Assembly: GCA_019192445.1 (NCBI GenBank)
Contig: JAHCMK010000009.1
Span: 62,001 to 126,000, forward strand
DNA: 64,000 nt
Direction: 5' to 3'
DNA from: Oceanococcus sp. HetDA_MAG_MS8
Lineage (GTDB): Bacteria; Pseudomonadota; Gammaproteobacteria; Nevskiales; Oceanococcaceae
A model generated the notes under the pieces. That model saw only the letters and a program-made list of their open reading frames with translations. It was not told the origin of the DNA and did no database searches. Shown one piece after another: positions 1 through 64,000 of the stretch (positions are counted from its first letter, which is position 1; the number at the start of each line of letters is the position of its first letter). The position numbers and the translations under genes were made by a program.

Positions 1-666
1 GAAATTGTGGAGTCACCCCAGGCTGCTGCCGGAGAGGCCTTCGATGGAGCCCGCTGCGATGTCTATTACCAGGGAGAAATCTCCCCAGATTTTTATGGCT
101 GGGTGTTTCCTCATGGCAAGCAAACCAGCATTGGTGTGGGCACAGCGCATAAAGGGTTTTCCATGCGTCACGCCGTGGCCAGCCTGCGAGAACGCAGCGG
201 CATGGCCGAGGCCAAGATTATTCGCCGGGAAGGCGCACCTATTCCTTTGCGCACGTTGAAGCGCTGGGATGATGGTCGCAACGTGATCCTGGCCGGCGAC
301 GCTGCCGGCTGCGTGGCGCCATCTTCTGGCGAGGGCATTTACTACGCCATGCTAAGTGGTCGGTTGGCTGCCGAAGCAGCGGCAAAAACCTTAGAAACCC
401 GCGACGCCCGGCACTTGGCCAGCGCTCGCAAACGTTTTATGCGTGCCCATGGCCGGGTCTTTTGGGTGCTGGGCATCATGCAATGGTTTTGGTACTCCAG
501 CGATCGTCGGCGTGAGCGCTTTGTGAGTATTTGTTCCGACCCCGATGTGCAGCACCTCACCTGGGAGGCTTATATGCACAAGCGCTTGGTGCGGGCGCGG
601 CCAGCGGCGCACATGCGCATCTTCTTCAAAGACTTAGCGCACCTGCTGGGTCTGGTGCGTCCGTGA
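1..666 (+). CDS. bchP: Geranylgeranyl reductase BchP, 3' part (5' end outside window)
   Basis: FAD-dependent reductase that saturates the geranylgeranyl tail of bacteriochlorophyll (or geranylgeranyl diphosphate) to phytyl. The frame is open from base 1, so only about the last 221 residues are visible. The late FAD-contact motif GDAAGCVAPSSGEGI is present, followed by a helical C-terminus rich in Arg and aromatic residues, both typical of the BchP/ChlP family. The stop overlaps the next gene (tspO) in a GTGA junction, consistent with an operon. The identity also rests on its place in a bacteriochlorophyll cluster. The FAD-binding N-terminus is missing, so activity cannot be judged. Confidence 0.9.
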   Translation, partial: EIVESPQAAAGEAFDGARCDVYYQGEISPDFYGWVFPHGKQTSIGVGTAHKGFSMRHAVASLRERSGMAEAKIIRREGAPIPLRTLKRWDDGRNVILAGDAAGCVAPSSGEGIYYAMLSGRLAAEAAAKTLETRDARHLASARKRFMRAHGRVFWVLGIMQWFWYSSDRRRERFVSICSDPDVQHLTWEAYMHKRLVRARPAAHMRIFFKDLAHLLGLVRP

Positions 667-1157
667 CTGAAGGCGCAAAACATCGCCCCATTCTCGCGGC
701 TCTAGGAGCCGCCGTCCTGGTGGCGGTACTCGGCGGCTTATCCACCGATATAGGGCCTTGGTATCAGCAACTGCAAAAGCCAAGCTGGCAGCCACCCGAT
801 TGGGTGTTTGGGCCGGTGTGGACGCTGCTGTATGCCTTGGCCGCTTTAGCTGGAGTCTGGGCCTGGCAGGCGGCCCACAGCGCGGCAGAGCGCGGCAATG
901 TGTTGCTGCTGTTTAGCCAAAACGCGGCCTTGAATGTGCTCTGGAGTTTATTGTTTTTCCGCCTGCAGCGGCCGGATTGGGCGCTGGTGGAAGTGGGCGT
1001 GCTGTGGGCCTCTACCGGGCTTTTAGTTGTTGGTATTGCTCGTCTTCATCGAGCTGCCGGCGCTGTTTTAGTGCCCTATTGGGCCTGGGTCAGCTTCGCC
1101 GCTGTACTCAATTACGCCATCGTTGCGCGCAATGCACCTTTTGGGGCGGGACCGTGA
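663..1157 (+). CDS. tspO: TspO/CrtK family tryptophan-rich sensory protein
   Basis: Small membrane protein of 164 residues with about five hydrophobic helices. In purple bacteria TspO (CrtK) binds porphyrins and modulates photosynthesis gene expression and tetrapyrrole traffic. The family signature [14 protein letters not shown] follows the first helix, and the N-A-x-L-N-x-x-W and N-Y-x-x-x region is seen further on. The GTG start overlaps the bchP stop (GTGA), which fits translational coupling; an upstream in-frame start at 531 would bury more than 130 bases in bchP and gives non-TspO sequence, so it was not used. Its place between bchP and ispH differs from the crtIB-linked position known in Rhodobacter. 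Confidence 0.88.
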
Positions 1158-1174
1158 TGGTGCAGGAGAAGGCC

Positions 1175-2125
1175 ATGATGCAAATTCGTTTGGCGAAGCC
1201 GCGCGGGTTTTGTGCGGGCGTAGACCGTGCTATTGCCATCGTGCAGCGGGCTTTGGAGCAACTACCAGGGCCGATTTATGTGCGTCATGAAGTGGTCCAT
1301 AACCGCAGCGTAGTGGATGAACTGCGCCAGCAAGGGGCGATTTTTGTGGACGAAGTCAGCGATGTTCCGCCGGGCTCCACATGTATTTTTAGCGCGCATG
1401 GCGTCGCCCCCGAAGTGGTGGAGCAAGCCCGCTTACGCGGTTTGTTGGTGGTTGATGCGACCTGTCCTCTTGTGGCCAAGGTTCATCTGGAAGTGATCCG
1501 CTACGCCAAAGAGGGGCGTGATGTGCTCCTCATCGGGCACGCAGGTCATCCCGAAGTGCAGGGCACCATGGGACAGTTTGATACCAGCTACGGTGGCCGT
1601 ATGCACCTGCTATCGACTGTAGAGCAGGCACATGCGCTGGAGCTGGACCCGCAGCGAGGCTTGGCTTATGTGACCCAAACCACACTGTCAGTCGACGACA
1701 CCCAAGCCATCATCGCGGCGTTGCAGCTGCGCTATCCGCACATGGTCGGGCCGGCGCGAGACGATATTTGTTACGCCACGCAAAACCGCCAGGACGCAGT
1801 CCGCAGCCTGGCGCGTGAGTGTGACCTGGTTTTGGTGGTGGGCTCTGCGAACAGTTCTAACTCCAACCGCTTGTGTGAGTTGGCGCGCAGCCTGGGCGCA
1901 CGAGCCCGGCTCATAGAAGGCGCTGGTGTCTTGAGTCTTCAAGATCTGCATGGTGCAAGCTGTATCGGGGTCACGGCAGGAGCCTCGGCCCCTGAGTCTC
2001 GGGTGCAAGAAGTGGTGAGCTGGTTGCGCCAGCAGGGTGCTCAGGCCCCGGTGGAGATGCCAGGTGTAGACGAGTCGGTGGTGTTTAGCCTGCCGCAAAT
2101 CTTGCGCGGTTCCTATGCCGCCTGA
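1175..2125 (+). CDS. ispH: 4-hydroxy-3-methylbut-2-enyl diphosphate reductase (IspH/LytB)
   Basis: Last enzyme of the MEP pathway; a [4Fe-4S] protein that makes IPP and DMAPP, the precursors for carotenoids and the phytyl tail. Three cluster-cysteine contexts are visible: GFCAGV near the N-terminus, DATCPLV, and a later Cys, with [11 protein letters not shown] and [10 protein letters not shown] as substrate motifs. The length of 316 residues is normal. A GGAGAAGG ribosome site at 1165-1172 lies just before tandem ATGs at 1175 and 1178, so 1175 is preferred over the ATG at 1157 that overlaps the tspO stop. The gene sits between tspO and bchI, so isoprenoid supply appears co-transcribed with pigment genes. 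A second genomic copy cannot be excluded. Confidence 0.93.
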
Positions 2126-2148
2126 CTGTAGTTGAGGAGCCAGAGTCA

Positions 2149-3156
2149 ATGAGTACTCCCTATCCCTTTTCCGCCATCGTCGCCCAAGACGGCATGACCC
2201 AAGCCTTGCTCATCGCGGCCGTGGAGCCGCGAATTGGCGGCGTTTTAATTTTGGGCGATCGCGGCACCGGAAAATCTACGGCCGTCCGCGGTTTGGCTGC
2301 GCTGCTGCCCAAGATGGCCATGGTCAAGGATTGCCGCTATCACTGTGATCCGGCGCGTCCCGTGCCGGACTGTCCCTCCTGTGGCGGGCAGGGTAAGCCG
2401 GTGAAGGCTGCGGTCCCCGTGGTCGACTTGCCTTTGGGCGCCAGCGAAGATCGCATTGTTGGCGCCTTGGATTTGGAGCAGGCCCTGGTCCATGGGCGCA
2501 AATCATTTGAGCCGGGTTTGCTGGCCAGTGCGCATCGAGGCTTTTTATACATCGATGAAGTCAATTTGCTGGAAGACCACTTGGTGGACCTGCTCTTGGA
2601 TGTAGCGGCCTCGGGCGAGAATGTGGTGGAGCGTGAAGGTTTGAGCCTGCGTCACCCAGCCCGGTTTGTATTGGTGGGCAGCGGGAACCCCGAAGAGGGT
2701 GAGCTGCGCCCCCAACTCTTGGATCGCTTCGGCTTAGCCGTCGATGTGAGTACGCCTCAAGATGTGCAGCAGCGCATGCAGGTCATTCGCAGGCGGACCG
2801 AATTTGAAGATGACCCGGCGGCATTCCTGCGCCGCTGGCAGCGTCAGGAAGGCAAATTGCGTCGCAGCATCGTTAAAGCGCGCGAGTGTCTTGATGGGAT
2901 CGCAGTACCCGATGCGGCATTGCAAAGAGCTGCTGAGCTCTGCATGGCTTTGGGCACGGATGGTTTGCGCGGTGAACTCACTCTCATTCGGGCAGCCCGC
3001 GCCATCGCCGCTTTGAATGCTGCCGAGTCTGTAGGGGATGCTCATCTGCAGCAGGCTGCGCCGCTGGCCTTGCGTCATCGCTTGCGCCGCGACCCCTTGG
3101 ATGAGTCAGGCTCCGGGGCGCGTGTGCAACGGGCCTTAGATGAGGTCTTTGCCTGA
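2149..3156 (+). CDS. bchI: Magnesium chelatase ATPase subunit I
   Basis: AAA+ ATPase (335 residues) of the three-subunit magnesium chelatase, which inserts Mg2+ into protoporphyrin IX at the branch point to bacteriochlorophyll. The Walker A motif GDRGTGKS is at residues 36-43, the Walker B-like FLYIDEVNLL is near residue 140, and an arginine-finger-type LLDRFGL follows. A pair of Cys residues in PDCPSCGGQG is typical of the ChlI/BchI family. The bchI stop and bchD start overlap by one base, so the two partner subunits are translationally coupled. The large BchH subunit is not in the window. Confidence 0.96.
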   Translation: MSTPYPFSAIVAQDGMTQALLIAAVEPRIGGVLILGDRGTGKSTAVRGLAALLPKMAMVKDCRYHCDPARPVPDCPSCGGQGKPVKAAVPVVDLPLGASEDRIVGALDLEQALVHGRKSFEPGLLASAHRGFLYIDEVNLLEDHLVDLLLDVAASGENVVEREGLSLRHPARFVLVGSGNPEEGELRPQLLDRFGLAVDVSTPQDVQQRMQVIRRRTEFEDDPAAFLRRWQRQEGKLRRSIVKARECLDGIAVPDAALQRAAELCMALGTDGLRGELTLIRAARAIAALNAAESVGDAHLQQAAPLALRHRLRRDPLDESGSGARVQRALDEVFA

Positions 3157-4946
3157 TGCAGGCTGCCCCTCCGCGACCACCGGCACAGGCGGCGGAGATT
3201 GCCGCAGCGGTGCTGGCCGTGGATGGTCCGGGTACCGGATTATTGCTCTTGGCGCGTGCCGGTCCAGCGCGGGAGGCTTGGCAGGCCAGCCTGCAGGAAA
3301 AGCTCTCGCAGCCGCTGCGCCGCGTGCCTTTACGCGCCTGTGCTGAACGCCTTTACGGTGGGCTGGATTTGGCCGCGACTCTTGCGGCCGGCCGCCTATG
3401 CTGGCAGCCCGGTTTGCTCCAAGAGTCTGCCGGGCTGACCCTGCTTTTACCCATGGCAGAGCGCTGGAGCGCAGCCGAAGCCGGTCGTTTAGTACAAGAG
3501 CGTGATGCACTTGCTCAGCCGCCAGCAATGGTGGCGTATGACGAGCAACTGGAGGATGAAGACAGCACGGTTGCTAGCGCGCTCGCTGAGCGGCTAGCCA
3601 TGCATCTGGAACTGCCGGAGCTAGGCTTGGCCGGGCAGTGGGTGGAGCCGGAGTTCAGCGCCATAGACATTGCCCATGCCAAGCAAAGGCTGGCGCAGGT
3701 CCGCACACCGCCGGCAGTGATGGAGGCGGTCGCGGCCTTGACGGCGGCCCTGGGCGTGGAGTCGTTGCGAGCTGCGATGCACACCGTCAAAGTCGCTCGG
3801 GCCCTGGCAGCGCTGCGTGATCACGCGCAAATAGAACAAGACGACTTGGATTGGGCGGTACAGCATGTGCTGGTGCCGCGGGCAACCCACATGCCCAGTG
3901 CGTCAGATGAGGAAGAGTCGGTGCCAGAGCAGAGCTCCGCATCAGATCAGCCTGCTGATCCGTCGGAGAGTTCGCCAGCGGATGATCTCTCTCAGACGCC
4001 ACCTTCTGATGCCATGCCCGAGTATGAACAGGCCGCTGATGACGCCCCTGCCCAGGCCGAAGCGCAGGCCATGATTGCGGCAACGCGGGCACAGTTACCG
4101 CCTGGGCTCTTAGCCAAATGGCAGATTCGCCAGCGTAGCCGGCAGCTTAGCCATGGCCGTGCTGGAGCCAAGAGCCGCAGTCGCCAACGGGGGCGAGCTA
4201 TTGCTGTGGTGCCTGGTCAGCCGGATGGACATAACCGCTTGGATGTCCTGGCCACCCTGCGCGCAGCTGCGCCTTGGCAAAAGCTTCGCGGGGGCGTGCC
4301 ACGGGCAGCGGTGCAGCCTGGTCAGCAAGCTCGCGTGCGCCTGGACATTCGGCGCACAGATTTTCGCCTCAGGCGATACGAGCAAAAAACCGAAACCTGC
4401 ACCATTTTCCTCGTGGACGCCTCTGGCTCGGCGGCCTTGCATCGCCTGGCTGAGGCCAAAGGGGCAGTGGAGTTATTGCTGGCCGATTGCTATGTACGGC
4501 GCGACCATGTGGCAGTGATCGTATTTCGCGGCTACCAAGCCGAGGTTTTACTGCCGCCCACGCGCTCTTTGGTGCGAGCCAAGCGCGCTTTGGCAGCGGC
4601 TCCTGGTGGTGGTGGCACCCCTTTGGCGAGTGCCCTGGACTTGGGGTTGAATTTGGCCGGGGATGTGCAAAGACGCGGGCAGTCACCCCTACTGGTGGTC
4701 ATGAGCGATGGTCGGGCCAATGTGACACGCGCAGGCCAAGGCGGGCGTCAACAAGCCCAGCAGGAGGCGCTGGCCGCCGCGCGAAATATCGCTCGGGCGC
4801 GTACCCCAAGCTTGTATATCGACACCGCGCCTTATGCCCAGGCTGCTGGGCGTGAGTTGGCAGCGGCAATGGCGGCCCGCTACCTGGCACTTCCGCAGGC
4901 TCAATCCCAGGCAGTGAGCGCGGCCGTACGGGAGCAGGTGGCTTGA
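3156..4946 (+). CDS. bchD: Magnesium chelatase subunit D
   Basis: Scaffold subunit of magnesium chelatase (596 residues) that bridges the BchI ring and BchH. The N-terminal ~240 residues are a degenerate AAA domain without a usable Walker A. A Ser/Asp/Glu/Pro-rich acidic linker follows at about 245-310. The C-terminal half is a von Willebrand A-type integrin-I domain with a MIDAS motif DASGS starting at Asp421 and a later GGGGTPLAS loop. The start ATG shares a base with the bchI stop, and the end overlaps bchO. This domain order is exactly that of the BchD/ChlD family. Confidence 0.95.
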   Translation: MQAAPPRPPAQAAEIAAAVLAVDGPGTGLLLLARAGPAREAWQASLQEKLSQPLRRVPLRACAERLYGGLDLAATLAAGRLCWQPGLLQESAGLTLLLPMAERWSAAEAGRLVQERDALAQPPAMVAYDEQLEDEDSTVASALAERLAMHLELPELGLAGQWVEPEFSAIDIAHAKQRLAQVRTPPAVMEAVAALTAALGVESLRAAMHTVKVARALAALRDHAQIEQDDLDWAVQHVLVPRATHMPSASDEEESVPEQSSASDQPADPSESSPADDLSQTPPSDAMPEYEQAADDAPAQAEAQAMIAATRAQLPPGLLAKWQIRQRSRQLSHGRAGAKSRSRQRGRAIAVVPGQPDGHNRLDVLATLRAAAPWQKLRGGVPRAAVQPGQQARVRLDIRRTDFRLRRYEQKTETCTIFLVDASGSAALHRLAEAKGAVELLLADCYVRRDHVAVIVFRGYQAEVLLPPTRSLVRAKRALAAAPGGGGTPLASALDLGLNLAGDVQRRGQSPLLVVMSDGRANVTRAGQGGRQQAQQEALAAARNIARARTPSLYIDTAPYAQAAGRELAAAMAARYLALPQAQSQAVSAAVREQVA

Positions 4947-5824
4947 AGTCAGCATTGAATTGGCGCCGCGATGGCCAGCATTGGCCGCATGCTGAGCACT
5001 CTCGCTTCATACAGGCTGGAGGGCTACGCTGGCACGTGCAGCGCATGGGACGTGGGTTGCCAGTGTTGCTGTTACATGGCACCGGGGCGTCCACCCATAG
5101 CTGGCGCGGCGTGTTGCCACTATTGGCCAACCAGGTGGAGGTTTTTGCGCCCGATTTGCCGGGGCATGCCTTTACTGAGCGTCCGGCCGGGCGTGGCATG
5201 AGCTTGTCCGGCATGGCTCAGGCCGTGCAAAGCCTGCTCAATGAAACGGGCTTTGCGCCGCGCGTGATTATCGGTCACTCCGCCGGTGCAGCCATCGCCG
5301 CACAGATGCTCCTGCAGGCGCCTGGGGCGACCCGGCATCTGGTCAGTTTGAATGGTGCCTTTATGCCCTTCGAAGGTTTGGCCGGTCATATTTTTCCCAC
5401 GCTGGCCAAGCTCTTATTTTTAAATCCCATCGTGCCGCGTACCCTGTCTTGGGGCGGAGCGGATACTGAGCGGGTGATTCATTTGTTACGCAGCACAGGG
5501 TCGGAAATCGACCCCGAGGGCGTGGCCCTCTACTCTCAGCTACTGCGGAGCCCGGCCCATGTGGGAGCGGTGCTAGCCATGCTTGCGCGTTGGAATTTGG
5601 AGGATTTGTGGCGGGATTTGCCGCAGTTGCAGTGTGCGCTGACGCTGGTGGTGGGCATGCAAGACAAGGCCGTACCACCGCAGCAGGCCTATAGTTTGGC
5701 GGCCCGCTGCCCGCAGGCTGAGGTTGTGGAGATGCCCGGTCTAGGGCATTTGGCCCACGAAGAATCGCCCAGCCTTGTTATAGATCGCTTGCGTCCGGCA
5801 TTGCAGGAATTGGAAGTCGCATGA
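4943..5824 (+). CDS. bchO: Alpha/beta hydrolase BchO
   Basis: Alpha/beta-hydrolase of 293 residues that is nearly always encoded next to bchID in purple bacteria; its exact step in the magnesium branch is unproven. The oxyanion-side HGTGAS, the nucleophile elbow GHSAGA and a late acid and His (near GLGHLAHE) are visible. The TTG start overlaps the bchD stop (TTGA) and the stop overlaps the crtI start (ATGA), so it is embedded in the operon by 4-base overlaps on both sides. The name rests on synteny plus the fold. Confidence 0.88.
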   Translation: MKSALNWRRDGQHWPHAEHSRFIQAGGLRWHVQRMGRGLPVLLLHGTGASTHSWRGVLPLLANQVEVFAPDLPGHAFTERPAGRGMSLSGMAQAVQSLLNETGFAPRVIIGHSAGAAIAAQMLLQAPGATRHLVSLNGAFMPFEGLAGHIFPTLAKLLFLNPIVPRTLSWGGADTERVIHLLRSTGSEIDPEGVALYSQLLRSPAHVGAVLAMLARWNLEDLWRDLPQLQCALTLVVGMQDKAVPPQQAYSLAARCPQAEVVEMPGLGHLAHEESPSLVIDRLRPALQELEVA

Positions 5825-7347
5825 GAGCAGACCCAGGATCGGGCCAGGGCCATCAACGCCATGCCGTGGTGATTGGAAGTGGTTTTGGTGGGCTGGCCGC
5901 AGCGGTTCGCCTTGGCGCCCGTGGCTACGCGGTTACCGTGCTAGAAGCCTTGGATGCACCAGGTGGGCGCGCTTATGTGTACCGCCAGGACGGCTTTACC
6001 TTTGACGCCGGGCCCACCATCGTGACCGCGCCCTTCTTATTCGAAGAGCTTTGGGAACTGGCCGGCAAGCGTCTGGCCGATGATGTGGAGCTGGTGCCCT
6101 GCGATCCCTTCTACCGGATTCGTTTTGCCGATGGCTCCAGCTTTGACTACAACGGCGACCCCGAGCAGATGCGATCGCGCATCCGTGATTTCGCGCCGGG
6201 CGATGAGCAAGGTTATGAGCGTTTCATGGCCTTTAGTGAACGGATTTTCCAGGTCGGCTTTGAGCAATTAGGTCATGTGCCTTTTCATCGTTTTGGGCAA
6301 ATGCTCAAGGTGGCGCCAGACCTCATTCGCCTGCGCAGTTATCAAAGCGTCTACAGCCTGGTCTCCAGCTTCGTGCGCGACGAGCGCCTGCGGATTATCC
6401 TGAGTTTCCACCCCTTGTTGGTCGGTGGGCACCCTTTTCATACCACCTCGGTGTACGCCCTGATTTCTGCGCTCGAGCGGCGCTGGGGGGTGCATTTCGC
6501 CATGGGTGGGACGAATCAATTAGTGACTGGCTTGGTCAAGCTGATCGAAGGCCAGGGCAACCGCGTTCGCTGCCAGGCACCGGTGCAGCGCATTTTGATT
6601 GAGCAGGGGCGCGCCGCTGGCGTACAGCTGGAATCGGGCGAGCAGATTCCGGCCGATGTGGTGGTGTCCAATGCCGATGCGGCCACCACTTATCAGAAGT
6701 TGCTTGGTGATCATCCGCGGCGGCGCTGGACAGACCGCAAGCTGGCCCGGTCGCGCTCATCCATGAGTTTATTTGTGTGGTACTTCGGCACGCGTAAGAC
6801 CTACCCCGATGTGCCTCATCACATGATTCTGCTTGGGCCACGCTATCGCGGATTGCTGGACGACATTTTCCGCAAACAGGTCTTGTCCGATGATTTCAGC
6901 TTGTACTTGCATCGGCCCACGGCGACGGATCCCAGTTTGGCGCCCTCAGGCTGTGACAGCTTTTATGTGCTCTCACCGGTGCCGCACCTCGAGGACGGTA
7001 CCGATTGGGAACAAATGGCCGAACCCTATCGCCAGCGCATCGAAGCCTTCCTGGCAGGTTCCTTCCTGCCGCAGCTTGGTGAGCACATTGTGAGCTCGCG
7101 CATGCTCACACCACAGGATTTCGCAGATCGGCTGCGCTCCTATCGCGGAGCCGCCTTCGCAATGGAACCCAACTTGCTACAAAGTGCATGGTTCCGGCCG
7201 CATAACCGCAGTGAGGAACTGCCTGGATTGTATTTGGTGGGTGCGGGCACTCACCCCGGCGCTGGTCTGCCTGGCGTTTTGTCTTCTGCTCGCGTACTGG
7301 ATCAGCTCATACCTCATGCACAAAGTCTTTACGCTTCCGCTGGCTGA
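5821..7347 (+). CDS. crtI: Phytoene desaturase CrtI
   Basis: FAD-dependent desaturase (508 residues) that converts phytoene to neurosporene or lycopene. The dinucleotide-binding motif is VIGSGFGGLAAAVRLGARG near residue 15-35, and the CrtI-type C-terminal signature LYLVGAGTHPGAGLPGV is present near residue 470. The start overlaps the bchO stop by 4 bases and the 3' end overlaps crtB by 32 bases. With crtB, crtC, crtD and crtF here and no crtA, a spirilloxanthin-type end product is likely, which would need a three- or four-step CrtI; the step number cannot be read from sequence. Confidence 0.95.
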   Translation: MRADPGSGQGHQRHAVVIGSGFGGLAAAVRLGARGYAVTVLEALDAPGGRAYVYRQDGFTFDAGPTIVTAPFLFEELWELAGKRLADDVELVPCDPFYRIRFADGSSFDYNGDPEQMRSRIRDFAPGDEQGYERFMAFSERIFQVGFEQLGHVPFHRFGQMLKVAPDLIRLRSYQSVYSLVSSFVRDERLRIILSFHPLLVGGHPFHTTSVYALISALERRWGVHFAMGGTNQLVTGLVKLIEGQGNRVRCQAPVQRILIEQGRAAGVQLESGEQIPADVVVSNADAATTYQKLLGDHPRRRWTDRKLARSRSSMSLFVWYFGTRKTYPDVPHHMILLGPRYRGLLDDIFRKQVLSDDFSLYLHRPTATDPSLAPSGCDSFYVLSPVPHLEDGTDWEQMAEPYRQRIEAFLAGSFLPQLGEHIVSSRMLTPQDFADRLRSYRGAAFAMEPNLLQSAWFRPHNRSEELPGLYLVGAGTHPGAGLPGVLSSARVLDQLIPHAQSLYASAG

Positions 7348-8374
7348 TGCCGACGAATGCCGCGCCGTTCTGCGCGCCGGCTCCCGCAGTTTCGACTGGG
7401 CTTCGGTGTTGTTACCGCGGCGAGTTCGACGCCCAGCAACGGCTCTGTATGCCTTTTGCCGGGTGGCCGATGACGCCATCGACGGCGAGCAGCAAGCCTT
7501 GCCGGCACTGCGTGATTTACGCCGCCGGGTGGACTGCATGTACGCCGGGCGGCCGGCCGCCAACCCCATCGACCGAGAGCTCGCCAGAGTGGTGCGCGAA
7601 TACGACCTCCCGCGGGTGTTGCTGGATGCCATGCTCGAAGGCTTTGCCTGGGATGTGCAACAACGCAGCTATGCTGACCTGCGAGAGGTGCATGCTTATT
7701 CGGCGCGTGTAGCCGGCTCGGTGGGTGCCATGATGGCTGTGTTCATGGGGGCGCGGAGTTACCCGCAGCTGGCTCGCGCTTGTGACCTCGGGGTGGCCAT
7801 GCAGCTGACCAACATCGCGCGCGATGTGGGAACCGACGCACGTGCTGGTCGGCTCTACCTGCCACACAACTGGTTGGCGCAGGCTGGTATTGATGCCCAG
7901 CAATTTCTGCAAAATCCGCAGTTCACCCCCGCCCTGCAACCTGTGGTGCAGCGGTTATTGCGGGCGGCCGAGCGGCTGTATAAGCGGGCTGATGCGGGTA
8001 TTGCGAGCTTGCCGCTGGACTGCCGCCCTGGGATTTATGCGGCCAGACTGATCTACTCACGCATCGGTACCGCCTTATTGGCAGCCGATTGCGATTCCGT
8101 CAGCCAGCGTACGGTGGTGTCACCTCTGGCGAAGGCTGTATTGGTCGGTCGGAGTTGGTTGCCGATGAACCACTGCCCCGAAGACTTCACTCAGCCACCG
8201 CTGGATGCGAATCGCTTCTTGGTCTGCGCCGGCGCGGATACTCAGGCAGATCATGTACCAGAGTTGCCCCCAGCCTGGTGGCAGTGGAGTGCGCAGCTCG
8301 TCCGCGTATTGGGCTTGTTCGAGCGCTTGGAGCGCCGGGAGCGAGAGAGCTTAAGCGACCAGCGCGCTGTGTAA
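7316..8374 (+). CDS. crtB: Phytoene synthase CrtB
   Basis: Condenses two geranylgeranyl diphosphates to phytoene, the first committed carotenoid step. Two Asp-rich motifs of the squalene/phytoene synthase family are visible: DDAID early in the protein and the signature QLTNIARDVGTD. The ATG at 7316 gives 352 residues and begins inside the crtI end; a longer frame reaching 7184 would add non-homologous hydrophobic sequence that is really crtI read in another frame. CrtB is followed after 3 bases by a tiny membrane gene. Confidence 0.94.
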   Translation: MHKVFTLPLADADECRAVLRAGSRSFDWASVLLPRRVRRPATALYAFCRVADDAIDGEQQALPALRDLRRRVDCMYAGRPAANPIDRELARVVREYDLPRVLLDAMLEGFAWDVQQRSYADLREVHAYSARVAGSVGAMMAVFMGARSYPQLARACDLGVAMQLTNIARDVGTDARAGRLYLPHNWLAQAGIDAQQFLQNPQFTPALQPVVQRLLRAAERLYKRADAGIASLPLDCRPGIYAARLIYSRIGTALLAADCDSVSQRTVVSPLAKAVLVGRSWLPMNHCPEDFTQPPLDANRFLVCAGADTQADHVPELPPAWWQWSAQLVRVLGLFERLERRERESLSDQRAV

Positions 8375-8377
8375 GTC

Positions 8378-8506
8378 ATGGGTGAGCATTTAGCACTGGT
8401 GGAAATGCTGCTGGTCTTTGTACTGACCTTTGGCTGGGGGCTGTATGAACTGTGGAGCCTACGACGGGAGAAGCGTAAGCGCGACCACAACGCCGACTCC
8501 CAGTGA
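8378..8506 (+). CDS. 42-residue single-span membrane protein
   Basis: A very short frame directly after crtB (3-base gap) and overlapping the next gene by GTGA. The predicted product has a short acidic N-terminus, one hydrophobic span (about residues 8-27, ending in Trp and Tyr) and a strongly basic tail with RREKRKR, a classic inside-positive single-pass topology. I do not recognise the family. Its tight packing in the pigment operon and good membrane topology argue that it is real. It could be an assembly or complex-stabilising peptide, but that is inference. Confidence 0.6.
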   Translation: MGEHLALVEMLLVFVLTFGWGLYELWSLRREKRKRDHNADSQ

Positions 8507-8769
8507 TCAGCCTTTTCCAATACGGCTGGTTGACCGGCTTGGCCTTGGTTGTGATCGCCGTCGATATGGTGATGTGCGCCTGGCGCCATCGCCGCGCAGG
8601 GAGCAGCTGGGCATTATGGTTGCCGCATCGCGTGGCGGGCGCGGCTTTATTGCTGAGTGTGCACCTGAGCCTGCCCACCACATACCCCACTTGGGGTTTG
8701 ATCTTGCTGAGTGTGGCCGGCCTGGCGCACCTGGCCGATAGCTGGGCGCAGCGCAGCAGCGCGACTTAA
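8503..8769 (+). CDS. Small 88-residue membrane protein of the crt/bch operon
   Basis: GTG start overlapping the stop of the 42-residue gene. The product has about three hydrophobic helices with a basic loop (WRHRRAG) after the first. No cofactor motif is visible and I do not recognise the family. It is the last gene of the bchP-to-crtB run and ends in a TTAA that is also the stop codon of the convergent crtC. A role in pigment synthesis or membrane assembly is suggested only by position. Confidence 0.62.
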   Translation: MISLFQYGWLTGLALVVIAVDMVMCAWRHRRAGSSWALWLPHRVAGAALLLSVHLSLPTTYPTWGLILLSVAGLAHLADSWAQRSSAT

Positions 8770-9692
8770 GCCCGGCGTGGCATCCGAAATGGCAGCATCA
8801 GCTGCACCAATGGGTGTGCAAAACGATCCAGGTCCAAACTTTCATGCACGCCTTCGAGCACTTGACCGTCCAACTGGCAGCGCACATGAGAGCGCGTGTA
8901 AAAGGGCGCATCCTCCATGGCCTTGAGCAGCTGCGGAGTAGGTTCACTAAGAATGGGGCGCTCGACGCCCCAAAAGCCACGGCCTAAGTGCTGTTCCGGG
9001 GCCCTGCTGTGGAGTTGCTGCAAACCCTGCGGGCCGATATGTAAATCCAAACTCTGTGCAGCGCTGCGGCGAGGGTGAGCGGCGTACACGATCCTGCACC
9101 CATCGCCTTGATGAAAACGGCTCCAGTGCCAGCGTCTAAAGCCTTGTTCTAGAGCCTCGCTACCGCGGTTATGGTCGGCGTAGGCGCGGCCAGTCCACTG
9201 CAGCTGAGGCTGCTGAAGTGTGACGCGAACTCTGGCGTTAGCGCCCCAGGGCTGCCATAGGTGCCGCGCTTCGGCGTCTAGGGCCAGAGCCTCATCCAGG
9301 CCGGAATGCACCTCCAACTGCACTTGCCCCCGCACTCGGCGGGGCAGGGGAGCACAGACTTCATCGAGCTCCAGGCGCAGACCCTTGGGGCTACGCTGTA
9401 TACAACTGGGACCAATACGCCAGGTCTGCGGCTCGACTTTGCTAGATCCGCGCTCGGTCATCGCCCAGCGGCCGCCGGGCCCATAAAGGGCGATGTTGAG
9501 CGCGCAGTGCTGCATGGCTGGGGTCGGTCCACGGCGGCGGCGCCAAGCGTAGTAAGGGGAGAACACACTGCCGATGAAGGCAATGATGGTTAGGCCATAG
9601 CGACCGCAGTCCGATAAGGCATCGATATACCACCAGGCATAGCCGTTATCGGGAACGGCGCGGGTCCAGTCCGGGGCCGCAGGCGTGTTCAT
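8766..9692 (-). CDS. crtC: Carotenoid 1,2-hydratase CrtC (hydroxyneurosporene synthase)
   Basis: Adds water to the C1,2 double bond of neurosporene or lycopene derivatives on the way to spirilloxanthin. The 308-residue product starts with the family-like NGYAWWYIDALSDCGRYGL and carries FGSVFSPYY-type (here IGSVFSPYYAW) and WTGRAYADHNRG stretches. The ATG at 9692 overlaps the crtD stop (TAATG), so the pair is translationally coupled on the minus strand. A TTG at 9698 is two codons upstream but would lie inside crtD. It converges with the 88-residue membrane gene. Confidence 0.93.
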   Translation of the reverse strand: MNTPAAPDWTRAVPDNGYAWWYIDALSDCGRYGLTIIAFIGSVFSPYYAWRRRRGPTPAMQHCALNIALYGPGGRWAMTERGSSKVEPQTWRIGPSCIQRSPKGLRLELDEVCAPLPRRVRGQVQLEVHSGLDEALALDAEARHLWQPWGANARVRVTLQQPQLQWTGRAYADHNRGSEALEQGFRRWHWSRFHQGDGCRIVYAAHPRRSAAQSLDLHIGPQGLQQLHSRAPEQHLGRGFWGVERPILSEPTPQLLKAMEDAPFYTRSHVRCQLDGQVLEGVHESLDLDRFAHPLVQLMLPFRMPRRA

Positions 9693-11173
9693 TAGCAACT
9701 CTGGTTAAGGTCGGCGTCGACGGCCTGGGCGGCAAATTGGCCAGACAGGGCGACCATCGGTAAGCCCGGGCCGGGGTGCACCCCGCCCCCGCATAAATAC
9801 AGTCCCGGAATACGACTGCGCGCGCTGGGCCGACTAAAACTGCTACGCCAGCCATGCATGGGCGGGCCATAAACTGCGCCGCGCGAGGCAGGGAAGCGCT
9901 TGGCATAGTCCTGGGGTGACCACGCCTCCATGGCCTCAATATGAATGTGCAAGCCGCAGCTGCCTAAGCGCTCACACACACGCTCGAGGCCGAGTTCCAG
10001 ATCGGGAGCGCTGCCTGCAGGGGCATTGCTGAGCAAAAGCATGGACTCTGTTCTGGCCTGTGTAGCCGAGTCTGCGGGCTCCTGATCATTGCGCTGCTGC
10101 GCACATAGATAAACGGTGGGGTTATCAGGCAGGCACTGCTGCGAAAATATCTGCTCAAACTCGCGCTGATAGTCCGCGCCGAAAAACACATTATGGTGGG
10201 CCAAGGTTTGTCCGTGTATCCGCGCTCGCAGCGCCCAGGTGAGGGCGGCTAACGCCGGACCTTTGGGCGCCGTGCAGGCGGCTTGAGCCACCTCGCCCAG
10301 TAGGCCTTGCTCTAGTGCCGCGAGCTCACCGTTGTAAATCACGGCTTGAACGTGGAGGCTGGGTTCGTCTTGACGCTCTAGGGTCCAGTGTCCGGCCGCA
10401 CCATGGATGGCAGTGACCGGCGAATTTGGCAGCAGCTCAGCCTGATGTTGCTTGGCTAGCGCAGCAAGGGCCTGAGCCAGAGCCGGCATACCGCCTTGGA
10501 GCCGCCACACTCCGCATTCTTCGACATGGCTGATCAGCGCCAAGGCCGCCGTTGCTTGGAAGGGGTTGCTGCCGGCATAGGTCGCATAGCGACCGAAGAG
10601 TTGGCGCAGCCTAGGGTCAGCGAAGAAATCACTGAGCACGCTCCAGTAGCGATGCATGGGTCGACTGCGCCACAGGCGTGCCAGCCCGCCAAGGCCATCC
10701 TGTAGGCCTAAGCGCATGGGGTGAGGTTGGGCGGTTTCTAGGAACCCTCGCCGCATGCTTTGGTACACCATCTGCGTATGGGCGGCGAAATCCACATAGG
10801 CTTTGGCCTCCCGGCGGCCGGCAAATGCCGCGATGGCTGCGGTATTGCGGTCCCGGTCTGGGTAGAGATCCAAAGGGCTGCCGGCATCCCAAAAATGGCG
10901 CGCAATGCGCAAACAGGGCTGGGGTTGGCATATGCGACTAAAGTCGGAGCCTGCCGCTGAGAAGATCTGGTCGAAGATCCAGCGCATGGTGAGCACGGTG
11001 GGGCCCATCGCGATGCGGTGGCCCTGGACCTCCCGATAATGGGCTTTTCCGCCAAGTTTTGGCGCTGCTTCCAGCACCGTGACCCGATATCCACGACGCG
11101 CAAGTTCCAGGCTGGCCACCAAACCACCAATGCCGGCACCGATCACCGCAACATGGGGGCGGGTCTGTCGCAT
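9692..11173 (-). CDS. crtD: Hydroxyneurosporene/methoxyneurosporene dehydrogenase CrtD
   Basis: CrtI-family FAD desaturase acting on C3,4 of hydroxy- or methoxy-carotenoids in the spirilloxanthin/spheroidene route. The N-terminal VIGAGIGGLVASLELARRG is the dinucleotide fold and the C-terminal GLYLCGGGVHPGPGLPMV is the family end motif. The ATG at 11173 has a good GAGGAG ribosome site 9 bases upstream and gives 493 residues. A frame open further upstream (to 11704) would overlap crtE on the other strand and is not CrtD-like. Transcribed divergently from crtE and coupled to crtC. Confidence 0.93.
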   Translation of the reverse strand: MRQTRPHVAVIGAGIGGLVASLELARRGYRVTVLEAAPKLGGKAHYREVQGHRIAMGPTVLTMRWIFDQIFSAAGSDFSRICQPQPCLRIARHFWDAGSPLDLYPDRDRNTAAIAAFAGRREAKAYVDFAAHTQMVYQSMRRGFLETAQPHPMRLGLQDGLGGLARLWRSRPMHRYWSVLSDFFADPRLRQLFGRYATYAGSNPFQATAALALISHVEECGVWRLQGGMPALAQALAALAKQHQAELLPNSPVTAIHGAAGHWTLERQDEPSLHVQAVIYNGELAALEQGLLGEVAQAACTAPKGPALAALTWALRARIHGQTLAHHNVFFGADYQREFEQIFSQQCLPDNPTVYLCAQQRNDQEPADSATQARTESMLLLSNAPAGSAPDLELGLERVCERLGSCGLHIHIEAMEAWSPQDYAKRFPASRGAVYGPPMHGWRSSFSRPSARSRIPGLYLCGGGVHPGPGLPMVALSGQFAAQAVDADLNQSC

Positions 11174-11261
11174 CTTGCGTTGACTCCTCACTGAGACCGC
11201 ACCTACTGTAAACCCTGCAGCCCAGTGCATTCGCAATGGGGGGTTAAATCGGGGAAAAGTC
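11174..11261. promoter_or_regulatory. Divergent crtD/crtE promoter region
   Basis: Eighty-eight bases separate the divergent crtD and crtE starts and must hold both promoters. An ACTG...CAGT inverted repeat surrounds the centre (about 11215-11236). I looked for the CrtJ/PpsR operator TGT-N12-ACA expected in such places and did not find a full match, so the regulator is unclear. Confidence 0.4.
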
Positions 11262-12131
11262 ATGGATGTGGAATCACGAATTGAATGTGCGCTGATGAGC
11301 GCTCTGGTGAGTAGTCGTGAGCCAAGTTGCCCGCCCCGACTGGCCGATGCCGTGCAGCATGCGGTCTTCCCCGGCGGGGCACGTATACGCCCCAAGTTAT
11401 GTTTGGCCGTGGCCGCCTCGTGTGGGGCCAACCCATCGCCAGCTCTGGATGCCGTCGCGGCGTCCTTAGAGTTATTGCATTGCGCCTCCTTGGTGCATGA
11501 CGACCTCCCCTGTTTTGATAACGCCGACTTACGCCGCGGACGCGACTCGGTCCATAAGGCCTTCGGTGAAAGGCTGGCCGTGTTGGCGGGCGATGCCCTG
11601 ATTGTGACGGCGTTTTCCAGTTTGGCCGAAGCGGGGCTACCCGCTGAGCGCCTCCCCATGGTGCTCGCCACGGTGGGCATGGCTGTGGGCATGCCCGCAG
11701 GCATCGTCGCGGGGCAGGCCTGGGAATGCGAGGACCAACTCGATCTGCAGGCTTACCAGCAGGCTAAAACCGGCGCGTTGTTTGCGGCGGCATGCATGGC
11801 GGGTGCAGCCGCAGCTGGGCATGCGCAGCCTCGGTCTTGGGCCAAGGTGGGCGAATGCGTGGGCGAGGCGTATCAAGTCTTTGATGATTTGCGCGACGTA
11901 CAAGGGCAGGTCGCTGCGATTGGCAAGCCCGTAGGTCAGGACCAGGCCCTAGGGCGTCCTAATGTGGTTCTTCGCCGCGGTGTGGCTGGGGCCCGCCTGT
12001 ATATTGAAGAGCTGATGCAGCAGGCGGTCAGCAGTATTCCCGAGTGCGTGGGTAAGCAGGCGCTAGGCCTATTAATCCGCCATGAAGTGCAAAAACTGCT
12101 GCCCAACAAAGACGCTTTGCATGCAGCTTGA
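11262..12131 (+). CDS. crtE: Geranylgeranyl diphosphate synthase CrtE
   Basis: Prenyltransferase of 289 residues that builds the C20 precursor of carotenoids and phytol. The first Asp-rich motif is in VHDDLPCFDNADLRRG (DDxxxxD type), the second is FDDLRD; GGARIRPKL matches the family's GGKRLRP. Starts 8 bases after a GGGGAAAA stretch. It lies between the divergent crtDC pair and crtF. Confidence 0.94.
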   Translation: MDVESRIECALMSALVSSREPSCPPRLADAVQHAVFPGGARIRPKLCLAVAASCGANPSPALDAVAASLELLHCASLVHDDLPCFDNADLRRGRDSVHKAFGERLAVLAGDALIVTAFSSLAEAGLPAERLPMVLATVGMAVGMPAGIVAGQAWECEDQLDLQAYQQAKTGALFAAACMAGAAAAGHAQPRSWAKVGECVGEAYQVFDDLRDVQGQVAAIGKPVGQDQALGRPNVVLRRGVAGARLYIEELMQQAVSSIPECVGKQALGLLIRHEVQKLLPNKDALHAA

Positions 12132-12179
12132 TGCATGGGGCTAAGCCGGCCGCAATGTTGCTTCGCTAGTCCTTAGGCC

Positions 12180-13262
12180 ATGTCTTGGCTGGTGCGGCTG
12201 CGCCACTGGCGCAATTCCATATTGTTGCAGTCCAGCTTTGTACGGCGCTCGATGTACTGGCCCATCCTGCGCTGGGTGGCGCGCCGGAAGACCCGGCAAA
12301 TGTTTTCACTGGTGGCAGGCTTTGTTCACTCACAGACGCTGTGGGTCTGCCTGAAAACCGGCGTTTTGGAGCAATTGCGGCAGGGTGAATGTAGCCTGCA
12401 GGCTCTGGCCGACCATTGCGGCCTGGACCAGCAAACATTAGTCCCATGGTTGGAGTCCGCTTGTGGTTTGCAACTGATCGAGTGCACATCCAGTGGTCGG
12501 TACATGTTGGGGCCCCAGGGTGCGGCCTTGCTCGCACAACCAGGCGTGCAGGCCATGGTGGAACACCACTCCGCCTTATACGCAGATTTAGCCGACCCGC
12601 TGGCCTTACGTGCTGGTGCCGCTGGCCGTACCGAGCTGTCGAGCTATTGGGGCTACGCACGCGGTGGTGGAGACCCAGAGTCGGTGAATGCGCGCAAGTA
12701 TTCCTCCTTAATGGCGCAATCTCAGCAACTGCTCGCCGATCAGATTATTCAGGCATTCGACTTTAGTCGATACCAATCCTGGATAGATGTGGGCGGTGGG
12801 CATGGCGCCTTGGCGATGGCTGTCCATCAGCGGCACCCCACACTGAGAATCCGCGTGCTTGATTTGCCCACTGTCGCGGCCACGGCACCCAAGTTTGGCG
12901 CGGTGCAATGGCAGGCTGTGGACATGTTTGTTGACCCTTGGCCTCGGGGCGCCGATCTGATCAGTTTGGTGCGTGTGGTTCACGACCATGATCAGCCTGC
13001 CGTGGAAACCCTTATGCAACAGGCCTTTGCCGCACTGCCATCCGGTGGAACATTGCTGCTTGCCGAGCCTATGTTGCGAGATCGTGGTGCGGATCCGGTG
13101 GGCGCTTATTTTCAGGTGTACTTGTTAGCCATGGGCCAAGGGCGCCTAAGGACAAAGTCGCAGTTACAGCAGCTGCTTGAGGCGGCGGGATTTGTTGCAG
13201 TGCAGCGTCTTAGCACCGCTATTCCCGACCTGGTTCAAGTGCTGGTTGCACGCAAACCTTAA
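12180..13262 (+). CDS. crtF: Hydroxyneurosporene O-methyltransferase CrtF
   Basis: SAM-dependent O-methyltransferase (360 residues) that methylates the C1 hydroxyl of the carotenoid. The N-terminal helical dimerisation region precedes a Rossmann domain with the SAM motif DVGGGHGALA near residue 202, and a VRVVHDHDQ catalytic-region motif typical of this plant/bacterial methyltransferase family. It is separated by 48 bases from crtE. Its stop is followed four bases later by a candidate promoter for bchC. Confidence 0.92.
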   Translation: MSWLVRLRHWRNSILLQSSFVRRSMYWPILRWVARRKTRQMFSLVAGFVHSQTLWVCLKTGVLEQLRQGECSLQALADHCGLDQQTLVPWLESACGLQLIECTSSGRYMLGPQGAALLAQPGVQAMVEHHSALYADLADPLALRAGAAGRTELSSYWGYARGGGDPESVNARKYSSLMAQSQQLLADQIIQAFDFSRYQSWIDVGGGHGALAMAVHQRHPTLRIRVLDLPTVAATAPKFGAVQWQAVDMFVDPWPRGADLISLVRVVHDHDQPAVETLMQQAFAALPSGGTLLLAEPMLRDRGADPVGAYFQVYLLAMGQGRLRTKSQLQQLLEAAGFVAVQRLSTAIPDLVQVLVARKP

Positions 13263-13265
13263 GGC

Positions 13266-13293
13266 TTGACAGGGCCACCAATCGGCGTAGTGT
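13266..13293 (+). promoter_or_regulatory. Candidate sigma-70 promoter for the bchCXYZ-puf operon
   Basis: A perfect -35 hexamer TTGACA (13266-13271) begins 4 bases after the crtF stop, with a weak -10 TAGTGT (13288-13293) at 16-base spacing. It lies about 95 bases upstream of the bchC ATG. No full TGT-N12-ACA CrtJ/PpsR operator is seen nearby. Confidence 0.35.
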
Positions 13294-13389
13294 CGATGGC
13301 GGGGGGAAGTCTGACTTTCAGAGTTCCTAGACAATTTAGACGTCGTGGTCTCGATCACGGAGTCCTCAGACAAGTGGGGCGCGGGTCTA

Positions 13390-14325
13390 ATGCAGACACT
13401 CGCGATTGTGCTGAGGGAGCCAGGCCAGCTGGGCGTAGCCGAGTTGGATCTGGTTCCTCCAGGTCAACAGGATGTCGTCGTCGACATCCAATGGAGTGGT
13501 ATATCCACAGGAACCGAGCGTTTGCTCTGGTCCGGTGAAATGCCTCCATTCCCAGGTATGGGTTATCCCCTGGTTCCAGGTTATGAGTCCGTCGGCCACG
13601 TGCAGTGGGCGGGGGAAAACTCGGGCCGCACCGTTGGTGACATGGTCTTTGTGCCCGGCGCCAACTGTTATCAAGGTGCCCGCGGCTTGTTTGGTGGTGC
13701 TAGCGCCCGTGTGGTGGTACCTGGTGAACGCGTTATTCCGATCCCCAGCTCGCTCAGCGAAGAGGGTGTGCTGCTGGCCCTAACCGCCACCGCTTATCAC
13801 GCTTTAGCGGCCGGGCCACTGCCGGAATTGATCGTTGGGCATGGGGTGCTGGGCCGCCTGATGGCCCGCTTATGCGTGGCACTGAATGGAACGCCGCCGA
13901 CGGTCTGGGAAACCCAAACCGGGCGTCAGGCCGGCGCGCAGGGCTATACCGTTTGCCACCCCGATGAGGATGACCGCAAAGATTACGCCGTGATCTGCGA
14001 TGCCAGTGGCGACGGCGGCCTACTCGATACTTTGATCTCGCGCCTTGGACACGGCGGCGAGATTGTCTTGGCGGGCTTTTATCACGCACCGCTGAGCTTT
14101 TCTTTCCCGCCTGCCTTCCTGCGTGAAGCGCGCCTGCGCGTAGCTGCGGAATGGCGGCCGGAAGACCTCAAGGCGGTCAGTCAATTGATTGCCGCAGAGC
14201 AATTGTCGCTGCATGGCCTGATCAGTCATCGGCAACCCGCGGGGCAGGCCCCCGCCGCTTACGAACAGGCCTTCGGTGATCCGGCCTGTTTGAAGATGAT
14301 TCTGGACTGGAGACAACACCCATGA
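13390..14325 (+). CDS. bchC: Bacteriochlorophyllide a dehydrogenase BchC
   Basis: Medium-chain dehydrogenase that oxidises the 3-hydroxyethyl group of (bacterio)chlorophyllide to the 3-acetyl of bacteriochlorophyll a. From the ATG at 13390 it has 311 residues, the usual BchC length; a GTG at 13345 is in frame but adds non-conserved residues. The motifs IQWSGISTGTERLLWSG and GMGYPLVPGYE match the BchC N-terminus. Four-base ATGA overlap with bchX. Confidence 0.93.
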   Translation: MQTLAIVLREPGQLGVAELDLVPPGQQDVVVDIQWSGISTGTERLLWSGEMPPFPGMGYPLVPGYESVGHVQWAGENSGRTVGDMVFVPGANCYQGARGLFGGASARVVVPGERVIPIPSSLSEEGVLLALTATAYHALAAGPLPELIVGHGVLGRLMARLCVALNGTPPTVWETQTGRQAGAQGYTVCHPDEDDRKDYAVICDASGDGGLLDTLISRLGHGGEIVLAGFYHAPLSFSFPPAFLREARLRVAAEWRPEDLKAVSQLIAAEQLSLHGLISHRQPAGQAPAAYEQAFGDPACLKMILDWRQHP

Positions 14326-15338
14326 GTAATGCTGCGCAAGACGTAGGGGCTGTGCCCCTGGCTAGCCTGCAACGCCAATTACGTGCCGAGGCTCAGCGAG
14401 AGCCCGACGCCGTACCCACCGGAGAGCCCACCAAGGCCACCCAAATTATCGCCATCTACGGTAAGGGCGGTATTGGGAAAAGCTTCACCCTGGCCAACCT
14501 CAGCTACATGATGGCGCAGCAGGGCAAAAAGGTGCTGCTGATTGGCTGTGATCCCAAGAGTGATACCACCTCCTTGCTCTTTGGTGGACGGGCCTGCCCG
14601 ACCATCATCGAAACCGCTTCGCGCAAAAAAGAAGCCGGTGACGAAGTGGCCATCGGCGACGTCTGCTTCAAGCGTGACGGCGTTTTTGCCATGGAGCTAG
14701 GAGGTCCTGAGGTCGGTCGTGGCTGTGGCGGGCGCGGCATTATCCATGGCTTCGAAACCCTGGAAAAACTCGGTTTTCATGAATGGGACTTTGATTACGT
14801 TCTGCTCGACTTTTTAGGCGACGTGGTCTGCGGTGGTTTCGGCCTGCCGATTGCGCGTGATATGTGTCAGAAGGTCATCGTTGTTGGCTCCAACGACCTG
14901 CAAAGCCTGTATGTAGCCAACAACGTCTGCTCTGCGGTGGAGTACTTCCGCAAGCTTGGCGGCAATGTGGGCGTGGCCGGCATCGTGATCAACAAGGACG
15001 ATGGCACCGGCGAGGCTCAGGCTTTTGCCGAGCAGGTGGGTATTCCGGTGTTGGCCGCTATCCCCGCCGATAACGACATCCGGCAAAAAAGCGCCAACTA
15101 TGAAATCGTCGGCAAGCCCGGCAGCGAATGGGCCGGACTCTTTGAAGAACTGGGTGTGAATGTGGCCGAGGCCCCACCCCAGCAGCCGCGAACCTTAAGC
15201 CAGGATGAGTTGCTAGGGCTGTTTAAGGGTGAGGCTGTAGGTCGCGACTTCGTCTTGGAGCCTGCAACCTCTGAAGACCTCTGCGGGAAGTCGGTGATCG
15301 ACAAGCCCAGCCTGGAAGTCGTCTACGACGACGTTTGA
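14322..15338 (+). CDS. bchX: Chlorophyllide reductase iron protein BchX
   Basis: NifH-like ATPase that passes electrons to BchY-BchZ to reduce the B ring of chlorophyllide a. Walker A is YGKGGIGKS near residue 48, and the two cluster-ligand Cys contexts are RGCGGRG and DVVCGGFG, as in nitrogenase Fe protein. The 338-residue length is normal and the N-terminal ~45-residue extension is typical of BchX rather than BchL. Confidence 0.96.
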   Translation: MSNAAQDVGAVPLASLQRQLRAEAQREPDAVPTGEPTKATQIIAIYGKGGIGKSFTLANLSYMMAQQGKKVLLIGCDPKSDTTSLLFGGRACPTIIETASRKKEAGDEVAIGDVCFKRDGVFAMELGGPEVGRGCGGRGIIHGFETLEKLGFHEWDFDYVLLDFLGDVVCGGFGLPIARDMCQKVIVVGSNDLQSLYVANNVCSAVEYFRKLGGNVGVAGIVINKDDGTGEAQAFAEQVGIPVLAAIPADNDIRQKSANYEIVGKPGSEWAGLFEELGVNVAEAPPQQPRTLSQDELLGLFKGEAVGRDFVLEPATSEDLCGKSVIDKPSLEVVYDDV

Positions 15339-15357
15339 GCTAGGCCTGGAGTTCGCT

Positions 15358-16977
15358 ATGACAGCATTCGATGATCGCAGCCCCCAAGCCAGTCCGGAGG
15401 TGGTGTACGACAGCGCGGCCGATACTGCCTTGGATAACACCACTAGCTCGGCTGCGGCCGAGGCCGTCACTCCGCTAGCCGATCTGGATACGGCGCAAAG
15501 CGGTTGCCATGGTGGCCAGAAAACACTGCACGACGCTGCCAAACAGGCCGGTCAATCCGAGATCCTGGAGCGTTACGCCAAGGATTACCCCACCGGCCCG
15601 CATGACCAGCCACAAAGCATGTGCCCAGCCTTCGGGTCGTTGCGTGTGGGCTTAAGAATGCGTCGTACGGCGACCGTGCTTTCGGGCTCGGCTTGCTGCG
15701 TATACGGGCTCACCTTTACCTCGCACTTTTACGGGGCGCGCCGGACGGTGGGCTACGTGCCGTTTAATTCAGAGACCCTGGTCACCGGCAAACTGTTCGA
15801 AGACATCCGCGAAGCGGTATTCAAACTCGCCGACCCTGAGCAATACGACACCGTTGTGGTCACCAACCTGTGCGTACCTACTGCGTCTGGTGTGCCGCTC
15901 AGGCTATTACCCAAGCAGATCAACGGCGTGCGCATTATCGGCATTGATGTGCCCGGTTTTGGGGTGCCCACCCATGCCGAGGCCAAAGACGTGTTGGCCG
16001 GAGCCATGCTGCAATATGCATGCACGGAAGCCGAGGCCGGGCCGGTGGCTGCGCCGCGCGAGCAGCGTGCAGCGCTGCCCAGCGTTACCTTGCTGGGTGA
16101 AATGTTCCCGGCCGACCCCATGAGCATTAGTGCACTGCTGGCGCCCATGCAGCTGCAAGCTGGCCCCGTGGTGCCCACGCGCGAGTGGCGCGAGCTGTAT
16201 CAGGCCTTGGATGGTGCTGTGGTCGCGGCGATTCATCCCTTCTACACGGCTTCGGTGCGGGAGTTTCAGGCGGCTGGCCGGCCTATCGTGGGTTCTGCCC
16301 CGGTCGGCTATGACGGTACCGCGGCTTGGTTGGACGCCATTTCTGAGGCTGCTGGAATATCTGCGGCTCGCCGCGACGCGGCTAAGAACCAAAGCCTGCC
16401 GGCTATTCGTGCTGCTCTGGATGCCAAACCAATTCGGGGGCGCATCAACGTGAGTGGTTATGAAGGCTCGGAGCTTCTGGTGGCGCGGCTGCTCATTGAG
16501 TCCGGCGCCGAAGTGCCCTATGTGGGGACGGCCTGTCCTAAAACACCGTGGTCGGAAGCTGACCGGGAGTGGCTGCTGGCCAAAGGTGTGCAGGTGCAGT
16601 ATCGGGCCTCCTTGGAGCAGGACTTGGCTGCGCTGGCCGAGTATCAGCCGGATTTGGCCATTGGCACCACGCCCGTTGTGCAAAAAGCCAAAGAGCAGGC
16701 CATTCCAGCCTTGTATTTCACCAATCTAATTTCGGCGCGGCCTTTGATGGGGCCGGCCGGTGCCGGGTCTTTAGCGCAGGTCATCAATGCCGCCCTGGGG
16801 AATCGGCAGCGTTTTGCTGCCATGCAGGACTTTTTCGCGGGGGTCGGCGAGGACTACGCCGCTGGCGTCTGGGAAGACCAGCCTCAAGACCGGCCGCAGT
16901 TCAAGGCACGCTATGCACGCAAGATGGCTAAACAGGCTGCCAAGCGTAAATCTAGCGAAACGCAGGATCTGGGCTGA
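15358..16977 (+). CDS. bchY: Chlorophyllide reductase subunit BchY
   Basis: NifD/BchN-like catalytic subunit (539 residues) of chlorophyllide a reductase. Cluster-ligand Cys residues are visible in [16 protein letters not shown] and SACCVYG, and LGEMFPADP plus [13 protein letters not shown] are family landmarks. The N-terminal ~45 residues are low-complexity acidic/Ser-rich, a variable part of BchY. Its stop and the bchZ start share a base (TGATG), coupling the two subunits. Confidence 0.95.
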
Positions 16978-18428
16978 TGTTGGTTCTCGATCATGATCGC
17001 GCCGGCGGCTACTGGGGCTCGGTGTATGCCTTCACCGCCATCAAAGGTCTGCAGGTGGTTATTGATGGTCCGGTGGGCTGCGAAAACCTGCCTGTTACCT
17101 CGGTACTGCATTACACCGACGGGCTGCCCCCGCATGAGTTGCCCATTGTGGTGACCGGTCTGGCCGAAGAAGAGTTAGGCCAAGAGGGCACCGAAGGGGC
17201 GCTGCGCCGGGCGCATGCCACCCTCGATCCCGACCTGCCCTCGGTGGTGGTGACCGGCTCTATCGCCGAGATGATTGGCGGCGGTGTCACCCCAGAAGGC
17301 ACGAATATTCAGCGTTTCTTGCCGCGCACCATTGATGAAGATCAATGGCAAAGCGCAGACCGGGCCTTGATGTGGTTGTGGACGCAGTACGGCACCAAGA
17401 CCATTCGTCCGCGTAAGCCCAAGCCTGGAACGGCGCCCAGGGTGAACATCATTGGCCCTATGTACGGCACCTTCAATACGCCGTCCGATCTGGCCGAAAT
17501 TCGGCGTCTGGTCGAAGGCATTGGGGCCGACATCAATATGGTTTTCCCTCTGGGAAGTCATCTGGCCGACGTACCCAAGTTGATTGATGCCGATGTCAAC
17601 ATCTGCATGTACCGCGAGTTTGGGCGGCTACTGTGTGAGAACCTGGAGCGGCCGTATTTGCAGGCCCCCATCGGTCTGCACAGCACCACCAAGTTTTTGC
17701 GCAGCCTGGGCGAACTCTTAGGGCTGGATCCCGAGCCCTTCATCGAACGCGAGAAGCACACCACCATCAAGCCCTTGTGGGATTTATGGCGCTCCGTCAC
17801 GCAGGATTTTTATGGCACCGCCAGTTTTGGGGTGGTGGCTACCGAAACCTATGCCCGTGGCCTGCGCCATTTTCTGGAAGACGAGATGGGGCTGCCCTGC
17901 CACTTTGCCTTTGGCCGTAGTGCCGGGGTGAAGCCCGATAATGCCGCTGTTCGTGAGGCCATTCAAAAGAATCCACCGCTGGTGCTCTACGGCAGCTACA
18001 ACGAGCGCATGTACCTCGCCGAAATGGGCGGTCGCTCGGTGTATATCCCAGCCTCATTCCCCGGTGCAGTGGTGCGCCGGCATACCGGTACGCCCTTTAT
18101 GGGCTATGCCGGGGCGACTTATGTGGTGCAGGAAATCTGTAATGCGCTCTTCGATGCCTTATTCCACATTCTGCCGCTGGGTAGCGATCTCGATCAGGTA
18201 GACCCCACTCCGGCCCGCCTTGATGAGGCGGCCATGGCCTGGCATCCCCAAGCCCAGCAATTATTCGATGCCTGGGTGGAGCAGAAGCCCATCTTGGTCC
18301 GTATTTCCGCCGCCAAAACACTGCGTGATCGGGCTGAACGCCATGCTCGCCTGAGCGCGGCCGAGCAAGTTATGGCCGAGCACGTGCAGCGTGCTCAGGG
18401 CGGTATTGAACGAGGGCAGGCTGCATGA
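16977..18428 (+). CDS. bchZ: Chlorophyllide reductase subunit BchZ
   Basis: NifK/BchB-like partner (483 residues) of BchY. The early [19 protein letters not shown] carries the cluster ligand Cys; the C-terminal part contains [14 protein letters not shown], a conserved BchZ end that in BchB relatives contacts the substrate. It is followed by 148 non-coding bases before the small puf genes. Confidence 0.95.
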
Positions 18429-18576
18429 GGCTGGCCCACACCGTGTTTCGCATTGTGTTCGGGGTTGGCTCGAGCAGGCTGCGTAACGACGCGAGGCGTG
18501 TGTATGACTTTTCTGGAGGGGGAAGCCGTACAAGACGATTCGCGTTTGCACACCTTGTTTTGTTCAAGGGGGAGTT

Positions 18577-18825
18577 ATGACAACGCAATCCATCACCACC
18601 ATGGGCCTTCATCCGTCACCCGCGCAGACTGCACGGGACCGACGCGATTTTCGCCTGATCTTCGGTACGGCCTTCGTGCTGTGCTTTTTTCTCACGGTTT
18701 TCGCCCACTTCATGCCCAAGAAGTGGCGCGGTTGGATGCCGTCGGCGCAGAGCGATCACTCCATCTTGGAGCAAACCCGTTCTGCGGCCAGTAGTGCGGC
18801 GTCCTTTGCCTTGATGGGCTGGTAG
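18577..18825 (+). CDS. Small membrane protein in the pufQ position, paralogous to LH1 beta
   Basis: 82 residues, with a strong GGGGGAG ribosome site 2 bases before the ATG. The position between bchZ and pufB is that of pufQ, and the DF-x-L-x-F start of its single span resembles PufQ. However it also aligns with no gap to the neighbouring PufB from Phe25 to the end: Phe, Ile-Phe, Thr, Phe, Ala-His-Phe, Trp-Arg, Trp, Pro and a tail Glu, Ala-Ser are identical and most others conservative. His44 matches PufB His41, the bacteriochlorophyll ligand. It differs by a MPKKWRGW segment where PufB has LVWSWRPW. It is either PufQ (pigment delivery) or a diverged LH1-beta-like accessory subunit. Confidence 0.75.
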   Translation: MTTQSITTMGLHPSPAQTARDRRDFRLIFGTAFVLCFFLTVFAHFMPKKWRGWMPSAQSDHSILEQTRSAASSAASFALMGW

Positions 18826-18841
18826 CGGGGGATGAAAGGAA

Positions 18842-18932
18842 TTCACCGGGGGGTCCGGTGAAGGTTGGGGCCAATTTGGCCGCAGCCAGGTCGGTCGCGG
18901 GACCTACGCCGCGACGTGGGCCGCAAGGCCCA
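18842..18932 (+). repeat. Array of four RNA hairpins before pufB
   Basis: Between the pufQ-slot gene and pufB the transcript can fold into successive stem-loops: TTCACCGG/CCGGTGAA with a 5-base loop (18842-18862), GGCCA/TGGCC with a 3-base loop (about 18869-18881), GTCGCGG/CCGCGAC with an 8-base loop (18894-18915), and TGGGCC/GGCCCA closing a GCAA tetraloop (18917-18932). All listed stems are perfect. Their place at the 5' side of pufBA suggests mRNA 5'-end stabilisation or processing, as known for other puf operons. Confidence 0.65.
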
Positions 18933-18951
18933 AAACTGAGGGAAGCAGACT

Positions 18952-19182
18952 ATGTCTGATGCTAACCGTCCGGGTGGTTCGCTATCCGGTCTCACCGAAG
19001 GGGAAGCTCAGGAGTTCCACAGGATCTTCGTCACGAGTTTTCTCATCTTTACCGGGATCGCCATTGTGGCGCATTTCCTGGTGTGGTCCTGGCGGCCCTG
19101 GATTCCAGGTCCCGAAGGGTATTCCGCGATGATCGAGAGCGCGAAAACGCTCGCGAGCATCTACCTACCCACCTTTAGTTAG
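18952..19182 (+). CDS. pufB: LH1 light-harvesting beta polypeptide
   Basis: Core antenna beta subunit, 76 residues. The family core is clear: acidic N-terminus with EAQEFHRIF, one transmembrane helix, the bacteriochlorophyll ligand His41 in AHFLVW, and the end motif WSWRPW. About 25 residues follow that motif (to Ser76), a longer C-terminal tail than the usual LH1 beta, and this tail is shared in spacing with the upstream pufQ-slot protein. The pufA gene follows after 11 bases. Confidence 0.93.
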
Positions 19183-19193
19183 GAGATAACGAT

Positions 19194-19379
19194 ATGTGGC
19201 GTATTTGGATGCTTTTCGATCCTCGCAGAACTCTGGTGGCCCTGTTCACCTTCCTGTTTGTTCTGGCAGTTCTTATCCACTTCGTCCTGTTGAGCACCGA
19301 TCGCTTCAACTGGTTGGAGGGAGCCGCTGCTGCGAACACCACGCAGGTACAGGCCGCACTACCTCAAGCAAGGTCTTAG
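19194..19379 (+). CDS. pufA: LH1 light-harvesting alpha polypeptide
   Basis: Core antenna alpha subunit of 61 residues, one membrane span. [14 protein letters not shown] is the conserved cytoplasmic start, and His in VLIHFVLL is the bacteriochlorophyll ligand, followed by an aromatic RFNWL. A GGAGATAACGAT ribosome site precedes the ATG. Pairs with PufB around the reaction centre. Confidence 0.95.
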
Positions 19380-19394
19380 ACCGAGCTGCGCGAA

Positions 19395-19426
19395 GCGGAC
19401 GGAGCCGGTCCGCCAGCTCCGTCCGC
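19395..19426 (+). terminator. pufA-pufL intercistronic hairpin
   Basis: An 11-base perfect stem (GCGGACGGAGC / GCTCCGTCCGC) with a 10-base loop, no T-run. Hairpins at exactly this place are known in purple bacteria to block 3' decay of the pufBA message, giving antenna protein in excess over reaction centre. Partial termination is possible but stability is the more likely role. Confidence 0.8.
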
Positions 19427-19478
19427 ACTTGGGCCAATCCAAGACCGGACGCAAGCCTCAGCACACAAGGAGTGGGCA

Positions 19479-20303
19479 ATGGCAATGTTGAATTTTGAGA
19501 AGAAGTATCGAGTCCGCGGAGGTACTCTGCTGGGCGGCGATCTGTTTGATTTTTGGGTGGGTCCGTTTTACGTCGGCTTTTTCGGCGTCACCACGCTTTT
19601 CTTTGCTGCCCTGGGCACTCTGCTGATCGTGTATGGGGCGGCCATTGGTCCAACCTGGAACCTGTGGCAAATCAATATCGCACCACCGGATCTGAGCTAT
19701 GGCTTAGGTTTAGCGCCGTTGAAGGAGGGCGGGCTGTGGCAGATCATTACCATCTGCGCTGTTGGCGCCTTCGTCTCCTGGGCGCTGCGCGAGGTGGAAA
19801 TTTGCCGCAAGCTGGGCATGGGCTACCACGTCCCTTTCGCCTTTAGCGTTGCCATCTTCGCCTATGTGAGTTTGGTGGTCATCCGCCCGGTACTCATGGG
19901 TGCCTGGGGGCATGGTTTTCCCTACGGCATTATTAGTCATCTGGACTGGGTGTCGAATGTGGGCTACCAGTACCTGCACTTTCATTACAACCCGGCGCAC
20001 ATGATTGCGGTGACCTTCTTCTTCACCACAACCTTTGCCCTGTCCTTACATGGTGGCTTGGTGCTGTCCGCACTGAATCCGCCCAAAGGCACGGTGGTCA
20101 AGACCGCCGAACACGAAAACACATTCTTCCGCGACACCATCGGCTATTCCATTGGCGAGCTGGGCATTCACCGCCTGGGCTTGTTCTTAGCCTTGGCTGC
20201 CGGCTTCTTCAGCGCGGTTTGCATCATTTTGAGCGGCCCTTTCTGGACTCGGGGTTGGCCGGAATGGTGGAACTGGTGGCTGGAACTGCCGGTGTGGAGT
20301 TAA
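19479..20303 (+). CDS. pufL: Photosynthetic reaction centre L subunit
   Basis: Five-helix membrane protein (274 residues) that binds the special pair, accessory pigments and QA/QB side cofactors. Starts with [21 protein letters not shown], and the conserved pigment/iron ligand regions are visible (SHLDWVSN with the special-pair-side His, NPAHM and the iron/quinone helix with GIHRLGL). An AAGGAG ribosome site precedes the ATG. Hairpin upstream separates it from pufA. Confidence 0.97.
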
Positions 20304-20326
20304 GAGGAATACGGGGGAGTTAGGTC

Positions 20327-21292
20327 ATGCCGCAATATCAGAATATTTTTAATCGTGTGCAGGTCCACGCGCCACCTTATCCCGGCATTGAATTGCCGGC
20401 TGAGGACGAGCCGCGCCTGGGTCAGCCCTTCTTTAGTTATTGGGCCGGCAAGTTTGGCGATGCTCAAATCGGGCCCTTGTACCTCGGCTGGTACGGATTA
20501 GCCTCGCTGCTGTGTGGCTTCATCGCCATCGAGATTATTGGCCTCAACATGTGGGCCTCGGTGGGCTGGGATCCGATTCAGTTTGTACGCCAATTGCCCT
20601 GGCTCGCACTGGAACCGCCCAGCCCCGAACATGGGCTGAGTATTCCGCCTCTGGCCGAAGGGGGCTGGTGGTTGATGGCAGGGTTCTTCCTCACCGCTTC
20701 CATCTTGCTGTGGTGGATGCGGGTGTATACCCGCGCCAAATCTCTGGGCCTGGGTACGCATATCGCCTGGGCTTTTGCCGCAGCGATTTGGTTGTACTTA
20801 GTCCTGGGCTTTATTCGCCCGCTGGCGATGGGGAGCTGGGCGGAGGCGGTGCCTTTCGGCATCTTCCCCCACTTGGACTGGACCGCTGCCTTTTCTATCC
20901 GCTACGGCAATCTGTTCTACAACCCCTTCCACATGCTCAGCATCGTGTTTTTGTATGGCTCAGCTCTGCTGTTTGCTATGCACGGCGCCACCATTTTGGC
21001 CGTGACCCGTTACGGCGGTGAGCGAGAAATCGAGCAGAGTTTGGATCGCGGGACGGCTTCAGAGCGGGCGGCTTTGTTCTGGCGGTGGACCATGGGCTTT
21101 AACGCCACGATGGAGTCTATTCACCGCTGGGCCTGGTGGTTCGCCGTGCTGTGCCCACTGGCGGGCGGCATTGGCATCTTGCTCACCGGCACCGTAGTCG
21201 ACAACTGGTACCTCTGGGGCATTGAGCATGGCTTGGTGCCACCTTATCCGGACGTCTATCCCGGCGTAGTTGACCCGGCAGGAGCACAATAA
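20327..21292 (+). CDS. pufM: Photosynthetic reaction centre M subunit
   Basis: Partner of PufL, 321 residues, five helices. Family landmarks are the start [34 protein letters not shown] (special-pair ligand region), YNPFHMLSI and [10 protein letters not shown] (iron/quinone). The stop overlaps the first base of the pufC start. Confidence 0.97.
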
Positions 21293-22320
21293 TGTTTAAA
21301 CCGGCATTTATCGTTCTCGGCGTCTCGGTAGCCCTGTTTCTTGGCGGGTTCATGTTGTTCACGGCCGGCTGGGACCGACCACCGATTGAAGACGAACAAT
21401 CGGGGTATCGCGGTACCGGCATGGTGCAAATTGCGAACCCACGCGAGAAGGCGGTCTTGTTAGCCTCGCAAACCGTCCCGGATCCCATTGCACCGGCGGC
21501 CGCCGCAGGGCCGCGAGCCCGTGATCTGTATCAAAACGTGCAGGTGCTGGGCGACCTGTCCGTGGGACAGTTTGTCCGCGTCATGCAGGCCATGACGAAC
21601 TGGGTGGCTCCGGAGCAGGGATGTACCTATTGTCATGTGGGCAACTTGGCGGCCGACGACAAGTACCAAAAAGTGGTCTCGCGCAAGATGTTGCAAATGA
21701 CCCAACACATCAATGCCAATTGGAATACCCATGTGGGTGAAACCGGGGTGACCTGCTACACCTGTCACCGTGGACAAAACATCCCTAGCAACTACTGGTA
21801 TACCGATCCGGCGGTGGCCGAAGCTGCGCCCATGGTGGGGGCTAAGGCCGGGCAAAACCAGCCTGCGGAGGCTGCGGTGCTGGCATCCTTGCCGGCTGAC
21901 CCATTCACACCTTATCTGCTAGAGGCGGCGAACATTCGCATTGCTGCGCAAAATGCCTTGCCCACGGGGCGGCAAGATGGTGCAACCATCCAAAGCACCG
22001 AGGGCACCTACAGCCTCATGATGCATATGTCGGATGCCTTGGGTGTGAACTGCACCTTCTGCCATAACTCGCGGGCCTTTTCCGACTGGGAGCAAAGCAG
22101 TCCGCAGCGCGTCACGGCTTGGCATGGCATTCGGATGGTGCGCGATGTTAACGTGGACTACATCCATCCACTCAATGATGTCTTCCCGGAGCATCGCAAG
22201 GGCCCCTTGGGAGATGCCTTCAAGGCAAATTGCAGCACCTGTCACCAGGGAGTCAACAAACCCTTGAACGGGGCACAGATGGCTAAGGACTACCCCTCGC
22301 TACTCAGTGTGAGCGAATGA
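21292..22320 (+). CDS. pufC: Reaction-centre tetrahaem cytochrome c subunit
   Basis: Periplasmic cytochrome that re-reduces the special pair. Four c-type haem sites are visible in order: CTYCH, CYTCH, CTFCH and CSTCH, with Met-containing helices between. The N-terminus has one hydrophobic span (about residues 5-24) and no lipobox Cys, so it is probably held by an uncleaved helix rather than by lipid as in Blastochloris. 342 residues, normal for the family. Confidence 0.96.
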   Translation: MFKPAFIVLGVSVALFLGGFMLFTAGWDRPPIEDEQSGYRGTGMVQIANPREKAVLLASQTVPDPIAPAAAAGPRARDLYQNVQVLGDLSVGQFVRVMQAMTNWVAPEQGCTYCHVGNLAADDKYQKVVSRKMLQMTQHINANWNTHVGETGVTCYTCHRGQNIPSNYWYTDPAVAEAAPMVGAKAGQNQPAEAAVLASLPADPFTPYLLEAANIRIAAQNALPTGRQDGATIQSTEGTYSLMMHMSDALGVNCTFCHNSRAFSDWEQSSPQRVTAWHGIRMVRDVNVDYIHPLNDVFPEHRKGPLGDAFKANCSTCHQGVNKPLNGAQMAKDYPSLLSVSE

Positions 22321-22333
22321 GCGGAATGCGGAG

Positions 22334-23668
22334 GTGACGCAGAGCGGTAGCGCGGGTGGCGCGGCCTCGCCACTGGCGCTACCGCCCGATCATCCACAGC
22401 GCTTCGACCTTCATAACGAGGTCCACGCGCGCCCACCCACTCCAGTGCGGGCGCCGGCCCGCGTTACCTTTCTCGCACTCCGGGTTAATTCCCAGCAGCG
22501 CGGGCAGGAGCGGCGGCTGCTGGAAAAGTTGGCAGCAGAGCATGGTGTTCGGGGGCCCCAGCCCGGCTTCAATTATTACTACGCGAGACTCGGTGGCTTT
22601 GACCTCAAGTGTGAGCGACACACCGAGTTCACGCGTTACGAAATCATTTGCCGTGGGGCTTACGAGCTCGGCTTTTCCAACCCTGCCCTCAACGCCCTGC
22701 CTGGAGGCTGGGCACGCTCCTTGCCCGGAGAGGTTCTTGCCGCGATCAACGTGCATTTTTGGCCTCAAGATCAGTTGCCTTGGAGCCATGTTGATGATTT
22801 GTCCCAAGCCTATTTCGATAACAACCCGCTGATCGGCGCCAAAGTCGGCGGTGAGGCTGGGCATGCATTCACCGATTTCAAAATTTATGCGGACGGGTTT
22901 AGCCGCGTTCTGATTCTCGATCACGACTTCACGCCGCGCCAAGCCGGGCGGACCATGCAGCGCATTGTTGAGATCGACACCTACCGCATGCTGGCTTTGC
23001 TGGCCTTTCCTATCGCCAAACAGCTCCTGCCGTTTTTGCAGGGCTGCGAAGAGGAGCTGGTCGAGGTGACCTCAGCCATGGCGGAGGGCAGTAGTCACAA
23101 TGACGCCGCTTGGTTAGAGCGGCTAACCCGCATTTCGGCACAAATCGAAAACAGCATTTCGAGTTCACAGTCGCGCTTCTCGGCCGCGAATGCCTACTCG
23201 CAAATCATTCATCGGCGGATTACGGAGCTGCGCGAAGTGCGCCTCGTTGGCGCTCAGACCTTCTCCGACTTCACCGAGCGCCGCTTGGAACCTGCCATGC
23301 AAACCTGCCGAGCCACCAATGATCGGCTGGTTTTGCTATCGGAGTCCGTGATGCGAGCCAGTCAGTTGCTGGGCACCCGCGTGGATATGGCGCGCCAGGC
23401 GCAAAACCAAGAGCTGCTCAGTTCCATGAATCGCCGGGCCGCCTTACAGCTTCGCCTACAACAAACCGTCGAGAGCTTGTCCTTGGCGGCCATTACCTAC
23501 TACGCCGTGGGTTTGGCCGGCTATGTGGCCTACGGGCTGAAAGAGAGCGGATGGCCGGTGAACCCAGACTTGGTGAAGGCCCTAGCAGTGCCCGTGCTGG
23601 GCGGCCTCATTTGGTACTCCATTCGCCGGGTTAAGCGCATGCTGGAGGCTGGCGAGCACAAGCCCTAA
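22334..23668 (+). CDS. DUF3422 family protein
   Basis: 444 residues starting 13 bases after pufC with a GTG. The early RFDLHNEVHARPP is the hallmark of the DUF3422 family, whose function is unknown. The middle is a long helical, probably coiled region, and the last ~60 residues contain two hydrophobic helices separated by a short loop, ending in a basic tail, so it is a membrane-anchored cytoplasmic protein. It appears to be the last gene of the puf transcript, ahead of a hairpin. The exact start is uncertain. Confidence 0.85.
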   Translation: MTQSGSAGGAASPLALPPDHPQRFDLHNEVHARPPTPVRAPARVTFLALRVNSQQRGQERRLLEKLAAEHGVRGPQPGFNYYYARLGGFDLKCERHTEFTRYEIICRGAYELGFSNPALNALPGGWARSLPGEVLAAINVHFWPQDQLPWSHVDDLSQAYFDNNPLIGAKVGGEAGHAFTDFKIYADGFSRVLILDHDFTPRQAGRTMQRIVEIDTYRMLALLAFPIAKQLLPFLQGCEEELVEVTSAMAEGSSHNDAAWLERLTRISAQIENSISSSQSRFSAANAYSQIIHRRITELREVRLVGAQTFSDFTERRLEPAMQTCRATNDRLVLLSESVMRASQLLGTRVDMARQAQNQELLSSMNRRAALQLRLQQTVESLSLAAITYYAVGLAGYVAYGLKESGWPVNPDLVKALAVPVLGGLIWYSIRRVKRMLEAGEHKP

Positions 23669-23676
23669 GTCCAGCT

Positions 23677-23715
23677 GCTGGAGTGTTGTGGTGGCGCTCC
23701 ACCACGTTCACCAGC
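23677..23715 (+). terminator. Hairpin at the end of the puf operon
   Basis: Outer arms GCTGG/CCAGC and a perfect inner stem GTGGTGG/CCACCAC (23688-23705) with loop CGCT. No poly-T follows, so it may be a 3' stabiliser or a Rho-assisted end rather than a classic intrinsic terminator. Confidence 0.55.
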
Positions 23716-23906
23716 TAGACGCGGGCGGCCGTTGAAACGAAACGGCGGTGCGAATGCGGCTCACTGCATCCTGCCGAATTGGCGTAGGGCGCCGGCCTTG
23801 GATCTGGCGCAGAACCTGCTTACCCAAGACCAAGGCAAAGGCGCCGCTTGCTGAGCGATGCCCTTGTGGGGAACGAAGCCGCATTTCAATCTTGGGGATC
23901 TGCGTG

Positions 23907-25442
23907 ATGAAAAACACTCTGCTGGTCGGCATGTGCTGCCGACAGCTGCTGTGCGTGGCAGCAATAATCAGCGCTTTGGTGGCTTGCAATGCTCAGGAAC
24001 CAAGCCAGGCGCGCGACCTCGGCCTGCAGGCCCGATCTACCGGGGCGGAAGTGGATGGGGATGTGGTGCGCATGGATGTTCCTGTGCCCATCTTTTTGGT
24101 GGGGTTTGAGCCGAGTTTGGCCGCCGCCCTGGAAGACCAACTGCGGCCGATGACGCAAACCGTCAGCAGCGGCCTCGCGCCAACCGCGCGCTACACGGTG
24201 CATGTTCCAGATCAGCGCTGGCAATCCGATTTCGACACCTTCTTGGAGGCTGCAGATCATCCGGGTCACCCTGATGAGACGGGCTTTAGGGGCCAGGTCC
24301 TTGATGGCAACGCCATTGAAGCGTACCTGGATCAGAACCTGGAGAAGATTTCTCCGGTTCCTGAGGGCCTCACCAGCTTGGTTGTTTTGGACCCAGGGCT
24401 GCGCGGTCATGCCTACCATTACGCGGGCAATGTGGGCTGGCGCGAACCGGTGCGCAGTTTTGGGGAGGCCACGCCACGGATTATTTGGGATCCGCATGCG
24501 GAGGTGGATCCTTGGGTTGGAACCAGCCTTGCGCATCACGTACCCGTGGACATGGCCTCGCCGGAGCTGATTGCGTCCTGGGCCGAGCGCGCTGTGGCGA
24601 TCCGCGCCCTGCAGGCACCGATTTGGCCACCTACTACTAAATCCTGCCATGCCATTACCGTGTTGTTGGCGGTGCGCAACACCTCCTTAACGCCGGCCTT
24701 ACTGGGTCTGCAGTCCTGGGAGGAGACTCTGGATATTCCCCATCTGCAAAGCACCTTCGAGGAGTTGCTCAAGGGTGATGTGTTTGTCGATCTGGTGGTG
24801 CGTCAGTTGCCGCTGGAAGACCCGGTTCTGGATTTGGTCACGCGGGAAAATAATGCCCGGGTGGCAACCGCAACCTATTTAGATCTGAATTTCGACAGTT
24901 ATCACGTGCCGCATGGGGACTGCGAGCCCTACCTGAGCCTGGTGGTGTTTGGCGATCTGGTGGATCAGCGCACGAGCAGCAACGGTAACGCGCAAATTTC
25001 GCTGGTGAATGGGCGCCGGATTAGCACCAGTTTAGTGGCCGAGAATGTGCGCCTGATGAGCGAGGTGGTGGGTTACAACGAAGTCTATGATGAAAGCACC
25101 AACTTCGAGCGCGTGGGGCCAGGAGCGGACCCCCTGGAGTGGTTTAACTGGCTGGTCGCGCATGAAACGGGTCACCTGTTTTCCTTGCCCCACCCGAATA
25201 CGGGCACCGGCGAGGGCACCAGCTACTCCGACACGGCTTTTGAGTCCACGTGGAATGCCATGGGTTATCAGATGCGGCGCATCGTGACCGAGATGTCGGC
25301 AGTGGATGCCAACAATGTGGCGCGCAACCAAGCCGCGTATGCCGTCCTGGCCTTGCCCGACAGTCCACAGCGCGATGCGGCCCTGCAGGCCATGGCGAAC
25401 TATCGTTGGCGGGAGGCGCTGGATTTGGCCACCCGCCCTTAA
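23907..25442 (+). CDS. Lipoprotein with a metzincin-like zinc protease site
   Basis: 511 residues from the ATG at 23907. A lipoprotein signal ends in LVAC (Cys at about residue 27). The zinc motif is HETGHLFSLPH, matching HExxHxxGxxH except that Ser replaces the usual Gly, and a Met-turn-like NAMGYQM follows about 35 residues later; both point to the metzincin clan. I do not recognise the exact family. The frame stays open upstream to 23748 but that stretch lacks a signal. No T2SS or protease-inhibitor gene is nearby. Substrate unknown. Confidence 0.7.
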   Translation: MKNTLLVGMCCRQLLCVAAIISALVACNAQEPSQARDLGLQARSTGAEVDGDVVRMDVPVPIFLVGFEPSLAAALEDQLRPMTQTVSSGLAPTARYTVHVPDQRWQSDFDTFLEAADHPGHPDETGFRGQVLDGNAIEAYLDQNLEKISPVPEGLTSLVVLDPGLRGHAYHYAGNVGWREPVRSFGEATPRIIWDPHAEVDPWVGTSLAHHVPVDMASPELIASWAERAVAIRALQAPIWPPTTKSCHAITVLLAVRNTSLTPALLGLQSWEETLDIPHLQSTFEELLKGDVFVDLVVRQLPLEDPVLDLVTRENNARVATATYLDLNFDSYHVPHGDCEPYLSLVVFGDLVDQRTSSNGNAQISLVNGRRISTSLVAENVRLMSEVVGYNEVYDESTNFERVGPGADPLEWFNWLVAHETGHLFSLPHPNTGTGEGTSYSDTAFESTWNAMGYQMRRIVTEMSAVDANNVARNQAAYAVLALPDSPQRDAALQAMANYRWREALDLATRP

Positions 25443-25546
25443 CGAGGTATTGAGCCGTACCGGGCTGATCAGACTGCTAGGCTAGCCATGGCGGCGAGCA
25501 CAGGGTTGGTTGGCCGCCAAAGCGGGTCTTGCTGATGGAGATAACG

Positions 25547-26539
25547 ATGACATGCAGGCTTTTCGCAGCCAGTGGCTTAGTTTTGGCGGTGAGCTTGGTC
25601 GCATGCGGGGGCGGCAGGCCGCCCATCGCGAATGGCCAAGGCGCAGCGGCTGTGGATCCAGAGACACTTTGCCTGAGCGAAGACTGCGCAAGCCGCAGCA
25701 TGGTGGGTGTGGTGCCCGATGCCGAAAATATCCTCTATGCCAGCAATGGGCAGGTGTTTGTCAGCGGTGGAACCAATGTTTTTGAGGTGAGGGCGGCAGC
25801 CGACCAAAGCTACACGCTACGGCCCTTGGCGGAGACTGCATGCAACTTCACGGGTTTGGCCGAACGCGCCAATACCGTTTATGCCGCCTGCGGGGATCAA
25901 AGCCTCTACGCCATGTCATTGCTTGGCGGCACTCAGCTGCAAAAAATTCATACCTTGGATGGTATGAGTTTGCCCAATGGTATGGCCGTCGGGCCGGATG
26001 ACTGCTTGTACATCGTGGATGGACCGCTGTCCGGCACCGCTCTGCCCAGCCCCAAAATTGAACGGGTATGCTTGAGCTTTGATCCTTTGGCCGTGGCCAG
26101 CCAAGAGACTTGGCTGGATCAAGGGCTTGAACTGCCCAATGGCATCGCCGCCTATGGACAGGGTATTGTGCTCACAAACAGCACCCTCTTGCTGCCATCC
26201 AGCCAAGTGCTCTGGATTGGCATGAATGACCAAGGCCTCCCCACAGAGCCCACCGTGCTGTACAGCCGGATCAGCATTTTTGATGACCTTAGCGTGGTGG
26301 GCGACCATATTTTGGTCAGTGACTTCGCGGGCGGAAGCGTGTTTATGCTCAACGCCAATGGTGAGGTGGTGCAGGAGACTGCGGTGCAGGGTTTTGCCTT
26401 CCCGTCTGCATTACAGCTGGTGGGGCCGCCTCAGTTTAATCTCGGCGATATTCTGATCACCGAAAAGGGAATTTTGGGAGACACGCAGTCCTCCTTTGGC
26501 AATGTGCTCACCTTGTTCAGGCAATCTCCGGCCGAGTAG
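25547..26539 (+). CDS. Lipoprotein with SMP-30/NHL-like beta-propeller
   Basis: 330 residues. The ATG at 25547 is chosen because GGAG sits 6 bases upstream; in-frame TTG and ATG further up are less well placed. The signal ends in LVAC followed by GGGR, part of a motif shared with four other lipoproteins in this window. Repeated blades with LPNGMAVGPDDCLYIVDG and LPNGIAAYGQGIVLTN resemble SMP-30/gluconolactonase or strictosidine-synthase-like propellers. Substrate unknown; it may be structural rather than catalytic. Confidence 0.7.
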   Translation: MTCRLFAASGLVLAVSLVACGGGRPPIANGQGAAAVDPETLCLSEDCASRSMVGVVPDAENILYASNGQVFVSGGTNVFEVRAAADQSYTLRPLAETACNFTGLAERANTVYAACGDQSLYAMSLLGGTQLQKIHTLDGMSLPNGMAVGPDDCLYIVDGPLSGTALPSPKIERVCLSFDPLAVASQETWLDQGLELPNGIAAYGQGIVLTNSTLLLPSSQVLWIGMNDQGLPTEPTVLYSRISIFDDLSVVGDHILVSDFAGGSVFMLNANGEVVQETAVQGFAFPSALQLVGPPQFNLGDILITEKGILGDTQSSFGNVLTLFRQSPAE

Positions 26540-26571
26540 CTTCGGCTTGGCGTGTGCAGATTCCGGTGCCG

Positions 26572-27216
26572 CTACCGCGCCTTGGGCTGTAGCATCCAGG
26601 CCTGCTCCAGCGCGGGTTGCTGCCCCTTGAGACCGCCCGCAACGCTGCGCTCGGCTAAGGCTTGAACCGCGAAGCTATCTCCATACAGGTGCTCGATGTC
26701 TGCAAGCGGGACGGAGAACGGAGGCCCCGTCATGGCGCTCTGGTCATACGCAAAGCTAATCAAAAACTGAATAGTACTTGCGGCGAGGTCTTGGAGTTTG
26801 CGCGCATAGGCTTCGCGCGTCTGAGCCGGAAGAGCCACCAAGGCCGCGCGGTCATATATCGCGTCAATGGGGCCTAGCTGCGCGGGGTCTAAGGCAAAGA
26901 TGTCTCCCACGTAGATATCCAAGCCAGGGGCTTGGTACAGATCTAAAGCCCCGAGCTCGCGAATATTGGCCGGCAGCTTGAGTTCGGCGAAGAGCTCTTG
27001 TACCGCTTGGGCGCTGAACTCCACGCCAACCACCGCATAGCCCTGGCGCAGAAACCAGTGGATGTCACGGGTTTTACCGCACAGGGGCAAGAACACACGA
27101 GCCGATGCTTGCAGGCCGATGTGGTCCCAGTAACGGGTGAGTAAAGAGTTGGCCTGACCTTCGTGAAAGCCGATCTCACGCGCTTGCCAGCGCTCTAGCC
27201 AAAAGCTTTTTTCCAC
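26572..27216 (-). CDS. tpm: Thiopurine S-methyltransferase
   Basis: SAM-dependent methyltransferase known in Pseudomonas for methylating selenium and tellurium compounds. FWLERWQAREIGFHEGQ at the start and RVFLPLCGKTRDIHWFLRQGY (SAM site) are close family matches. A GTG at 27216 gives 214 residues, near the usual ~218; an in-frame start at 27264 would add about 16 residues with no family counterpart. Convergent with the beta-propeller lipoprotein gene. Confidence 0.88.
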   Translation of the reverse strand: MEKSFWLERWQAREIGFHEGQANSLLTRYWDHIGLQASARVFLPLCGKTRDIHWFLRQGYAVVGVEFSAQAVQELFAELKLPANIRELGALDLYQAPGLDIYVGDIFALDPAQLGPIDAIYDRAALVALPAQTREAYARKLQDLAASTIQFLISFAYDQSAMTGPPFSVPLADIEHLYGDSFAVQALAERSVAGGLKGQQPALEQAWMLQPKAR

Positions 27217-27271
27217 AAGCCTGCCGGGAAGCCGAAAACCTTCACAGTGTAGTGCGTGGAGCAAAGCTGAG

Positions 27272-27326
27272 CCCCGCGACCATCATGATCGCGGGGGCAA
27301 TCCCTCAGACCATCGCGAATGAGGGA
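27272..27326. terminator. Two tandem hairpins
   Basis: CCCCGCGA/TCGCGGGG (27272-27296, 9-base loop) and TCCCTCA/TGAGGGA (27301-27326, 12-base loop), both perfect. On the minus strand they lie just beyond the end of the hydrolase gene and the adjoining gene remnant, so they may end that transcript. No clear T-run. Confidence 0.5.
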
Positions 27327-27327
27327 C

Positions 27328-27525
27328 TTAGATAGGTTCGCAGCCCAAATCCAATCTGGCCAGTAGGTCATTCACCGGAAAGCAGCTGGCTGAAGGAAGC
27401 TGCGCGGGCACATACCGACTCAGGTTGGCGTCCTAGAGGGCATCTTGAAGGAAGAGCGTGAGTTGATCGATTTCGGCTTTACTGAGGCCCAAGGCACAGA
27501 GCGAAGGTCGAGTGGCTCGGCCGGC
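27328..27525 (-). pseudogene. Remnant of a cytochrome c peroxidase-like C-terminus
   Basis: Between the hydrolase stop and the hairpins one minus frame reads as a sensible protein end: GLSKAEIDQLTLFLQDAL, then an in-frame TAG (27433-27435), then DANLSRYVPAQLPSASCFP and VNDLLARLDLGCEPI before a final stop. The A-E-I-D-x-L-x-x-F-L pattern resembles the C-terminal helix of di-haem peroxidase/MauG-type proteins. No upstream part of the gene remains, and a further in-frame stop lies at 27526. A decayed fragment left by deletion is the simplest reading. The family call is tentative. Confidence 0.5.
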
Positions 27526-27530
27526 CTACG

Positions 27531-28448
27531 CTACGCTAGGCCACGGTTATGCTGCAGAAACGCTTCGTAGTCACGCAGGAAGTCTGGGAGCCGGTCGTAG
27601 TGCGGAAGCGCACCTGCCGAATATTGCTGGATGGTCCAGTTGGGCCGGTCGGTGTAAAAGCGTTTGCGGCGGTAGTCGGTAAAGTCGCCACGATTTCCAT
27701 GTGCCATCCACACTGGCATGCGCAAGGAATCGTATAGTCGGGTGCTGTCGGCGCTGAAGAGAAAGCCGGAGAGGAAATCGAAGGGAGCATGGGCGGCGCC
27801 GGGCTGATGAGCACTTTTCCAGGCATAGTCGATCAAGCTTGCGGGCACATCTTTGGAGCCAAAGGTCTTGCGCAAAAAGAAGGCTACGCTGGTCCTGCTG
27901 GTCAGCATTGAGAACAGCTTATCCTTCCATAATGGGCGTGTGAGGTTGCGATACAGCCAGTCCTTGCCGCGATGACTGAGCTCTGGGCCATCCCAGGGCT
28001 GGTCGCGATTAAAGCCGGTAGGGCTGACCAGCCCCAAGGTGGCATACGCTGCGGGCTGCTCCTTAGCGGCTCGGGCCAGGAACTCACAGCTCAGAGATAA
28101 GCCCATGGCATCGAGCGCCTGTAGTGGGTGCAAACTTTGCAGATGTTCCTGGGCTTGGTGGATGGCGTCGGTCATCAGACGGGGCGTATAGCGAATCGCC
28201 GGCCGGGCTGAGTGGCCGTAGCCAGGTAGATCCAGGGCATACACCGGGCGCTTGTCCCCCAAGGCATGAAACACGGGCGCCCACTCTCGCGCCGAAGCGG
28301 CTGCATTAATGCTGTGCACCAGCAGTAAGGGCCGCGGTGCGGATTGTGATGCTGGTGGCTGGCTGCCATACAGGCGCAGGGTGCCCAGTGGACTATCAAG
28401 GTCCCACTGCTGTCCGGGAAGAGCGGGTTCTAGAGCGGGTGTTGACAT
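27531..28448 (-). CDS. Alpha/beta hydrolase
   Basis: 305-residue soluble hydrolase. The oxyanion-side LLVHSINAAAS and the nucleophile elbow MGLSLS (Ser between Gly and Ser) are visible; a late His in ALPHYD is the probable third triad member. It resembles epoxide-hydrolase/haloalkane-dehalogenase relatives, but the HSIN in place of HGxP is unusual. Divergent from the phoD gene. Substrate unknown. Confidence 0.8.
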   Translation of the reverse strand: MSTPALEPALPGQQWDLDSPLGTLRLYGSQPPASQSAPRPLLLVHSINAAASAREWAPVFHALGDKRPVYALDLPGYGHSARPAIRYTPRLMTDAIHQAQEHLQSLHPLQALDAMGLSLSCEFLARAAKEQPAAYATLGLVSPTGFNRDQPWDGPELSHRGKDWLYRNLTRPLWKDKLFSMLTSRTSVAFFLRKTFGSKDVPASLIDYAWKSAHQPGAAHAPFDFLSGFLFSADSTRLYDSLRMPVWMAHGNRGDFTDYRRKRFYTDRPNWTIQQYSAGALPHYDRLPDFLRDYEAFLQHNRGLA

Positions 28449-28645
28449 GCATAGACCTGGAGCTTGGGGCTAAGAAGGCAAAGGCTGGGACTCAGCCTCG
28501 CACAGGCAATGGTGGATGGCATTGAAGCCTGCTGCTCAGAGACGGCAACAACGGCATGCCCACCATGAGCTGCTCAGCATATCGAGCCTGTAGAGAACTG
28601 TCGCTGCGGTTTCAGCCTCTCTCGCAGCAGCTTCTAGTGTGTTTG

Positions 28646-28679
28646 TTGTCATAGAACCGTCGTCGAGCCTGACGATAAT
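28646..28679 (+). promoter_or_regulatory. Pho box and -10 element for phoD
   Basis: Two direct 7-base half-sites, TTGTCAT and CCGTCGT, separated by AGAA (28646-28663) match the PhoB box CTGTCAT-N4-CTGTCAT at 6/7 and 5/7. A -10 GATAAT (28674-28679) follows after 10 bases, the spacing seen in PhoB-activated promoters where the box replaces the -35. The phoD ATG is 32 bases further on. Phosphate-starvation control is therefore likely. Confidence 0.75.
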
Positions 28680-28711
28680 GCGCAGTCCCCTCCGCTGCTC
28701 CATGTCTTGAA

Positions 28712-30379
28712 ATGAGTCAGAAGAAAACCCTCAGACCGACATTTTCCCGCCGTGACGTCCTTCTGAAAGGCTCCGCTGCAGCCTTGGTGGCTCCCTTTGC
28801 TAGCGGCTGTAATGGCGGTCGAAGTCTGACCGCCTCCAGGCGCGACGGCACACCATTAGAAAGCCCTTTCAAGCATGGTGTGGCCTCGGGTGACCCTCTA
28901 CAGGACCGGGTCATTCTCTGGACCCGTGTGACCCCCACCGCCGACAACATGGGCGACATTCCGGTCATCCTCACCGTTGCTTCCGACCCCGAGCTAACGC
29001 AGGGCGTGATGGTGCAGGCCGCGACGGCGCCGGCTGCGCGCGATTGGACTGTGAAAGTCGACTTTGCCGGGCTGGCGCCGGGCCAAAGCTATTACTACCA
29101 GTTCGAGGCTATGGGCTTTCGCTCCGTGGTCGGCAGAACTAAAACTGCGGGCTTGGATCCCGACAATGTGCGCTTTGCGGTGACGAGCTGCTCCAACTTT
29201 GCAGCGGGGTACTTCAACGCCTACCGATTTATTGCCGAGCGTGATGACTTGGATATGGTCTTGCACTTGGGCGACTACCTCTACGAATACAACAGTGGTA
29301 GTGGTGACCGCACGCACATGCCGCAGCGGGAAATCCTGACCCTGGCGGATTACCGCGAACGCCATGCCCAGTACAAGGCCGACCCCGACTGTGCCGCTGC
29401 GCATGGTGCTCACCCTTGGGTCACGGTATGGGACGACCATGAGTCCACCAACAACTCCCGCCGGGACTCCGCGCAGAACCATACCGAGGGTGAGGAGGGA
29501 GTATGGGAAGTGCGTAAGGCTTGGGCGCAACAAGCTTATGACGAGTGGATGCCGATCCGCCTTCCAGAGCCTGGTAACCCCAACAAGATTTGGCGCAAGT
29601 TCCAGTTCGGCAGCCTGATGGAGCTGTGGATGCTGGATACGCGGTTGTTTGATCGTGACGACGAAGCGGATCTGGCCTCTAATGAGGTCTTCGACCCCGA
29701 CCGCCGGCTCATCGGCCCAGAGCAGCGCGATTGGCTGCTCGACGGTATGCGCAATAGCACCGCCACCTGGAAGCTGATCGGTCAGCAGGTGATGTTCGGC
29801 CCACTCAAAGCCACGGTGTTACCAGACATTGATCTACCGCTAGGCGCCTTGGGTGAGCTGCCCATTCCTATCCTGGGTGGAGGCGAAGGCACCCGCGATG
29901 TAGTAATCAATGCCGATCAATGGGACGGTTATCAGGCCGAGCGCAAGGCCATCTTTAATCACATTCGCCAGAACAATATCGAGAATATGGTGGTACTAAC
30001 CGGCGATATTCACAGCTCCTGGGTGATGGACTTGCCACGTGATCCGGACAATTTGCTGGACTACAACCCGCTCACCGGTCAAGGGTCTTTGGGAGTGGAA
30101 TTTGTGGCCACTTCGGTGACGTCATCGGGCTTTGATGCGGTGCCTGGTTTGACGCAGCTACCAGAGCTGATCAACGCCATCCGCCTCACCAACCCGCATA
30201 TGCAATACATCGAAGGCACCCGGCGTGGGTATTTGGTGATGGATGTGAGCCGCGATCAAACCCGAGGCGAGTATTACTACGTGAGTACTATCGCCGAGCG
30301 TGGGGGAAGTGAAGAGCTGGCCGCGCAATACAGTGTTGCCGCTGGAGCCAACCACATTACCCGCGGGGGACTGGCTTAG
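28712..30379 (+). CDS. phoD: PhoD-family alkaline phosphatase/phosphodiesterase lipoprotein
   Basis: 555 residues. A twin-arginine signal SRRDVLLKG is followed by a lipobox ASGC at Cys33, so it is a Tat-exported lipoprotein. PhoD family motifs are clear: HGVASGDPLQDRVILWTRV, SCSNFAAGYFNAY, LHLGDYLYEY, VWDDHE and LTGDIHSSW. The enzyme (calcium/iron-dependent in known relatives) releases phosphate from phosphoesters. The Cys is followed by NGGR, shared with four other lipoproteins here. Preceded by a good Pho box. Confidence 0.93.
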   Translation: MSQKKTLRPTFSRRDVLLKGSAAALVAPFASGCNGGRSLTASRRDGTPLESPFKHGVASGDPLQDRVILWTRVTPTADNMGDIPVILTVASDPELTQGVMVQAATAPAARDWTVKVDFAGLAPGQSYYYQFEAMGFRSVVGRTKTAGLDPDNVRFAVTSCSNFAAGYFNAYRFIAERDDLDMVLHLGDYLYEYNSGSGDRTHMPQREILTLADYRERHAQYKADPDCAAAHGAHPWVTVWDDHESTNNSRRDSAQNHTEGEEGVWEVRKAWAQQAYDEWMPIRLPEPGNPNKIWRKFQFGSLMELWMLDTRLFDRDDEADLASNEVFDPDRRLIGPEQRDWLLDGMRNSTATWKLIGQQVMFGPLKATVLPDIDLPLGALGELPIPILGGGEGTRDVVINADQWDGYQAERKAIFNHIRQNNIENMVVLTGDIHSSWVMDLPRDPDNLLDYNPLTGQGSLGVEFVATSVTSSGFDAVPGLTQLPELINAIRLTNPHMQYIEGTRRGYLVMDVSRDQTRGEYYYVSTIAERGGSEELAAQYSVAAGANHITRGGLA

Positions 30380-30394
30380 GTCCTCATAGCGGGC

Positions 30395-30434
30395 GGCCAG
30401 CACATTCGCAGTGCATAACTCGAGTGTGCTGGCC
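30395..30434. terminator. Bidirectional terminator-like hairpin between phoD and tolC
   Basis: A perfect 10-base stem GGCCAGCACA/TGTGCTGGCC with a 20-base loop lies in the short gap between two convergent genes, the usual site of a shared terminator. No T-run on either side. Confidence 0.6.
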
Positions 30435-30438
30435 CAGG

Positions 30439-31902
30439 CTATCGCGGCCGCGTGAGGGTTTCTGGACTTAAGCCAAGTTCCACCAAGTTCACCGTGGCGG
30501 CGTCGTAATGCGTGCGTGCCGTGCGGGCGCGCATGGCGGCGTCGTGGTAACGCACCTGCGCATTGGCTGCGGTTTCTTCGCGTAAATTCACCACGAAGAA
30601 GTCACTGGCCCCACTCTCAAAGCGGCGCACTTCAGCTAAGCGCAGCGTTCGGGCCTGTTCGACTTCGTCAGCCGCTAACTCATAGAGTTTTTCGGCTGCT
30701 TGCAGCTCCTGCAGGATGTTGCGTAAATCCAGACGGAGTTGGTCTTCGGTTTGCTGCAGATCAAGCAGAGCGGCCTGTAGCTCAGCCTCGCCTTCGCGGA
30801 CCCGCCCACGGGCTTCGCGCAGTTGCAATGGCACCGAGAAACTCATGCCGATCACCGTATCGGTGGAGTCTCTGGAGTTACCGCCTTCGGCAACAGCGCC
30901 CAAGCCATCGGCAACTTCGAGTTTGAAGTCCAGCTCCGGGAGGAGGGCATTGCGCCTGAGTTGCAGCTTTTGCTGCAGCCGCTCCACCGTCAGCGTTTGC
31001 AGCAGTAGCTCCGGGCGCTGCTCACGAATGCGCTGCCAGGTCTGGTCAGCTTCTAAATTGGGTGAGGCGAAGCGCTCTAAGGGCTGGTAGGCCGGCAGGA
31101 TGCTCACGGAGACCGGGCGTGGTTCACCATCAACACTGCGCAAGAAAAAGCTCAAATCGTTGCCGGCAGTAATAAAATCGCGCCGCGCCGCCTCCACAAA
31201 GGACTGGCGACGGAGTAGGTTTTGCCGATTCTCGGTGAGATAAATGGGCGCTAGCGCACCCCGGTCAATTTGAGCTTTGAGAGCAGTTTGGCGCTCGTAA
31301 GCTAACTCCAGCAAGTCCTCATACACCTTCAACTGACGCCCTTTGGCCACCCAGTTCCAATAGGCAATGGCCGCGTCACGTTGCACCTGCACCTGAGTGA
31401 GCAACAAGGAATAATCCGCAGCCAGTAAAGAGAGGCTGCTATCGATTTCTCCAAAGCGCGCCTTGTCGATGGCTCGGTCGCGCAGTAAGGGCAGGTTGAG
31501 CCCGGCCTTGAGCGTGCCCCCAGTGTTGGTGAAGGACTCGTCTTCGTAGATGGGAAAGTCGCCCTCGGAGACCCGATACTCCGAGTACACAGATGCACCG
31601 AGACTGCGGAGCTGCTGCTTGGCTTTACCTCTTAAGGAGTTGCCATCGTAGAACCCGCTGGCCCGGCTGGAGGACTCGGCGCTGAGTTGTAGATCAAAAG
31701 CACCGCGCGCAGCCTCCAGGCTGCCGGAACGCGCTTCTCGCTGAGCAATGCTGCGCCGAATGGCGGGAAACCTCGCCTGTGAGGACGCCAGCACTTCATT
31801 GAGCGTAAGAGCGTCTTGAGCTGGGCTCAGTCCCGGGGCGAGCATAGCTGCACCCATGATGAGTAATGCCCAGCAATGGCTAGGCCGAGCAGCACGAATC
31901 AT
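30439..31902 (-). CDS. TolC-family outer membrane efflux protein
   Basis: 487 residues with a Sec signal ending around LSPAQD. The body is long amphipathic helix with the two-fold repeat of TolC-like channels (for example DLRNILQELQAAEKLYELAADEVEQA-type helices and NLREETAANAQV). Last gene of the minus-strand operon ABC-HlyD-TolC, with its start overlapping the HlyD stop by 4 bases. It would form the outer-membrane exit of that exporter. Confidence 0.88.
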   Translation of the reverse strand: MIRAARPSHCWALLIMGAAMLAPGLSPAQDALTLNEVLASSQARFPAIRRSIAQREARSGSLEAARGAFDLQLSAESSSRASGFYDGNSLRGKAKQQLRSLGASVYSEYRVSEGDFPIYEDESFTNTGGTLKAGLNLPLLRDRAIDKARFGEIDSSLSLLAADYSLLLTQVQVQRDAAIAYWNWVAKGRQLKVYEDLLELAYERQTALKAQIDRGALAPIYLTENRQNLLRRQSFVEAARRDFITAGNDLSFFLRSVDGEPRPVSVSILPAYQPLERFASPNLEADQTWQRIREQRPELLLQTLTVERLQQKLQLRRNALLPELDFKLEVADGLGAVAEGGNSRDSTDTVIGMSFSVPLQLREARGRVREGEAELQAALLDLQQTEDQLRLDLRNILQELQAAEKLYELAADEVEQARTLRLAEVRRFESGASDFFVVNLREETAANAQVRYHDAAMRARTARTHYDAATVNLVELGLSPETLTRPR

Positions 31903-32918
31903 TGGGCGGGTTGATCAGGAAGGCTGGGCGGGAAGTTGTTGAGCTGACGCCACAACTCATAGCCTACGTTGGTGGTGCCAAGCAAAATCCAGCCCTGAGC
32001 TTTGGCGCCAAAGCGGACAAAACGTTCTTCCGGCCAGGGCTCATCGCTATCGGTGTCTTCGGTGACGAGCACGCGGAATTGACCGTTGACCTGCGCCGAG
32101 GGATCCACCGCCACCACCTTACCGGGGAAGGTGCCAATGGCCACCGAAGGCCAACCACTAAACTGCACAGCCGGCCAGCCCTCAAACTGTAGGCGCACCT
32201 GGGCGCCAGGCTGCACGAGGGCCACATCGCGGCCGTCAATGAACAGCTCTACGGCGCGTTGCACATTGTCGGGAACAAAGGTGGCAACGACGCTGCCAGT
32301 GTTGATAAAGGTCGCGGTATCTCCAGCATTGACGCGCAGAATGACGCCATCGCGGGGCGCGCGCACGATCTGCATGGACTGGCGCGACATGTTGACTTCG
32401 ACCCGGCTCAGTTCGGCGGCGGCTTCGGCGACACGTGCTCGCAGCTCAGCCACACGAATACGGCTTTGTTCGTATTCCCGTCTAGAGGCCAATCCGTCAT
32501 CGAAGAGCTCTTGGGTACGGCGTAGGTCGATCTCAGCCGTGGCCACAGCCGATTCAGCAGCGTTGAGCTTTGCCATCACTTGGCTGCGTTCGGTATTCAG
32601 CCGCTCTAAGAGTTGTGGGTCGTTGTCCACGATACGCACGATGGGGTCGCCTACTTTGACCGGCATACCATCGTGAACGTACCACTCGGCAATGCGGCCG
32701 GAGACTAAGGCGTTGATTTCTTGTTGGCGGTCGTTAGGGTTGAGTGCGGTGACCGCTCCCATGCCGGTGGTTGTTTGCACCCAGGGTGTGAAGGCCAAAA
32801 AAAGGCCGCCCAATATGAGGAGAACCACAATCATGCGGCTGACTTGCGGCATGACCCGAGGAATGCGCTGGTTATTCAGCGTCCGAAAATGCGTGTAGTG
32901 ATCAGCAAGAGTAGGCAT
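31899..32918 (-). CDS. HlyD-family membrane-fusion protein
   Basis: Periplasmic adaptor, 339 residues. One N-terminal membrane span (about residues 27-47), a biotinyl-lipoyl half GRIAEWYVHDGMPVKVGDPI, a central coiled coil with Glu/Ala/Arg heptads (ATAEIDLRRTQELFDDG) and a second lipoyl half ending in RAPRDGVILRVNAGD. It links the ABC protein encoded 10 bases upstream to the TolC protein downstream. Confidence 0.9.
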   Translation of the reverse strand: MPTLADHYTHFRTLNNQRIPRVMPQVSRMIVVLLILGGLFLAFTPWVQTTTGMGAVTALNPNDRQQEINALVSGRIAEWYVHDGMPVKVGDPIVRIVDNDPQLLERLNTERSQVMAKLNAAESAVATAEIDLRRTQELFDDGLASRREYEQSRIRVAELRARVAEAAAELSRVEVNMSRQSMQIVRAPRDGVILRVNAGDTATFINTGSVVATFVPDNVQRAVELFIDGRDVALVQPGAQVRLQFEGWPAVQFSGWPSVAIGTFPGKVVAVDPSAQVNGQFRVLVTEDTDSDEPWPEERFVRFGAKAQGWILLGTTNVGYELWRQLNNFPPSLPDQPAQ

Positions 32919-32927
32919 GGTCAGGAC

Positions 32928-34694
32928 TCAGCGCATCCGATTACGGGGAGATTCCAGGGTGTGCAGGCTTTTCTCGGCCAATGCTTTGGCATTGCGTAAG
33001 TACTCTATAAAGCTATCGCGCTCCGTCCACGCGCGTTGTTCTTGGCTTTGGAAGAACATGAAATGACTGTAACCGCGGTCAATATCGCTGCGATTCGAGA
33101 AGTGAATCACCGTCGTTCCAGCATTCTTCTGCAACAAGTCCAAACTGTGCTGCAGGGCATCGCCGGGCATGTTGTCGTAAAGAGCATTCAGAACCAGCAC
33201 GCGCGGCTCGGCCAAAATAGCGGCTGCTAGTTGCAAACGCATTGTTTCATTCACCGACAAGGGCCAACCGGTGACGGCTAAGGAGGTATCCAAGCCCTTT
33301 TCCAGCTGGCTGATCGTCACCTCCAAATCCACGGCGCGGATGGCGCTGGTGATGCGGTCCGCATCGGAGGCGTCGGCGCACATGCGTAAATAATCGCGAA
33401 TACTGGTTTCCACCGCGGTGGGGCGATTCAAAACGATGACGCGCTGACGCAGCGTATTGAGGTTGATGGCGTCAATATCGACGCCACCCACGGCCACATA
33501 CCCGCTATTGGGCCGCTCGTTGCGTTTGATCAGATGGGTGAATTCCCGCTGCAGGCCATGGTTCTCACATTGGGCCAGGACGCGCGCGCCAGAGGGCAGG
33601 GCCAAATGGAACTCCACATCCGCCCCGCGGGCGACGCTACGTGCATGAACTAACTCTACCCGGCCATCGCGGATGTCGGTGCTGGTATCGGCGGTAGGCT
33701 CTTCTTGCTCAATTTGGTCAAACAGCGACAGCTCGTCAATGGCCGCGATAAGGTCATAAAAATAGCCTAGGTAAATCCCCATCTGGGAGAGCCCATAGAG
33801 CACCACCGAGAAGACGAGTTCCGCTGCGACCAGCTGCCCCAATGAGAGTTGGCCTTGAATGACCAGCCACCCGCCCAAGCCCAGGAGGATGGCGCTCATG
33901 GCGGCATACAGGAACAAAAAGGCTACGTTCTGGGAAAAGTAGTGACGGAAGTGCTCCACATGTTTATCGATGTAGTGGCCGGTTTCTTTGTCAGTGCGCC
34001 TGAGGGCGTCGTCAATATGCCGCGCCGACTTGAAGTAGCCATTCGACGCCGCCAAACCCTCCAACCAGGCGGCGGCTTCATGTTTGGCATGCGATTTGGC
34101 CATGGCCGAACGCATAGCCGGCTTGCCCCAGATCGCCCAAACACTCCAGGCCAAAGCCACGGTGACAATGCTAAACAGCAAGAACAGCGGGTGATACAAG
34201 GAAACCAAAACCACTCCCACCACCGTTTGCAGCAATATCGTAAAGCCGCCGATGAGTAGGTTCGGAATGCGGTTAACCACCACGATGATGTCGAAGTAGC
34301 GGTTAAACAGAGGAACTTTCTTGCTGTCCTGGAAAAAGGGGTTCACCGCGTAAATGGCTCTGAGCGCGATGTCGGCCACCAGCCGCGAGTAAAAGCGCCG
34401 CGCAAACAAATCCATTAAGTGGATGCGCATGGCATTGAGTAATCCCGACAGGAGCAACAGCACAAACAGCACCACCGACAGCACAACCAAAGGTGCGGCC
34501 ATACCGGTGTTGGCGATGGTGTTGATGAGCATCTGCACCGAAATGGGTGTGGCCAGCGAGAGCACGCTGATGCCAATGCCATAGATGATCGTCAGCCAGT
34601 AATAGCTGCTCTCGGGCTTAAGGATGTGCACGAAGTAACGCAGCACATGCTTCAGGGAATGCTCAATTTGAATGCTGGTACTGGGTTGGACCAT
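32928..34694 (-). CDS. ABC exporter with degenerate nucleotide-binding domain
   Basis: 588 residues from the ATG at 34694 (a TTG at 34802 is possible). The N-terminal ~330 residues are a six-helix exporter domain like HlyB/PrtD. The C-terminal domain keeps the ABC layout but has lost its catalytic residues: the Walker A place reads ARVLAQCENHGLQREF (no GxxGxGKS), the Q-loop reads VIVLNRPT, the signature LSGGQ reads LSVNE, Walker B reads VLVLNALYDN without Asp-Glu, and the H-loop reads HFSNR. ATP hydrolysis looks impossible. Encoded with HlyD and TolC partners; no functional ATPase gene adjoins. Confidence 0.85.
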   Translation of the reverse strand: MVQPSTSIQIEHSLKHVLRYFVHILKPESSYYWLTIIYGIGISVLSLATPISVQMLINTIANTGMAAPLVVLSVVLFVLLLLSGLLNAMRIHLMDLFARRFYSRLVADIALRAIYAVNPFFQDSKKVPLFNRYFDIIVVVNRIPNLLIGGFTILLQTVVGVVLVSLYHPLFLLFSIVTVALAWSVWAIWGKPAMRSAMAKSHAKHEAAAWLEGLAASNGYFKSARHIDDALRRTDKETGHYIDKHVEHFRHYFSQNVAFLFLYAAMSAILLGLGGWLVIQGQLSLGQLVAAELVFSVVLYGLSQMGIYLGYFYDLIAAIDELSLFDQIEQEEPTADTSTDIRDGRVELVHARSVARGADVEFHLALPSGARVLAQCENHGLQREFTHLIKRNERPNSGYVAVGGVDIDAINLNTLRQRVIVLNRPTAVETSIRDYLRMCADASDADRITSAIRAVDLEVTISQLEKGLDTSLAVTGWPLSVNETMRLQLAAAILAEPRVLVLNALYDNMPGDALQHSLDLLQKNAGTTVIHFSNRSDIDRGYSHFMFFQSQEQRAWTERDSFIEYLRNAKALAEKSLHTLESPRNRMR

Positions 34695-34879
34695 TGTTAT
34701 AGCTAGTGGTAGCCGAAGCACGCGGCGGTAAAGGTTCTCGGGGGATACATCCGTCAGGGAAAAGCAACGACCACTGAAATGCTCTGTGCCGGTTAGCGGC
34801 AACCCATCCCAACAATCCGCAGCCTAACCAGAGCCCGGCTTAGTCCATCCGGGCGCGCAAAAAGTTCCAAGGGGGCAGA

Positions 34880-35320
34880 CTACCAGCTTCCAGTGTTGGG
34901 CATGGAGGCCCAAGGCTCAGCTTTGGGTAGGGCATCGCCACGCTGCAAGAGTTCGATGGAAATGCCTTCTGGCGAGCGCACAAAAGCCATGTGTCCGTCG
35001 CGCGGAGGACGGTTGATCGTCACGCCCGCAGCTTGTAGCCGCTCACATAAGGCGTAAATGTCTTCGACTCTGAACGCCAAGTGGCCAAAGTTGCGTCCCC
35101 CGGAAAGCTCTTCAGGGTCCCAGTTGTAGGTGAGCTCTAATAGAGGCGCCTTGCGTTCGCGCGCCAGTTCCACATCGTCGGGAGCCGCCAGGAACACCAG
35201 AGTGAAGCGTCCTGCCTCGTGGTCACTGCGACTGACCTCAACCAAGCCTAGTAGCTCGCAGTAAAAGTGTAGGGCGCGGTCCAGGTTGTTAACCCGGATC
35301 ATGGTATGCAGGTATTGCAT
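34880..35320 (-). CDS. gloA: Lactoylglutathione lyase (glyoxalase I)
   Basis: Isomerises the hemithioacetal of methylglyoxal and glutathione. The 146-residue product from the ATG at 35320 has all four metal ligands of E. coli-type GloA: His5, Glu62, His80 and Glu123. An in-frame start 13 codons upstream adds non-conserved residues. Stand-alone gene, divergent from the lipoprotein gene at 35639. Confidence 0.92.
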
Positions 35321-35638
35321 AGACGTTATGCCTGGGGATGTTTCACAAAGTGTACGCAATCACCCGGCACACGCCGAGGCCAAGTTGCCTGAGAGCCGAT
35401 CATGCTGCAGGCCAGATTTTGTGACCGCAGTAAAGCAAGGCTTTGGGCATCAACCTTCCATGCAGCAAGCTTGTGACTGGTCCCTTTTTTGCTACTGCTT
35501 TAGACGGCGCGCAAAGCGTTTGTCGCTTCACCGCACTCATAAACTGTGGTCACAGACCTGATGTGAAGTTTGGTCGCCTTGCTAGGGCGCGCCTACACTA
35601 CACAGCACTACAACACGAACATTTGGGGAAGAATCCGC
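35321..35638. other. Intergenic region between divergent gloA and lipoprotein gene
   Basis: No convincing gene. It contains an inverted repeat CTGTG-GT-CACAG (35544-35555), a possible operator, and a weak -35/-10 pair TTGGTC and TACACT (about 35571-35600) pointing to the lipoprotein gene. Confidence 0.35.
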
Positions 35639-36517
35639 ATGGGAATTCAACGCGCACGGGCCCTATGGCCGATTAGCCTTTTGCTGCCAGCTTTGCTGTT
35701 TTCGGCTTGCGCTAATTTTGAGGCGGACTGGGCGCAACCACAAGAGGCTATCGGCGCTCAACAGCCGAGTTCCTCCACAGCCCCCGTCGTGGCTACGCCA
35801 GTGCCGGTTCCGCCCATGCAGCCCATCATTTACGCCGCGCCAGCGCCGGCGCTCAGTCCTGCTTCGCAAGCTGAGGACAATCCGTCGCCCGTGACCGAAA
35901 AGCCAGTCACGCCGCTTCCAGTGGCTGCTGCCGCTGACGAGTCCAATGCTGATTCCAGCACCGAGGCCAGTATGGCTCCTAGTGCAAAACCCAGCGTCGA
36001 GACCCCTGCGCGTAGTTTTGAGGGCGTACGCCTGATGGCCACAGCAGATTCGCCTCTCACGGGTTTGGATGCAGCTGCCGAATTGCAGTGGCAGTTAAGT
36101 ATTCCCGAGCCGCTGGCGGCGCAATGGCTCCCGTCATCGGTGCGGGTCAGTGTATTGGCCCCAGACTTCAATCTACCCAGTGCTAGTTCTGCCTGTATGC
36201 CACTGCCAGCCCAAGGTGTGGCTCGCAGGCTGAGTCTGCAGCCTTTGGGGCTGGGCGAATTCCAAATTGGCTTGCGGGCGAGGCTACATGACGGGCCAGA
36301 TTGCCAATCCAACCCATCCGCGACCTTGGATGAGGCGACGGTGGTTGTGGTCGAGTCCGGCCCTAATGTTGACCCAGCATCGCCACAGGAAGAGTCAGCC
36401 CAAGCCGATGATGAAGTTGGCTCCTCCATGCCTTGGGGCCTGATTGTCGCGGTAGTGGCTGCACTCGTACTACTGGTGTTGTTCCGGGGGCGTTTGCAGC
36501 AGTGGGCCAAATCTTAG
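35639..36517 (+). CDS. Lipoprotein with Pro/Ala/Ser-rich spacer and C-terminal membrane helix
   Basis: 292 residues. Lipoprotein signal ending FSAC, with Ala at +2 so outer-membrane sorting is expected. A ~110-residue low-complexity segment rich in Pro, Ala, Ser and Glu follows, then a small domain (about 125-245) with three Cys. The last ~28 residues are a hydrophobic helix (GLIVAVVAALVLLVLF) with a basic tail. If both ends are membrane-held the protein could span the periplasm. No family recognised. The ATG at 35639 follows GGGGAAGAA; an earlier in-frame start lacks a signal. Confidence 0.65.
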   Translation: MGIQRARALWPISLLLPALLFSACANFEADWAQPQEAIGAQQPSSSTAPVVATPVPVPPMQPIIYAAPAPALSPASQAEDNPSPVTEKPVTPLPVAAAADESNADSSTEASMAPSAKPSVETPARSFEGVRLMATADSPLTGLDAAAELQWQLSIPEPLAAQWLPSSVRVSVLAPDFNLPSASSACMPLPAQGVARRLSLQPLGLGEFQIGLRARLHDGPDCQSNPSATLDEATVVVVESGPNVDPASPQEESAQADDEVGSSMPWGLIVAVVAALVLLVLFRGRLQQWAKS

Positions 36518-36571
36518 CTAGCACGTTGATCCTAACAATGCCTTGGTCTGTGGGCAGCGGGGTGAGGGACT

Positions 36572-37174
36572 GTGCCTGCCACTGATGTTTTGTCGGCAGC
36601 AATCACGCTGTTTTTGATTATGGATCCGCTGGGCAATGCACCCGTCTTTAATGCGGTGCTTGCCCGGCTGGATCGCCGGCGGCGTGTGTTGGTTGTTGCT
36701 AGGGAACTTCTGTTCGCACTGCTGATATTGACGGCATTTCTGTGGGCCGGAAATTCTATTCTTAGCTTCCTGGGTTTAACCCAGCCCTCGCTGAATATTT
36801 CCGGCGGAATCTTGCTCTTCATCATTTCGCTGCGGATGATTTTTCCGGCAGCACCTGCGCTGGATGAGGATGCCGACGCTGACCCCTTCCTGGTTCCTCT
36901 GGCCATGCCCTTGATTGCTGGGCCTTCGACCATCGCGGTGTTGCTACTGTTGAGCTCTAATCAGCCCGAGCGCTTATGGGAGTGGACTGCTGCGTTAGTA
37001 CTAGCTTGGCTGGGCGTCACCCTGATCTTGTTGGCATCCCCATGGCTGTTGGGTTTGATTGGAGCGCGTGGCGCACGGGCCATGGAGCGGTTGATGGGGA
37101 TGGTGTTGGTGATTTTGTCCACCCAGATGCTACTGAATGGGGTCGAAGTGTTTATTCAGCATTTGCCCAAGTAA
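36572..37174 (+). CDS. MarC-family integral membrane protein
   Basis: 200 residues with six predicted helices and the MarC N-terminal ITLFLIMDPLGNAPVF. Despite the name, MarC proteins have no firmly established function. GTG start. Followed 113 bases later by a terminator. Confidence 0.87.
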   Translation: MPATDVLSAAITLFLIMDPLGNAPVFNAVLARLDRRRRVLVVARELLFALLILTAFLWAGNSILSFLGLTQPSLNISGGILLFIISLRMIFPAAPALDEDADADPFLVPLAMPLIAGPSTIAVLLLLSSNQPERLWEWTAALVLAWLGVTLILLASPWLLGLIGARGARAMERLMGMVLVILSTQMLLNGVEVFIQHLPK

Positions 37175-37286
37175 ATCTGACGCTAAGTTTGATTGCCCGC
37201 AGATTCCAGCGTCCATTGAAAGAAACCAATGTGTGCCGCCGCGCCTGAGACGCAGCCACCGATAGCAAGCATCCGGGCTAGACGCG

Positions 37287-37308
37287 CCGCCCAGCCATGG
37301 CGGTTTTT
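37287..37308 (+). terminator. Intrinsic terminator
   Basis: CCGCC/GGCGG stem with a 7-base loop directly followed by TTTTT (37304-37308) on the plus strand. It lies between the convergent marC-like gene and katG and would end the former. Confidence 0.6.
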
Positions 37309-37376
37309 CATCCAACCATGGCCGGGCTGAGGGTGAATAGCGGTGTCAATTCTTGCTGGAGAAAAGTGTGAGACCG

Positions 37377-40657
<3,281 letters not shown>

Positions 40658-40830
40658 ATTTCTCCCCAAGGTTCATCAGGCCCGCGCTCAGCATACGCCC
40701 GGCCGCGCGAATGCTGGTGGAGTCAACTCCAATCCGTACTCATTCAACTGATCTATTCGATTGGTACCGCCATGCATGGCACATGTCTTCCAGCGATGAG
40801 CCCCGGCATGGCTTAGCAAGAAATTGCGAT

Positions 40831-40848
40831 GGGCTCTTTTTTGAGCCC
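40831..40848 (+). other. Hairpin with T6 loop in the leader of the dipeptidase-like gene
   Basis: GGGCTC-TTTTTT-GAGCCC, a perfect 6-base stem. It stands just 5' of the three-way junction described next. A further small stem GTGGT/ACCAC (40849-40865) competes with that junction's first helix. Confidence 0.5.
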
Positions 40849-40860
40849 GTGGTATTTTTC

Positions 40861-40910
40861 ACCACTGAAAAGGGACTTTCCCTGCGCGGAAATGCTGTTC
40901 CGCCAGTGGT
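40861..40910 (+). ncRNA. Predicted three-way-junction leader RNA (riboswitch-like)
   Basis: The 50 bases before the ribosome site fold into helix P1 ACCACTG/CAGTGGT (40861-40867 with 40904-40910) enclosing two perfect hairpins: AGGGA-CTT-TCCCT (40871-40883) and GCGGAA-ATGCTG-TTCCGC (40886-40903). P1's 5' strand can instead pair with GTGGT at 40849-40853, an exclusive alternative. The GAGGAG ribosome site starts 3 bases after P1, so switching could control initiation. I do not recognise a known riboswitch class. Confidence 0.5.
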
Positions 40911-40924
40911 TTTGAGGAGACACA

Positions 40925-43315
40925 GTGACCATCGTACTGACCACCTTCCAGCCTCGTGCTGGCCATCTACCTGCATCTGCAACACCTGCATCAACTCGTG
41001 ACGAAATGCAGTTGCCGGCGGCTGAATGCCTTACTCGGCATGGGCTTTTGCGGCGGCTGGGTCTGGCCACTGTCATGAGCGCCACCTTGCTGGCCGGCTG
41101 TGGCGGAGGCCGCCCCGCGGCCGCTCCTGGAGGCGGGGCGGGCAGCGGCAACGCACCTCCTCCTGTCGCGGGCCAAGCTTTGGGCAAGTACGACCTGTTC
41201 AACCAATGTTGGGTGATGAAGGCCGACGGTAATTACGTCACCCGGGCGGGTGATGCCTTCTTTGCCAATGGTCAATCGGCAGATGATGCCGAGCGCTTTT
41301 ACATGCGGGCCGCCAATTTGGCGCGCTACTTGTTCTACACCACCGATGAGGCTCTGCTCACGGCCAGTGGCTCCGCTGTATCCACCGTGCCCCAGTCCGC
41401 TCCTGAAGATGGGTCGGATTGGACCTTCTCCGAAGACGGCGCCGTGCTCAACGCGGCGGCGCTAGGCGGTAATCTCGCGGTAGACACCGATGGTGTGCTC
41501 GTCGTTGGCTCAACCCCGGCGGCTTTGCAATTTGAGCCCGCAACGGGCTGTGCCGAATATCCCGAGATGCCGCTGGGTGTAATCGGTACCACCTTCAAAG
41601 GCGACATCAACAAACCCCTACTCGGCTTTGCCGAGGTTCATACCCATATGGCCATGGGCAGTGAAATGTCCGACGGCAGCGGCAATGTTGGTCCCTCCGC
41701 CGGTGGGGTGATGTATGGCCAAGCGGTCAACCGCTTTGGCGTCACCGAGGCCCTCAAAGACTGCCAGGATCTGCATGGCCCCAATGGCATCACCGACCCC
41801 GAAGCGCTGATTCTGGATATGGAACCGGGGCGTACACATGACACCCAGGGTTGGCCCACTTTTGTGGACTGGCCCTTCCATGACTCTATGCTCCACCAGC
41901 AGATGTACTGGCGCTGGGTGGAGCGGACCTGGATGGCCGGGCTGCGGTTGATGACCATTCATGGAACCAATATCGAAGCGCTCTGCCAGGTGGCCCAGGC
42001 ATTAGGACCCACACGTGGGCAGAACCCGGCCGAGGTGGAGTGCCGGGATATGCCGGTGGGTGTGCAGCAGGTGGAGTACCTCTACGAGATTCAGGACTAC
42101 ATCGACGCCCAGTACGGCGGCCCCGGAAAAGGCTTTTACCGCATTGTTGGCAGCCCCGATGAGGCCCGGCAGGTGATTGCCGAGGGCAAGCTGGCAGTGG
42201 TGCCGGGCCTGGAGTTCTCCAACCTCTTTGGCTGTAACGTGACCTTCCTGCCCGATGGCAGCGAAATTCCCCAATGTGATCGTGCTCAAATTGATGCCGA
42301 AATTGATCGCATCTGGGATTTGGGTGTGCGCCAGGTCTTCCCCTATCACGACATCGACAGTGCTCTGGGCGGCGCCGGGTTGTTCGGCACCTCCAACGTG
42401 CTGGAGTTCTTCAACCTCACGGGTACAGGCCGCTTCTTTGAAACCTATAACTGCCCGGACGGCGGCAATGGCGACAGCTACTTCTTTGATGCCGGCATGA
42501 CCAGTTTCGCGGACCCGCTCACGCTGGGTAATGACCCCTTAACGGATTTGCTGTTGGGCATTGCCGATGGTCTCACGCCGACCCTGCGTAGTGGTCGCCA
42601 ATGCAACAGCCGTGACGTGACCGAGCTTGGCATCTACGCCATCGACAAGATGATGAAAAAAGGCTTTGTCATCGATATCGATCACGCGGAATTGCGCAGT
42701 AAGCAAATCATGCTGGACTACGCCGCCACCACCGAGCCCAGCTATCCGATGGTGTCAGGACACAGCGCTCAAGGCGGGCTGACCAATGCTCAAGCCCGAC
42801 AGCTCATCGCGCAGGGCGGCATCATTTATCCCATCAACCAAAACGGCAAGGGTCATGTGGATTTCCTGGCCAAGCTGGCACCGCAGTGGGAGCAGTCCGG
42901 CACTGACCGACCCTTCTCCGCCGGTTATGGGGCCGATGCCAACGGTTTGCGCACCCTGCCGGGGCCGCGTGGCCAGGGCCGTATTGCCGAGACGGCGCCG
43001 GTGAACTACCCCTTCCAGATGTTCCAGGGTGAGGGCTGGGGTCCACAGTTCGATGGTATTGCGCCCATCACCGTGGAGTTGCTCGCCATCCCCGACGGCA
43101 AGATTTGGGATGTGAACGAAGCCGGTATGTACCACTACGGTCTCATTCCGGACCTGATCGAAGAAACGCGCATCGAGGGCGGCCAAGAGGCCCTGGATTC
43201 CTTCTATAACTCCGCCGAGACCTACTTGCAGATGTGGGAACGCACTTTGGACGCGGCGGCGGATGCGCGCACCAAGCCGGTACCGGAAACCGTGCCCGAC
43301 GTGGTTCTGCGGTGA
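40925..43315 (+). CDS. Lipoprotein metal-dependent hydrolase (dipeptidase/amidohydrolase-like)
   Basis: 796 residues from a GTG with GAGGAG 5 bases upstream. The N-terminal extension before the signal is long; LLAGC gives the lipid Cys at residue 59, followed by GGGR (the shared motif) and a Pro/Gly spacer. Amidohydrolase-type metal residues are visible: FAEVHTHMAMGS early, VPGLEFSNLFG, PYHDID, GFVIDIDHAELRSK and VSGHSAQGG, resembling membrane dipeptidase (M19) enzymes. Substrate unknown. A structured RNA leader precedes it. Confidence 0.72.
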   Translation: MTIVLTTFQPRAGHLPASATPASTRDEMQLPAAECLTRHGLLRRLGLATVMSATLLAGCGGGRPAAAPGGGAGSGNAPPPVAGQALGKYDLFNQCWVMKADGNYVTRAGDAFFANGQSADDAERFYMRAANLARYLFYTTDEALLTASGSAVSTVPQSAPEDGSDWTFSEDGAVLNAAALGGNLAVDTDGVLVVGSTPAALQFEPATGCAEYPEMPLGVIGTTFKGDINKPLLGFAEVHTHMAMGSEMSDGSGNVGPSAGGVMYGQAVNRFGVTEALKDCQDLHGPNGITDPEALILDMEPGRTHDTQGWPTFVDWPFHDSMLHQQMYWRWVERTWMAGLRLMTIHGTNIEALCQVAQALGPTRGQNPAEVECRDMPVGVQQVEYLYEIQDYIDAQYGGPGKGFYRIVGSPDEARQVIAEGKLAVVPGLEFSNLFGCNVTFLPDGSEIPQCDRAQIDAEIDRIWDLGVRQVFPYHDIDSALGGAGLFGTSNVLEFFNLTGTGRFFETYNCPDGGNGDSYFFDAGMTSFADPLTLGNDPLTDLLLGIADGLTPTLRSGRQCNSRDVTELGIYAIDKMMKKGFVIDIDHAELRSKQIMLDYAATTEPSYPMVSGHSAQGGLTNAQARQLIAQGGIIYPINQNGKGHVDFLAKLAPQWEQSGTDRPFSAGYGADANGLRTLPGPRGQGRIAETAPVNYPFQMFQGEGWGPQFDGIAPITVELLAIPDGKIWDVNEAGMYHYGLIPDLIEETRIEGGQEALDSFYNSAETYLQMWERTLDAAADARTKPVPETVPDVVLR

Positions 43316-43404
43316 GGCTGAGCCGAGGCGGGCTGTCCCTTGGGGCAGCTCGCCAAAACGCCGGGCGACTGCTGCCCTAACGCTGTGATCTGAATACGGT
43401 CGCA

Positions 43405-44910
43405 ATGAGACTGGACGATCGCCGAGCTTGCCGGCGTGACTGCGTATTGCTCCTGACGGGAGGGCTGCTGGGCAGCTGGCCATGGGCCGCGTCCGCCCAC
43501 GGCTTCGGGGCTTTGTACAACCTGCCGGTGCCGCTGTGGCTGTACAACTGGTCGGCGGCGGCCGCCTTGGTGCTTTCGTTTGTGGTGGCCGCTGCCGTGC
43601 TCAGTGGGTCGTCCCAAGCACCGCGCACGGGTTGGGATATTTCGCATACCCGTTTCGCCAGCTTGTACCCGGCCCTGCGGCCCTGGACGCAGCTCTTGGC
43701 CCTGGCCGTACTTCTGCTCTGCTTGGCCACCGGCTACTGGGGCAATCGGGACCCGGTGCGCAACTTCAGCATGACCTTTTTCTGGATCATCTTCACCCTG
43801 CTGCTGACCTATCTTTGTGCCCTTTTTGGCAACCTCTATGCAGCCCTGAACCCCTGGCGGGGGATGGCCCGGCTTCTGGGCCGATTCTGGACGGGCTACA
43901 CCCGTGGTCGTTACGCCTACCCGGCAGCGCTGGGCGACTGGCCGGCCCTCGTTCTGTACCTGGGCTTTATCTGGTTCGAAGTTTTCGGGCATGGCCGACC
44001 GCGTGAACTGGCCACCTGGCTGGCGGCCTACAGCCTGCTCAATGTGGTTGGCGTGGGGCTGATTGGGGCGCGCAGTTGGTTCGCCCATTGCGAGTTCTTT
44101 GCGGTGTTCTTTAGGTTGGTGGGTGTGCTGGGCATTTTCGGGCGAGCGAGACTTGCTCAGGCCTCTGGTCCGCGCAGCGCTTCCAGTCTGATCCTGCGCT
44201 GGCCTACCAGCGGGGTACTGCATCAGCGCCCCGCACAATTCAGCACTTTGGTCTTCGTACTGGCCATGCTCTCCACCACCGCTTTTGATGGGCTCAGCGC
44301 CACGCAGTGGTGGGTGAGTCTGTTCTGGTCAGATCCCACGGGCTGGCTCACGCAATGGCTGGGCGTCCCGCCGGTGAAGGCGCTGGGGCCCATGCGACCT
44401 TGGTGGTTGGCCTGGCAGACACTTTGGTTATTGGCTTCGCCCTTGGTGTACCTGGGAGGGTATGTGCTGGCCATTGCTCTGGCCAAAGGGCTCACCGGGT
44501 CCGCAAGACCCTTGCGCCAACTCTGCCTGGACTTTGCCTTCACCTTGCTGCCCATTGTGGTGGCCTACCACTTCACCCATTACGCCACGCTGGTGCTGAA
44601 CCATGGCCTCAAGATCATCAGCCTGATCTCCGACCCCTTTGGTTGGCGTTGGGATCTCTTTGGTACCGCCATGCGCTTTCGCGCGCCCATCCTCCCGGAT
44701 ATGGGGCTGGTCTGGCATACCCAGGTGGGGGTGATTTTGCTCGGCCATGTAATGAGTGTGTGGTTGGCTCACAGGGTAGCCTTGAGGGTGTTTGTCAGCC
44801 GCCGTGCAGCTATCCTGAGCCAGGTGCCCATGCTGGTATTGATGGTGGGTCTCACCGTTGCCGGGCTGTGGATATTGGCACAGCCGCTGACGATGATGAA
44901 AATGGGTTGA
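43405..44910 (+). CDS. Polytopic membrane protein of unknown function
   Basis: 501 residues with roughly ten to twelve hydrophobic helices. The N-terminus has a signal-like segment ending in ASAHGFGALYNLPVPLWLY; this HGFGxxYxLPxPLWLY start occurs in membrane proteins that databases sometimes label fenitrothion-hydrolase-related, a label I would not trust. A distal TM bundle includes VVAYHFTHYATLVLNHG with several His, possibly metal- or haem-related. No operon partner is evident. Confidence 0.7.
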   Translation: MRLDDRRACRRDCVLLLTGGLLGSWPWAASAHGFGALYNLPVPLWLYNWSAAAALVLSFVVAAAVLSGSSQAPRTGWDISHTRFASLYPALRPWTQLLALAVLLLCLATGYWGNRDPVRNFSMTFFWIIFTLLLTYLCALFGNLYAALNPWRGMARLLGRFWTGYTRGRYAYPAALGDWPALVLYLGFIWFEVFGHGRPRELATWLAAYSLLNVVGVGLIGARSWFAHCEFFAVFFRLVGVLGIFGRARLAQASGPRSASSLILRWPTSGVLHQRPAQFSTLVFVLAMLSTTAFDGLSATQWWVSLFWSDPTGWLTQWLGVPPVKALGPMRPWWLAWQTLWLLASPLVYLGGYVLAIALAKGLTGSARPLRQLCLDFAFTLLPIVVAYHFTHYATLVLNHGLKIISLISDPFGWRWDLFGTAMRFRAPILPDMGLVWHTQVGVILLGHVMSVWLAHRVALRVFVSRRAAILSQVPMLVLMVGLTVAGLWILAQPLTMMKMG

Positions 44911-44987
44911 GGAGACGCTGAATAAATCGCTGCGCTCGCAATCTGGCCCGCCGGCGGTGCGCGCCACTCTTGAAGCATCTTCAATGG

Positions 44988-45016
44988 TTGGCTCTCCGTT
45001 CTAGCCAATGTATACT
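44988..45016 (+). promoter_or_regulatory. Promoter of the toxin-antitoxin pair
   Basis: -35 TTGGCT (44988-44993), 17-base spacer, -10 TATACT (45011-45016). The -35 is also one arm of an inverted repeat TTGGCT-N9-AGCCAA. The predicted start of transcription (about 45023) lies upstream of the antitoxin ATG at 45047. Confidence 0.65.
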
Positions 45017-45027
45017 TAGCTAAGTAT
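45012..45027. promoter_or_regulatory. 16-bp palindromic operator
   Basis: ATACTTAGCTAAGTAT is a perfect palindrome covering most of the -10 element, the classic arrangement for autorepression by the antitoxin or toxin-antitoxin complex. Confidence 0.65.
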
Positions 45028-45046
45028 GGCTAACCGAGGGCTGCCC

Positions 45047-45298
45047 ATGAAACAAGTCAACATGCACGAGGCCAAATCTCAGCTATCCAAACTGGGAGAG
45101 CTGGCCTGGAGTGGGGAGAAGGTCGTCATTGCCAAGGCTGGAAAGCCCTACCTGGATCTGGTTCCGCATGAAGGTAGCGCGCAGCCCCGGCGACCCGGCC
45201 GCTTCAAAGGCCAGATCACACTGGCGACGGACTTTGACGCCACACCTCCGGAGGTGCTGGATGTCTTCGAGGGCCAGTGCCAATCCAGCAACGATTAG
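45047..45298 (+). CDS. Phd/YefM-family antitoxin
   Basis: 83 residues. The start KQVNMHEAKSQLSKL is the DNA-binding Phd/YefM fold; the C-terminal ~35 residues are the flexible toxin-binding part. The ATG at 45047 has a GAGGG ribosome site, whereas the ATG at 45026 lies inside the operator palindrome at the expected RNA start, so 45047 is chosen. The toxin gene starts 2 bases after its stop. Confidence 0.9.
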   Translation: MKQVNMHEAKSQLSKLGELAWSGEKVVIAKAGKPYLDLVPHEGSAQPRRPGRFKGQITLATDFDATPPEVLDVFEGQCQSSND

Positions 45299-45300
45299 TT

Positions 45301-45687
45301 GTGGCTTATCTGCTAGATACCCATGTGTTTCTGTGGTGGCTGGCAGATGCCCCTCAGTTGCCCGCGCCCGTCAAGAATCTTATTGCATCGCCAGACAATG
45401 ACATTGCTGTGAGCGCGGTCACGGCCTGGGAGATTTCCATCAAACGCGCCTTGGGCAAGTTGCAAGCGCCATCAGGACTGGCATCCGTCATTGTGGATGA
45501 AGGCTTTGTGGAGCTGCCAATTCAGTTTGCTCATGGCGAGCGTGCCGGTGAGCTGCCAGATATTCATCGAGACCCTTTTGACCGCATGCTGATTGCGCAA
45601 TGTCAATTGCAGGGGCTCACACTGATTACCCGAGATCAAACGATTCCGTTGTATGCGCTGAAAACCGTCTGGCCGGAGTCGGGATAA
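45301..45687 (+). CDS. PIN-domain toxin (VapC-like)
   Basis: 128-residue ribonuclease-type toxin. The PIN acidic residues are in YLLDTHVFLWWL, AWEISIK, HRDPFDRMLIAQ and LITRDQ. The Phd-type antitoxin plus this PIN subtype is a known pairing. GTG start, no ribosome site of its own, so translation is probably coupled to the antitoxin. Confidence 0.9.
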   Translation: MAYLLDTHVFLWWLADAPQLPAPVKNLIASPDNDIAVSAVTAWEISIKRALGKLQAPSGLASVIVDEGFVELPIQFAHGERAGELPDIHRDPFDRMLIAQCQLQGLTLITRDQTIPLYALKTVWPESG

Positions 45688-45721
45688 ACACACAGCGAAG
45701 ACACTCGCGAAGAGAGACAAC

Positions 45722-46084
45722 ATGCACCGCATCCCGTATCACCTCATGAGCGCAGGCTCAATTCTTTGTTTGGCCCTCTTGGCTGCTTGCGGGCAGGGCG
45801 TTGACCCGGCCATCGTGGCCAAGGCTGAGACAGCGCAGCCGGCTGATCCGGACTTGGCGGCTTTGTACAACCAGAGCTGCAAGGCCTGTCACGGGCGTTC
45901 CGGCAGTGGGGCACCGCTGACCGGCTACACCAAGGTTTGGGAGATGCGCCTGGCCAAGGGGGAAGAGACCCTGCTGAGCAACACCATCAATGGTTATGGC
46001 GGCATGCCGCCGCTGGGTAGCTGCATGGATTGTGATGCCGAGGACTTTCTGGCCTTGATTCGCTTCATGGCCGAGGGGAGCTGA
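45722..46084 (+). CDS. Cytochrome c5-like lipoprotein
   Basis: 120 residues. Signal ends in LLAAC, so a lipid anchor is likely. One haem site CKACH is followed by a Met region (GGMPP) and a second Cys pair CMDC near the C-terminus, the disulfide typical of cytochrome c5/c555. One base separates it from the lactone oxidase gene, suggesting it takes electrons from that enzyme. Confidence 0.88.
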   Translation: MHRIPYHLMSAGSILCLALLAACGQGVDPAIVAKAETAQPADPDLAALYNQSCKACHGRSGSGAPLTGYTKVWEMRLAKGEETLLSNTINGYGGMPPLGSCMDCDAEDFLALIRFMAEGS

Positions 46085-46085
46085 G

Positions 46086-47459
46086 ATGCAGCGGCGTGAT
46101 TTACTCAAAGGTGGAGCCGGCTTGGCAGCCGCTCTGGGGTTGCCGGCCATCAGCCTGCCAGCTGGGGCCCAAACGCGAGCCATTCCCTGGCAGAACTGGT
46201 CGGGTTATTTGCGCTGCACACCGCAAGACCGCGTGGCTCCAGCCGACAGCAGCGAACTGGCCACGCTGCTCAAAACCAGCACGGGCACGGTTCGCCCCGT
46301 CGGTGCTGGGCATTCCTTTTCCGGGCTGGTGCCTACGGACGGCACCATTGTTTCCCTGCGTCACTTCAGTGGTCTTGTAGATCACGACCCCCAGGCCATG
46401 ACGGCCACGCTGGGTGCGGGTACCAAATTGGGCCAGATGGGCGAACTCTTGCAGCCCATTGGCCAAGCTCTGCCCAACATGCCCGATGTAGACGAGCAAT
46501 CGCTGGCCGGTGCCATGGCCACCGGTACCCATGGCACCGGACGCGAACTGGGCGCCTTGCATGCTTACATCGACGCTCTGCAATTGGTGACTCCCACCGG
46601 GGAGGTGCTGGAGCTCAGCCGCGAGCAAAACGCAGACCTCTTCGCGGCCGCCCAGGTCTCGCTGGGTACTTTGGGCGTCGTGACCCAATATCGTCTGCGC
46701 AATGTGGAGCCGTATTCGCTGCGTCGGCGGGCGTTCTTAATGCCCATTGAAGAGCTGCTGGCCGAATTCCCCAGCCGCATTCAACAGCATCGCGGCTTTG
46801 AGATGTTCTACATCCCCTTCTCGGGGCACGGTCTGGCCATCACCACCGACATCAGTACCGACTCACCCAGCCCGCGGGGTGAGGATCAGGATAACTCCGC
46901 TTTGGAGGACTTGCGCCTGCTGCGTGATCTGCTGAGTTGGTCGCCGCTGGCCCGCGAAAAGCTGTTCTCAATGATTGCCGCCCTCACCTTTGAAGCCGAA
47001 GACAATGTGGACCTCTGGTACCGCATTTACCCCTCGGATCGGGCCGTGCGCTTCAACGAGATGGAATACCACATCCCGCAGCAGCGCATTCCCGAGGCGC
47101 TGGCGGAAGTGCGCAGCACTTTGGAAGCCGAGCACCCGGAGGTGTTTTTCCCCATAGAGGTGCGGGTGACCGCGCCCGACGACGCTTGGCTCAGCCCCTT
47201 CCAGGGTGAGCCGCGTGGCTCCATTGCCGTGCATCGGGTGCATGACGAAGATCCGCTGCCGGTACAGCGCACCGTCGAGCCCATCTTTCGCAAGTACGGC
47301 GGTCGTCCGCACTGGGGCAAGATGCACAACCTCAGCAGCCGGGACTGCGCAGAGCTGTATCCACGCTGGCAAGACTTTGCCCGCCTGCGCGCCGAGCTGG
47401 ACCCCCAAGGGCGCATGCTCAACGACCACCTGCGGCAACTCTTCGGCCTGCCCGCGTGA
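46086..47459 (+). CDS. Tat-exported FAD lactone oxidase (ALO/GULO type)
   Basis: 457 residues of the vanillyl-alcohol-oxidase fold, D-arabinono-/L-gulono-lactone oxidase family. A Tat signal (QRRDLLKGG) ends near GAQ. The His in PVGAGHSFSG is the usual covalent FAD site, GTHGTG lines the flavin, and the C-terminal HWGK is the family's active-site motif. With the cytochrome lipoprotein it probably works as a periplasmic dehydrogenase. Substrate not known. Overlaps the next gene by 4 bases. Confidence 0.88.
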   Translation: MQRRDLLKGGAGLAAALGLPAISLPAGAQTRAIPWQNWSGYLRCTPQDRVAPADSSELATLLKTSTGTVRPVGAGHSFSGLVPTDGTIVSLRHFSGLVDHDPQAMTATLGAGTKLGQMGELLQPIGQALPNMPDVDEQSLAGAMATGTHGTGRELGALHAYIDALQLVTPTGEVLELSREQNADLFAAAQVSLGTLGVVTQYRLRNVEPYSLRRRAFLMPIEELLAEFPSRIQQHRGFEMFYIPFSGHGLAITTDISTDSPSPRGEDQDNSALEDLRLLRDLLSWSPLAREKLFSMIAALTFEAEDNVDLWYRIYPSDRAVRFNEMEYHIPQQRIPEALAEVRSTLEAEHPEVFFPIEVRVTAPDDAWLSPFQGEPRGSIAVHRVHDEDPLPVQRTVEPIFRKYGGRPHWGKMHNLSSRDCAELYPRWQDFARLRAELDPQGRMLNDHLRQLFGLPA

Positions 47460-48508
47460 GTCTGCCGATTTACCAACGGCTGCCGGGTATTGAGGCCGTG
47501 CTGCCCAGCCTGGGGCTGGCCCAGTTACCCACGCCAGTGCAGAACTGGGAAGTGGATGGCCAAGCCTTGCTGATCAAGCGGGATGATCTGAGCAACCCGC
47601 TCTACGGTGGCAACAAGGTGCGCAAGCTGGATTTGATTCTGGCGGCGGCCCAAGCACGCGGCACGCGGCGCATCGTCACCTTTGGCGGCCTGGGTACCCA
47701 TCACGGTCTGGCCACTGCCTTGTTCTGCGCCAAGATGGGTCTGGACTGCGAGGTGCTGCTTTTCGATCAACCGATTACCCCTGCCGTGCAGGAGGGCTTG
47801 CGCCTGCTGGCCGGCAGCGGCGCCACCCTGCGCCATACCGGTTCGGTGGCCCGTACCCTGGCCACCTTTTATCTGCATCCGCGTTATCGCGTGCCCGGCG
47901 TAGAAAGGCTCTTCGCCGGTGGTTCCAACCACCTGGGTGTGCTGGCCTTCGTCAATGCCGCGCTAGAGCTGCAAGATCAGATCGCCGCTGGCGACTGCCC
48001 CCGCCCGGCTGCCGTGTATTGCCCGGTGGGTTCGCAATCCACCTTTGCCGGGCTCTGCCTGGGAATGGCTCTTACTGAGAATCCCATCCCCGTGGTGGGT
48101 GTGCGGGTGGCCGATGCCAAGCTCGGCCCCTTTGCCGCCTGTGACGAATCCACCGTGACCGCGCTCATGCGTCGCACCTTGCGTTGGCTGAAGGGGCAGG
48201 GTGTTAACTGGCCTGCTGGACTCCCGCAGCTCGTGATGGAACATCAGTGGATTGGTGGCGGTTACGGTCATCCTACCGAAGCCGCTCAGCAAGCCAGTGC
48301 CGCCTTTGCCCAGGCCGGCGCTCCGGAGCTGGACCCCACCTATACGGCCAAAACCGCCGCTGCGGTACTTTCAGCATCGCGTCGGGCCGCTGGGCCACCG
48401 GTGTTGTATTGGCATACGCTCAATTCGGCAGTGTTGTCGGTGCCGGATGATGATCAAGTCACCTGCGCCTTACCCGATAGCTGCCGGCCCTTCTTAGGTG
48501 CCGTTTGA
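47456..48508 (+). CDS. PLP enzyme: D-cysteine desulfhydrase/ACC deaminase family
   Basis: 350 residues, beta-family PLP fold. RDDLSNPLYGGNKVRKL contains the PLP lysine (Lys54). Known relatives open D-cysteine or 1-aminocyclopropane-1-carboxylate; the two cannot be told apart here, and genomic context (a lactone oxidase upstream) does not help. GTG start overlapping the previous stop. Confidence 0.85.
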   Translation: MSLPIYQRLPGIEAVLPSLGLAQLPTPVQNWEVDGQALLIKRDDLSNPLYGGNKVRKLDLILAAAQARGTRRIVTFGGLGTHHGLATALFCAKMGLDCEVLLFDQPITPAVQEGLRLLAGSGATLRHTGSVARTLATFYLHPRYRVPGVERLFAGGSNHLGVLAFVNAALELQDQIAAGDCPRPAAVYCPVGSQSTFAGLCLGMALTENPIPVVGVRVADAKLGPFAACDESTVTALMRRTLRWLKGQGVNWPAGLPQLVMEHQWIGGGYGHPTEAAQQASAAFAQAGAPELDPTYTAKTAAAVLSASRRAAGPPVLYWHTLNSAVLSVPDDDQVTCALPDSCRPFLGAV

Positions 48509-48609
48509 GTCCTGGCTAGGAGTGATGCACCAGCATGCCGATGGCCATTGCGGAGACGGTCCATCATCGATTGGCCACAGGCGAAGGCTACGGTGGTAGA
48601 AGTGGTCGC

Positions 48610-49854
48610 CTAGGGCAGAACTGCGTCTAGTGAGGGGCGCGGTCTTATTCTTGCGCCGTCTCTGAGGTTCTGGCTCGGGTAGCTCACCACCTTGTCACCA
48701 GCGTTTAAGCCCTGCAGAACTTGAGCGCGTACTTCATTGCTGTGCCCAATACTGACCGGGGACAAGCGCACTCGACCCGCGTCCGCAAGGTATACCGCCC
48801 AGCGCCCAGGTTGTCCGACCAAAGCGCTCACCGGCACGCTGAGCACATCGGGATGCTGCCAGATGGTGATCGCGGCGAAGACATGAAAGCCATGGCCCAG
48901 GCCCCTGCGTTGTTCACGTGGCGAGCTTAAGTCCACTATGACATCCACGCGCTGCTCTTCGATGCCCAAGGCGGATACCTTGGTTCGCCCTCGTGGTTCG
49001 ATTCGCCGTACAGTGCCCCGTAACTCTCCCGGTGCACCCCAGTCGCTGATTCGAACCTGGGCTCCGGGCTGCACCTTGACCGCATCCGTCGAGAGCAGAT
49101 CGACCACCACCTCCAAATCCTGCGGGTCGCCGATCTCAATGAGTGGCGCGCCCATGGTGACCGTGGTTTCACTTTCTTCCAGAACATTCAAGATGCGACC
49201 GCTAATGGGGGCCACTAATGCCAGCGTTAACTGTGAATCTGCCCCAGGTTTGATCTCGGGGGAATGCAGCAGGGCCTGGGCGCGTTCTAGGTTGGCTTGA
49301 TGAACGCCTACACTGGCCCTCGCAGTCTCCAAAGTGGCGGTAGCCGTACGCGCCGACAACTCTGCGGTTTCCAGCTCGGCCTTGGCCAGTGAACCTTTCG
49401 CGGCGAGCTTGCGTGCGCGATCTGCGTCGACCTGGGCGTGAGCTGCATGCGCCTGAGCGCTACGGAGTTCTGCGTGAGCCAATTCCAATTGTGCCTGGGC
49501 ACTGCGAACTTGAGCTGCGGCTTGGCTTTGAAGGCGGGTGTCGAGAAGGCCCGGCGTAGCGGGGAGGATGCGCGCGACAATGGTTTCGCCCTGAACCACT
49601 GTGTCCCCGACGCTGGCCTGAATTCTGAGCAGTGTTCCGGCGACGGGTGCAGACACGCGATACACGTTGCGCACACGCGTGATGCCATTGTCGCGGATGG
49701 CGATACCTAGTGGAGCGCGCTGAACCGTCGCCAACTCCACCACCACGGGCTGTGGGCGAAACGAGTATGCCAACAAGGCGATGAGAAGTAGAGCCAGACC
49801 AATCATCACCGTATTCCGAATGCGGGTGGGCTTGCTGCTGTGCGCCATGGTCAT
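48610..49854 (-). CDS. Periplasmic adaptor of MacAB-like efflux
   Basis: 414 residues, RND/MacA-type membrane fusion protein: N-terminal membrane helix, lipoyl half (VAGTLLRIQASVGDTVVQGE), Ala/Glu-rich coiled hairpin, second lipoyl half, beta-barrel and membrane-proximal domain. Last gene of the operon with the ABC ATPase and permease, 9 bases downstream of the permease. Confidence 0.88.
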   Translation of the reverse strand: MTMAHSSKPTRIRNTVMIGLALLLIALLAYSFRPQPVVVELATVQRAPLGIAIRDNGITRVRNVYRVSAPVAGTLLRIQASVGDTVVQGETIVARILPATPGLLDTRLQSQAAAQVRSAQAQLELAHAELRSAQAHAAHAQVDADRARKLAAKGSLAKAELETAELSARTATATLETARASVGVHQANLERAQALLHSPEIKPGADSQLTLALVAPISGRILNVLEESETTVTMGAPLIEIGDPQDLEVVVDLLSTDAVKVQPGAQVRISDWGAPGELRGTVRRIEPRGRTKVSALGIEEQRVDVIVDLSSPREQRRGLGHGFHVFAAITIWQHPDVLSVPVSALVGQPGRWAVYLADAGRVRLSPVSIGHSNEVRAQVLQGLNAGDKVVSYPSQNLRDGARIRPRPSLDAVLP

Positions 49855-49863
49855 TGCTCCGGG

Positions 49864-52251
49864 TTATTCGCGGGTTTTGAGCACCGCAATCAGGTCCAAT
49901 TGATCGATTCGCCGGCGTACGATCAATGCTGAGAGAGATGTGGCGAGCACAATCACGAGCAAAGAAAAGCCCATCGTGCTGGCCGAAACGGTAAGAGGCA
50001 TACGGAACATTTCAGTATTGAGTGCGATTGTCATTCCCCATGCTTGCAGCCAGCCCAGGCCTGCTCCCAAAGGGAGTGCAATGATGGTGAGCAGGGCCAG
50101 CTCCCCGAGCAGGATGTAGGAAACGTCGGCTCGTGAGAGGCCGAGTACGCGCAGGCTGGCCAGCTCACGACCTCGCTCAGAAAGCGATATGCGGGCGTTG
50201 TTGTACACCACGCCTACGGCGATGAGGCCTGCAAATAGACTGTTGAAGAAAATGTAACTGCCCAGGCTTTTATTGAGATTGGCGTACAAATTTCGCTCTG
50301 CTTCCCGGTGCATGCTAATGCCGGCAATCAAGGGCATTTGTTTGAGTTCGGCAGCCAGCTCGGTGTCATAGCCTGTATCTACCAGCATATGCACACCGTT
50401 CATGCTGGGAGTCTGATGCAGGTATCGGCTGAGGCTGTCGATATGCATATAGGCTCCCGTGCCCAGGTAGGTGGTCACGATGCCGACCACCGGAACAGAA
50501 AATGCGGGCTGATGGAACTCACGGAGCTGCACGCGAATAGAGTCACCTTGTTCAACCTGGAGTAACTGCGCCAGCTTGGAAGTGAGCACCAAGCCGTGCC
50601 GGGGAATGACAACAGAGCCCTGCATGGTGTTGATCAGTCGCGCGAGGGTTGGCTGCTGCACCAAACCAAGAATGCTTTCGCGGCGCCGGATCGGGCCGTT
50701 ATGGAGGGTGGCGGTGATCGCTAAGAAGGGTTCGGTCGAGCGCACCCCCGGTTCACGAAGCAGTGCAAATCGCTCATGCAACGGCCGTGGTTGATGCAGA
50801 TAAGCCGTCACATCCTGCCGATTTGCAAACTGGAAACTCCAGTCGATCATGTGTCGAATTCCGTCCCATGAAAAACTGGCGCCAACGAGCAGGGCCATCG
50901 AGGCAGCGATGCCTGTACAGGTCATCATTGCCCGCTTGGGGTGGCGTAGCAGGTGTCGCACAATCATCCGGCTGGGTTGGTCTAGATGACGCAAAATGCC
51001 GGCGCCCAATCTGGACAAAGTGCTGTAGTCGGTAGGTTGCGGTGGCGTCATTGCCACTGCGGGGTTGAGCGCTGCGGCACCACGCACAGCGACCGCGGCT
51101 CCGGCCAATGCAACCGCCATGCTGGCGAGCCCAGTAAACAGCAGTAACGCCGGAGGCATGGAAAAAATCAAATAGGGAAACTGAAAATACTCCATGTACA
51201 ACAGGCTGAGCCCACGCCCCATCCACGTTCCTAACCCCAGGCCCAGACCAATGCCGATGCTGGCAATACTGGCGACGAACTTAAGGTAGTGGCTGGCCAC
51301 CTGAATATGGGTATAGCCAAAGGCCTTCATTAGCCCAATTTGTTCGCGTTCCGTTTGGATCAGGCGCGAGAGCACCAAGTTCAGCAAAAAGGCGGCAACA
51401 ATGAGGAATATAGGGGGGAGAACTCTGGCCATGACCGCGAGCTGCTGGATCTCGCTATCCAACATTTTGTCGGAGACTTGCTCTCGCTGCGGGAATGCCC
51501 CAGTGCTCCCATAGGGCTTCAGAACATGATCAATCGCGCGCAGGATCGCTTCTTCGGATTGCGTGGTGCTTTTTAGGATTAAGGCCTGATTGAAGCCACC
51601 AACCATGTCGGTGGCACCGGCCAAGGCCTGCCTATGCATCCAGATCACACCAAACCCTGCGGGAGTTGGCACCAGCTCGCCGGGTGCAATGGCGTAGACG
51701 AACTCGGGTGAAATCGCCAACCCCACGATGATCAATGGGTGCTGCACACCGTGTATTAACGCGTGCACCTCATCGCCGACCCGGAGCCCGTGGGCTTTGG
51801 CGAAGCCCTCCAGCAGCAAAACTTCACGCGGCTGAGCCTGACGGGGCCAATGGCCTTGACGTAACACAAGGCGGTTGATGCCGCCCGCGTCCTGAGCCGG
51901 CAGGGACAGCGCCACGCTAGTGATGGGCCGATCGGTGCCAGGCACGCTGGTCAGCGCCGGGCTGACGATCCGTGTTGTTACTCGCCGCACCCCGGGAATG
52001 CTTTCCAAACTGCAAGCCATTCCAATGGGAGCACGGGTCACGGGAGCAATGATGTCAGCGAGTTGGTAGCTGGCGTAGTAGTTAGCGCGTGTGCCTTGTA
52101 GCGCTTGCAGCATGCCTTGGCTGGTCACAAAAACACTTACACCGCAGGCCATCACCACCGCAATGGCCAATGCTTGCCCGCGCACGCGCCAGAGGTCCCG
52201 CAGGAGTTTGCGGTCCAGCGTCGACACCCAAGACGGAAATGTCCCGGTCAT
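49864..52251 (-). CDS. FtsX-type ABC permease (duplicated, LolC/MacB-like)
   Basis: 795 residues. First half has a membrane helix, a ~240-residue periplasmic MacB-type domain and three helices of an FtsX domain; the second half repeats the plan, with the final FtsX domain (SERGRELASLRVLGLSRADVSYILL). This doubled architecture is common in uncharacterised ABC permeases that pump or extract lipophilic molecules. ATPase encoded 3 bases upstream. Confidence 0.87.
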   Translation of the reverse strand: MTGTFPSWVSTLDRKLLRDLWRVRGQALAIAVVMACGVSVFVTSQGMLQALQGTRANYYASYQLADIIAPVTRAPIGMACSLESIPGVRRVTTRIVSPALTSVPGTDRPITSVALSLPAQDAGGINRLVLRQGHWPRQAQPREVLLLEGFAKAHGLRVGDEVHALIHGVQHPLIIVGLAISPEFVYAIAPGELVPTPAGFGVIWMHRQALAGATDMVGGFNQALILKSTTQSEEAILRAIDHVLKPYGSTGAFPQREQVSDKMLDSEIQQLAVMARVLPPIFLIVAAFLLNLVLSRLIQTEREQIGLMKAFGYTHIQVASHYLKFVASIASIGIGLGLGLGTWMGRGLSLLYMEYFQFPYLIFSMPPALLLFTGLASMAVALAGAAVAVRGAAALNPAVAMTPPQPTDYSTLSRLGAGILRHLDQPSRMIVRHLLRHPKRAMMTCTGIAASMALLVGASFSWDGIRHMIDWSFQFANRQDVTAYLHQPRPLHERFALLREPGVRSTEPFLAITATLHNGPIRRRESILGLVQQPTLARLINTMQGSVVIPRHGLVLTSKLAQLLQVEQGDSIRVQLREFHQPAFSVPVVGIVTTYLGTGAYMHIDSLSRYLHQTPSMNGVHMLVDTGYDTELAAELKQMPLIAGISMHREAERNLYANLNKSLGSYIFFNSLFAGLIAVGVVYNNARISLSERGRELASLRVLGLSRADVSYILLGELALLTIIALPLGAGLGWLQAWGMTIALNTEMFRMPLTVSASTMGFSLLVIVLATSLSALIVRRRIDQLDLIAVLKTRE

Positions 52252-52254
52252 GAG

Positions 52255-52968
52255 TTACCAATGAATGGCATTTGCGGGTACCGGGTTGGAGATGGGGCGG
52301 TTCTCCTTGATACGGCCATCCGCCATAATCAGTACCCGGTCTGCCATGTCGGCAATGCTGGCGTTATGGGTGATTACTAGCGTTGTTGTGTTGAGATGCC
52401 GGTTGGCGTCAGCCAGGGCTTGTAAGACCAAACAACCGGTCTTGCTGTCCAGGGCGCCCGTGGGCTCATCGCAGAGTAAAACGGTGGGCTGCTTAGCAAT
52501 GGCTCGCGCAATGGCTACCCGCTGCTGTTCGCCGCCCGAGAGCTGCGCTGGGAAATGATCCATCCGTTCGCCTAAGCCCACCATTCGCAGTGCCTGTGCG
52601 GCGGGCATCGGATTCTTGGCGATCTCGGTCACCAACTCCACATTTTCCAGGGCGGTCAGGCTGGGGATAAGGTTGTAAAATTGGAACACAAAGCCCACAT
52701 GATCACGACGAAAACGTGTGAGCTCAGCGTCGCTACTCGCGGTTAACTCGGTGCCGGAAAAACGGACTTGACCGGAGCTAGGTGTATCCAGCCCTCCCAA
52801 AATGTTCAGCAGCGTGGATTTACCGCAGCCCGAGGGCCCCAGCAACACGACAAACTCGCCCGCTGGCAGGCAAAGGTCGACCCCACGCAGCGCGTGTACC
52901 TGTGCCGCGCCCTGACCGTAGGCTTTGTGCAGGTTCACTACCTCAAATGCCCAGTCTGACTTTGTCAT
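52255..52968 (-). CDS. ABC ATPase (LolD/MacB-like)
   Basis: 237 residues with all motifs intact: Walker [10 protein letters not shown]-loop, signature LSGGEQQR, Walker B LLCDEP, D-loop and His in VITHN. Partners the FtsX-type permease. Unlike the exporter at 32928-34694 this NBD looks fully active. Confidence 0.92.
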
Positions 52969-53003
52969 CTAGTGAGCCTAGCGAGTAGTCGCTGCCACAG
53001 AAC

Positions 53004-53015
53004 TGACCTAGGTCA
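53004..53015. promoter_or_regulatory. 12-bp perfect palindrome
   Basis: TGACCTAGGTCA, 36 bases upstream of the ABC ATPase start and 206 bases upstream of the lipoxygenase. The half-sites resemble CRP/FNR-type TGAC-N4-GTCA. Function unproved. Confidence 0.35.
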
Positions 53016-53166
53016 ATAAACCGCCGCATTGTTTGTATCGCATGACGGCGTGTAGGACGAGGCTAACGCGCGACTGGCGTGAAATGCCTAGACGGTTGTC
53101 ATTGTTTGCTCTTGTGCCGTAGGGGTGGCCTCTACAGAATCTAGACATCGCTAGACCATTCATGGC

Positions 53167-53187
53167 GCTTGAAGGTTGGCTTCAAGC
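53167..53187 (+). other. Inverted repeat before lipoxygenase
   Basis: GCTTGAAG-GTTGG-CTTCAAGC, perfect 8-base arms ending about 20 bases before the GAGGAG ribosome site. It could be an operator or a leader hairpin. Confidence 0.4.
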
Positions 53188-53220
53188 AGCAGGGTCGGGG
53201 TGCGGTGAGGAGACAATTTA

Positions 53221-55296
53221 GTGAGCGAGACCACCAAGGATGCGATCCTGCCTTTGCCATTGGGGCCAGGTCGCATTTACGACGAGATCAGCCCCAATCT
53301 GGTGGGCACCGGCTATGGCTTTGAGGTGCAGGCCTTATACCCCTTTCCCAAGCTGTATTTTCGGGCCAGCTATGAGGAACAGCAGCGTCGATATCAGGAG
53401 TTGACCGAGGCGCTGGAAGACAACTGGTACAACTACGACCTCATTCCCGGAGCAGTGGTGCATGGCAATCGTGGGTCTTATCAGGTGCAGCGCAATTCCA
53501 GTTGGGCTCTGCGCGGCAGTGATGACAACCGCAGCAGCTTTGCCCAGGAAGACCAGTTTGGTACGGGGGACGACTCTGACCCCGGTGAAGATGGCATCGA
53601 TATTTACGAGCCGCTGTTCTACTACTTTGACCGCAACTGGCATCTGTGGCTGACCAACACCCAGATCACCAACAACATTACGCGCTTGCTTTCGGTAGTT
53701 ACCGAGAATCTGACCGATGGTGGCGGGCCGAATTACTTTCGGATTAATACCCTCGACCCCATCTTGAGTTTGGCGCCGGCCACACGCGCCCAAGACATCG
53801 ACACCTTTGATTTCTATCCGCCACTGCCAGATCGCTATCCGCGGCAGCCATTTGATGCCGATTTTCGCAATGATGATGTCATTGGCTGGGTACAGCTTGC
53901 CCATGCCTCGCCTTTTCCGCGGATTGCTCCATACAAAGCTCACCTACCCAATTTCAAAGTGACCTCGGAGATGTTCCGGCGCACGGCGGAGTTTTGGGAT
54001 GATGATCTGGACCAAGCCATGGCCCAGGGTCGGGTCTTCGTGGTGGACTACAAGGAATACCAGGAGATGAACCTGCGCCCCCCAGCCACTAACTCGGCAG
54101 GCGGACGCTTCTACACGCCCATCGCCATGTTCGCCGTACCGCGCGGCGGCGGGCCGCTCAAGTTGATCGCCATCCAATCCACCCAGCACACGCCGGCCAA
54201 TGAGGCCGAGCGCCAAGCCTGGAAGCTGAACAACCAACAGCCGGCTGATCGGCCTCTGTCGGACATTCTCACCCCCACCGACGATTACTGGTCCTGGCAA
54301 ATGGCCAAGACCCTGTTCATGAGCATGTATGCCATGAGCGGCGTGATTGATCACTTGTCCATGCATGTGTATGTGGCGCCAATTGCGGTTGGCTTTTATC
54401 GCAGCATCCCGCGCCAGCATCCCCTGAGGGCATTGCTAGAGCCGCACTTCTTATCGCTGATATCCAATAACCATTCCGGCATCTTCTGGGATACCGGAAC
54501 CCAGATGATCAACGACAACCATTCCTATGGGCAGACCGACCAAGGCTTGCTGACAGGGATGGCGGACAAAGTCAGTGGCTGGACCGGTAAAACCTTTTTG
54601 GATGCCACGGTACAACGGGCCGGCTTCTACCATTTTGTAGAACACAGCACCCCGATTGACCGCAGCCAGCCCAATGCCTTTGCGGCTATCGAAGACTTCC
54701 CGCAGCTGGACGATAACGGCCTCATTCCGGTTATCCAGCGCTGGGTGCGGAACTACCTTAGTTTGTATTACCGCTCCGATGCCGATGTGCGCGAGGACCT
54801 TGAGCTACAGAATTTCTGCTCGGATGTAGCCCTCAACGGGCTTGTGAACGGCTTTCCGGAGGCGACGCCCAGTTTTGATTCCTTGGTAGATATTGTGACG
54901 CGCATCATTTATTGGATGAGCGTCAACCATGCTTTGGAAGCGACGTTGGGTTGTATCAAGCTAGGTCCTATGGGGTACTGGTCCGACCGTGTGCCGCGCA
55001 ATGATGAAACCAAAACGGAAGCCGACTGGTTCAATATTTTGCCGCCCATCAATGTCGGTTTGGCCATCTTCTGCGCTTCCAGGTTCTTCGTGGATTTGCC
55101 TCGGGAGTGGTACCGCTCCTTGGGTCGATTCCCAGAAGGGCAGTTCATGCACGACCGGCGCGTATACGCGCATCTACAGGCGTTTCAGAAAGAACTGTTG
55201 CAGATAGACAATCGCATTCAGGAGCGCAACCTCACACGCCGCTGGCCTTACACCATGATGCGCCCCGGCACCATGACCTGTAGCCCTTGGAATTGA
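53221..55296 (+). CDS. Lipoxygenase-family protein with altered iron-site residues
   Basis: 691 residues. The plant/animal lipoxygenase core is clear: RQHPLRALLEPHF, IPVIQRWVRNYLSLYYRSD and IIYWMSVNHA align with soybean-type sequences. No export signal is seen. In the ligand helix the family's H-x4-H reads DHLSMH, giving Asp377 where the first iron His is expected, with His378 next to it and His382 kept. His570 is kept, but the Asn/His four residues on is Ala574, and the C-terminal Ile ligand is Asn691. GTG start with GAGGAG 8 bases away. First gene of a four-gene operon. Confidence 0.85.
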   Translation: MSETTKDAILPLPLGPGRIYDEISPNLVGTGYGFEVQALYPFPKLYFRASYEEQQRRYQELTEALEDNWYNYDLIPGAVVHGNRGSYQVQRNSSWALRGSDDNRSSFAQEDQFGTGDDSDPGEDGIDIYEPLFYYFDRNWHLWLTNTQITNNITRLLSVVTENLTDGGGPNYFRINTLDPILSLAPATRAQDIDTFDFYPPLPDRYPRQPFDADFRNDDVIGWVQLAHASPFPRIAPYKAHLPNFKVTSEMFRRTAEFWDDDLDQAMAQGRVFVVDYKEYQEMNLRPPATNSAGGRFYTPIAMFAVPRGGGPLKLIAIQSTQHTPANEAERQAWKLNNQQPADRPLSDILTPTDDYWSWQMAKTLFMSMYAMSGVIDHLSMHVYVAPIAVGFYRSIPRQHPLRALLEPHFLSLISNNHSGIFWDTGTQMINDNHSYGQTDQGLLTGMADKVSGWTGKTFLDATVQRAGFYHFVEHSTPIDRSQPNAFAAIEDFPQLDDNGLIPVIQRWVRNYLSLYYRSDADVREDLELQNFCSDVALNGLVNGFPEATPSFDSLVDIVTRIIYWMSVNHALEATLGCIKLGPMGYWSDRVPRNDETKTEADWFNILPPINVGLAIFCASRFFVDLPREWYRSLGRFPEGQFMHDRRVYAHLQAFQKELLQIDNRIQERNLTRRWPYTMMRPGTMTCSPWN

Positions 55297-55303
55297 GGAG
55301 ACG

Positions 55304-55639
55304 ATGATGCCTCAAAAACCCTTAACAAGCAGTCGCCGTGCATTCCTCCAGGCCACTGCCGGCCTGGGCGCAGTGGTTAGCGTGCCCTTGGCATTGACCG
55401 AGCCACTGCCCAATTTTGATGACCCTGCAGCGCGCGCTCAGGTGGCTTATATCGAAGCCGTGGTGCATAAGCACTTGGGCCGCAGCAGGCAGGTGCAGAC
55501 TCGCAGCATTCGTGTTTTTGCTCACCGATTTACCCAGCACTACGGGGTAGTGGACTACAAATCGATGTATGGCGGAATTGTGGGCGAGTACCGCTTGAGT
55601 CGGTTATTTGCCCGCAGCTTGTACACCCCACGGGCGTAG
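55304..55639 (+). CDS. Small Tat-signal protein of the lipoxygenase operon
   Basis: 111 residues with a Tat signal (SSRRAFLQATAG) and a ~75-residue, mostly helical, basic mature part. No cofactor motif is visible. It begins 8 bases after the lipoxygenase, which has no signal of its own, so it may escort the lipoxygenase through Tat. Family not recognised. Confidence 0.75.
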   Translation: MMPQKPLTSSRRAFLQATAGLGAVVSVPLALTEPLPNFDDPAARAQVAYIEAVVHKHLGRSRQVQTRSIRVFAHRFTQHYGVVDYKSMYGGIVGEYRLSRLFARSLYTPRA

Positions 55640-55648
55640 GAGAGATTG

Positions 55649-56293
55649 ATGAAAAAAGTCCACAGAGCCAAGGCCCTTGTGATCGCGGGCCTGTTGGCTG
55701 GAATCATGCTCAGTGCCTGTAACGGGGGGCGCGATGGCGCCATTGGCGGGGTGGATGTGCGTGACCAAGAATTGCTACCGATTGTCGACAAAGGCGGCAT
55801 TCAGGGACGAGTGAATGGTGCGCTCTACGCCTTTGACGGAGATATGCGGCTGACCGTGGCCACGGCCGACACGCGCAACCTACAGGCACTCAATCGGGGC
55901 AACGATGCCGAACACTGGGCCATCAACCAATTGCCTCTACGCACAGGTGAGTACCCATGTGGCAGCAATGACTTGCAGCTCAGTTTGCAACGAGTCGGCC
56001 AAGACCATTTGAGCACGGCAGGGCCAGCTGGCCAGTGCCAGGTGGTAGTCACGCGTGCGAACAGCCGTTTCCTAGAGGGCTACTTTGCCGCTGAGTTTGC
56101 CGCTAACAACGGAGCACGGACACGGGTGGAGGAAGGCCGTTTTCGCTTTGAGCTTGCCCATGTGATTCCGGACTCTGACGCCGATGGCCTTTCCGACGCC
56201 GACGATAACTGCCCCTTTGACGTCAACCCGGCCGAGGAGGACGGCAACAACAATGGTGCCGGTACGGCCTGCGATGCCTCAGAACAGGGTTAA
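55649..56293 (+). CDS. Lipoprotein with thrombospondin type 3-like calcium repeat
   Basis: 214 residues. Lipobox LSAC then NGGR (shared motif). A ~130-residue beta-rich domain of unknown family is followed by DSDADGLSDADDNCPFDVNP, a TSP type 3 calcium-binding repeat, and a GNNNGAGTACD end. AGGAGAG ribosome site 5 bases before the ATG. Sits in the lipoxygenase operon. Confidence 0.78.
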   Translation: MKKVHRAKALVIAGLLAGIMLSACNGGRDGAIGGVDVRDQELLPIVDKGGIQGRVNGALYAFDGDMRLTVATADTRNLQALNRGNDAEHWAINQLPLRTGEYPCGSNDLQLSLQRVGQDHLSTAGPAGQCQVVVTRANSRFLEGYFAAEFAANNGARTRVEEGRFRFELAHVIPDSDADGLSDADDNCPFDVNPAEEDGNNNGAGTACDASEQG

Positions 56294-56299
56294 TCCGCT

Positions 56300-57067
56300 A
56301 TGAATACAACCACCCTCGAGGCCAGTGCAGCGGCCGTGACTCCCGCTCCAAGCTGGGTGCAAAAACTACGCCGACTGAACTACTGGCTGGTACAAGACTG
56401 TGGCGGTGGGCCGCGCCCTTGGAAGCTGGCCTGGGTGATCAATTTTCAGAAAGTCACCACCGCTGCTTTCTTGGGCGCATTGATGTTCTGGTACGCCGAG
56501 GACTCGCCCATGGCTTTGAGCACGCCCGCCTGGGTTTTGTTGGCTATGCACGGCAGCTACGGTTTTGTCTGGTTGCTTAAAGACCTGGCCTTTCCTGACC
56601 CCGGTTGGCAAAGCAAGGTGACCATTGCCGGTGGCATGAATGCCTTTGTGATGGTGCTCGGCCCCTACTGGGCATTTGGTTGGTTACTCATTTCGGGGCA
56701 GTCCAGTGCCGACTATCCATTGCCGCAGATGGCCTGGTTAGCGCTATGCATCAGCCTGTGCATGCTGGGCTGTGCCTTGATGATTGCTGCCGACGCGCAG
56801 AAATTTTTCACCCTCAGGCTGCAGCGCGGCCTCATTAGCGATGGTGTCCATCGCTACATCCGCCACCCCAACTACCTGGGTGAGATGCTGATTTACCTGT
56901 CTTTGGCCCTGGTGGTATGGCACTGGGTGCCCGTGCTTATCCTGGGCTACGTGTGGCTGGGTATCTTTTTGCCAAATATCTTGTGCAAAGAAGCCAGTTT
57001 GTCGCGGTATCCAAAGTGGAGCCGCTACAAACAACGCAGTTGGTTGCTGCTGCCAGGCTTGGTTTAG
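56300..57067 (+). CDS. Membrane methyltransferase-like protein (ICMT/DUF1295 type)
   Basis: 255 residues, about six helices, with the C-terminal signature VHRYIRHPNYLGEMLIY that marks the isoprenylcysteine/phospholipid methyltransferase and DUF1295 families. It may methylate or reduce a lipid substrate. Last gene of the lipoxygenase operon (6-base spacing). Confidence 0.8.
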   Translation: MNTTTLEASAAAVTPAPSWVQKLRRLNYWLVQDCGGGPRPWKLAWVINFQKVTTAAFLGALMFWYAEDSPMALSTPAWVLLAMHGSYGFVWLLKDLAFPDPGWQSKVTIAGGMNAFVMVLGPYWAFGWLLISGQSSADYPLPQMAWLALCISLCMLGCALMIAADAQKFFTLRLQRGLISDGVHRYIRHPNYLGEMLIYLSLALVVWHWVPVLILGYVWLGIFLPNILCKEASLSRYPKWSRYKQRSWLLLPGLV

Positions 57068-57354
57068 ACCCAGGAGTTCACTTTTCTACGAGCTCACTCC
57101 GTCAGAGCGCCACGCATTCTTTAACCCAAGGCCTTAGTGGGCCACCTTCTCCAATTTGTATAGACCGCAAAACCCGAAGCCGAAAAACATGGACTGAGAC
57201 CGGCGATCCAAGCTGTACTCCTGTGCAACCTCATTCCTGACAGTCCAGCAGTAAGCGCGAAATTTCAATCACTTAGTGCGGAAATAGTTTCACTCCTAAT
57301 AAATTTCTAGGTTCCTAGTGCAACTGTCTTGTCCCCTATGCAAGGAAAATTCTC

Positions 57355-58593
57355 ATGATATTAAGAATGACATACGCTTTGATAATATTATTAATGGCCG
57401 CATGTGAGAGTGCGCCAAGTGGTATTGACGACGAAGCACGCTCTATCTTGTCGCAACCTGTAGAAGGTGAGCCACTTGAGCTACGAAAGGCTGCTGAAGA
57501 AGCAGGCTTTTATTGGGGGGCGATGGGTTTTGGGTATGATCTGACTGACCCAAACTACGGCCAAGAATTCAGAGAAGCACTCGCAAAGAACTTCTCAATT
57601 TTTTCTCCTGCGCTTGAACTGACCTTTCCCTTTGTCCAGCCTGAGCGGGGAGTATATTCATTTGAAGCAGTTGATGCTCTCGCTGACTTTGCTCGCGCTA
57701 ATGGACAAAAAATGCGTGGCATTGTGGTTATCTGGCGGGAGGATTTGTCCGCGTATCTTGGAGAGAGTCCGACTCGCGAGGAGGGGATCGCGTTACTGCG
57801 AGAGCATATTCATACGGTCATGGGCCACTATCGAGAGTTTTATCCCGACGTGTTCGAGCAATGGGATGTCGTTAACGAGGCATTCCGTAGCGACGGTACC
57901 CTTAGAGCCTCTGACTGGCAAAAGGCAATCGGTGATGATTTTGTTGAACTCGCTTTTCGGTTTGCTCATGAAGCATGGCCTGAGGCAGAGTTATACTATA
58001 ACGACTTTTATGAGCCGGTTTTCAACTTGGGTGGCAACTTCATAAATGCTTTCGGGCAAATTGACCCCGATGCGATACGGCCTTTAGCACCACTAGGTCC
58101 CATTGGGCCACTAGCCTCTTGCGAGCAATCGGCCAAGTGTATGGGTGTAAAGAAAATGGCGGAGGACTTTGTCGCGCGCGGGGTCCCGATCCATGGAATT
58201 GGTTTCCAGGGACATATTGCCAATGTTATTGCTCCAGATTATGGGTCGTTTGCCAGCTGGGTTGAAGAATTGGGTTTACGGTGGGCTGTCACCGAACTCG
58301 ACGTACCGTGTGCGCGTTCGGCTACTTATCCGGTTGGAGGAGAAATCGTCACCTTCCTGAACGGAGCCATATGCTTTGAGAATCAGCGGCGAATATTTCA
58401 CGATATTGTTAAGGATTGTGTAGATTCAGCCGCCTGCGACACCGTGGTGCAGTGGGGTGTTGCGGACCCCTTCAGTTGGTGGCAAGGTCTCTCATCCGGG
58501 GCCCTTGGTGAAGCATTAGCTCTAGACGATAATTACGAGTACAAACCCGCTGCACACGGAGTTGTTGAGGCTCTTCGTGGCGGCGTAAGGTAA
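57355..58593 (+). CDS. GH10 endo-1,4-beta-xylanase lipoprotein
   Basis: 412 residues. Lipobox MAAC, then a (beta/alpha)8 GH10 domain with the acid/base Glu175 in WDVVNEAF and the nucleophile Glu314 in VTELDVP. Codon use is clearly more AT-rich (many TTA, ATA, GAT) than in the neighbouring genes, a sign of recent acquisition. The 287 bases upstream hold no gene. Confidence 0.9.
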   Translation: MILRMTYALIILLMAACESAPSGIDDEARSILSQPVEGEPLELRKAAEEAGFYWGAMGFGYDLTDPNYGQEFREALAKNFSIFSPALELTFPFVQPERGVYSFEAVDALADFARANGQKMRGIVVIWREDLSAYLGESPTREEGIALLREHIHTVMGHYREFYPDVFEQWDVVNEAFRSDGTLRASDWQKAIGDDFVELAFRFAHEAWPEAELYYNDFYEPVFNLGGNFINAFGQIDPDAIRPLAPLGPIGPLASCEQSAKCMGVKKMAEDFVARGVPIHGIGFQGHIANVIAPDYGSFASWVEELGLRWAVTELDVPCARSATYPVGGEIVTFLNGAICFENQRRIFHDIVKDCVDSAACDTVVQWGVADPFSWWQGLSSGALGEALALDDNYEYKPAAHGVVEALRGGVR

Positions 58594-58667
58594 GTCGACT
58601 GATGACTGAGAGACTCCCACCTCCCTGCTGGGGCAACAGCTCGGGGAACCTTCGTCACTTCGGTTCC

Positions 58668-59663
58668 TTATATCTTACGAGCGAATTGGGTCGGGGTTTG
58701 CCCCGTCCAGCGTTTGAAGGCCCTATTGAATGTGGCTAGATCACAATATCGCAGCCGTTCTGCGATGAGGGCGGTGGGCATGCTCAAGCTCAAATAATGC
58801 TTCGCTAGGCTTTCCCTAGTGCTGGCCAACAGGGCACTGAAGGTGGTGTTCTCTTCGGCGATACGTCGCTGCAAGGTGCGTGGACTGGTGCACAGGGCAG
58901 AGGCCACCGACTCGACCCCAGGTACTTTATGGCTGAGCTGCAAGGTGATTTCGGCCAGAACATCGTCCAAGGGGTGGGCCTTTTGTGCGTTGCGCAGCCG
59001 CGCGTCGAGCATCAACTGTAAATCCCTGCGGAGTTGTTCGTTACGGGTGAGAACCTGGCGTTGCGCTTGGTTCGAGCTGATGCGGTAGCGCGGCGTTGGT
59101 GCATTCCAATGAATGGGCACCCCAAAGGCTTGTTCCCAAGGAGCGGGGTCGGCGGGCCGCGTACGGGGGAGTTCCACAAACTCTAGTTTCAGCGGGCTGG
59201 CCAGATACTGTGAGGCGAGGACGGGGCCGCCCAAGGTGAGAAACTCTAGACGCGCGTTCTTCAGTGGTACATCGGCGTGATAGTGCACGCTGACGTCAAG
59301 CCCTCCGGCTACATCAACGGTGCGTAGCTCCATTACATTGCTAAACAAAGCGCAGTAGTTGGATAGCTGGCGTAGTAGGTCGGCTACATTGTCCGTGGCG
59401 GTGAGAAACACGCCCACATCTTGAAAGTCCACCAAGCGAATTTGCTGGGCCACCTCCAAACCAATGGCTTCTCCCCGAGTGTCAAAACCCAACTGCCATA
59501 AGGTGCTCACCTGTTCCAGGCTGAGCATTTCCTGGGGTGCTGTGACGCGATCCAGGGGCAGGCCCAAGCTTTGGGCAATGTGGTTGGTGTCCATGCCACT
59601 GCTGCGCAAGATGTCCACCAAGCCCCGGTATACCGATGCAATGATTCGAAATTGTTCAGGCAT
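58668..59663 (-). CDS. AraC-family transcriptional regulator (arabinose-binding-like N-terminus)
   Basis: 331 residues: an Arabinose_bd-type sensory domain (about 20-200) and a C-terminal AraC helix-turn-helix pair (GVESVASALCTSPRTLQRRIAEE, AERLRYCDLATFNRAFKRWTGQTP). GC-rich, unlike the AT-rich genes beside it. Codons 42-88 are repeated, damaged, at the window end (63860-64000). Ligand and targets unknown. Confidence 0.92.
   Translation of the reverse strand: MPEQFRIIASVYRGLVDILRSSGMDTNHIAQSLGLPLDRVTAPQEMLSLEQVSTLWQLGFDTRGEAIGLEVAQQIRLVDFQDVGVFLTATDNVADLLRQLSNYCALFSNVMELRTVDVAGGLDVSVHYHADVPLKNARLEFLTLGGPVLASQYLASPLKLEFVELPRTRPADPAPWEQAFGVPIHWNAPTPRYRISSNQAQRQVLTRNEQLRRDLQLMLDARLRNAQKAHPLDDVLAEITLQLSHKVPGVESVASALCTSPRTLQRRIAEENTTFSALLASTRESLAKHYLSLSMPTALIAERLRYCDLATFNRAFKRWTGQTPTQFARKI
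59401..59541. repeat. Copy 1 of a ~140-bp direct repeat (inside araC-like gene)
   Basis: Aligns base for base, at a constant offset of 4459, with 63860-64000. Over the 114 bases from 59428 about five differ. Same orientation in both places. Confidence 0.85.
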
Positions 59664-60370
59664 TTGTTCACCCCAATAGCCGTAAAGTCCCTCGGCAGCT
59701 GTTTTGCAATTGCGAATGGGCCTTCTTGTGTAATTGCACCTTTAGCCCTGCCGGAAGGTATGGTTTTGCCAAAAAGCTGGCGTTTAATTCGTCTTCCGGC
59801 GAGCACACCTTTGAAGGCGAGTAACGTGGTGGATTAGTCATGGTGCCTTCTCCTTGAGCCCCAGAAATGGCTTGAGAAAACTCTCGCTCCAGCTACGCTA
59901 TAGAGCAAGCCCATCGCAGGTCTTGCCCTAGCCCAACCTCCTAGGCTGATGACATTCCAGTTTTTTGCAGTCCCCAAAGGGAGCTCCTGGTTTATCTGCT
60001 GGCACATTGGCCCCAGGATTTTTTCTGGTACTCATCACGCCCAGCCTCATCCCCTTCTCTGAGGATGATTGGTTGACTACTTACACCAAATCCGGCTATC
60101 CAACTGCGAAGATCATCCGCGAAAACTGGTCAAACAGAGTATCCAGGACGCGAAGCAAAGTCGAATACAGGCCAACACGTGGCTGACCTGGCGGTAGCCT
60201 TGCTATAGCCACCCGCCGGAAATCACGGTGCGGGCGGGTGGCCTCAATAGCCGACCATTAAGCAATGGACTATAGGTGTTCACTTTTAGCTACACTCTGG
60301 GAAAAAATCCATGCCAATACACTCACTGTTCGCTGCACGCCAAAATTCTGACGAGCCAGTGTTGCCTGCG
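59664..60370. other. Gene-poor stretch
   Basis: No convincing coding sequence; short frames here (for example 59965-60186) show no family and no ribosome site. A 10-base perfect hairpin GCCACCCGCC/GGCGGGTGGC with a 15-base loop (60208-60242) lies beyond the end of the minus-strand di-haem gene and may terminate it. The AraC gene's promoter should be at its left end. Confidence 0.45.
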
Positions 60371-62479
60371 CTACAAGGTTTTCAGGTATTCGATAATTGC
60401 CTTGCGTTCTGTGTCGGTTAGTGCGTCGGAGAACTCGTGGCCGCTGTTACTGTTGCCAAGTATGCGCGTGTCAAAAACTAGGCGGCGATCCAATGCGTTT
60501 GGGGTTGGATCTACAGCAGCCAGAATCCCGGTATAACTCACCATGTCGTACAGGAAATTTGTCATGATTTGGTACATTGATGGACCTTCATCACGAAGTG
60601 GATTGCAATTGAATAGTGGGTCGCCAGGGAGACTGTCACAACCGAGTTCATAATGTTTCCAACCAACGGCTTCAAAATCGTATCCCGTGGATAAACTTTG
60701 GTCAAAGCCTACAATGCCCGTATCCTCACGAAGCTGACGCTGCCAAATTTCTTGTCGTTTTTCGCTATTGAGGACCGCCTCAATTGTTGGGACTGACCCG
60801 TTATGAAAGTATGGCGCGGTAGCCCAAATGCCATAAAGTGGTGGTGCTTGATAACCTTGACGTTTCTCCCATCCACATACTCCGGTTGGACGATTTGGGA
60901 ATAGATCATCGATAGTTTCTGTTAAATAATCTTTTTCTTCTGGTGGTACGTATCCTGGCACGCCGTCAGGGTATGCCCAATAACTGGTGTCCCAGCCCTG
61001 GCGTAGGCTCGTTGTCAGCATGTCCACGCGTGCGCGGTCAGTGCCAATAACCTCTAGGCTCGATAAATGTGCTGCTACGCCTTCGAGCGAGGGGTCTTCT
61101 AAGTAATTTGTATCGTTGACGTATCGAGGGGAATACGCGCCATGACAGCTTGCACAAGACCCATTGCCTCCATCTGGGCGTGGCGCATTGGCGTTGCTAG
61201 GCTCCTCCCATAAGTTCTTAGAATGGAAAAGAATCGCTCCAGCCTGCGCTAACCCTCTATCTATAACACCTGGGTATTTCGGTGACTCTAGGCTTAAGAA
61301 AAAGGCGTCCAAATGTTGATCCCACTTTTCGACGCGCTGGCGATACAAAGCGCCATCAGCAGTCACAAGTTGGTCTAACTCTCCGGGTCCGGCAGCCATG
61401 ATAATTCGGGTGCTGGCGTTGGATAAGCCTGCATCGAAGAACTTTCGTGGCCTGGAGCCGATATTCCACCACGCTGGAGTATCTTGGGTGTGGGCGAGCG
61501 GATGTGATACGTCGAATACGCCTTGGATGCCATACGGCGTAACCATTTTTGCCGGGTTTGGGTTTAAGCCTAGGGAGTCTATATCGAGAACTGTATTAAT
61601 AAACTCGAAACCACCTACAGCGTTGTTCTGACCACGCTGACGGATGCCCATGTTGTATACGATGTTTTGATCAAATGGAGGTGTGATTTCGCCGAGCGGT
61701 GTACCAACGAAAGGCGAGCCGTCCGCGGAGACCTGGGGCATATCGTAGTTATTATTTCCGAGCCCGATATTATCAAGCCCAATGATTACTGGCTCACCGG
61801 CCTGTGGTTCGCCAATCTGGCCACCGTGGCACTGGAAGCAGGCTGCAGTTTGAATATTACCTGTCCACAGACCTTGGTCATCACGGCCTTGACGATAACC
61901 AAGTGGAAGTTGGCCAGAGCCACCATTAGTTGTGTTTGGGTCCTCTCCGGGAAGTGGGTAGGGGTTGTGGAATGGAGCATAGTTTAGGCCGTAACGCAAG
62001 GTATAGAGTTCGTCAAACCTGTCTGGTCTCTCGTTAAACCCCCATTTTTTCCATGTGTCGTTATAGGCTTCTGCGGTAATTTGGCCGACAGGTAGTTCGT
62101 CGAGTAGAAACTTTAAGCCAAGGTCACGCCGTCTTCGCCATTCTCCACAAGTTTTGGGTGCCTGTTCTTCGGCCGGCAGGTTTTGATGACAGTTTTCCCA
62201 AAACGCGTTGAAATAAACCGCTCGATTCGCATTAACTCCCTCGACGACCAAGCTCCGTGGGTCGGGAGGTAGCAAAGTATCGTCTGGGGAGTTGGCGCAA
62301 ACCACTGCCCAACGGTGGCTGCCTCGTTTTCCGCCTAACAAGTCATTGGCGGCAAAGTTGTCTGGCCGTGAGTTTGTACGACCATTAATGACCCCTCCGG
62401 ATTCAGGTCGCCCGCCGTTGCACGCAGTCAATATCAGTCCCATACAAACGCACAGTAGGACTCGGGCGAAGTTATTCAT
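60371..62479 (-). CDS. Di-haem peroxidase/RoxA-like lipoprotein
   Basis: 702 residues. Lipobox LTAC then NGGR (shared motif). Two c-haem sites, CFQCH near residue 212 and CASCH near 440, and PYFHNGSVPTIEAVLNSEKR, the peroxidase/MauG C-terminal motif. Ordinary cytochrome c peroxidases have about 330 residues; this length is closer to RoxA/RoxB rubber oxygenases, but I cannot confirm that. AT-rich relative to the chromosomal core. Divergent from a TetR gene. Confidence 0.78.
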   Translation of the reverse strand: MNNFARVLLCVCMGLILTACNGGRPESGGVINGRTNSRPDNFAANDLLGGKRGSHRWAVVCANSPDDTLLPPDPRSLVVEGVNANRAVYFNAFWENCHQNLPAEEQAPKTCGEWRRRRDLGLKFLLDELPVGQITAEAYNDTWKKWGFNERPDRFDELYTLRYGLNYAPFHNPYPLPGEDPNTTNGGSGQLPLGYRQGRDDQGLWTGNIQTAACFQCHGGQIGEPQAGEPVIIGLDNIGLGNNNYDMPQVSADGSPFVGTPLGEITPPFDQNIVYNMGIRQRGQNNAVGGFEFINTVLDIDSLGLNPNPAKMVTPYGIQGVFDVSHPLAHTQDTPAWWNIGSRPRKFFDAGLSNASTRIIMAAGPGELDQLVTADGALYRQRVEKWDQHLDAFFLSLESPKYPGVIDRGLAQAGAILFHSKNLWEEPSNANAPRPDGGNGSCASCHGAYSPRYVNDTNYLEDPSLEGVAAHLSSLEVIGTDRARVDMLTTSLRQGWDTSYWAYPDGVPGYVPPEEKDYLTETIDDLFPNRPTGVCGWEKRQGYQAPPLYGIWATAPYFHNGSVPTIEAVLNSEKRQEIWQRQLREDTGIVGFDQSLSTGYDFEAVGWKHYELGCDSLPGDPLFNCNPLRDEGPSMYQIMTNFLYDMVSYTGILAAVDPTPNALDRRLVFDTRILGNSNSGHEFSDALTDTERKAIIEYLKTL

Positions 62480-62989
62480 GATTGTCTCCTGAACAAGGTG
62501 TCGAGTTAGCTGCTTCGCAACGGCTTACACAGAGCGGCACTTACAAGTGCAGCGTGACTGAAAGTAACATATGTTCCAAAAATATGCGAGGGTAGGCTCT
62601 TGCTGCGGGGGGTGGAAAGCTTCACAGCGGTACACTCCCCACCAGAATGACAATGGTCCAGTTGTTGCGTCGTTTTGCTTCTCGATGTGAGACGAAAGCT
62701 TGTGGCGCTTTTGCGCCGTGTTGAGAGCTCTAAGCGAAATAAAAATGCGGATCCTGAGTTAGATAGGTAGAAGCAACCTCTGTCGTTCGCGCCTAGTCTT
62801 ATGCTGCGTAGTCATGTACTGCTTCTAAGTGGCTGGGCTGGTGCATAGCCTCGACGACATAGTCGTAAGCCGATCGCACTGCTCTTTCGACTCTCTGGAG
62901 TGCCTGTATGCAATTGGTAATGAGGGGCCGCGTGATGGCATCATTTGTGACCTACCCCGTCACCAAAACGAGCTTTCCATAGTCCAAAT
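62480..62989. other. Divergent regulatory region between di-haem gene and tetR
   Basis: No gene seen. Candidate TetR-type operators: GCACTT-AC-AAGTGC (62537-62550) and AACATATGTT (62566-62575), both close to the di-haem gene start. A small GGCGC-TTTT-GCGCC hairpin is at 62704-62717. AT-richer than average. Confidence 0.45.
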
Positions 62990-63718
62990 ATGACGTCAGA
63001 TCCAAACCACTCTGCAGTGCCCCGAGTTCCAATCCAGGCGCGTTCGAAGGTGCGGGTTGAGAATATGTTGGCAAGGGCTGACGCGATCCTGGCAGAGCAG
63101 GGGTTAGACGGATTTTCTATACCCGCGTTAGCCGAATCCTTGGGTTATAGTCGCCGCAGCATTTACATGTTCTTCCCAACACCGTATGCGGTGCTGAATG
63201 AGCTTGCGCGGCGTTATGTGAGTCGTCTACAAGGACATCTGGAGCCCGCACTTAAGGAAGTTGGCCGCCTTTCCGTTGAGTGGCTTGCAGCGAAAATTTC
63301 TTTCGAAGCGGCCTCGTTTCTCAATGGCGCGCCTGTCGCGCGGCTCTTGATTCTCGGCGGAGTCTCCACGAGTCGAAATTTCTGTGGGCAAGAAATTAGT
63401 AATCGCCATCTTGGTCGGTTGGCTGAACGTATACTGACTGCGTATGGCTACCAAATACCTAATGCCCAGCCGGATAGGGCTGCCACCGCAATTGAGCTAG
63501 GTACGGCGTGTTTTCGCCTTTCGTATACTAGTTATGGGCATATCACTGAGCCATATGTTGTTGAGTCTGCCTACGTTATGTTGTTGTATCTTCGGGATAT
63601 TCTTGAGCTCGAAGAGATGCCGGGACGACATGAGCTTTCCGTGATCATTAAGGAGTTTGCCTCTGCCACTGCACCAGGGCGGGACGCCAACCTTCGTGTG
63701 GCCCAAGCAAGTACTTAA
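62990..63718 (+). CDS. TetR-family transcriptional regulator
   Basis: 242 residues. N-terminal helix-turn-helix: ILAEQGLDGFSIPALAESLGYSRRSIYMFFPT, fitting TetR with its Tyr-x-x-Phe end. C-terminal ligand domain unrecognised. Being divergent from the di-haem lipoprotein gene, it is the likely regulator of that gene. Confidence 0.88.
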   Translation: MTSDPNHSAVPRVPIQARSKVRVENMLARADAILAEQGLDGFSIPALAESLGYSRRSIYMFFPTPYAVLNELARRYVSRLQGHLEPALKEVGRLSVEWLAAKISFEAASFLNGAPVARLLILGGVSTSRNFCGQEISNRHLGRLAERILTAYGYQIPNAQPDRAATAIELGTACFRLSYTSYGHITEPYVVESAYVMLLYLRDILELEEMPGRHELSVIIKEFASATAPGRDANLRVAQAST

Positions 63719-63859
63719 CTCTTTGGAGCGTCGCTTTAGCTGACGAGGCTCTGCTGGATCACAGCATTCAAATCGCAGGGCACGCCATAGGTATGCAACC
63801 AAGCCTAAGTGAAGGCGGGTTGGGTGCGAGGCGGATTGACTAGCCTAACTTCGGGCGAT

Positions 63860-64000
63860 GTGAGAAGCACCGCCACATCCTGCTAGTCCACCAAGCGAAT
63901 TTGCTGGACAACCTCCAAACCAATGGCTTCTCCCCGAGTGTCAAAACCTAACTGCCACAAGGTGCTCACCTGTTCCAGGCTGAGCATTTCCTGGGGTGCC
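63860..64000 (-). pseudogene. Broken second copy of the AraC-like gene (continues past the window)
   Basis: Near-identical to codons 42-88 of the regulator at 58668-59663 on the same strand. The codon for Phe80 is TAG here (63883-63885) and similarity fades below 63860, so the rest of the gene is missing on this side. The part with the N-terminus lies beyond the window edge. Confidence 0.8.

Follow-up and report, generated by a model that had tools for sequence, protein, structure and literature searches.

A Gly-Gly-Arg tag after the lipidated cysteine of unrelated lipoproteins in Oceanococcaceae, probably an address for the cell surface

Tagged lipoproteins in the window

The window—the whole 64,000-nucleotide stretch analysed here, from the HetDA_MAG_MS8 genome—encodes nine candidate lipoproteins, five of which carry Gly-Gly-Arg (GGR) shortly after the lipidated Cys, in each case preceded by a hydrophobic segment and a lipobox. 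An original prediction made from the letters alone had singled out these five and named the four that lack the motif; translation confirmed all five of its 15-base stretches (CGGGR, CNGGR, CGGGR, CNGGR and CNGGR, in order of position) and the Arg codons that it gave for them.

The first lipoprotein (25529..26539, plus strand; CGGGR at 25604-25618, lipobox and tag read from the translation) is 311 aa long counted from the Cys and had been called a propeller; it has no family match in Pfam or NCBIfam. The second (28712..30379, plus strand; CNGGR at 28808-28822) is a PhoD-like phosphatase (PF09423, 1.7e-112; PF16655) with a Tat-type signal (SRRDVLLK). The third (40925..43315, plus strand; CGGGR at 41099-41113) had no match in the Pfam search and is M19-dipeptidase-like; it has six relatives in the genomes G001 and G002 (alignment A1). 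Its best PDB match is renal dipeptidase 1itq_A (E 1.1e-7), found with a low-confidence model (mean pLDDT 55.5) that served for the fold only; an N-terminal beta-trefoil part is possible from the same model, with weaker matches (E 3e-3 and above).

The fourth is a small lipoprotein (55646..56293, plus strand; CNGGR at 55718-55732), recognized by its lipobox and without a match in the Pfam search. Thrombospondin-3 (TSP3) repeats had been read in it, and these are weakly matched: two NCBIfam families score far under their cut-offs, one of them of the thrombospondin-3 type. The fifth (60371..62479, minus strand; CNGGR at 62408-62422) is a RoxC-type di-haem protein, scoring 1025.5 bits against NCBIfam NF051462 (RoxC; cut-off 900), with PF21419. 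The start of a named di-haem relative, L075, is unreadable—it is cut at a contig end.

Tag form, carriers and distribution

The motif was first written C-[N/G]-G-G-R; GGR after the Cys holds, but the restriction to Asn or Gly is too narrow, since most tags have Gln, Gly, Asn or Glu right after the Cys. We collected 62 tagged proteins from three genomes, an incomplete set from which the tagged lipoprotein L020 and many pattern matches of G001-G003 are missing. Between Cys and GGR these have Gln, Gly or Asn (15 each), Glu (8), Ser (2) or Asp (1), and two or three residues intervene in 6 of the 62; GGR can thus start at +3, +4 or +5. A GH92 protein has CQGGQ at this place, so that Gln instead of Arg may be tolerated in part.

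In this wider form, C-x(1-3)-G-G-R, the tag is found on at least 31 predicted lipoproteins of the HetDA_MAG_MS8 genome. A genome-wide count had been proposed as a check, and the motif proved far above expectation in 0.8 Mb sampled without bias, as 40 20-kb stretches at arithmetic spacing with the window's contig excluded: 7 of 67 predicted lipoproteins carry C-x(1-3)-GGR against 0.28 expected, and 3 of 67 carry C-x-GGR against 0.09, counts reached in none of 5000 shuffles. Lipoproteins were predicted with our own rules (start codon, hydrophobic run, lipobox) instead of SignalP, and some of the 67 are therefore false. A loose pattern that ignores the -3 residue gave 32 matches against 11 in the reversed control in G000; in the GC-richer genus mate G001 it failed to separate signal from noise, with 46 against 43. 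A stricter pattern does separate them (43 matches, 8 in the reversed control).

The tag is not a copied DNA repeat, as had been argued from the window: codons vary, with 19 different 9-mers encoding GGR among 28 genes. Its carriers are as unrelated as first claimed—the 62 proteins form 34 unrelated groups, and those of the HetDA_MAG_MS8 genome at least 24, a lower bound. They are also larger than the other candidates, with a median of 703.5 aa (n=28) compared with 328 aa (n=81; p 1.6e-6), and resemble secreted enzymes: RoxC, RoxB-like, PhoD, ceramidase, GH31, subtilase and galactose oxidase-like proteins. Tat-type signals on 3 of the 62, together with c-type haem families in at least two tagged proteins, imply folding before the outer membrane is crossed; the type II secretion system (T2SS) accepts folded cargo.

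All four Oceanococcaceae genomes examined contain the tag. In 57 sister-family genomes and 368 genomes of the class, its Gln/Glu form occurs at background level, and none of 10 stray matches opened, among 15 listed outside the family, is a lipoprotein. As far as searched, then, the tag appears restricted to Oceanococcaceae.

Penicillin amidases, gathered by Pfam domain alone, allow a direct comparison: 19 of 20 in Oceanococcaceae are tagged versus 0 of 24 lipoproteins outside (Fisher p 1.4e-11, relatedness ignored). The outside set derives from 37 of 92 matches that were read—27 with loci returned by the search and 10 picked over five families—less 13 dropped for want of a lipobox. Outside starts are mostly Gly/Ser/Asp-rich, and most fit the motif published for the lipoprotein cargo of type II secretion with GspN (PMC12802150); others, such as CSRSDEKT, CNGASQVA and CGDGQRFG, are not of this composition, and L322 (family f5) carries a GGR deeper in the chain, at residues 9-11 of CDGSGGSDGGRD. 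A tree built from 24 penicillin amidases places tagged rows next to untagged sisters from other families three times: L245 (CNSGGR) beside CGSDSDDD (support 100/100), L206 (CNGGR) beside CGGSIGSD (96/99), and L231/L232 (CQSGGR) beside CGSSTV (100/99). Judged from these sequences, the tag arose separately on several paralogues; such separate gains, with the 24 groups in one genome, rule out inheritance of the tag from a single ancestor.

Relatives inside the family keep the motif and those outside lack it, so the orthologue comparison that had been suggested does not contradict the original prediction. Its central idea, that the tag is under selection at the protein level and is read once the Cys is lipidated, is supported by enrichment, varied codons, 24 unrelated groups and family-bound conservation. 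By sequence evidence, the tag is real, is borne by secreted-type enzymes that are unrelated to each other, and has taken the place of other starts in related proteins.

Candidate readers and competing readings

The tag bears on how bacteria tell surface from periplasmic lipoproteins: the Oceanococcaceae label is probably an address that sends dozens of unrelated lipid-anchored enzymes to the cell surface. We give an even chance to the reading that GGR is an arginine dialect of the GspN/T2SS surface-sorting code, handled by a T2SS with GspN. C-x(1-3)-Gly-Gly-Arg would then be a short N-terminal sorting tag with which lipoproteins reach the outer face of the outer membrane: signal peptidase II would cut before the lipidated Cys, the tag would mark the protein for the T2SS, where GspN would probably take charge of the N terminus with its lipid, and tagged proteins would not take the usual Lol route to the inner leaflet. 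In sister families, Acinetobacter, Burkholderia and Shewanella the same address would be written in Gly, Ser, Asp and Asn residues; in Oceanococcaceae many such lipoproteins would have been rewritten with Arg. Of the sorting or surface-display role first proposed, the likeness to surface-export signals stands, and we infer the surface location itself, the T2SS route and which protein recognizes the Arg.

The genes for this route are present: gspGHIJKLMN lie in a row in the HetDA_MAG_MS8 genome, T2SSG occurs in all four Oceanococcaceae genomes with ordinary scores, and GspN occurs in the same four (in G003 split over two contigs). Several observations speak against the T2SS/GspN reading. Arg reverses the charge relative to the published motif, which is uncharged or acidic (PMC12802150), and in E. 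coli a strong Lol avoidance signal includes a lack of basic residues beside Asp +2 (PMC6469965). The presence of GspN is no guide to that of the tag, since 54 of 57 sister-family genomes have it as well. Outside starts that are not Gly/Ser/Asp-rich, the GGR of L322, and the ten Gly/Ser/Asp/Asn-rich starts kept among the 67 sampled lipoproteins also count against it. GspN is also neither more diverged (identity 26.9 and 29.5 % for Oceanococcaceae, 28.3 % among sisters) nor charge-swapped (the alignment comparison gave three family-only columns, all uncharged), as might be expected of a reader learning a new letter.

The search for a gene whose presence tracks the tag, suggested at the outset, came up empty: T2SSG, LolB, LolA, LolCE and GspN all occur across the order, and Oceanococcaceae are set apart only by how diverged their LolB is and, in one genus, their LolA. 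The best LolB hits of the four genomes take the last four places among 61 (100.4, 96.3, 66.5 and 51.4 bits; next 108.4). LolA scores are lowest in the window's genus, at 82.5 and 79.0 against 115.5 for the next (one genome has no match), and the other genus lies in the normal range. In selected rows (LolB row G042 and GspN row G029, read in a wrong frame, are left out here and in the GspN column comparison), identity between Oceanococcaceae and other families falls below that among the others for LolA and LolB, not for GspN; by sequence comparison, LolA/LolB and not GspN are the unusually diverged proteins of the family.

A broader reading, which we hold to be possible but doubtful, is that Oceanococcaceae rewrote their lipoprotein sorting code. 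A charge-reversed Arg tag, perhaps two-part (GGR plus [SA]R[DAS] 5-12 residues on), would have supplanted an ancestral Gly/Ser/Asp code across many paralogues, as cause or consequence of the LolA/LolB change, and its reader would be a factor specific to the family or a retuned Lol/T2SS junction. The exchange would not be a simple code swap, because ten Gly/Ser/Asp/Asn-rich starts remain among the 67 sampled lipoproteins.

Rather unlikely, in our view, is surface delivery by another outer-membrane translocator or flippase, Slam-type or an unknown family-specific one, that reads Gly-Gly-Arg directly. Such a machine would suit a tag confined, as far as searched, to one family in an order where T2SS and GspN are widespread, and a GspN that is not specially diverged, but the Tat-type and haem-bearing cargo argue for a machine that accepts folded proteins. 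Unlikely, too, is action at the Lol level, where Arg would favour or tune LolCDE release and outer-membrane delivery by altered LolA/LolB, with no surface display. The low LolB and LolA scores point this way, as do the lowered identities of both proteins, not shared by GspN, and the ordinary T2SSG scores; the coincidence of tag and Lol divergence counts once, since it concerns one clade only. Against it, LolA of the second genus is normal, and housekeeping outer-membrane lipoproteins are untagged: LolB starts CAIW, and another, which we take to be MlaA-like, starts CAHQ.

It is very improbable that the tag is a cleavage site for an Arg-specific protease, which would shed the enzymes by cutting behind GGR and at another site, [SA]-R-[DAS]. 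Small residues do precede the Arg, and [SA]R[DAS] occurs 19 times against 6.0 expected in the 25 residues after GGR (62 proteins; 0 of 2000 shuffles). Yet the Arg is followed by Pro in 9 of 62 and by Asp or Glu in 20 of 62, residues that are poor for trypsin-like enzymes in that position and so weaken such cleavage; linker Arg (0.95 in 20 residues) is no more frequent than in other lipoproteins (1.16 in 24), and a site 2-4 residues from the lipid goes unexplained. That there is no signal at all—a local linker-composition habit, shared descent, or a preference of Lgt, LspA or Lnt—is hardly credible: Gly-rich starts are common, and 10 of the 67 sampled lipoproteins have Gly/Ser/Asp/Asn-rich ones, but Arg specifically recurs in 24 unrelated groups of one genome, on a subset of larger proteins, replacing other starts in related penicillin amidases, whereas a processing preference should affect all lipoproteins.

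The family offers a natural experiment, in which related enzymes of sister families have different starts and Oceanococcaceae a near-invariant three-residue tag that is easily scored. The tag predicts dozens of surface enzymes from sequence, lends itself to clean tag swaps, and makes LolA, LolB and GspN candidates for the site at which the code is read.

Comparison with known systems

The GlyGly-CTERM/rhombosortase signal is a C-terminal Gly-rich motif with a transmembrane segment and a basic tail; no basic tail of this kind was seen by eye in the last 12 residues of the 62 proteins. The window's di-haem protein belongs, by score, with the RoxC proteins, for which the accessible part of PMC10837239 gives the cleavage site LVA/C16NG in Oceanococcus atlanticus, a predicted membrane attachment and no rubber-cleaving activity, and mentions no shared tag.

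The lipoprotein export signal of Bacteroidetes, K-(D/E)2 or Q-A-(D/E)2 in the accessible text of PMC5080379, is likewise a short, lineage-specific, Cys-adjacent signal on surface-type enzymes, but differs in residues, charge and phylum; neither form was seen by eye after the Cys in the 62 starts. Lol avoidance also lets the residues right after the Cys set the destination, in ways that differ between species: Asp at +2 in E. coli, where the absence of basic residues beside it is part of a strong signal, and at +3/+4 in Pseudomonas (PMC6469965, accessible part). That destination is the inner membrane and the cargo is different; Asp at +2 occurs in 1 of the 62 tags.

The closest likeness is to the GspN/T2SS lipoproteins, such as Acinetobacter baumannii InvL and Klebsiella PulA, whose motif was published in December 2025 (PMC12802150): GGG or ND(N/D) at +2 to +4, Gly/Ser- or Asn/Asp-rich over eight residues, with Gly/Asp hybrids. 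These too have a short motif directly after the lipidated Cys and are a minority of lipoproteins that includes many hydrolases; Asn/Gly at +2 and Gly at +3/+4 overlap with the GGR tag, and a gsp operon with GspN is present in the HetDA_MAG_MS8 genome. By our own prediction rules, the tagged set has the signal peptide, lipobox and Cys used to define that class. GGG stands at +2 to +4 in 15 of the 56 one-residue-spaced tags and in two CGGGGR tags; the remaining tags read QGG, NGG, EGG, SGG or DGG, and none ND(N/D). In contrast to the published motif, the tag has a tighter form and ends in Arg, a residue absent from the motif in every entry of the published table and from +5 in every sequence there (PMC12802150).

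The tag in the window and its genome

Five of the nine candidate lipoproteins in the window carry C-[G/N]-G-G-R after the lipidated Cys. The original prediction listed five such motifs; translation agrees with it, a signal segment and lipobox precede each one, and the four lipoproteins it named as motif-free are the four found without the motif among the nine. The carriers had been called unrelated, and family searches, with a structure model for one, indeed place them in different families or in none: one protein matches no family; one is a PhoD phosphatase whose signal is of the Tat type; one (40925-43315) is M19-dipeptidase-like, its low-confidence model (mean pLDDT 55.5) matching renal dipeptidase best in the PDB (E 1.1e-7) and beta-trefoil structures less well; one is small and weakly similar to the thrombospondin-3 type; and one is a di-haem protein of the RoxC type (60371-62479; 1025.5 bits, cut-off 900). 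The GC content of the window is 58.8 %.

The M19-dipeptidase-like tagged family extends to loci L178, L182, L184, L190, L210 and L214, with at least four members in G001, the genus mate of the window's genome. Elsewhere in the window, genes for a HlyD-type protein, an FtsX/MacB-type permease and an ABC ATPase lie consecutively on the minus strand (48610-52968), adjoined by a lipoxygenase-family gene (53221-55296); a PF00141 peroxidase of 770 aa (37377-39689) and an untagged GH10-family lipoprotein starting CESA (57355-58593) are also encoded.

Frequency in the whole genome (G000; 20 contigs, 3,529,516 bases) was estimated by searching for DNA patterns and by unbiased sampling. The pattern [G/A]-C-[G/N/D/S]-G-G-[R/S] matches 22 places against 7 in the reversed control; 14 are lipoprotein starts, 13 ending in Arg and one in Ser. 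All 14 have Gly or Asn after the Cys (position +2), as proposed, but a wider pattern (40 places, 13 in the control) also finds Glu and Gln there, and the restriction to two residues does not hold. The sample, 40 stretches of 20 kb, gave 67 predicted lipoprotein candidates: 3 have C-x-GGR (0.09 expected) and 7 have C-x(1-3)-GGR, hereafter the tag (0.28 expected), counts reached by none of 5000 shuffles of residues 2-13. Compared with composition in this sample, as had been suggested for the genome, the motif is commoner than expected. The residue after C-x-G-G in the sample is Arg three times, Gly four, Ser twice and Gln once. At least 31 tagged proteins are known in this genome—28 in the collected set below, plus those at L020, L245 and L308—and 19 different 9-mers encode GGR in the 28 genes, in keeping with the codon variety reported for the window.

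Carriers and shape of the tag

The collected set holds 62 tagged proteins from three genomes (28, 17 and 17). Taking groups as unrelated when BLAST gives no match over 150 columns at 1e-5, they fall into 34, of which G000 has 24. By Pfam and NCBIfam, the G000 carriers include penicillin amidases, galactose oxidase-like proteins, S15 and S9 peptidases, subtilase, neutral ceramidase, GH31, DUF3604, CehA/McbA metallohydrolase, tannase-like DUF6351, gluconate dehydrogenase subunit 3-like, PhoD, RoxC, RoxB-like and LVIVD repeat proteins; several carriers match neither database. Many of these families are of types that act outside the cell. Tagged proteins are long, with a median of 703.5 aa (n=28) against 328 aa for other candidates (n=81; p 1.6e-6). 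PMC10837239 gives RoxA and RoxB as extracellular proteins; RoxC in the window, above its cut-off, and the RoxB-like protein (L174:5591-7678; 877 bits, cut-off 900) both start CNGGR. Variants occur at L174:3049-5397 (CQGGQ, a GH92 protein) and L170:5093-6511 (CGGGGQ). Since proteins resembling the GH92 protein by eye in G001 and in G002, another genome of the family, have CQGGR, its Arg may have been lost. At L203 (G002:C1:350400-364500), four tagged lipoproteins lie within one 14-kb stretch.

Because the motif itself was the selection criterion, these 62 proteins cannot demonstrate conservation of GGR. The single residue between Cys and GGR is Q, G or N (15 each), E (8), S (2) or D (1); six tags have two or three residues there, such as GG, GQ, TP or SPN. 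GGR is followed by Asp or Glu in 20/62 (8.6 expected) and by Pro in 9/62. Arg is absent from the next four residues (0/62, 11.7 expected) and present within residues 5-12 in 38/62 (22.0 expected). The pattern [SA]R[DAS] is seen 19 times where 6.0 are expected. All three results lie beyond all 2000 shuffles, but these values are optimistic because rows within homologous groups are non-independent. Overall, Arg is no more frequent than expected over the first 12 residues (41 against 37.3, a count that 480 of 2000 shuffles reach), and other lipoproteins have as much Arg; the difference therefore lies in placement and context. Among 67 other lipoproteins without a GG start, [SA]R[DAS] appears 5 times. 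The tag may thus have a looser second part after GGR.

Range and conservation within one family

In the four genomes of the family, taken to be Oceanococcaceae, lipobox-CxGGR matches number 21, 43, 27 and 28 against 3, 8, 8 and 10 in the reversed control; a looser pattern in G001 could not be separated from its control (46 against 43). A stricter pattern, with Gln, Glu or Lys at +2, matches 5, 17, 9 and 9 times with none in any control. In 57 other genomes of the order it occurs 0-2 times each (15 matches in 13 genomes, 20 in the control), and none of the 10 matches opened is a lipoprotein; among 368 other genomes of the class, a set that shares three genomes with that of the order, 47 show one or two matches (51 in total, about 80 in the control). 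Scans outside the family covered the Gln/Glu/Lys form within one class, and those for the Gly/Asn form covered the family.

Penicillin amidases (PF01804) were located by domain in 61 genomes of the order, independently of the motif. We read all 20 matches in the family and 37 of the 92 in other families, 13 without a lipobox and 24 lipoproteins. The original prediction had proposed following the motif into relatives, and it persists there within the family: the tag is on 19 of 20 penicillin amidases, the exception being a G001 protein starting CGGSGNSGDGG, against none of the 24 outside lipoproteins (Fisher p 1.4e-11, relatedness ignored). Outside starts are mostly Gly/Ser/Asp-rich (CSSDxDDD, CGGGG(S/D), CGSDSDDD, CGGSIGSD), with departures including CSRSDEKT and CNGASQVA; in 4/24 at least one of positions +2 to +6 is basic, and one outside protein (L322) has GGR deeper, at residues 9-11. 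Over +2 to +9, acidic residues average 1.83 outside against 0.85 in the family, and basic residues 0.25 against 0.95. In a tree of 24 rows, for which the tool warned of long branches elsewhere, the nine tagged rows require four changes and three tagged branches are sister to untagged rows of other families (support 100/100, 96/99 and 100/99); the tag therefore arose separately on several paralogues.

Sorting machinery and known sorting codes

The genes gspG,H,I,J,K,L,M,N are consecutive in G000 (L288:8316-14375). Of the order's 61 genomes, 58 have GspN (PF01203; 4/4 in the family, 54/57 elsewhere) and 57 have T2SSG. The family has the four lowest LolB scores of the 61 (100.4, 96.3, 66.5 and 51.4; next 108.4), for which the chance is 1.9e-6 under random ranks, counting as a single event because the four genomes share descent. 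The window's genus has the lowest LolA scores (82.5, 79.0) and slightly low LolCE scores (492.9, 486.5); for LolA, the family's other genus falls within range (122.8, 122.5). In the rows at hand, mean identity to other families is 29.6 and 37.3 for LolA (42.5 among others), 26.7 and 31.7 for LolB (38.2), and 26.9 and 29.5 for GspN (28.3), so that the Lol side changed in this family whereas GspN did not. LolB lies at G000:C3:456149-456571 and LolA at G000:C7:155960-156376; in alignment, LolB of the window's genus shows a short deletion within the C-terminal half.

Short sorting motifs that follow the lipidated Cys are known as a kind. Our search of open-licence papers found no title or abstract opening describing such a tag, and the Arg form, fixed in one family and gained separately by several paralogues, had no match in the open-licence literature searched. 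For T2SS-exported lipoproteins, including those of Acinetobacter baumannii, Roberts, Gura and Sandkvist describe a post-Cys motif (GGG or ND(N/D), G/S- or N/D-rich), with G/D hybrids in Burkholderia and Shewanella, and suggest Lol avoidance plus recognition by GspN (PMC12802150). Most sister-family starts seen fit their motif, whereas related Oceanococcaceae proteins carry GGR; on these sequences, GGR is therefore best read as a probable dialect of that T2SS/GspN sorting code. G/S/D/N-rich starts on 10 of the 67 sampled G000 lipoproteins indicate that both dialects coexist. The Arg creates a charge tension with the dialect reading: in E. coli, a lack of adjacent basic residues belongs to a strong Lol avoidance signal, according to PMC6469965, which also reports an earlier suggestion that the Lol machinery co-evolves with avoidance signals. 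If that co-evolution extends to this family, its altered LolA and LolB could resolve the tension.

Follow-up and report, generated by a model that had tools for sequence, protein, structure and literature searches.

We analysed a 64,000-nucleotide stretch of contig JAHCMK010000009.1 from Oceanococcus sp. HetDA_MAG_MS8 (positions 62,001 to 126,000 of the contig), which we call the window; coordinates below are positions within it. On its minus strand, three intact and close-packed reading frames (30439-34694) encode an ABC protein, an HlyD-family periplasmic adaptor and a TolC-family outer-membrane factor, in that order, in agreement with an earlier note that had read this stretch as a complete three-gene operon. 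The ABC gene (32928..34694) runs from an ATG at 34694 to a stop at 32928 and encodes 588 amino acids, with an alternative TTG start possible at 34802. A gap of 9 nt separates it from the HlyD gene (31899..32918), whose 339-aa product has one transmembrane helix at residues 22-43 (HlyD_3 52.2 bits; AlphaFold2 pLDDT 84.4), and this gene overlaps the TolC gene (30439..31902; 487 aa; OEP 107.6 bits) by 4 nt (ATGA). No promoter or terminator patterns above chance were found at the operon. It is flanked by genes for a PhoD-like phosphatase and a glyoxalase-family protein, neither of which recurs beside other loci of the family when the neighbours of the fetched loci are clustered. Elsewhere in the window we noted a bacterial lipoxygenase-family protein (53221-55296, plus strand; Pfam 72.8 bits), a RoxA-like cytochrome c protein from a family that includes rubber oxygenases (60371-62479, minus strand), and a 796-aa open frame at 40925-43315 (plus strand) with no Pfam match at E 1e-5.

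The ABC protein has the type IV ABC exporter fold. AlphaFold2, run with 57 family members, predicts six long transmembrane helices and a complete nucleotide-binding domain (NBD) in one chain (mean pLDDT 90.9), and in foldseek searches the best PDB matches of this model are PCAT1, HlyB and TM287/288, each with a probability of 1.00. The transmembrane domain (TMD; residues 14-327, 33714..34655, delimited by AlphaFold2 helices and conservation) passes the Pfam ABC_membrane model at 28.8 bits against a cut-off of 28. The pseudo-NBD (residues about 345-560, 33015..33662, from the alignment and AlphaFold2) scores 16.6 bits against ABC_tran, under the cut-off of 25, and lacks the motifs of an active ABC ATPase. 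When aligned with two intact exporters from the same genome, which served as the motif reference, it keeps none of the five catalytic motifs. GPSGSGKST at Walker A is replaced by CENHGLQRE (33543..33569), with Gln382 for the lysine; the Q-loop position (33417..33437) is one residue shorter than the canonical form and has Asn423 for the glutamine; the signature VSGGE/LSGGQ becomes LSVNE, within LSVNETM (33240..33260); LLILDE at Walker B becomes VLVLNA, within VLVLNALYD (33174..33200), so that Asn503-Ala504 stand in place of Asp-Glu; and the H-loop position HFSNRS (33087..33104) has Asn534 for the histidine. The earlier note's reading that every NBD motif had been replaced is thus correct and, judged by motif, the ATPase domain is dead. 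The operon encodes a type-I-secretion-like tripartite system whose inner-membrane part combines a type IV ABC exporter fold with a motif-less NBD.

This system is one member of a large clade under purifying selection. An alignment-based scan of a collection of species genomes found at least 563 encoded relatives, and we read the best 80 of these in detail (32-58% identity). Going by record titles, these 80 span Alpha- and Gammaproteobacteria, Myxococcota, Bdellovibrionota and Planctomycetota, and holders include Erythrobacter, Novosphingobium, Sphingomonas, Kordiimonas, Caulobacter, Alteromonas, Xanthomonas, Woeseiaceae and others. Seven other holder genomes belong to the same taxonomic order as the window genome (36-39% identity), and sphingomonad plasmids also carry the family (42-48% identity). 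Among 398 Pseudomonadota genomes drawn evenly, 11 hold it, with a single copy each. Its distribution is patchy, with neither the ABC nor the HlyD gene present in another genome of the same genus or in two further genomes of the same taxonomic family. Where a locus is long enough to judge, the order is almost always ABC-HlyD-TolC, and the family is inherited as a three-gene unit. Xanthomonas sequences are nested within Sphingomonas ones in the tree, which points to horizontal transfer of this unit, and it has probably spread in this way. Phages gave weak generic ABC matches only, and we rejected a phage origin for the gene. We also rejected a frameshift, a sequencing error or an alignment artefact as the source of the missing motifs, given the complete AlphaFold2 fold and the same losses at about 100 loci of other genomes.

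Motif loss is the rule in this family: 77 of the 80 scanned loci lack the motifs. These include all the close homologues, a comparison that the earlier note had proposed; the closest (50-58% identity) show the same losses and the conserved three-gene order. Among the 80, only L100, L102 and L103 keep Walker A, and other searches yielded two further such members, L119 and L152. All five lack the Q-loop glutamine and the H-loop histidine, and the full pair of Walker B acids survives only in L102 and L152. In L153, Walker A is gone and the Walker B aspartate remains. In our tree, which comes from a short search and contains several long branches, the motif-less members group on a single branch (SH-aLRT 97) that excludes L100, L102, L103 and the Bacteroidota sequences. 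These data establish in part that the motif-less clade is related to members that keep Walker A and are already without the Q-loop glutamine and H-loop histidine. The simplest order of events would be loss of the Q-loop and H-loop residues first, with Walker A, Walker B and the signature following later. The Bacteroidota member L023, on a plasmid of Aureibacter tunicatorum (5974-9031; HlyD 452 aa), has KYNATEKNV at the Walker A position and appears to have lost Walker A separately, which may mean that the nucleotide site was lost a second time independently.

We estimated dN/dS by the Nei-Gojobori method from close pairs only, which are not independent of one another; the medians over 75 such pairs are 0.10 for the TMD and 0.16 for the NBD, and all values are well below 1. 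HlyD values with dS above 1.5, which probably come from mis-picked frames, were ignored. These ratios, together with the intact frames, indicate that the dead NBD is under purifying selection and that the operon is being maintained, not decaying. The earlier note had argued for maintenance, and would have given this up if close homologues had intact NBD motifs and this gene showed relaxed selection; we found neither. That the transporter is decaying towards a pseudogene is refuted by the selection result, and we consider the chance of it negligible, since frames are intact at nearly all loci; the one locus that speaks for decay is L022, which has lost HlyD and TolC beside an IS3 element. This locus, on plasmid pTK1 of Sphingobium sp. 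TKS (5971-9045), retains the ABC gene with the IS3 element directly 3' of it, apparently a recent break.

Constraint is strongest on the membrane domain, whereas in ordinary ABC exporters the NBD is the more conserved part. Across 4095 family pairs, identity is 54% in the TMD and 39% in the NBD, and the TMD is the higher of the two in 99.6% of pairs. The two intact exporters of the window genome show the reverse (TMD 14%, NBD 37%), though as one pair from different subfamilies they serve as an illustration only. Invariant TMD residues of the family include Q54, R104, R132, Y167, K204, Q255, Q287, E292 and Y313. In the NBD, conservation is low at the Walker A position and is retained in the segment after the Q-loop position, in GLDT...GxPLS and in the strand before Walker B. 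The best-conserved NBD stretches are either structural or lie in the segment that faces the coupling helices in canonical exporters, a pattern consistent with an NBD that persists as a mechanical component; by analogy with those exporters, this component would contact the coupling helices.

The adaptor differs from that of the Walker-A-bearing relatives in its alpha-hairpin. In the window protein the hairpin is short (residues 103-180, 32379..32612, with helices of 38 and 35 residues in the AlphaFold2 model). Compared through the alignment and open-frame lengths, it lacks about 46 and 42 residues that are found in the Walker-A-bearing relatives, one block per helix and about 88 in total. HlyD proteins of the motif-less clade are 337-395 aa long (median 356, n = 82), whereas those of the Walker-A-bearing relatives exceed these by about 100 residues, most of which lie in the hairpin: the HlyD neighbours of L100, L102 and L103 have 449-456 aa, and L119 and L152 adjoin open frames of 455-464 aa. 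Adaptor shortening thus accompanies loss of ATP binding. L153/L163, in which Walker A is lost, likewise has a short HlyD (345 aa); L023, in which it is also lost, has a long one. The association is strong and imperfect and, because adaptor length and motif state are inherited along one main branch, it is close to a single evolutionary event. At the hairpin tip, the window adaptor has an RLS-type TolC-docking motif, RTQELFDDGLAS (residues 134-145, 32484..32519), with the spacing of the R-x3-L-x6-S/T docking pattern of AcrA, MacA and HlyD (PMC3391258). The pattern R-x3-L-x6-S/A/G is kept in 80 of 85 adaptors, so docking to TolC is probably retained despite the shorter adaptor.

Clustering of the genes that neighbour the fetched loci revealed only one recurrent neighbour across genera, a LysR-type regulator. 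One cluster of these regulators comprises 18 loci, at most but not all of which the regulator is adjacent, and is OxyR-like where tested; another, NhaR-like, comprises 8 loci, mostly from Alteromonadales and relatives, and neither the OxyR-like nor the NhaR-like scores reach the NCBIfam cut-offs. At about one locus in four, an OxyR- or NhaR-like regulator of this kind lies immediately upstream of the operon (L026, L077, L078, L020 and others; L071, L079, L080, L085, L088, L091, L097 and L102). No recurrent gene for a protein or peptide substrate was found by this clustering, which covered neighbours of 90 aa or more. Given the lack of such a gene and the small size of the adaptor, the substrate would more likely be a small molecule or a lipid than a secreted protein.

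Degenerate nucleotide sites are common in heterodimeric exporters (reviewed in PMC7756269), and the earlier note had accordingly suggested that the protein pairs with an active half-transporter encoded elsewhere. This idea found no support in the genomes we searched, none of which has an ATP-binding paralogue of the family or more than one family copy. The window genome contains four other exporters of the same fold: MsbA, an LssB-type type I secretion protein, a PglK-like protein and one that is Atm1-like in our own reading, with no NCBIfam match over the cut-off. In 12 other holder genomes we counted 4-8 exporters each, the family member included. The closed genome G108, examined for a co-occurring half-transporter as the note had proposed, contains, apart from its family member, exporters of the MsbA, Atm1 and PglK types only, and these three types are all that it shares with the window genome. 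The TMDs of the intact exporters that we compared are about 20% identical to that of the window protein. A dedicated partner gene would normally adjoin, and the operon has no second ABC gene; in neither the operon nor the exporter sets of the window genome and G108, which belong to other families, did we find a dedicated intact partner. Since the exporters found suggest none, a homodimer is the default, and we regard an obligate heterodimer as very unlikely.

We read the system as a tripartite conduit built on a pseudo-ATPase and probably independent of ATP at the ABC protein. We propose that the ABC protein would homodimerise, its membrane domains forming the pathway and its pseudo-NBDs acting as a structural clamp that holds the membrane domain together. 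HlyD and TolC would complete the duct, and the whole would let small molecules or lipids through as a gated conduit. The gate might open in response to the substrate, the adaptor or some other ligand that binds the pseudo-NBD; the ABC protein itself would run no ATP cycle, and the gradient of the substrate would power net export. We judge this explanation as a whole, with its homodimer, clamp and duct, to have an even chance of being right. The broader statement, that an entire widespread clade gave up ATP and became either a gated passive conduit or a transporter that spans both membranes and is driven by a gradient, with the NBD as a structural element, seems to us equally balanced between true and false.

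Other readings account for parts of the same evidence. A sensor or scaffold without transport activity, for example one that recruits HlyD and TolC to another inner-membrane pump, would leave the same sequence signature, including an NBD that keeps its fold and loses its nucleotide site. Regulatory, non-transport ABC proteins exist–SUR1, for instance, regulates a channel–but the three genes stay together from locus to locus and no pump gene recurs beside them, and the strongest constraint falls on the membrane domain, so we find this reading rather unlikely. That same constraint would suit a secondary active transporter on an ABC fold, in which proton or sodium flux would be coupled through E292 in TM6 and other charged residues. 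A conserved membrane acid suits ion coupling; E292 does not vary in the 57-row family alignment, nor do Q54, R104, R132, K204, Q255, Q287 and Y313 within the dead clade, and an NhaR-like regulator adjoins 8 loci. Against this, the regulators vary between lineages, and the Walker-A-bearing relatives have E292 too, which means that its origin did not coincide with the loss of ATP binding; we consider such a transporter unlikely. It is highly improbable that the protein is instead a hidden ATPase, binding and using ATP through rearranged residues as some pseudoenzymes do. The NBD fold and the high conservation of D507, R416 and P497 would allow for this, and weak or rearranged nucleotide binding is compatible with the sequence, but the Walker A lysine position has no conserved basic residue (Gln, Glu and others occur there), the Walker B pair has no conserved acid, and the P-loop varies within the clade and is sometimes one residue shorter.

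ABC transporters are defined by ATP-driven transport, and degenerate sites, although known, normally leave one working site. If the ABC protein is a homodimer, both sites are necessarily dead across a conserved bacterial clade, which would make this clade a natural system for studying the function of an ABC membrane domain in the absence of ATP. Partly intact relatives, along with the change in the adaptor, provide an evolutionary series for the transition. Our results also correct annotation, as public records label several family genes 'ABC transporter ATP-binding protein'. The parts of the system are of known kinds. Neither Pfam nor NCBIfam has a curated model specific to the ABC protein, and we found no published description of the family's dead motifs in the open-licence literature, with subscription journals mostly outside this scope. 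The HlyBD2-OMP2 system of Blastomonas fulva has been described as an ordinary HlyB-type ABC pump, with no mention of dead motifs (PMC9505733), and it is apparently a member of this family: the HlyD gene of our Blastomonas locus L038 is exactly 1053 bp, the length of hlyD2 (PMC9505733).

Among known systems, type I secretion by HlyB, LssB or PrtD has the same gene set, with the ABC protein, HlyD-type adaptor and TolC-type channel encoded together. The fold of the window model matches HlyB (8dck) with a TM-score of 0.84 by query length, and its best NCBIfam matches are type_I_sec_HlyB and bacteriocin_ABC, but its scores are far below the thresholds of the secretion models (85/725 bits for HlyB, 65/693 for LssB and 64/510 for PrtD). 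It also differs from these systems in having no C39-like domain before TM1 and no ATPase motifs, in the short hairpin of its 339-aa adaptor where type I secretion has a long one, and in the lack of a recurrent adjacent protein or peptide substrate gene of 90 aa or more at the family loci. The peptidase-containing exporters PCAT1 and ComA are the best structural neighbours; they differ in being peptidase-fused, active ATPases. The heterodimeric exporters TM287/288, TmrAB and BmrCD resemble the window protein in fold and in having a degenerate nucleotide site, but one of their two sites stays active, whereas here there is a single gene with all motifs lost and no partner found. MacAB-TolC and RND systems have adaptors of similar size, and the window HlyD scores higher against the RND_mfp model (TIGR01730, 87 bits) than against type_I_hlyD (65 bits). 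MacB has another fold and a periplasmic domain, and the window ABC protein has neither. The closest relatives outside the dead clade are the Walker-A-bearing L102, L103, L100, L119/L161 and L152/L162, from Methylococcaceae, Planctomycetota and others. They differ in keeping Walker A and the Walker B aspartate, in an HlyD of about 450-464 aa and, in some, in a longer N-terminus (the longer stretch before the TMD in L100 and L103, judged by eye, is possibly a C39-like domain), but they share with the dead clade the membrane-domain signature GQLVA(A/S)E, the HlyD signature LQFEGWPx...GWP, and the neighbouring HlyD and TolC genes.
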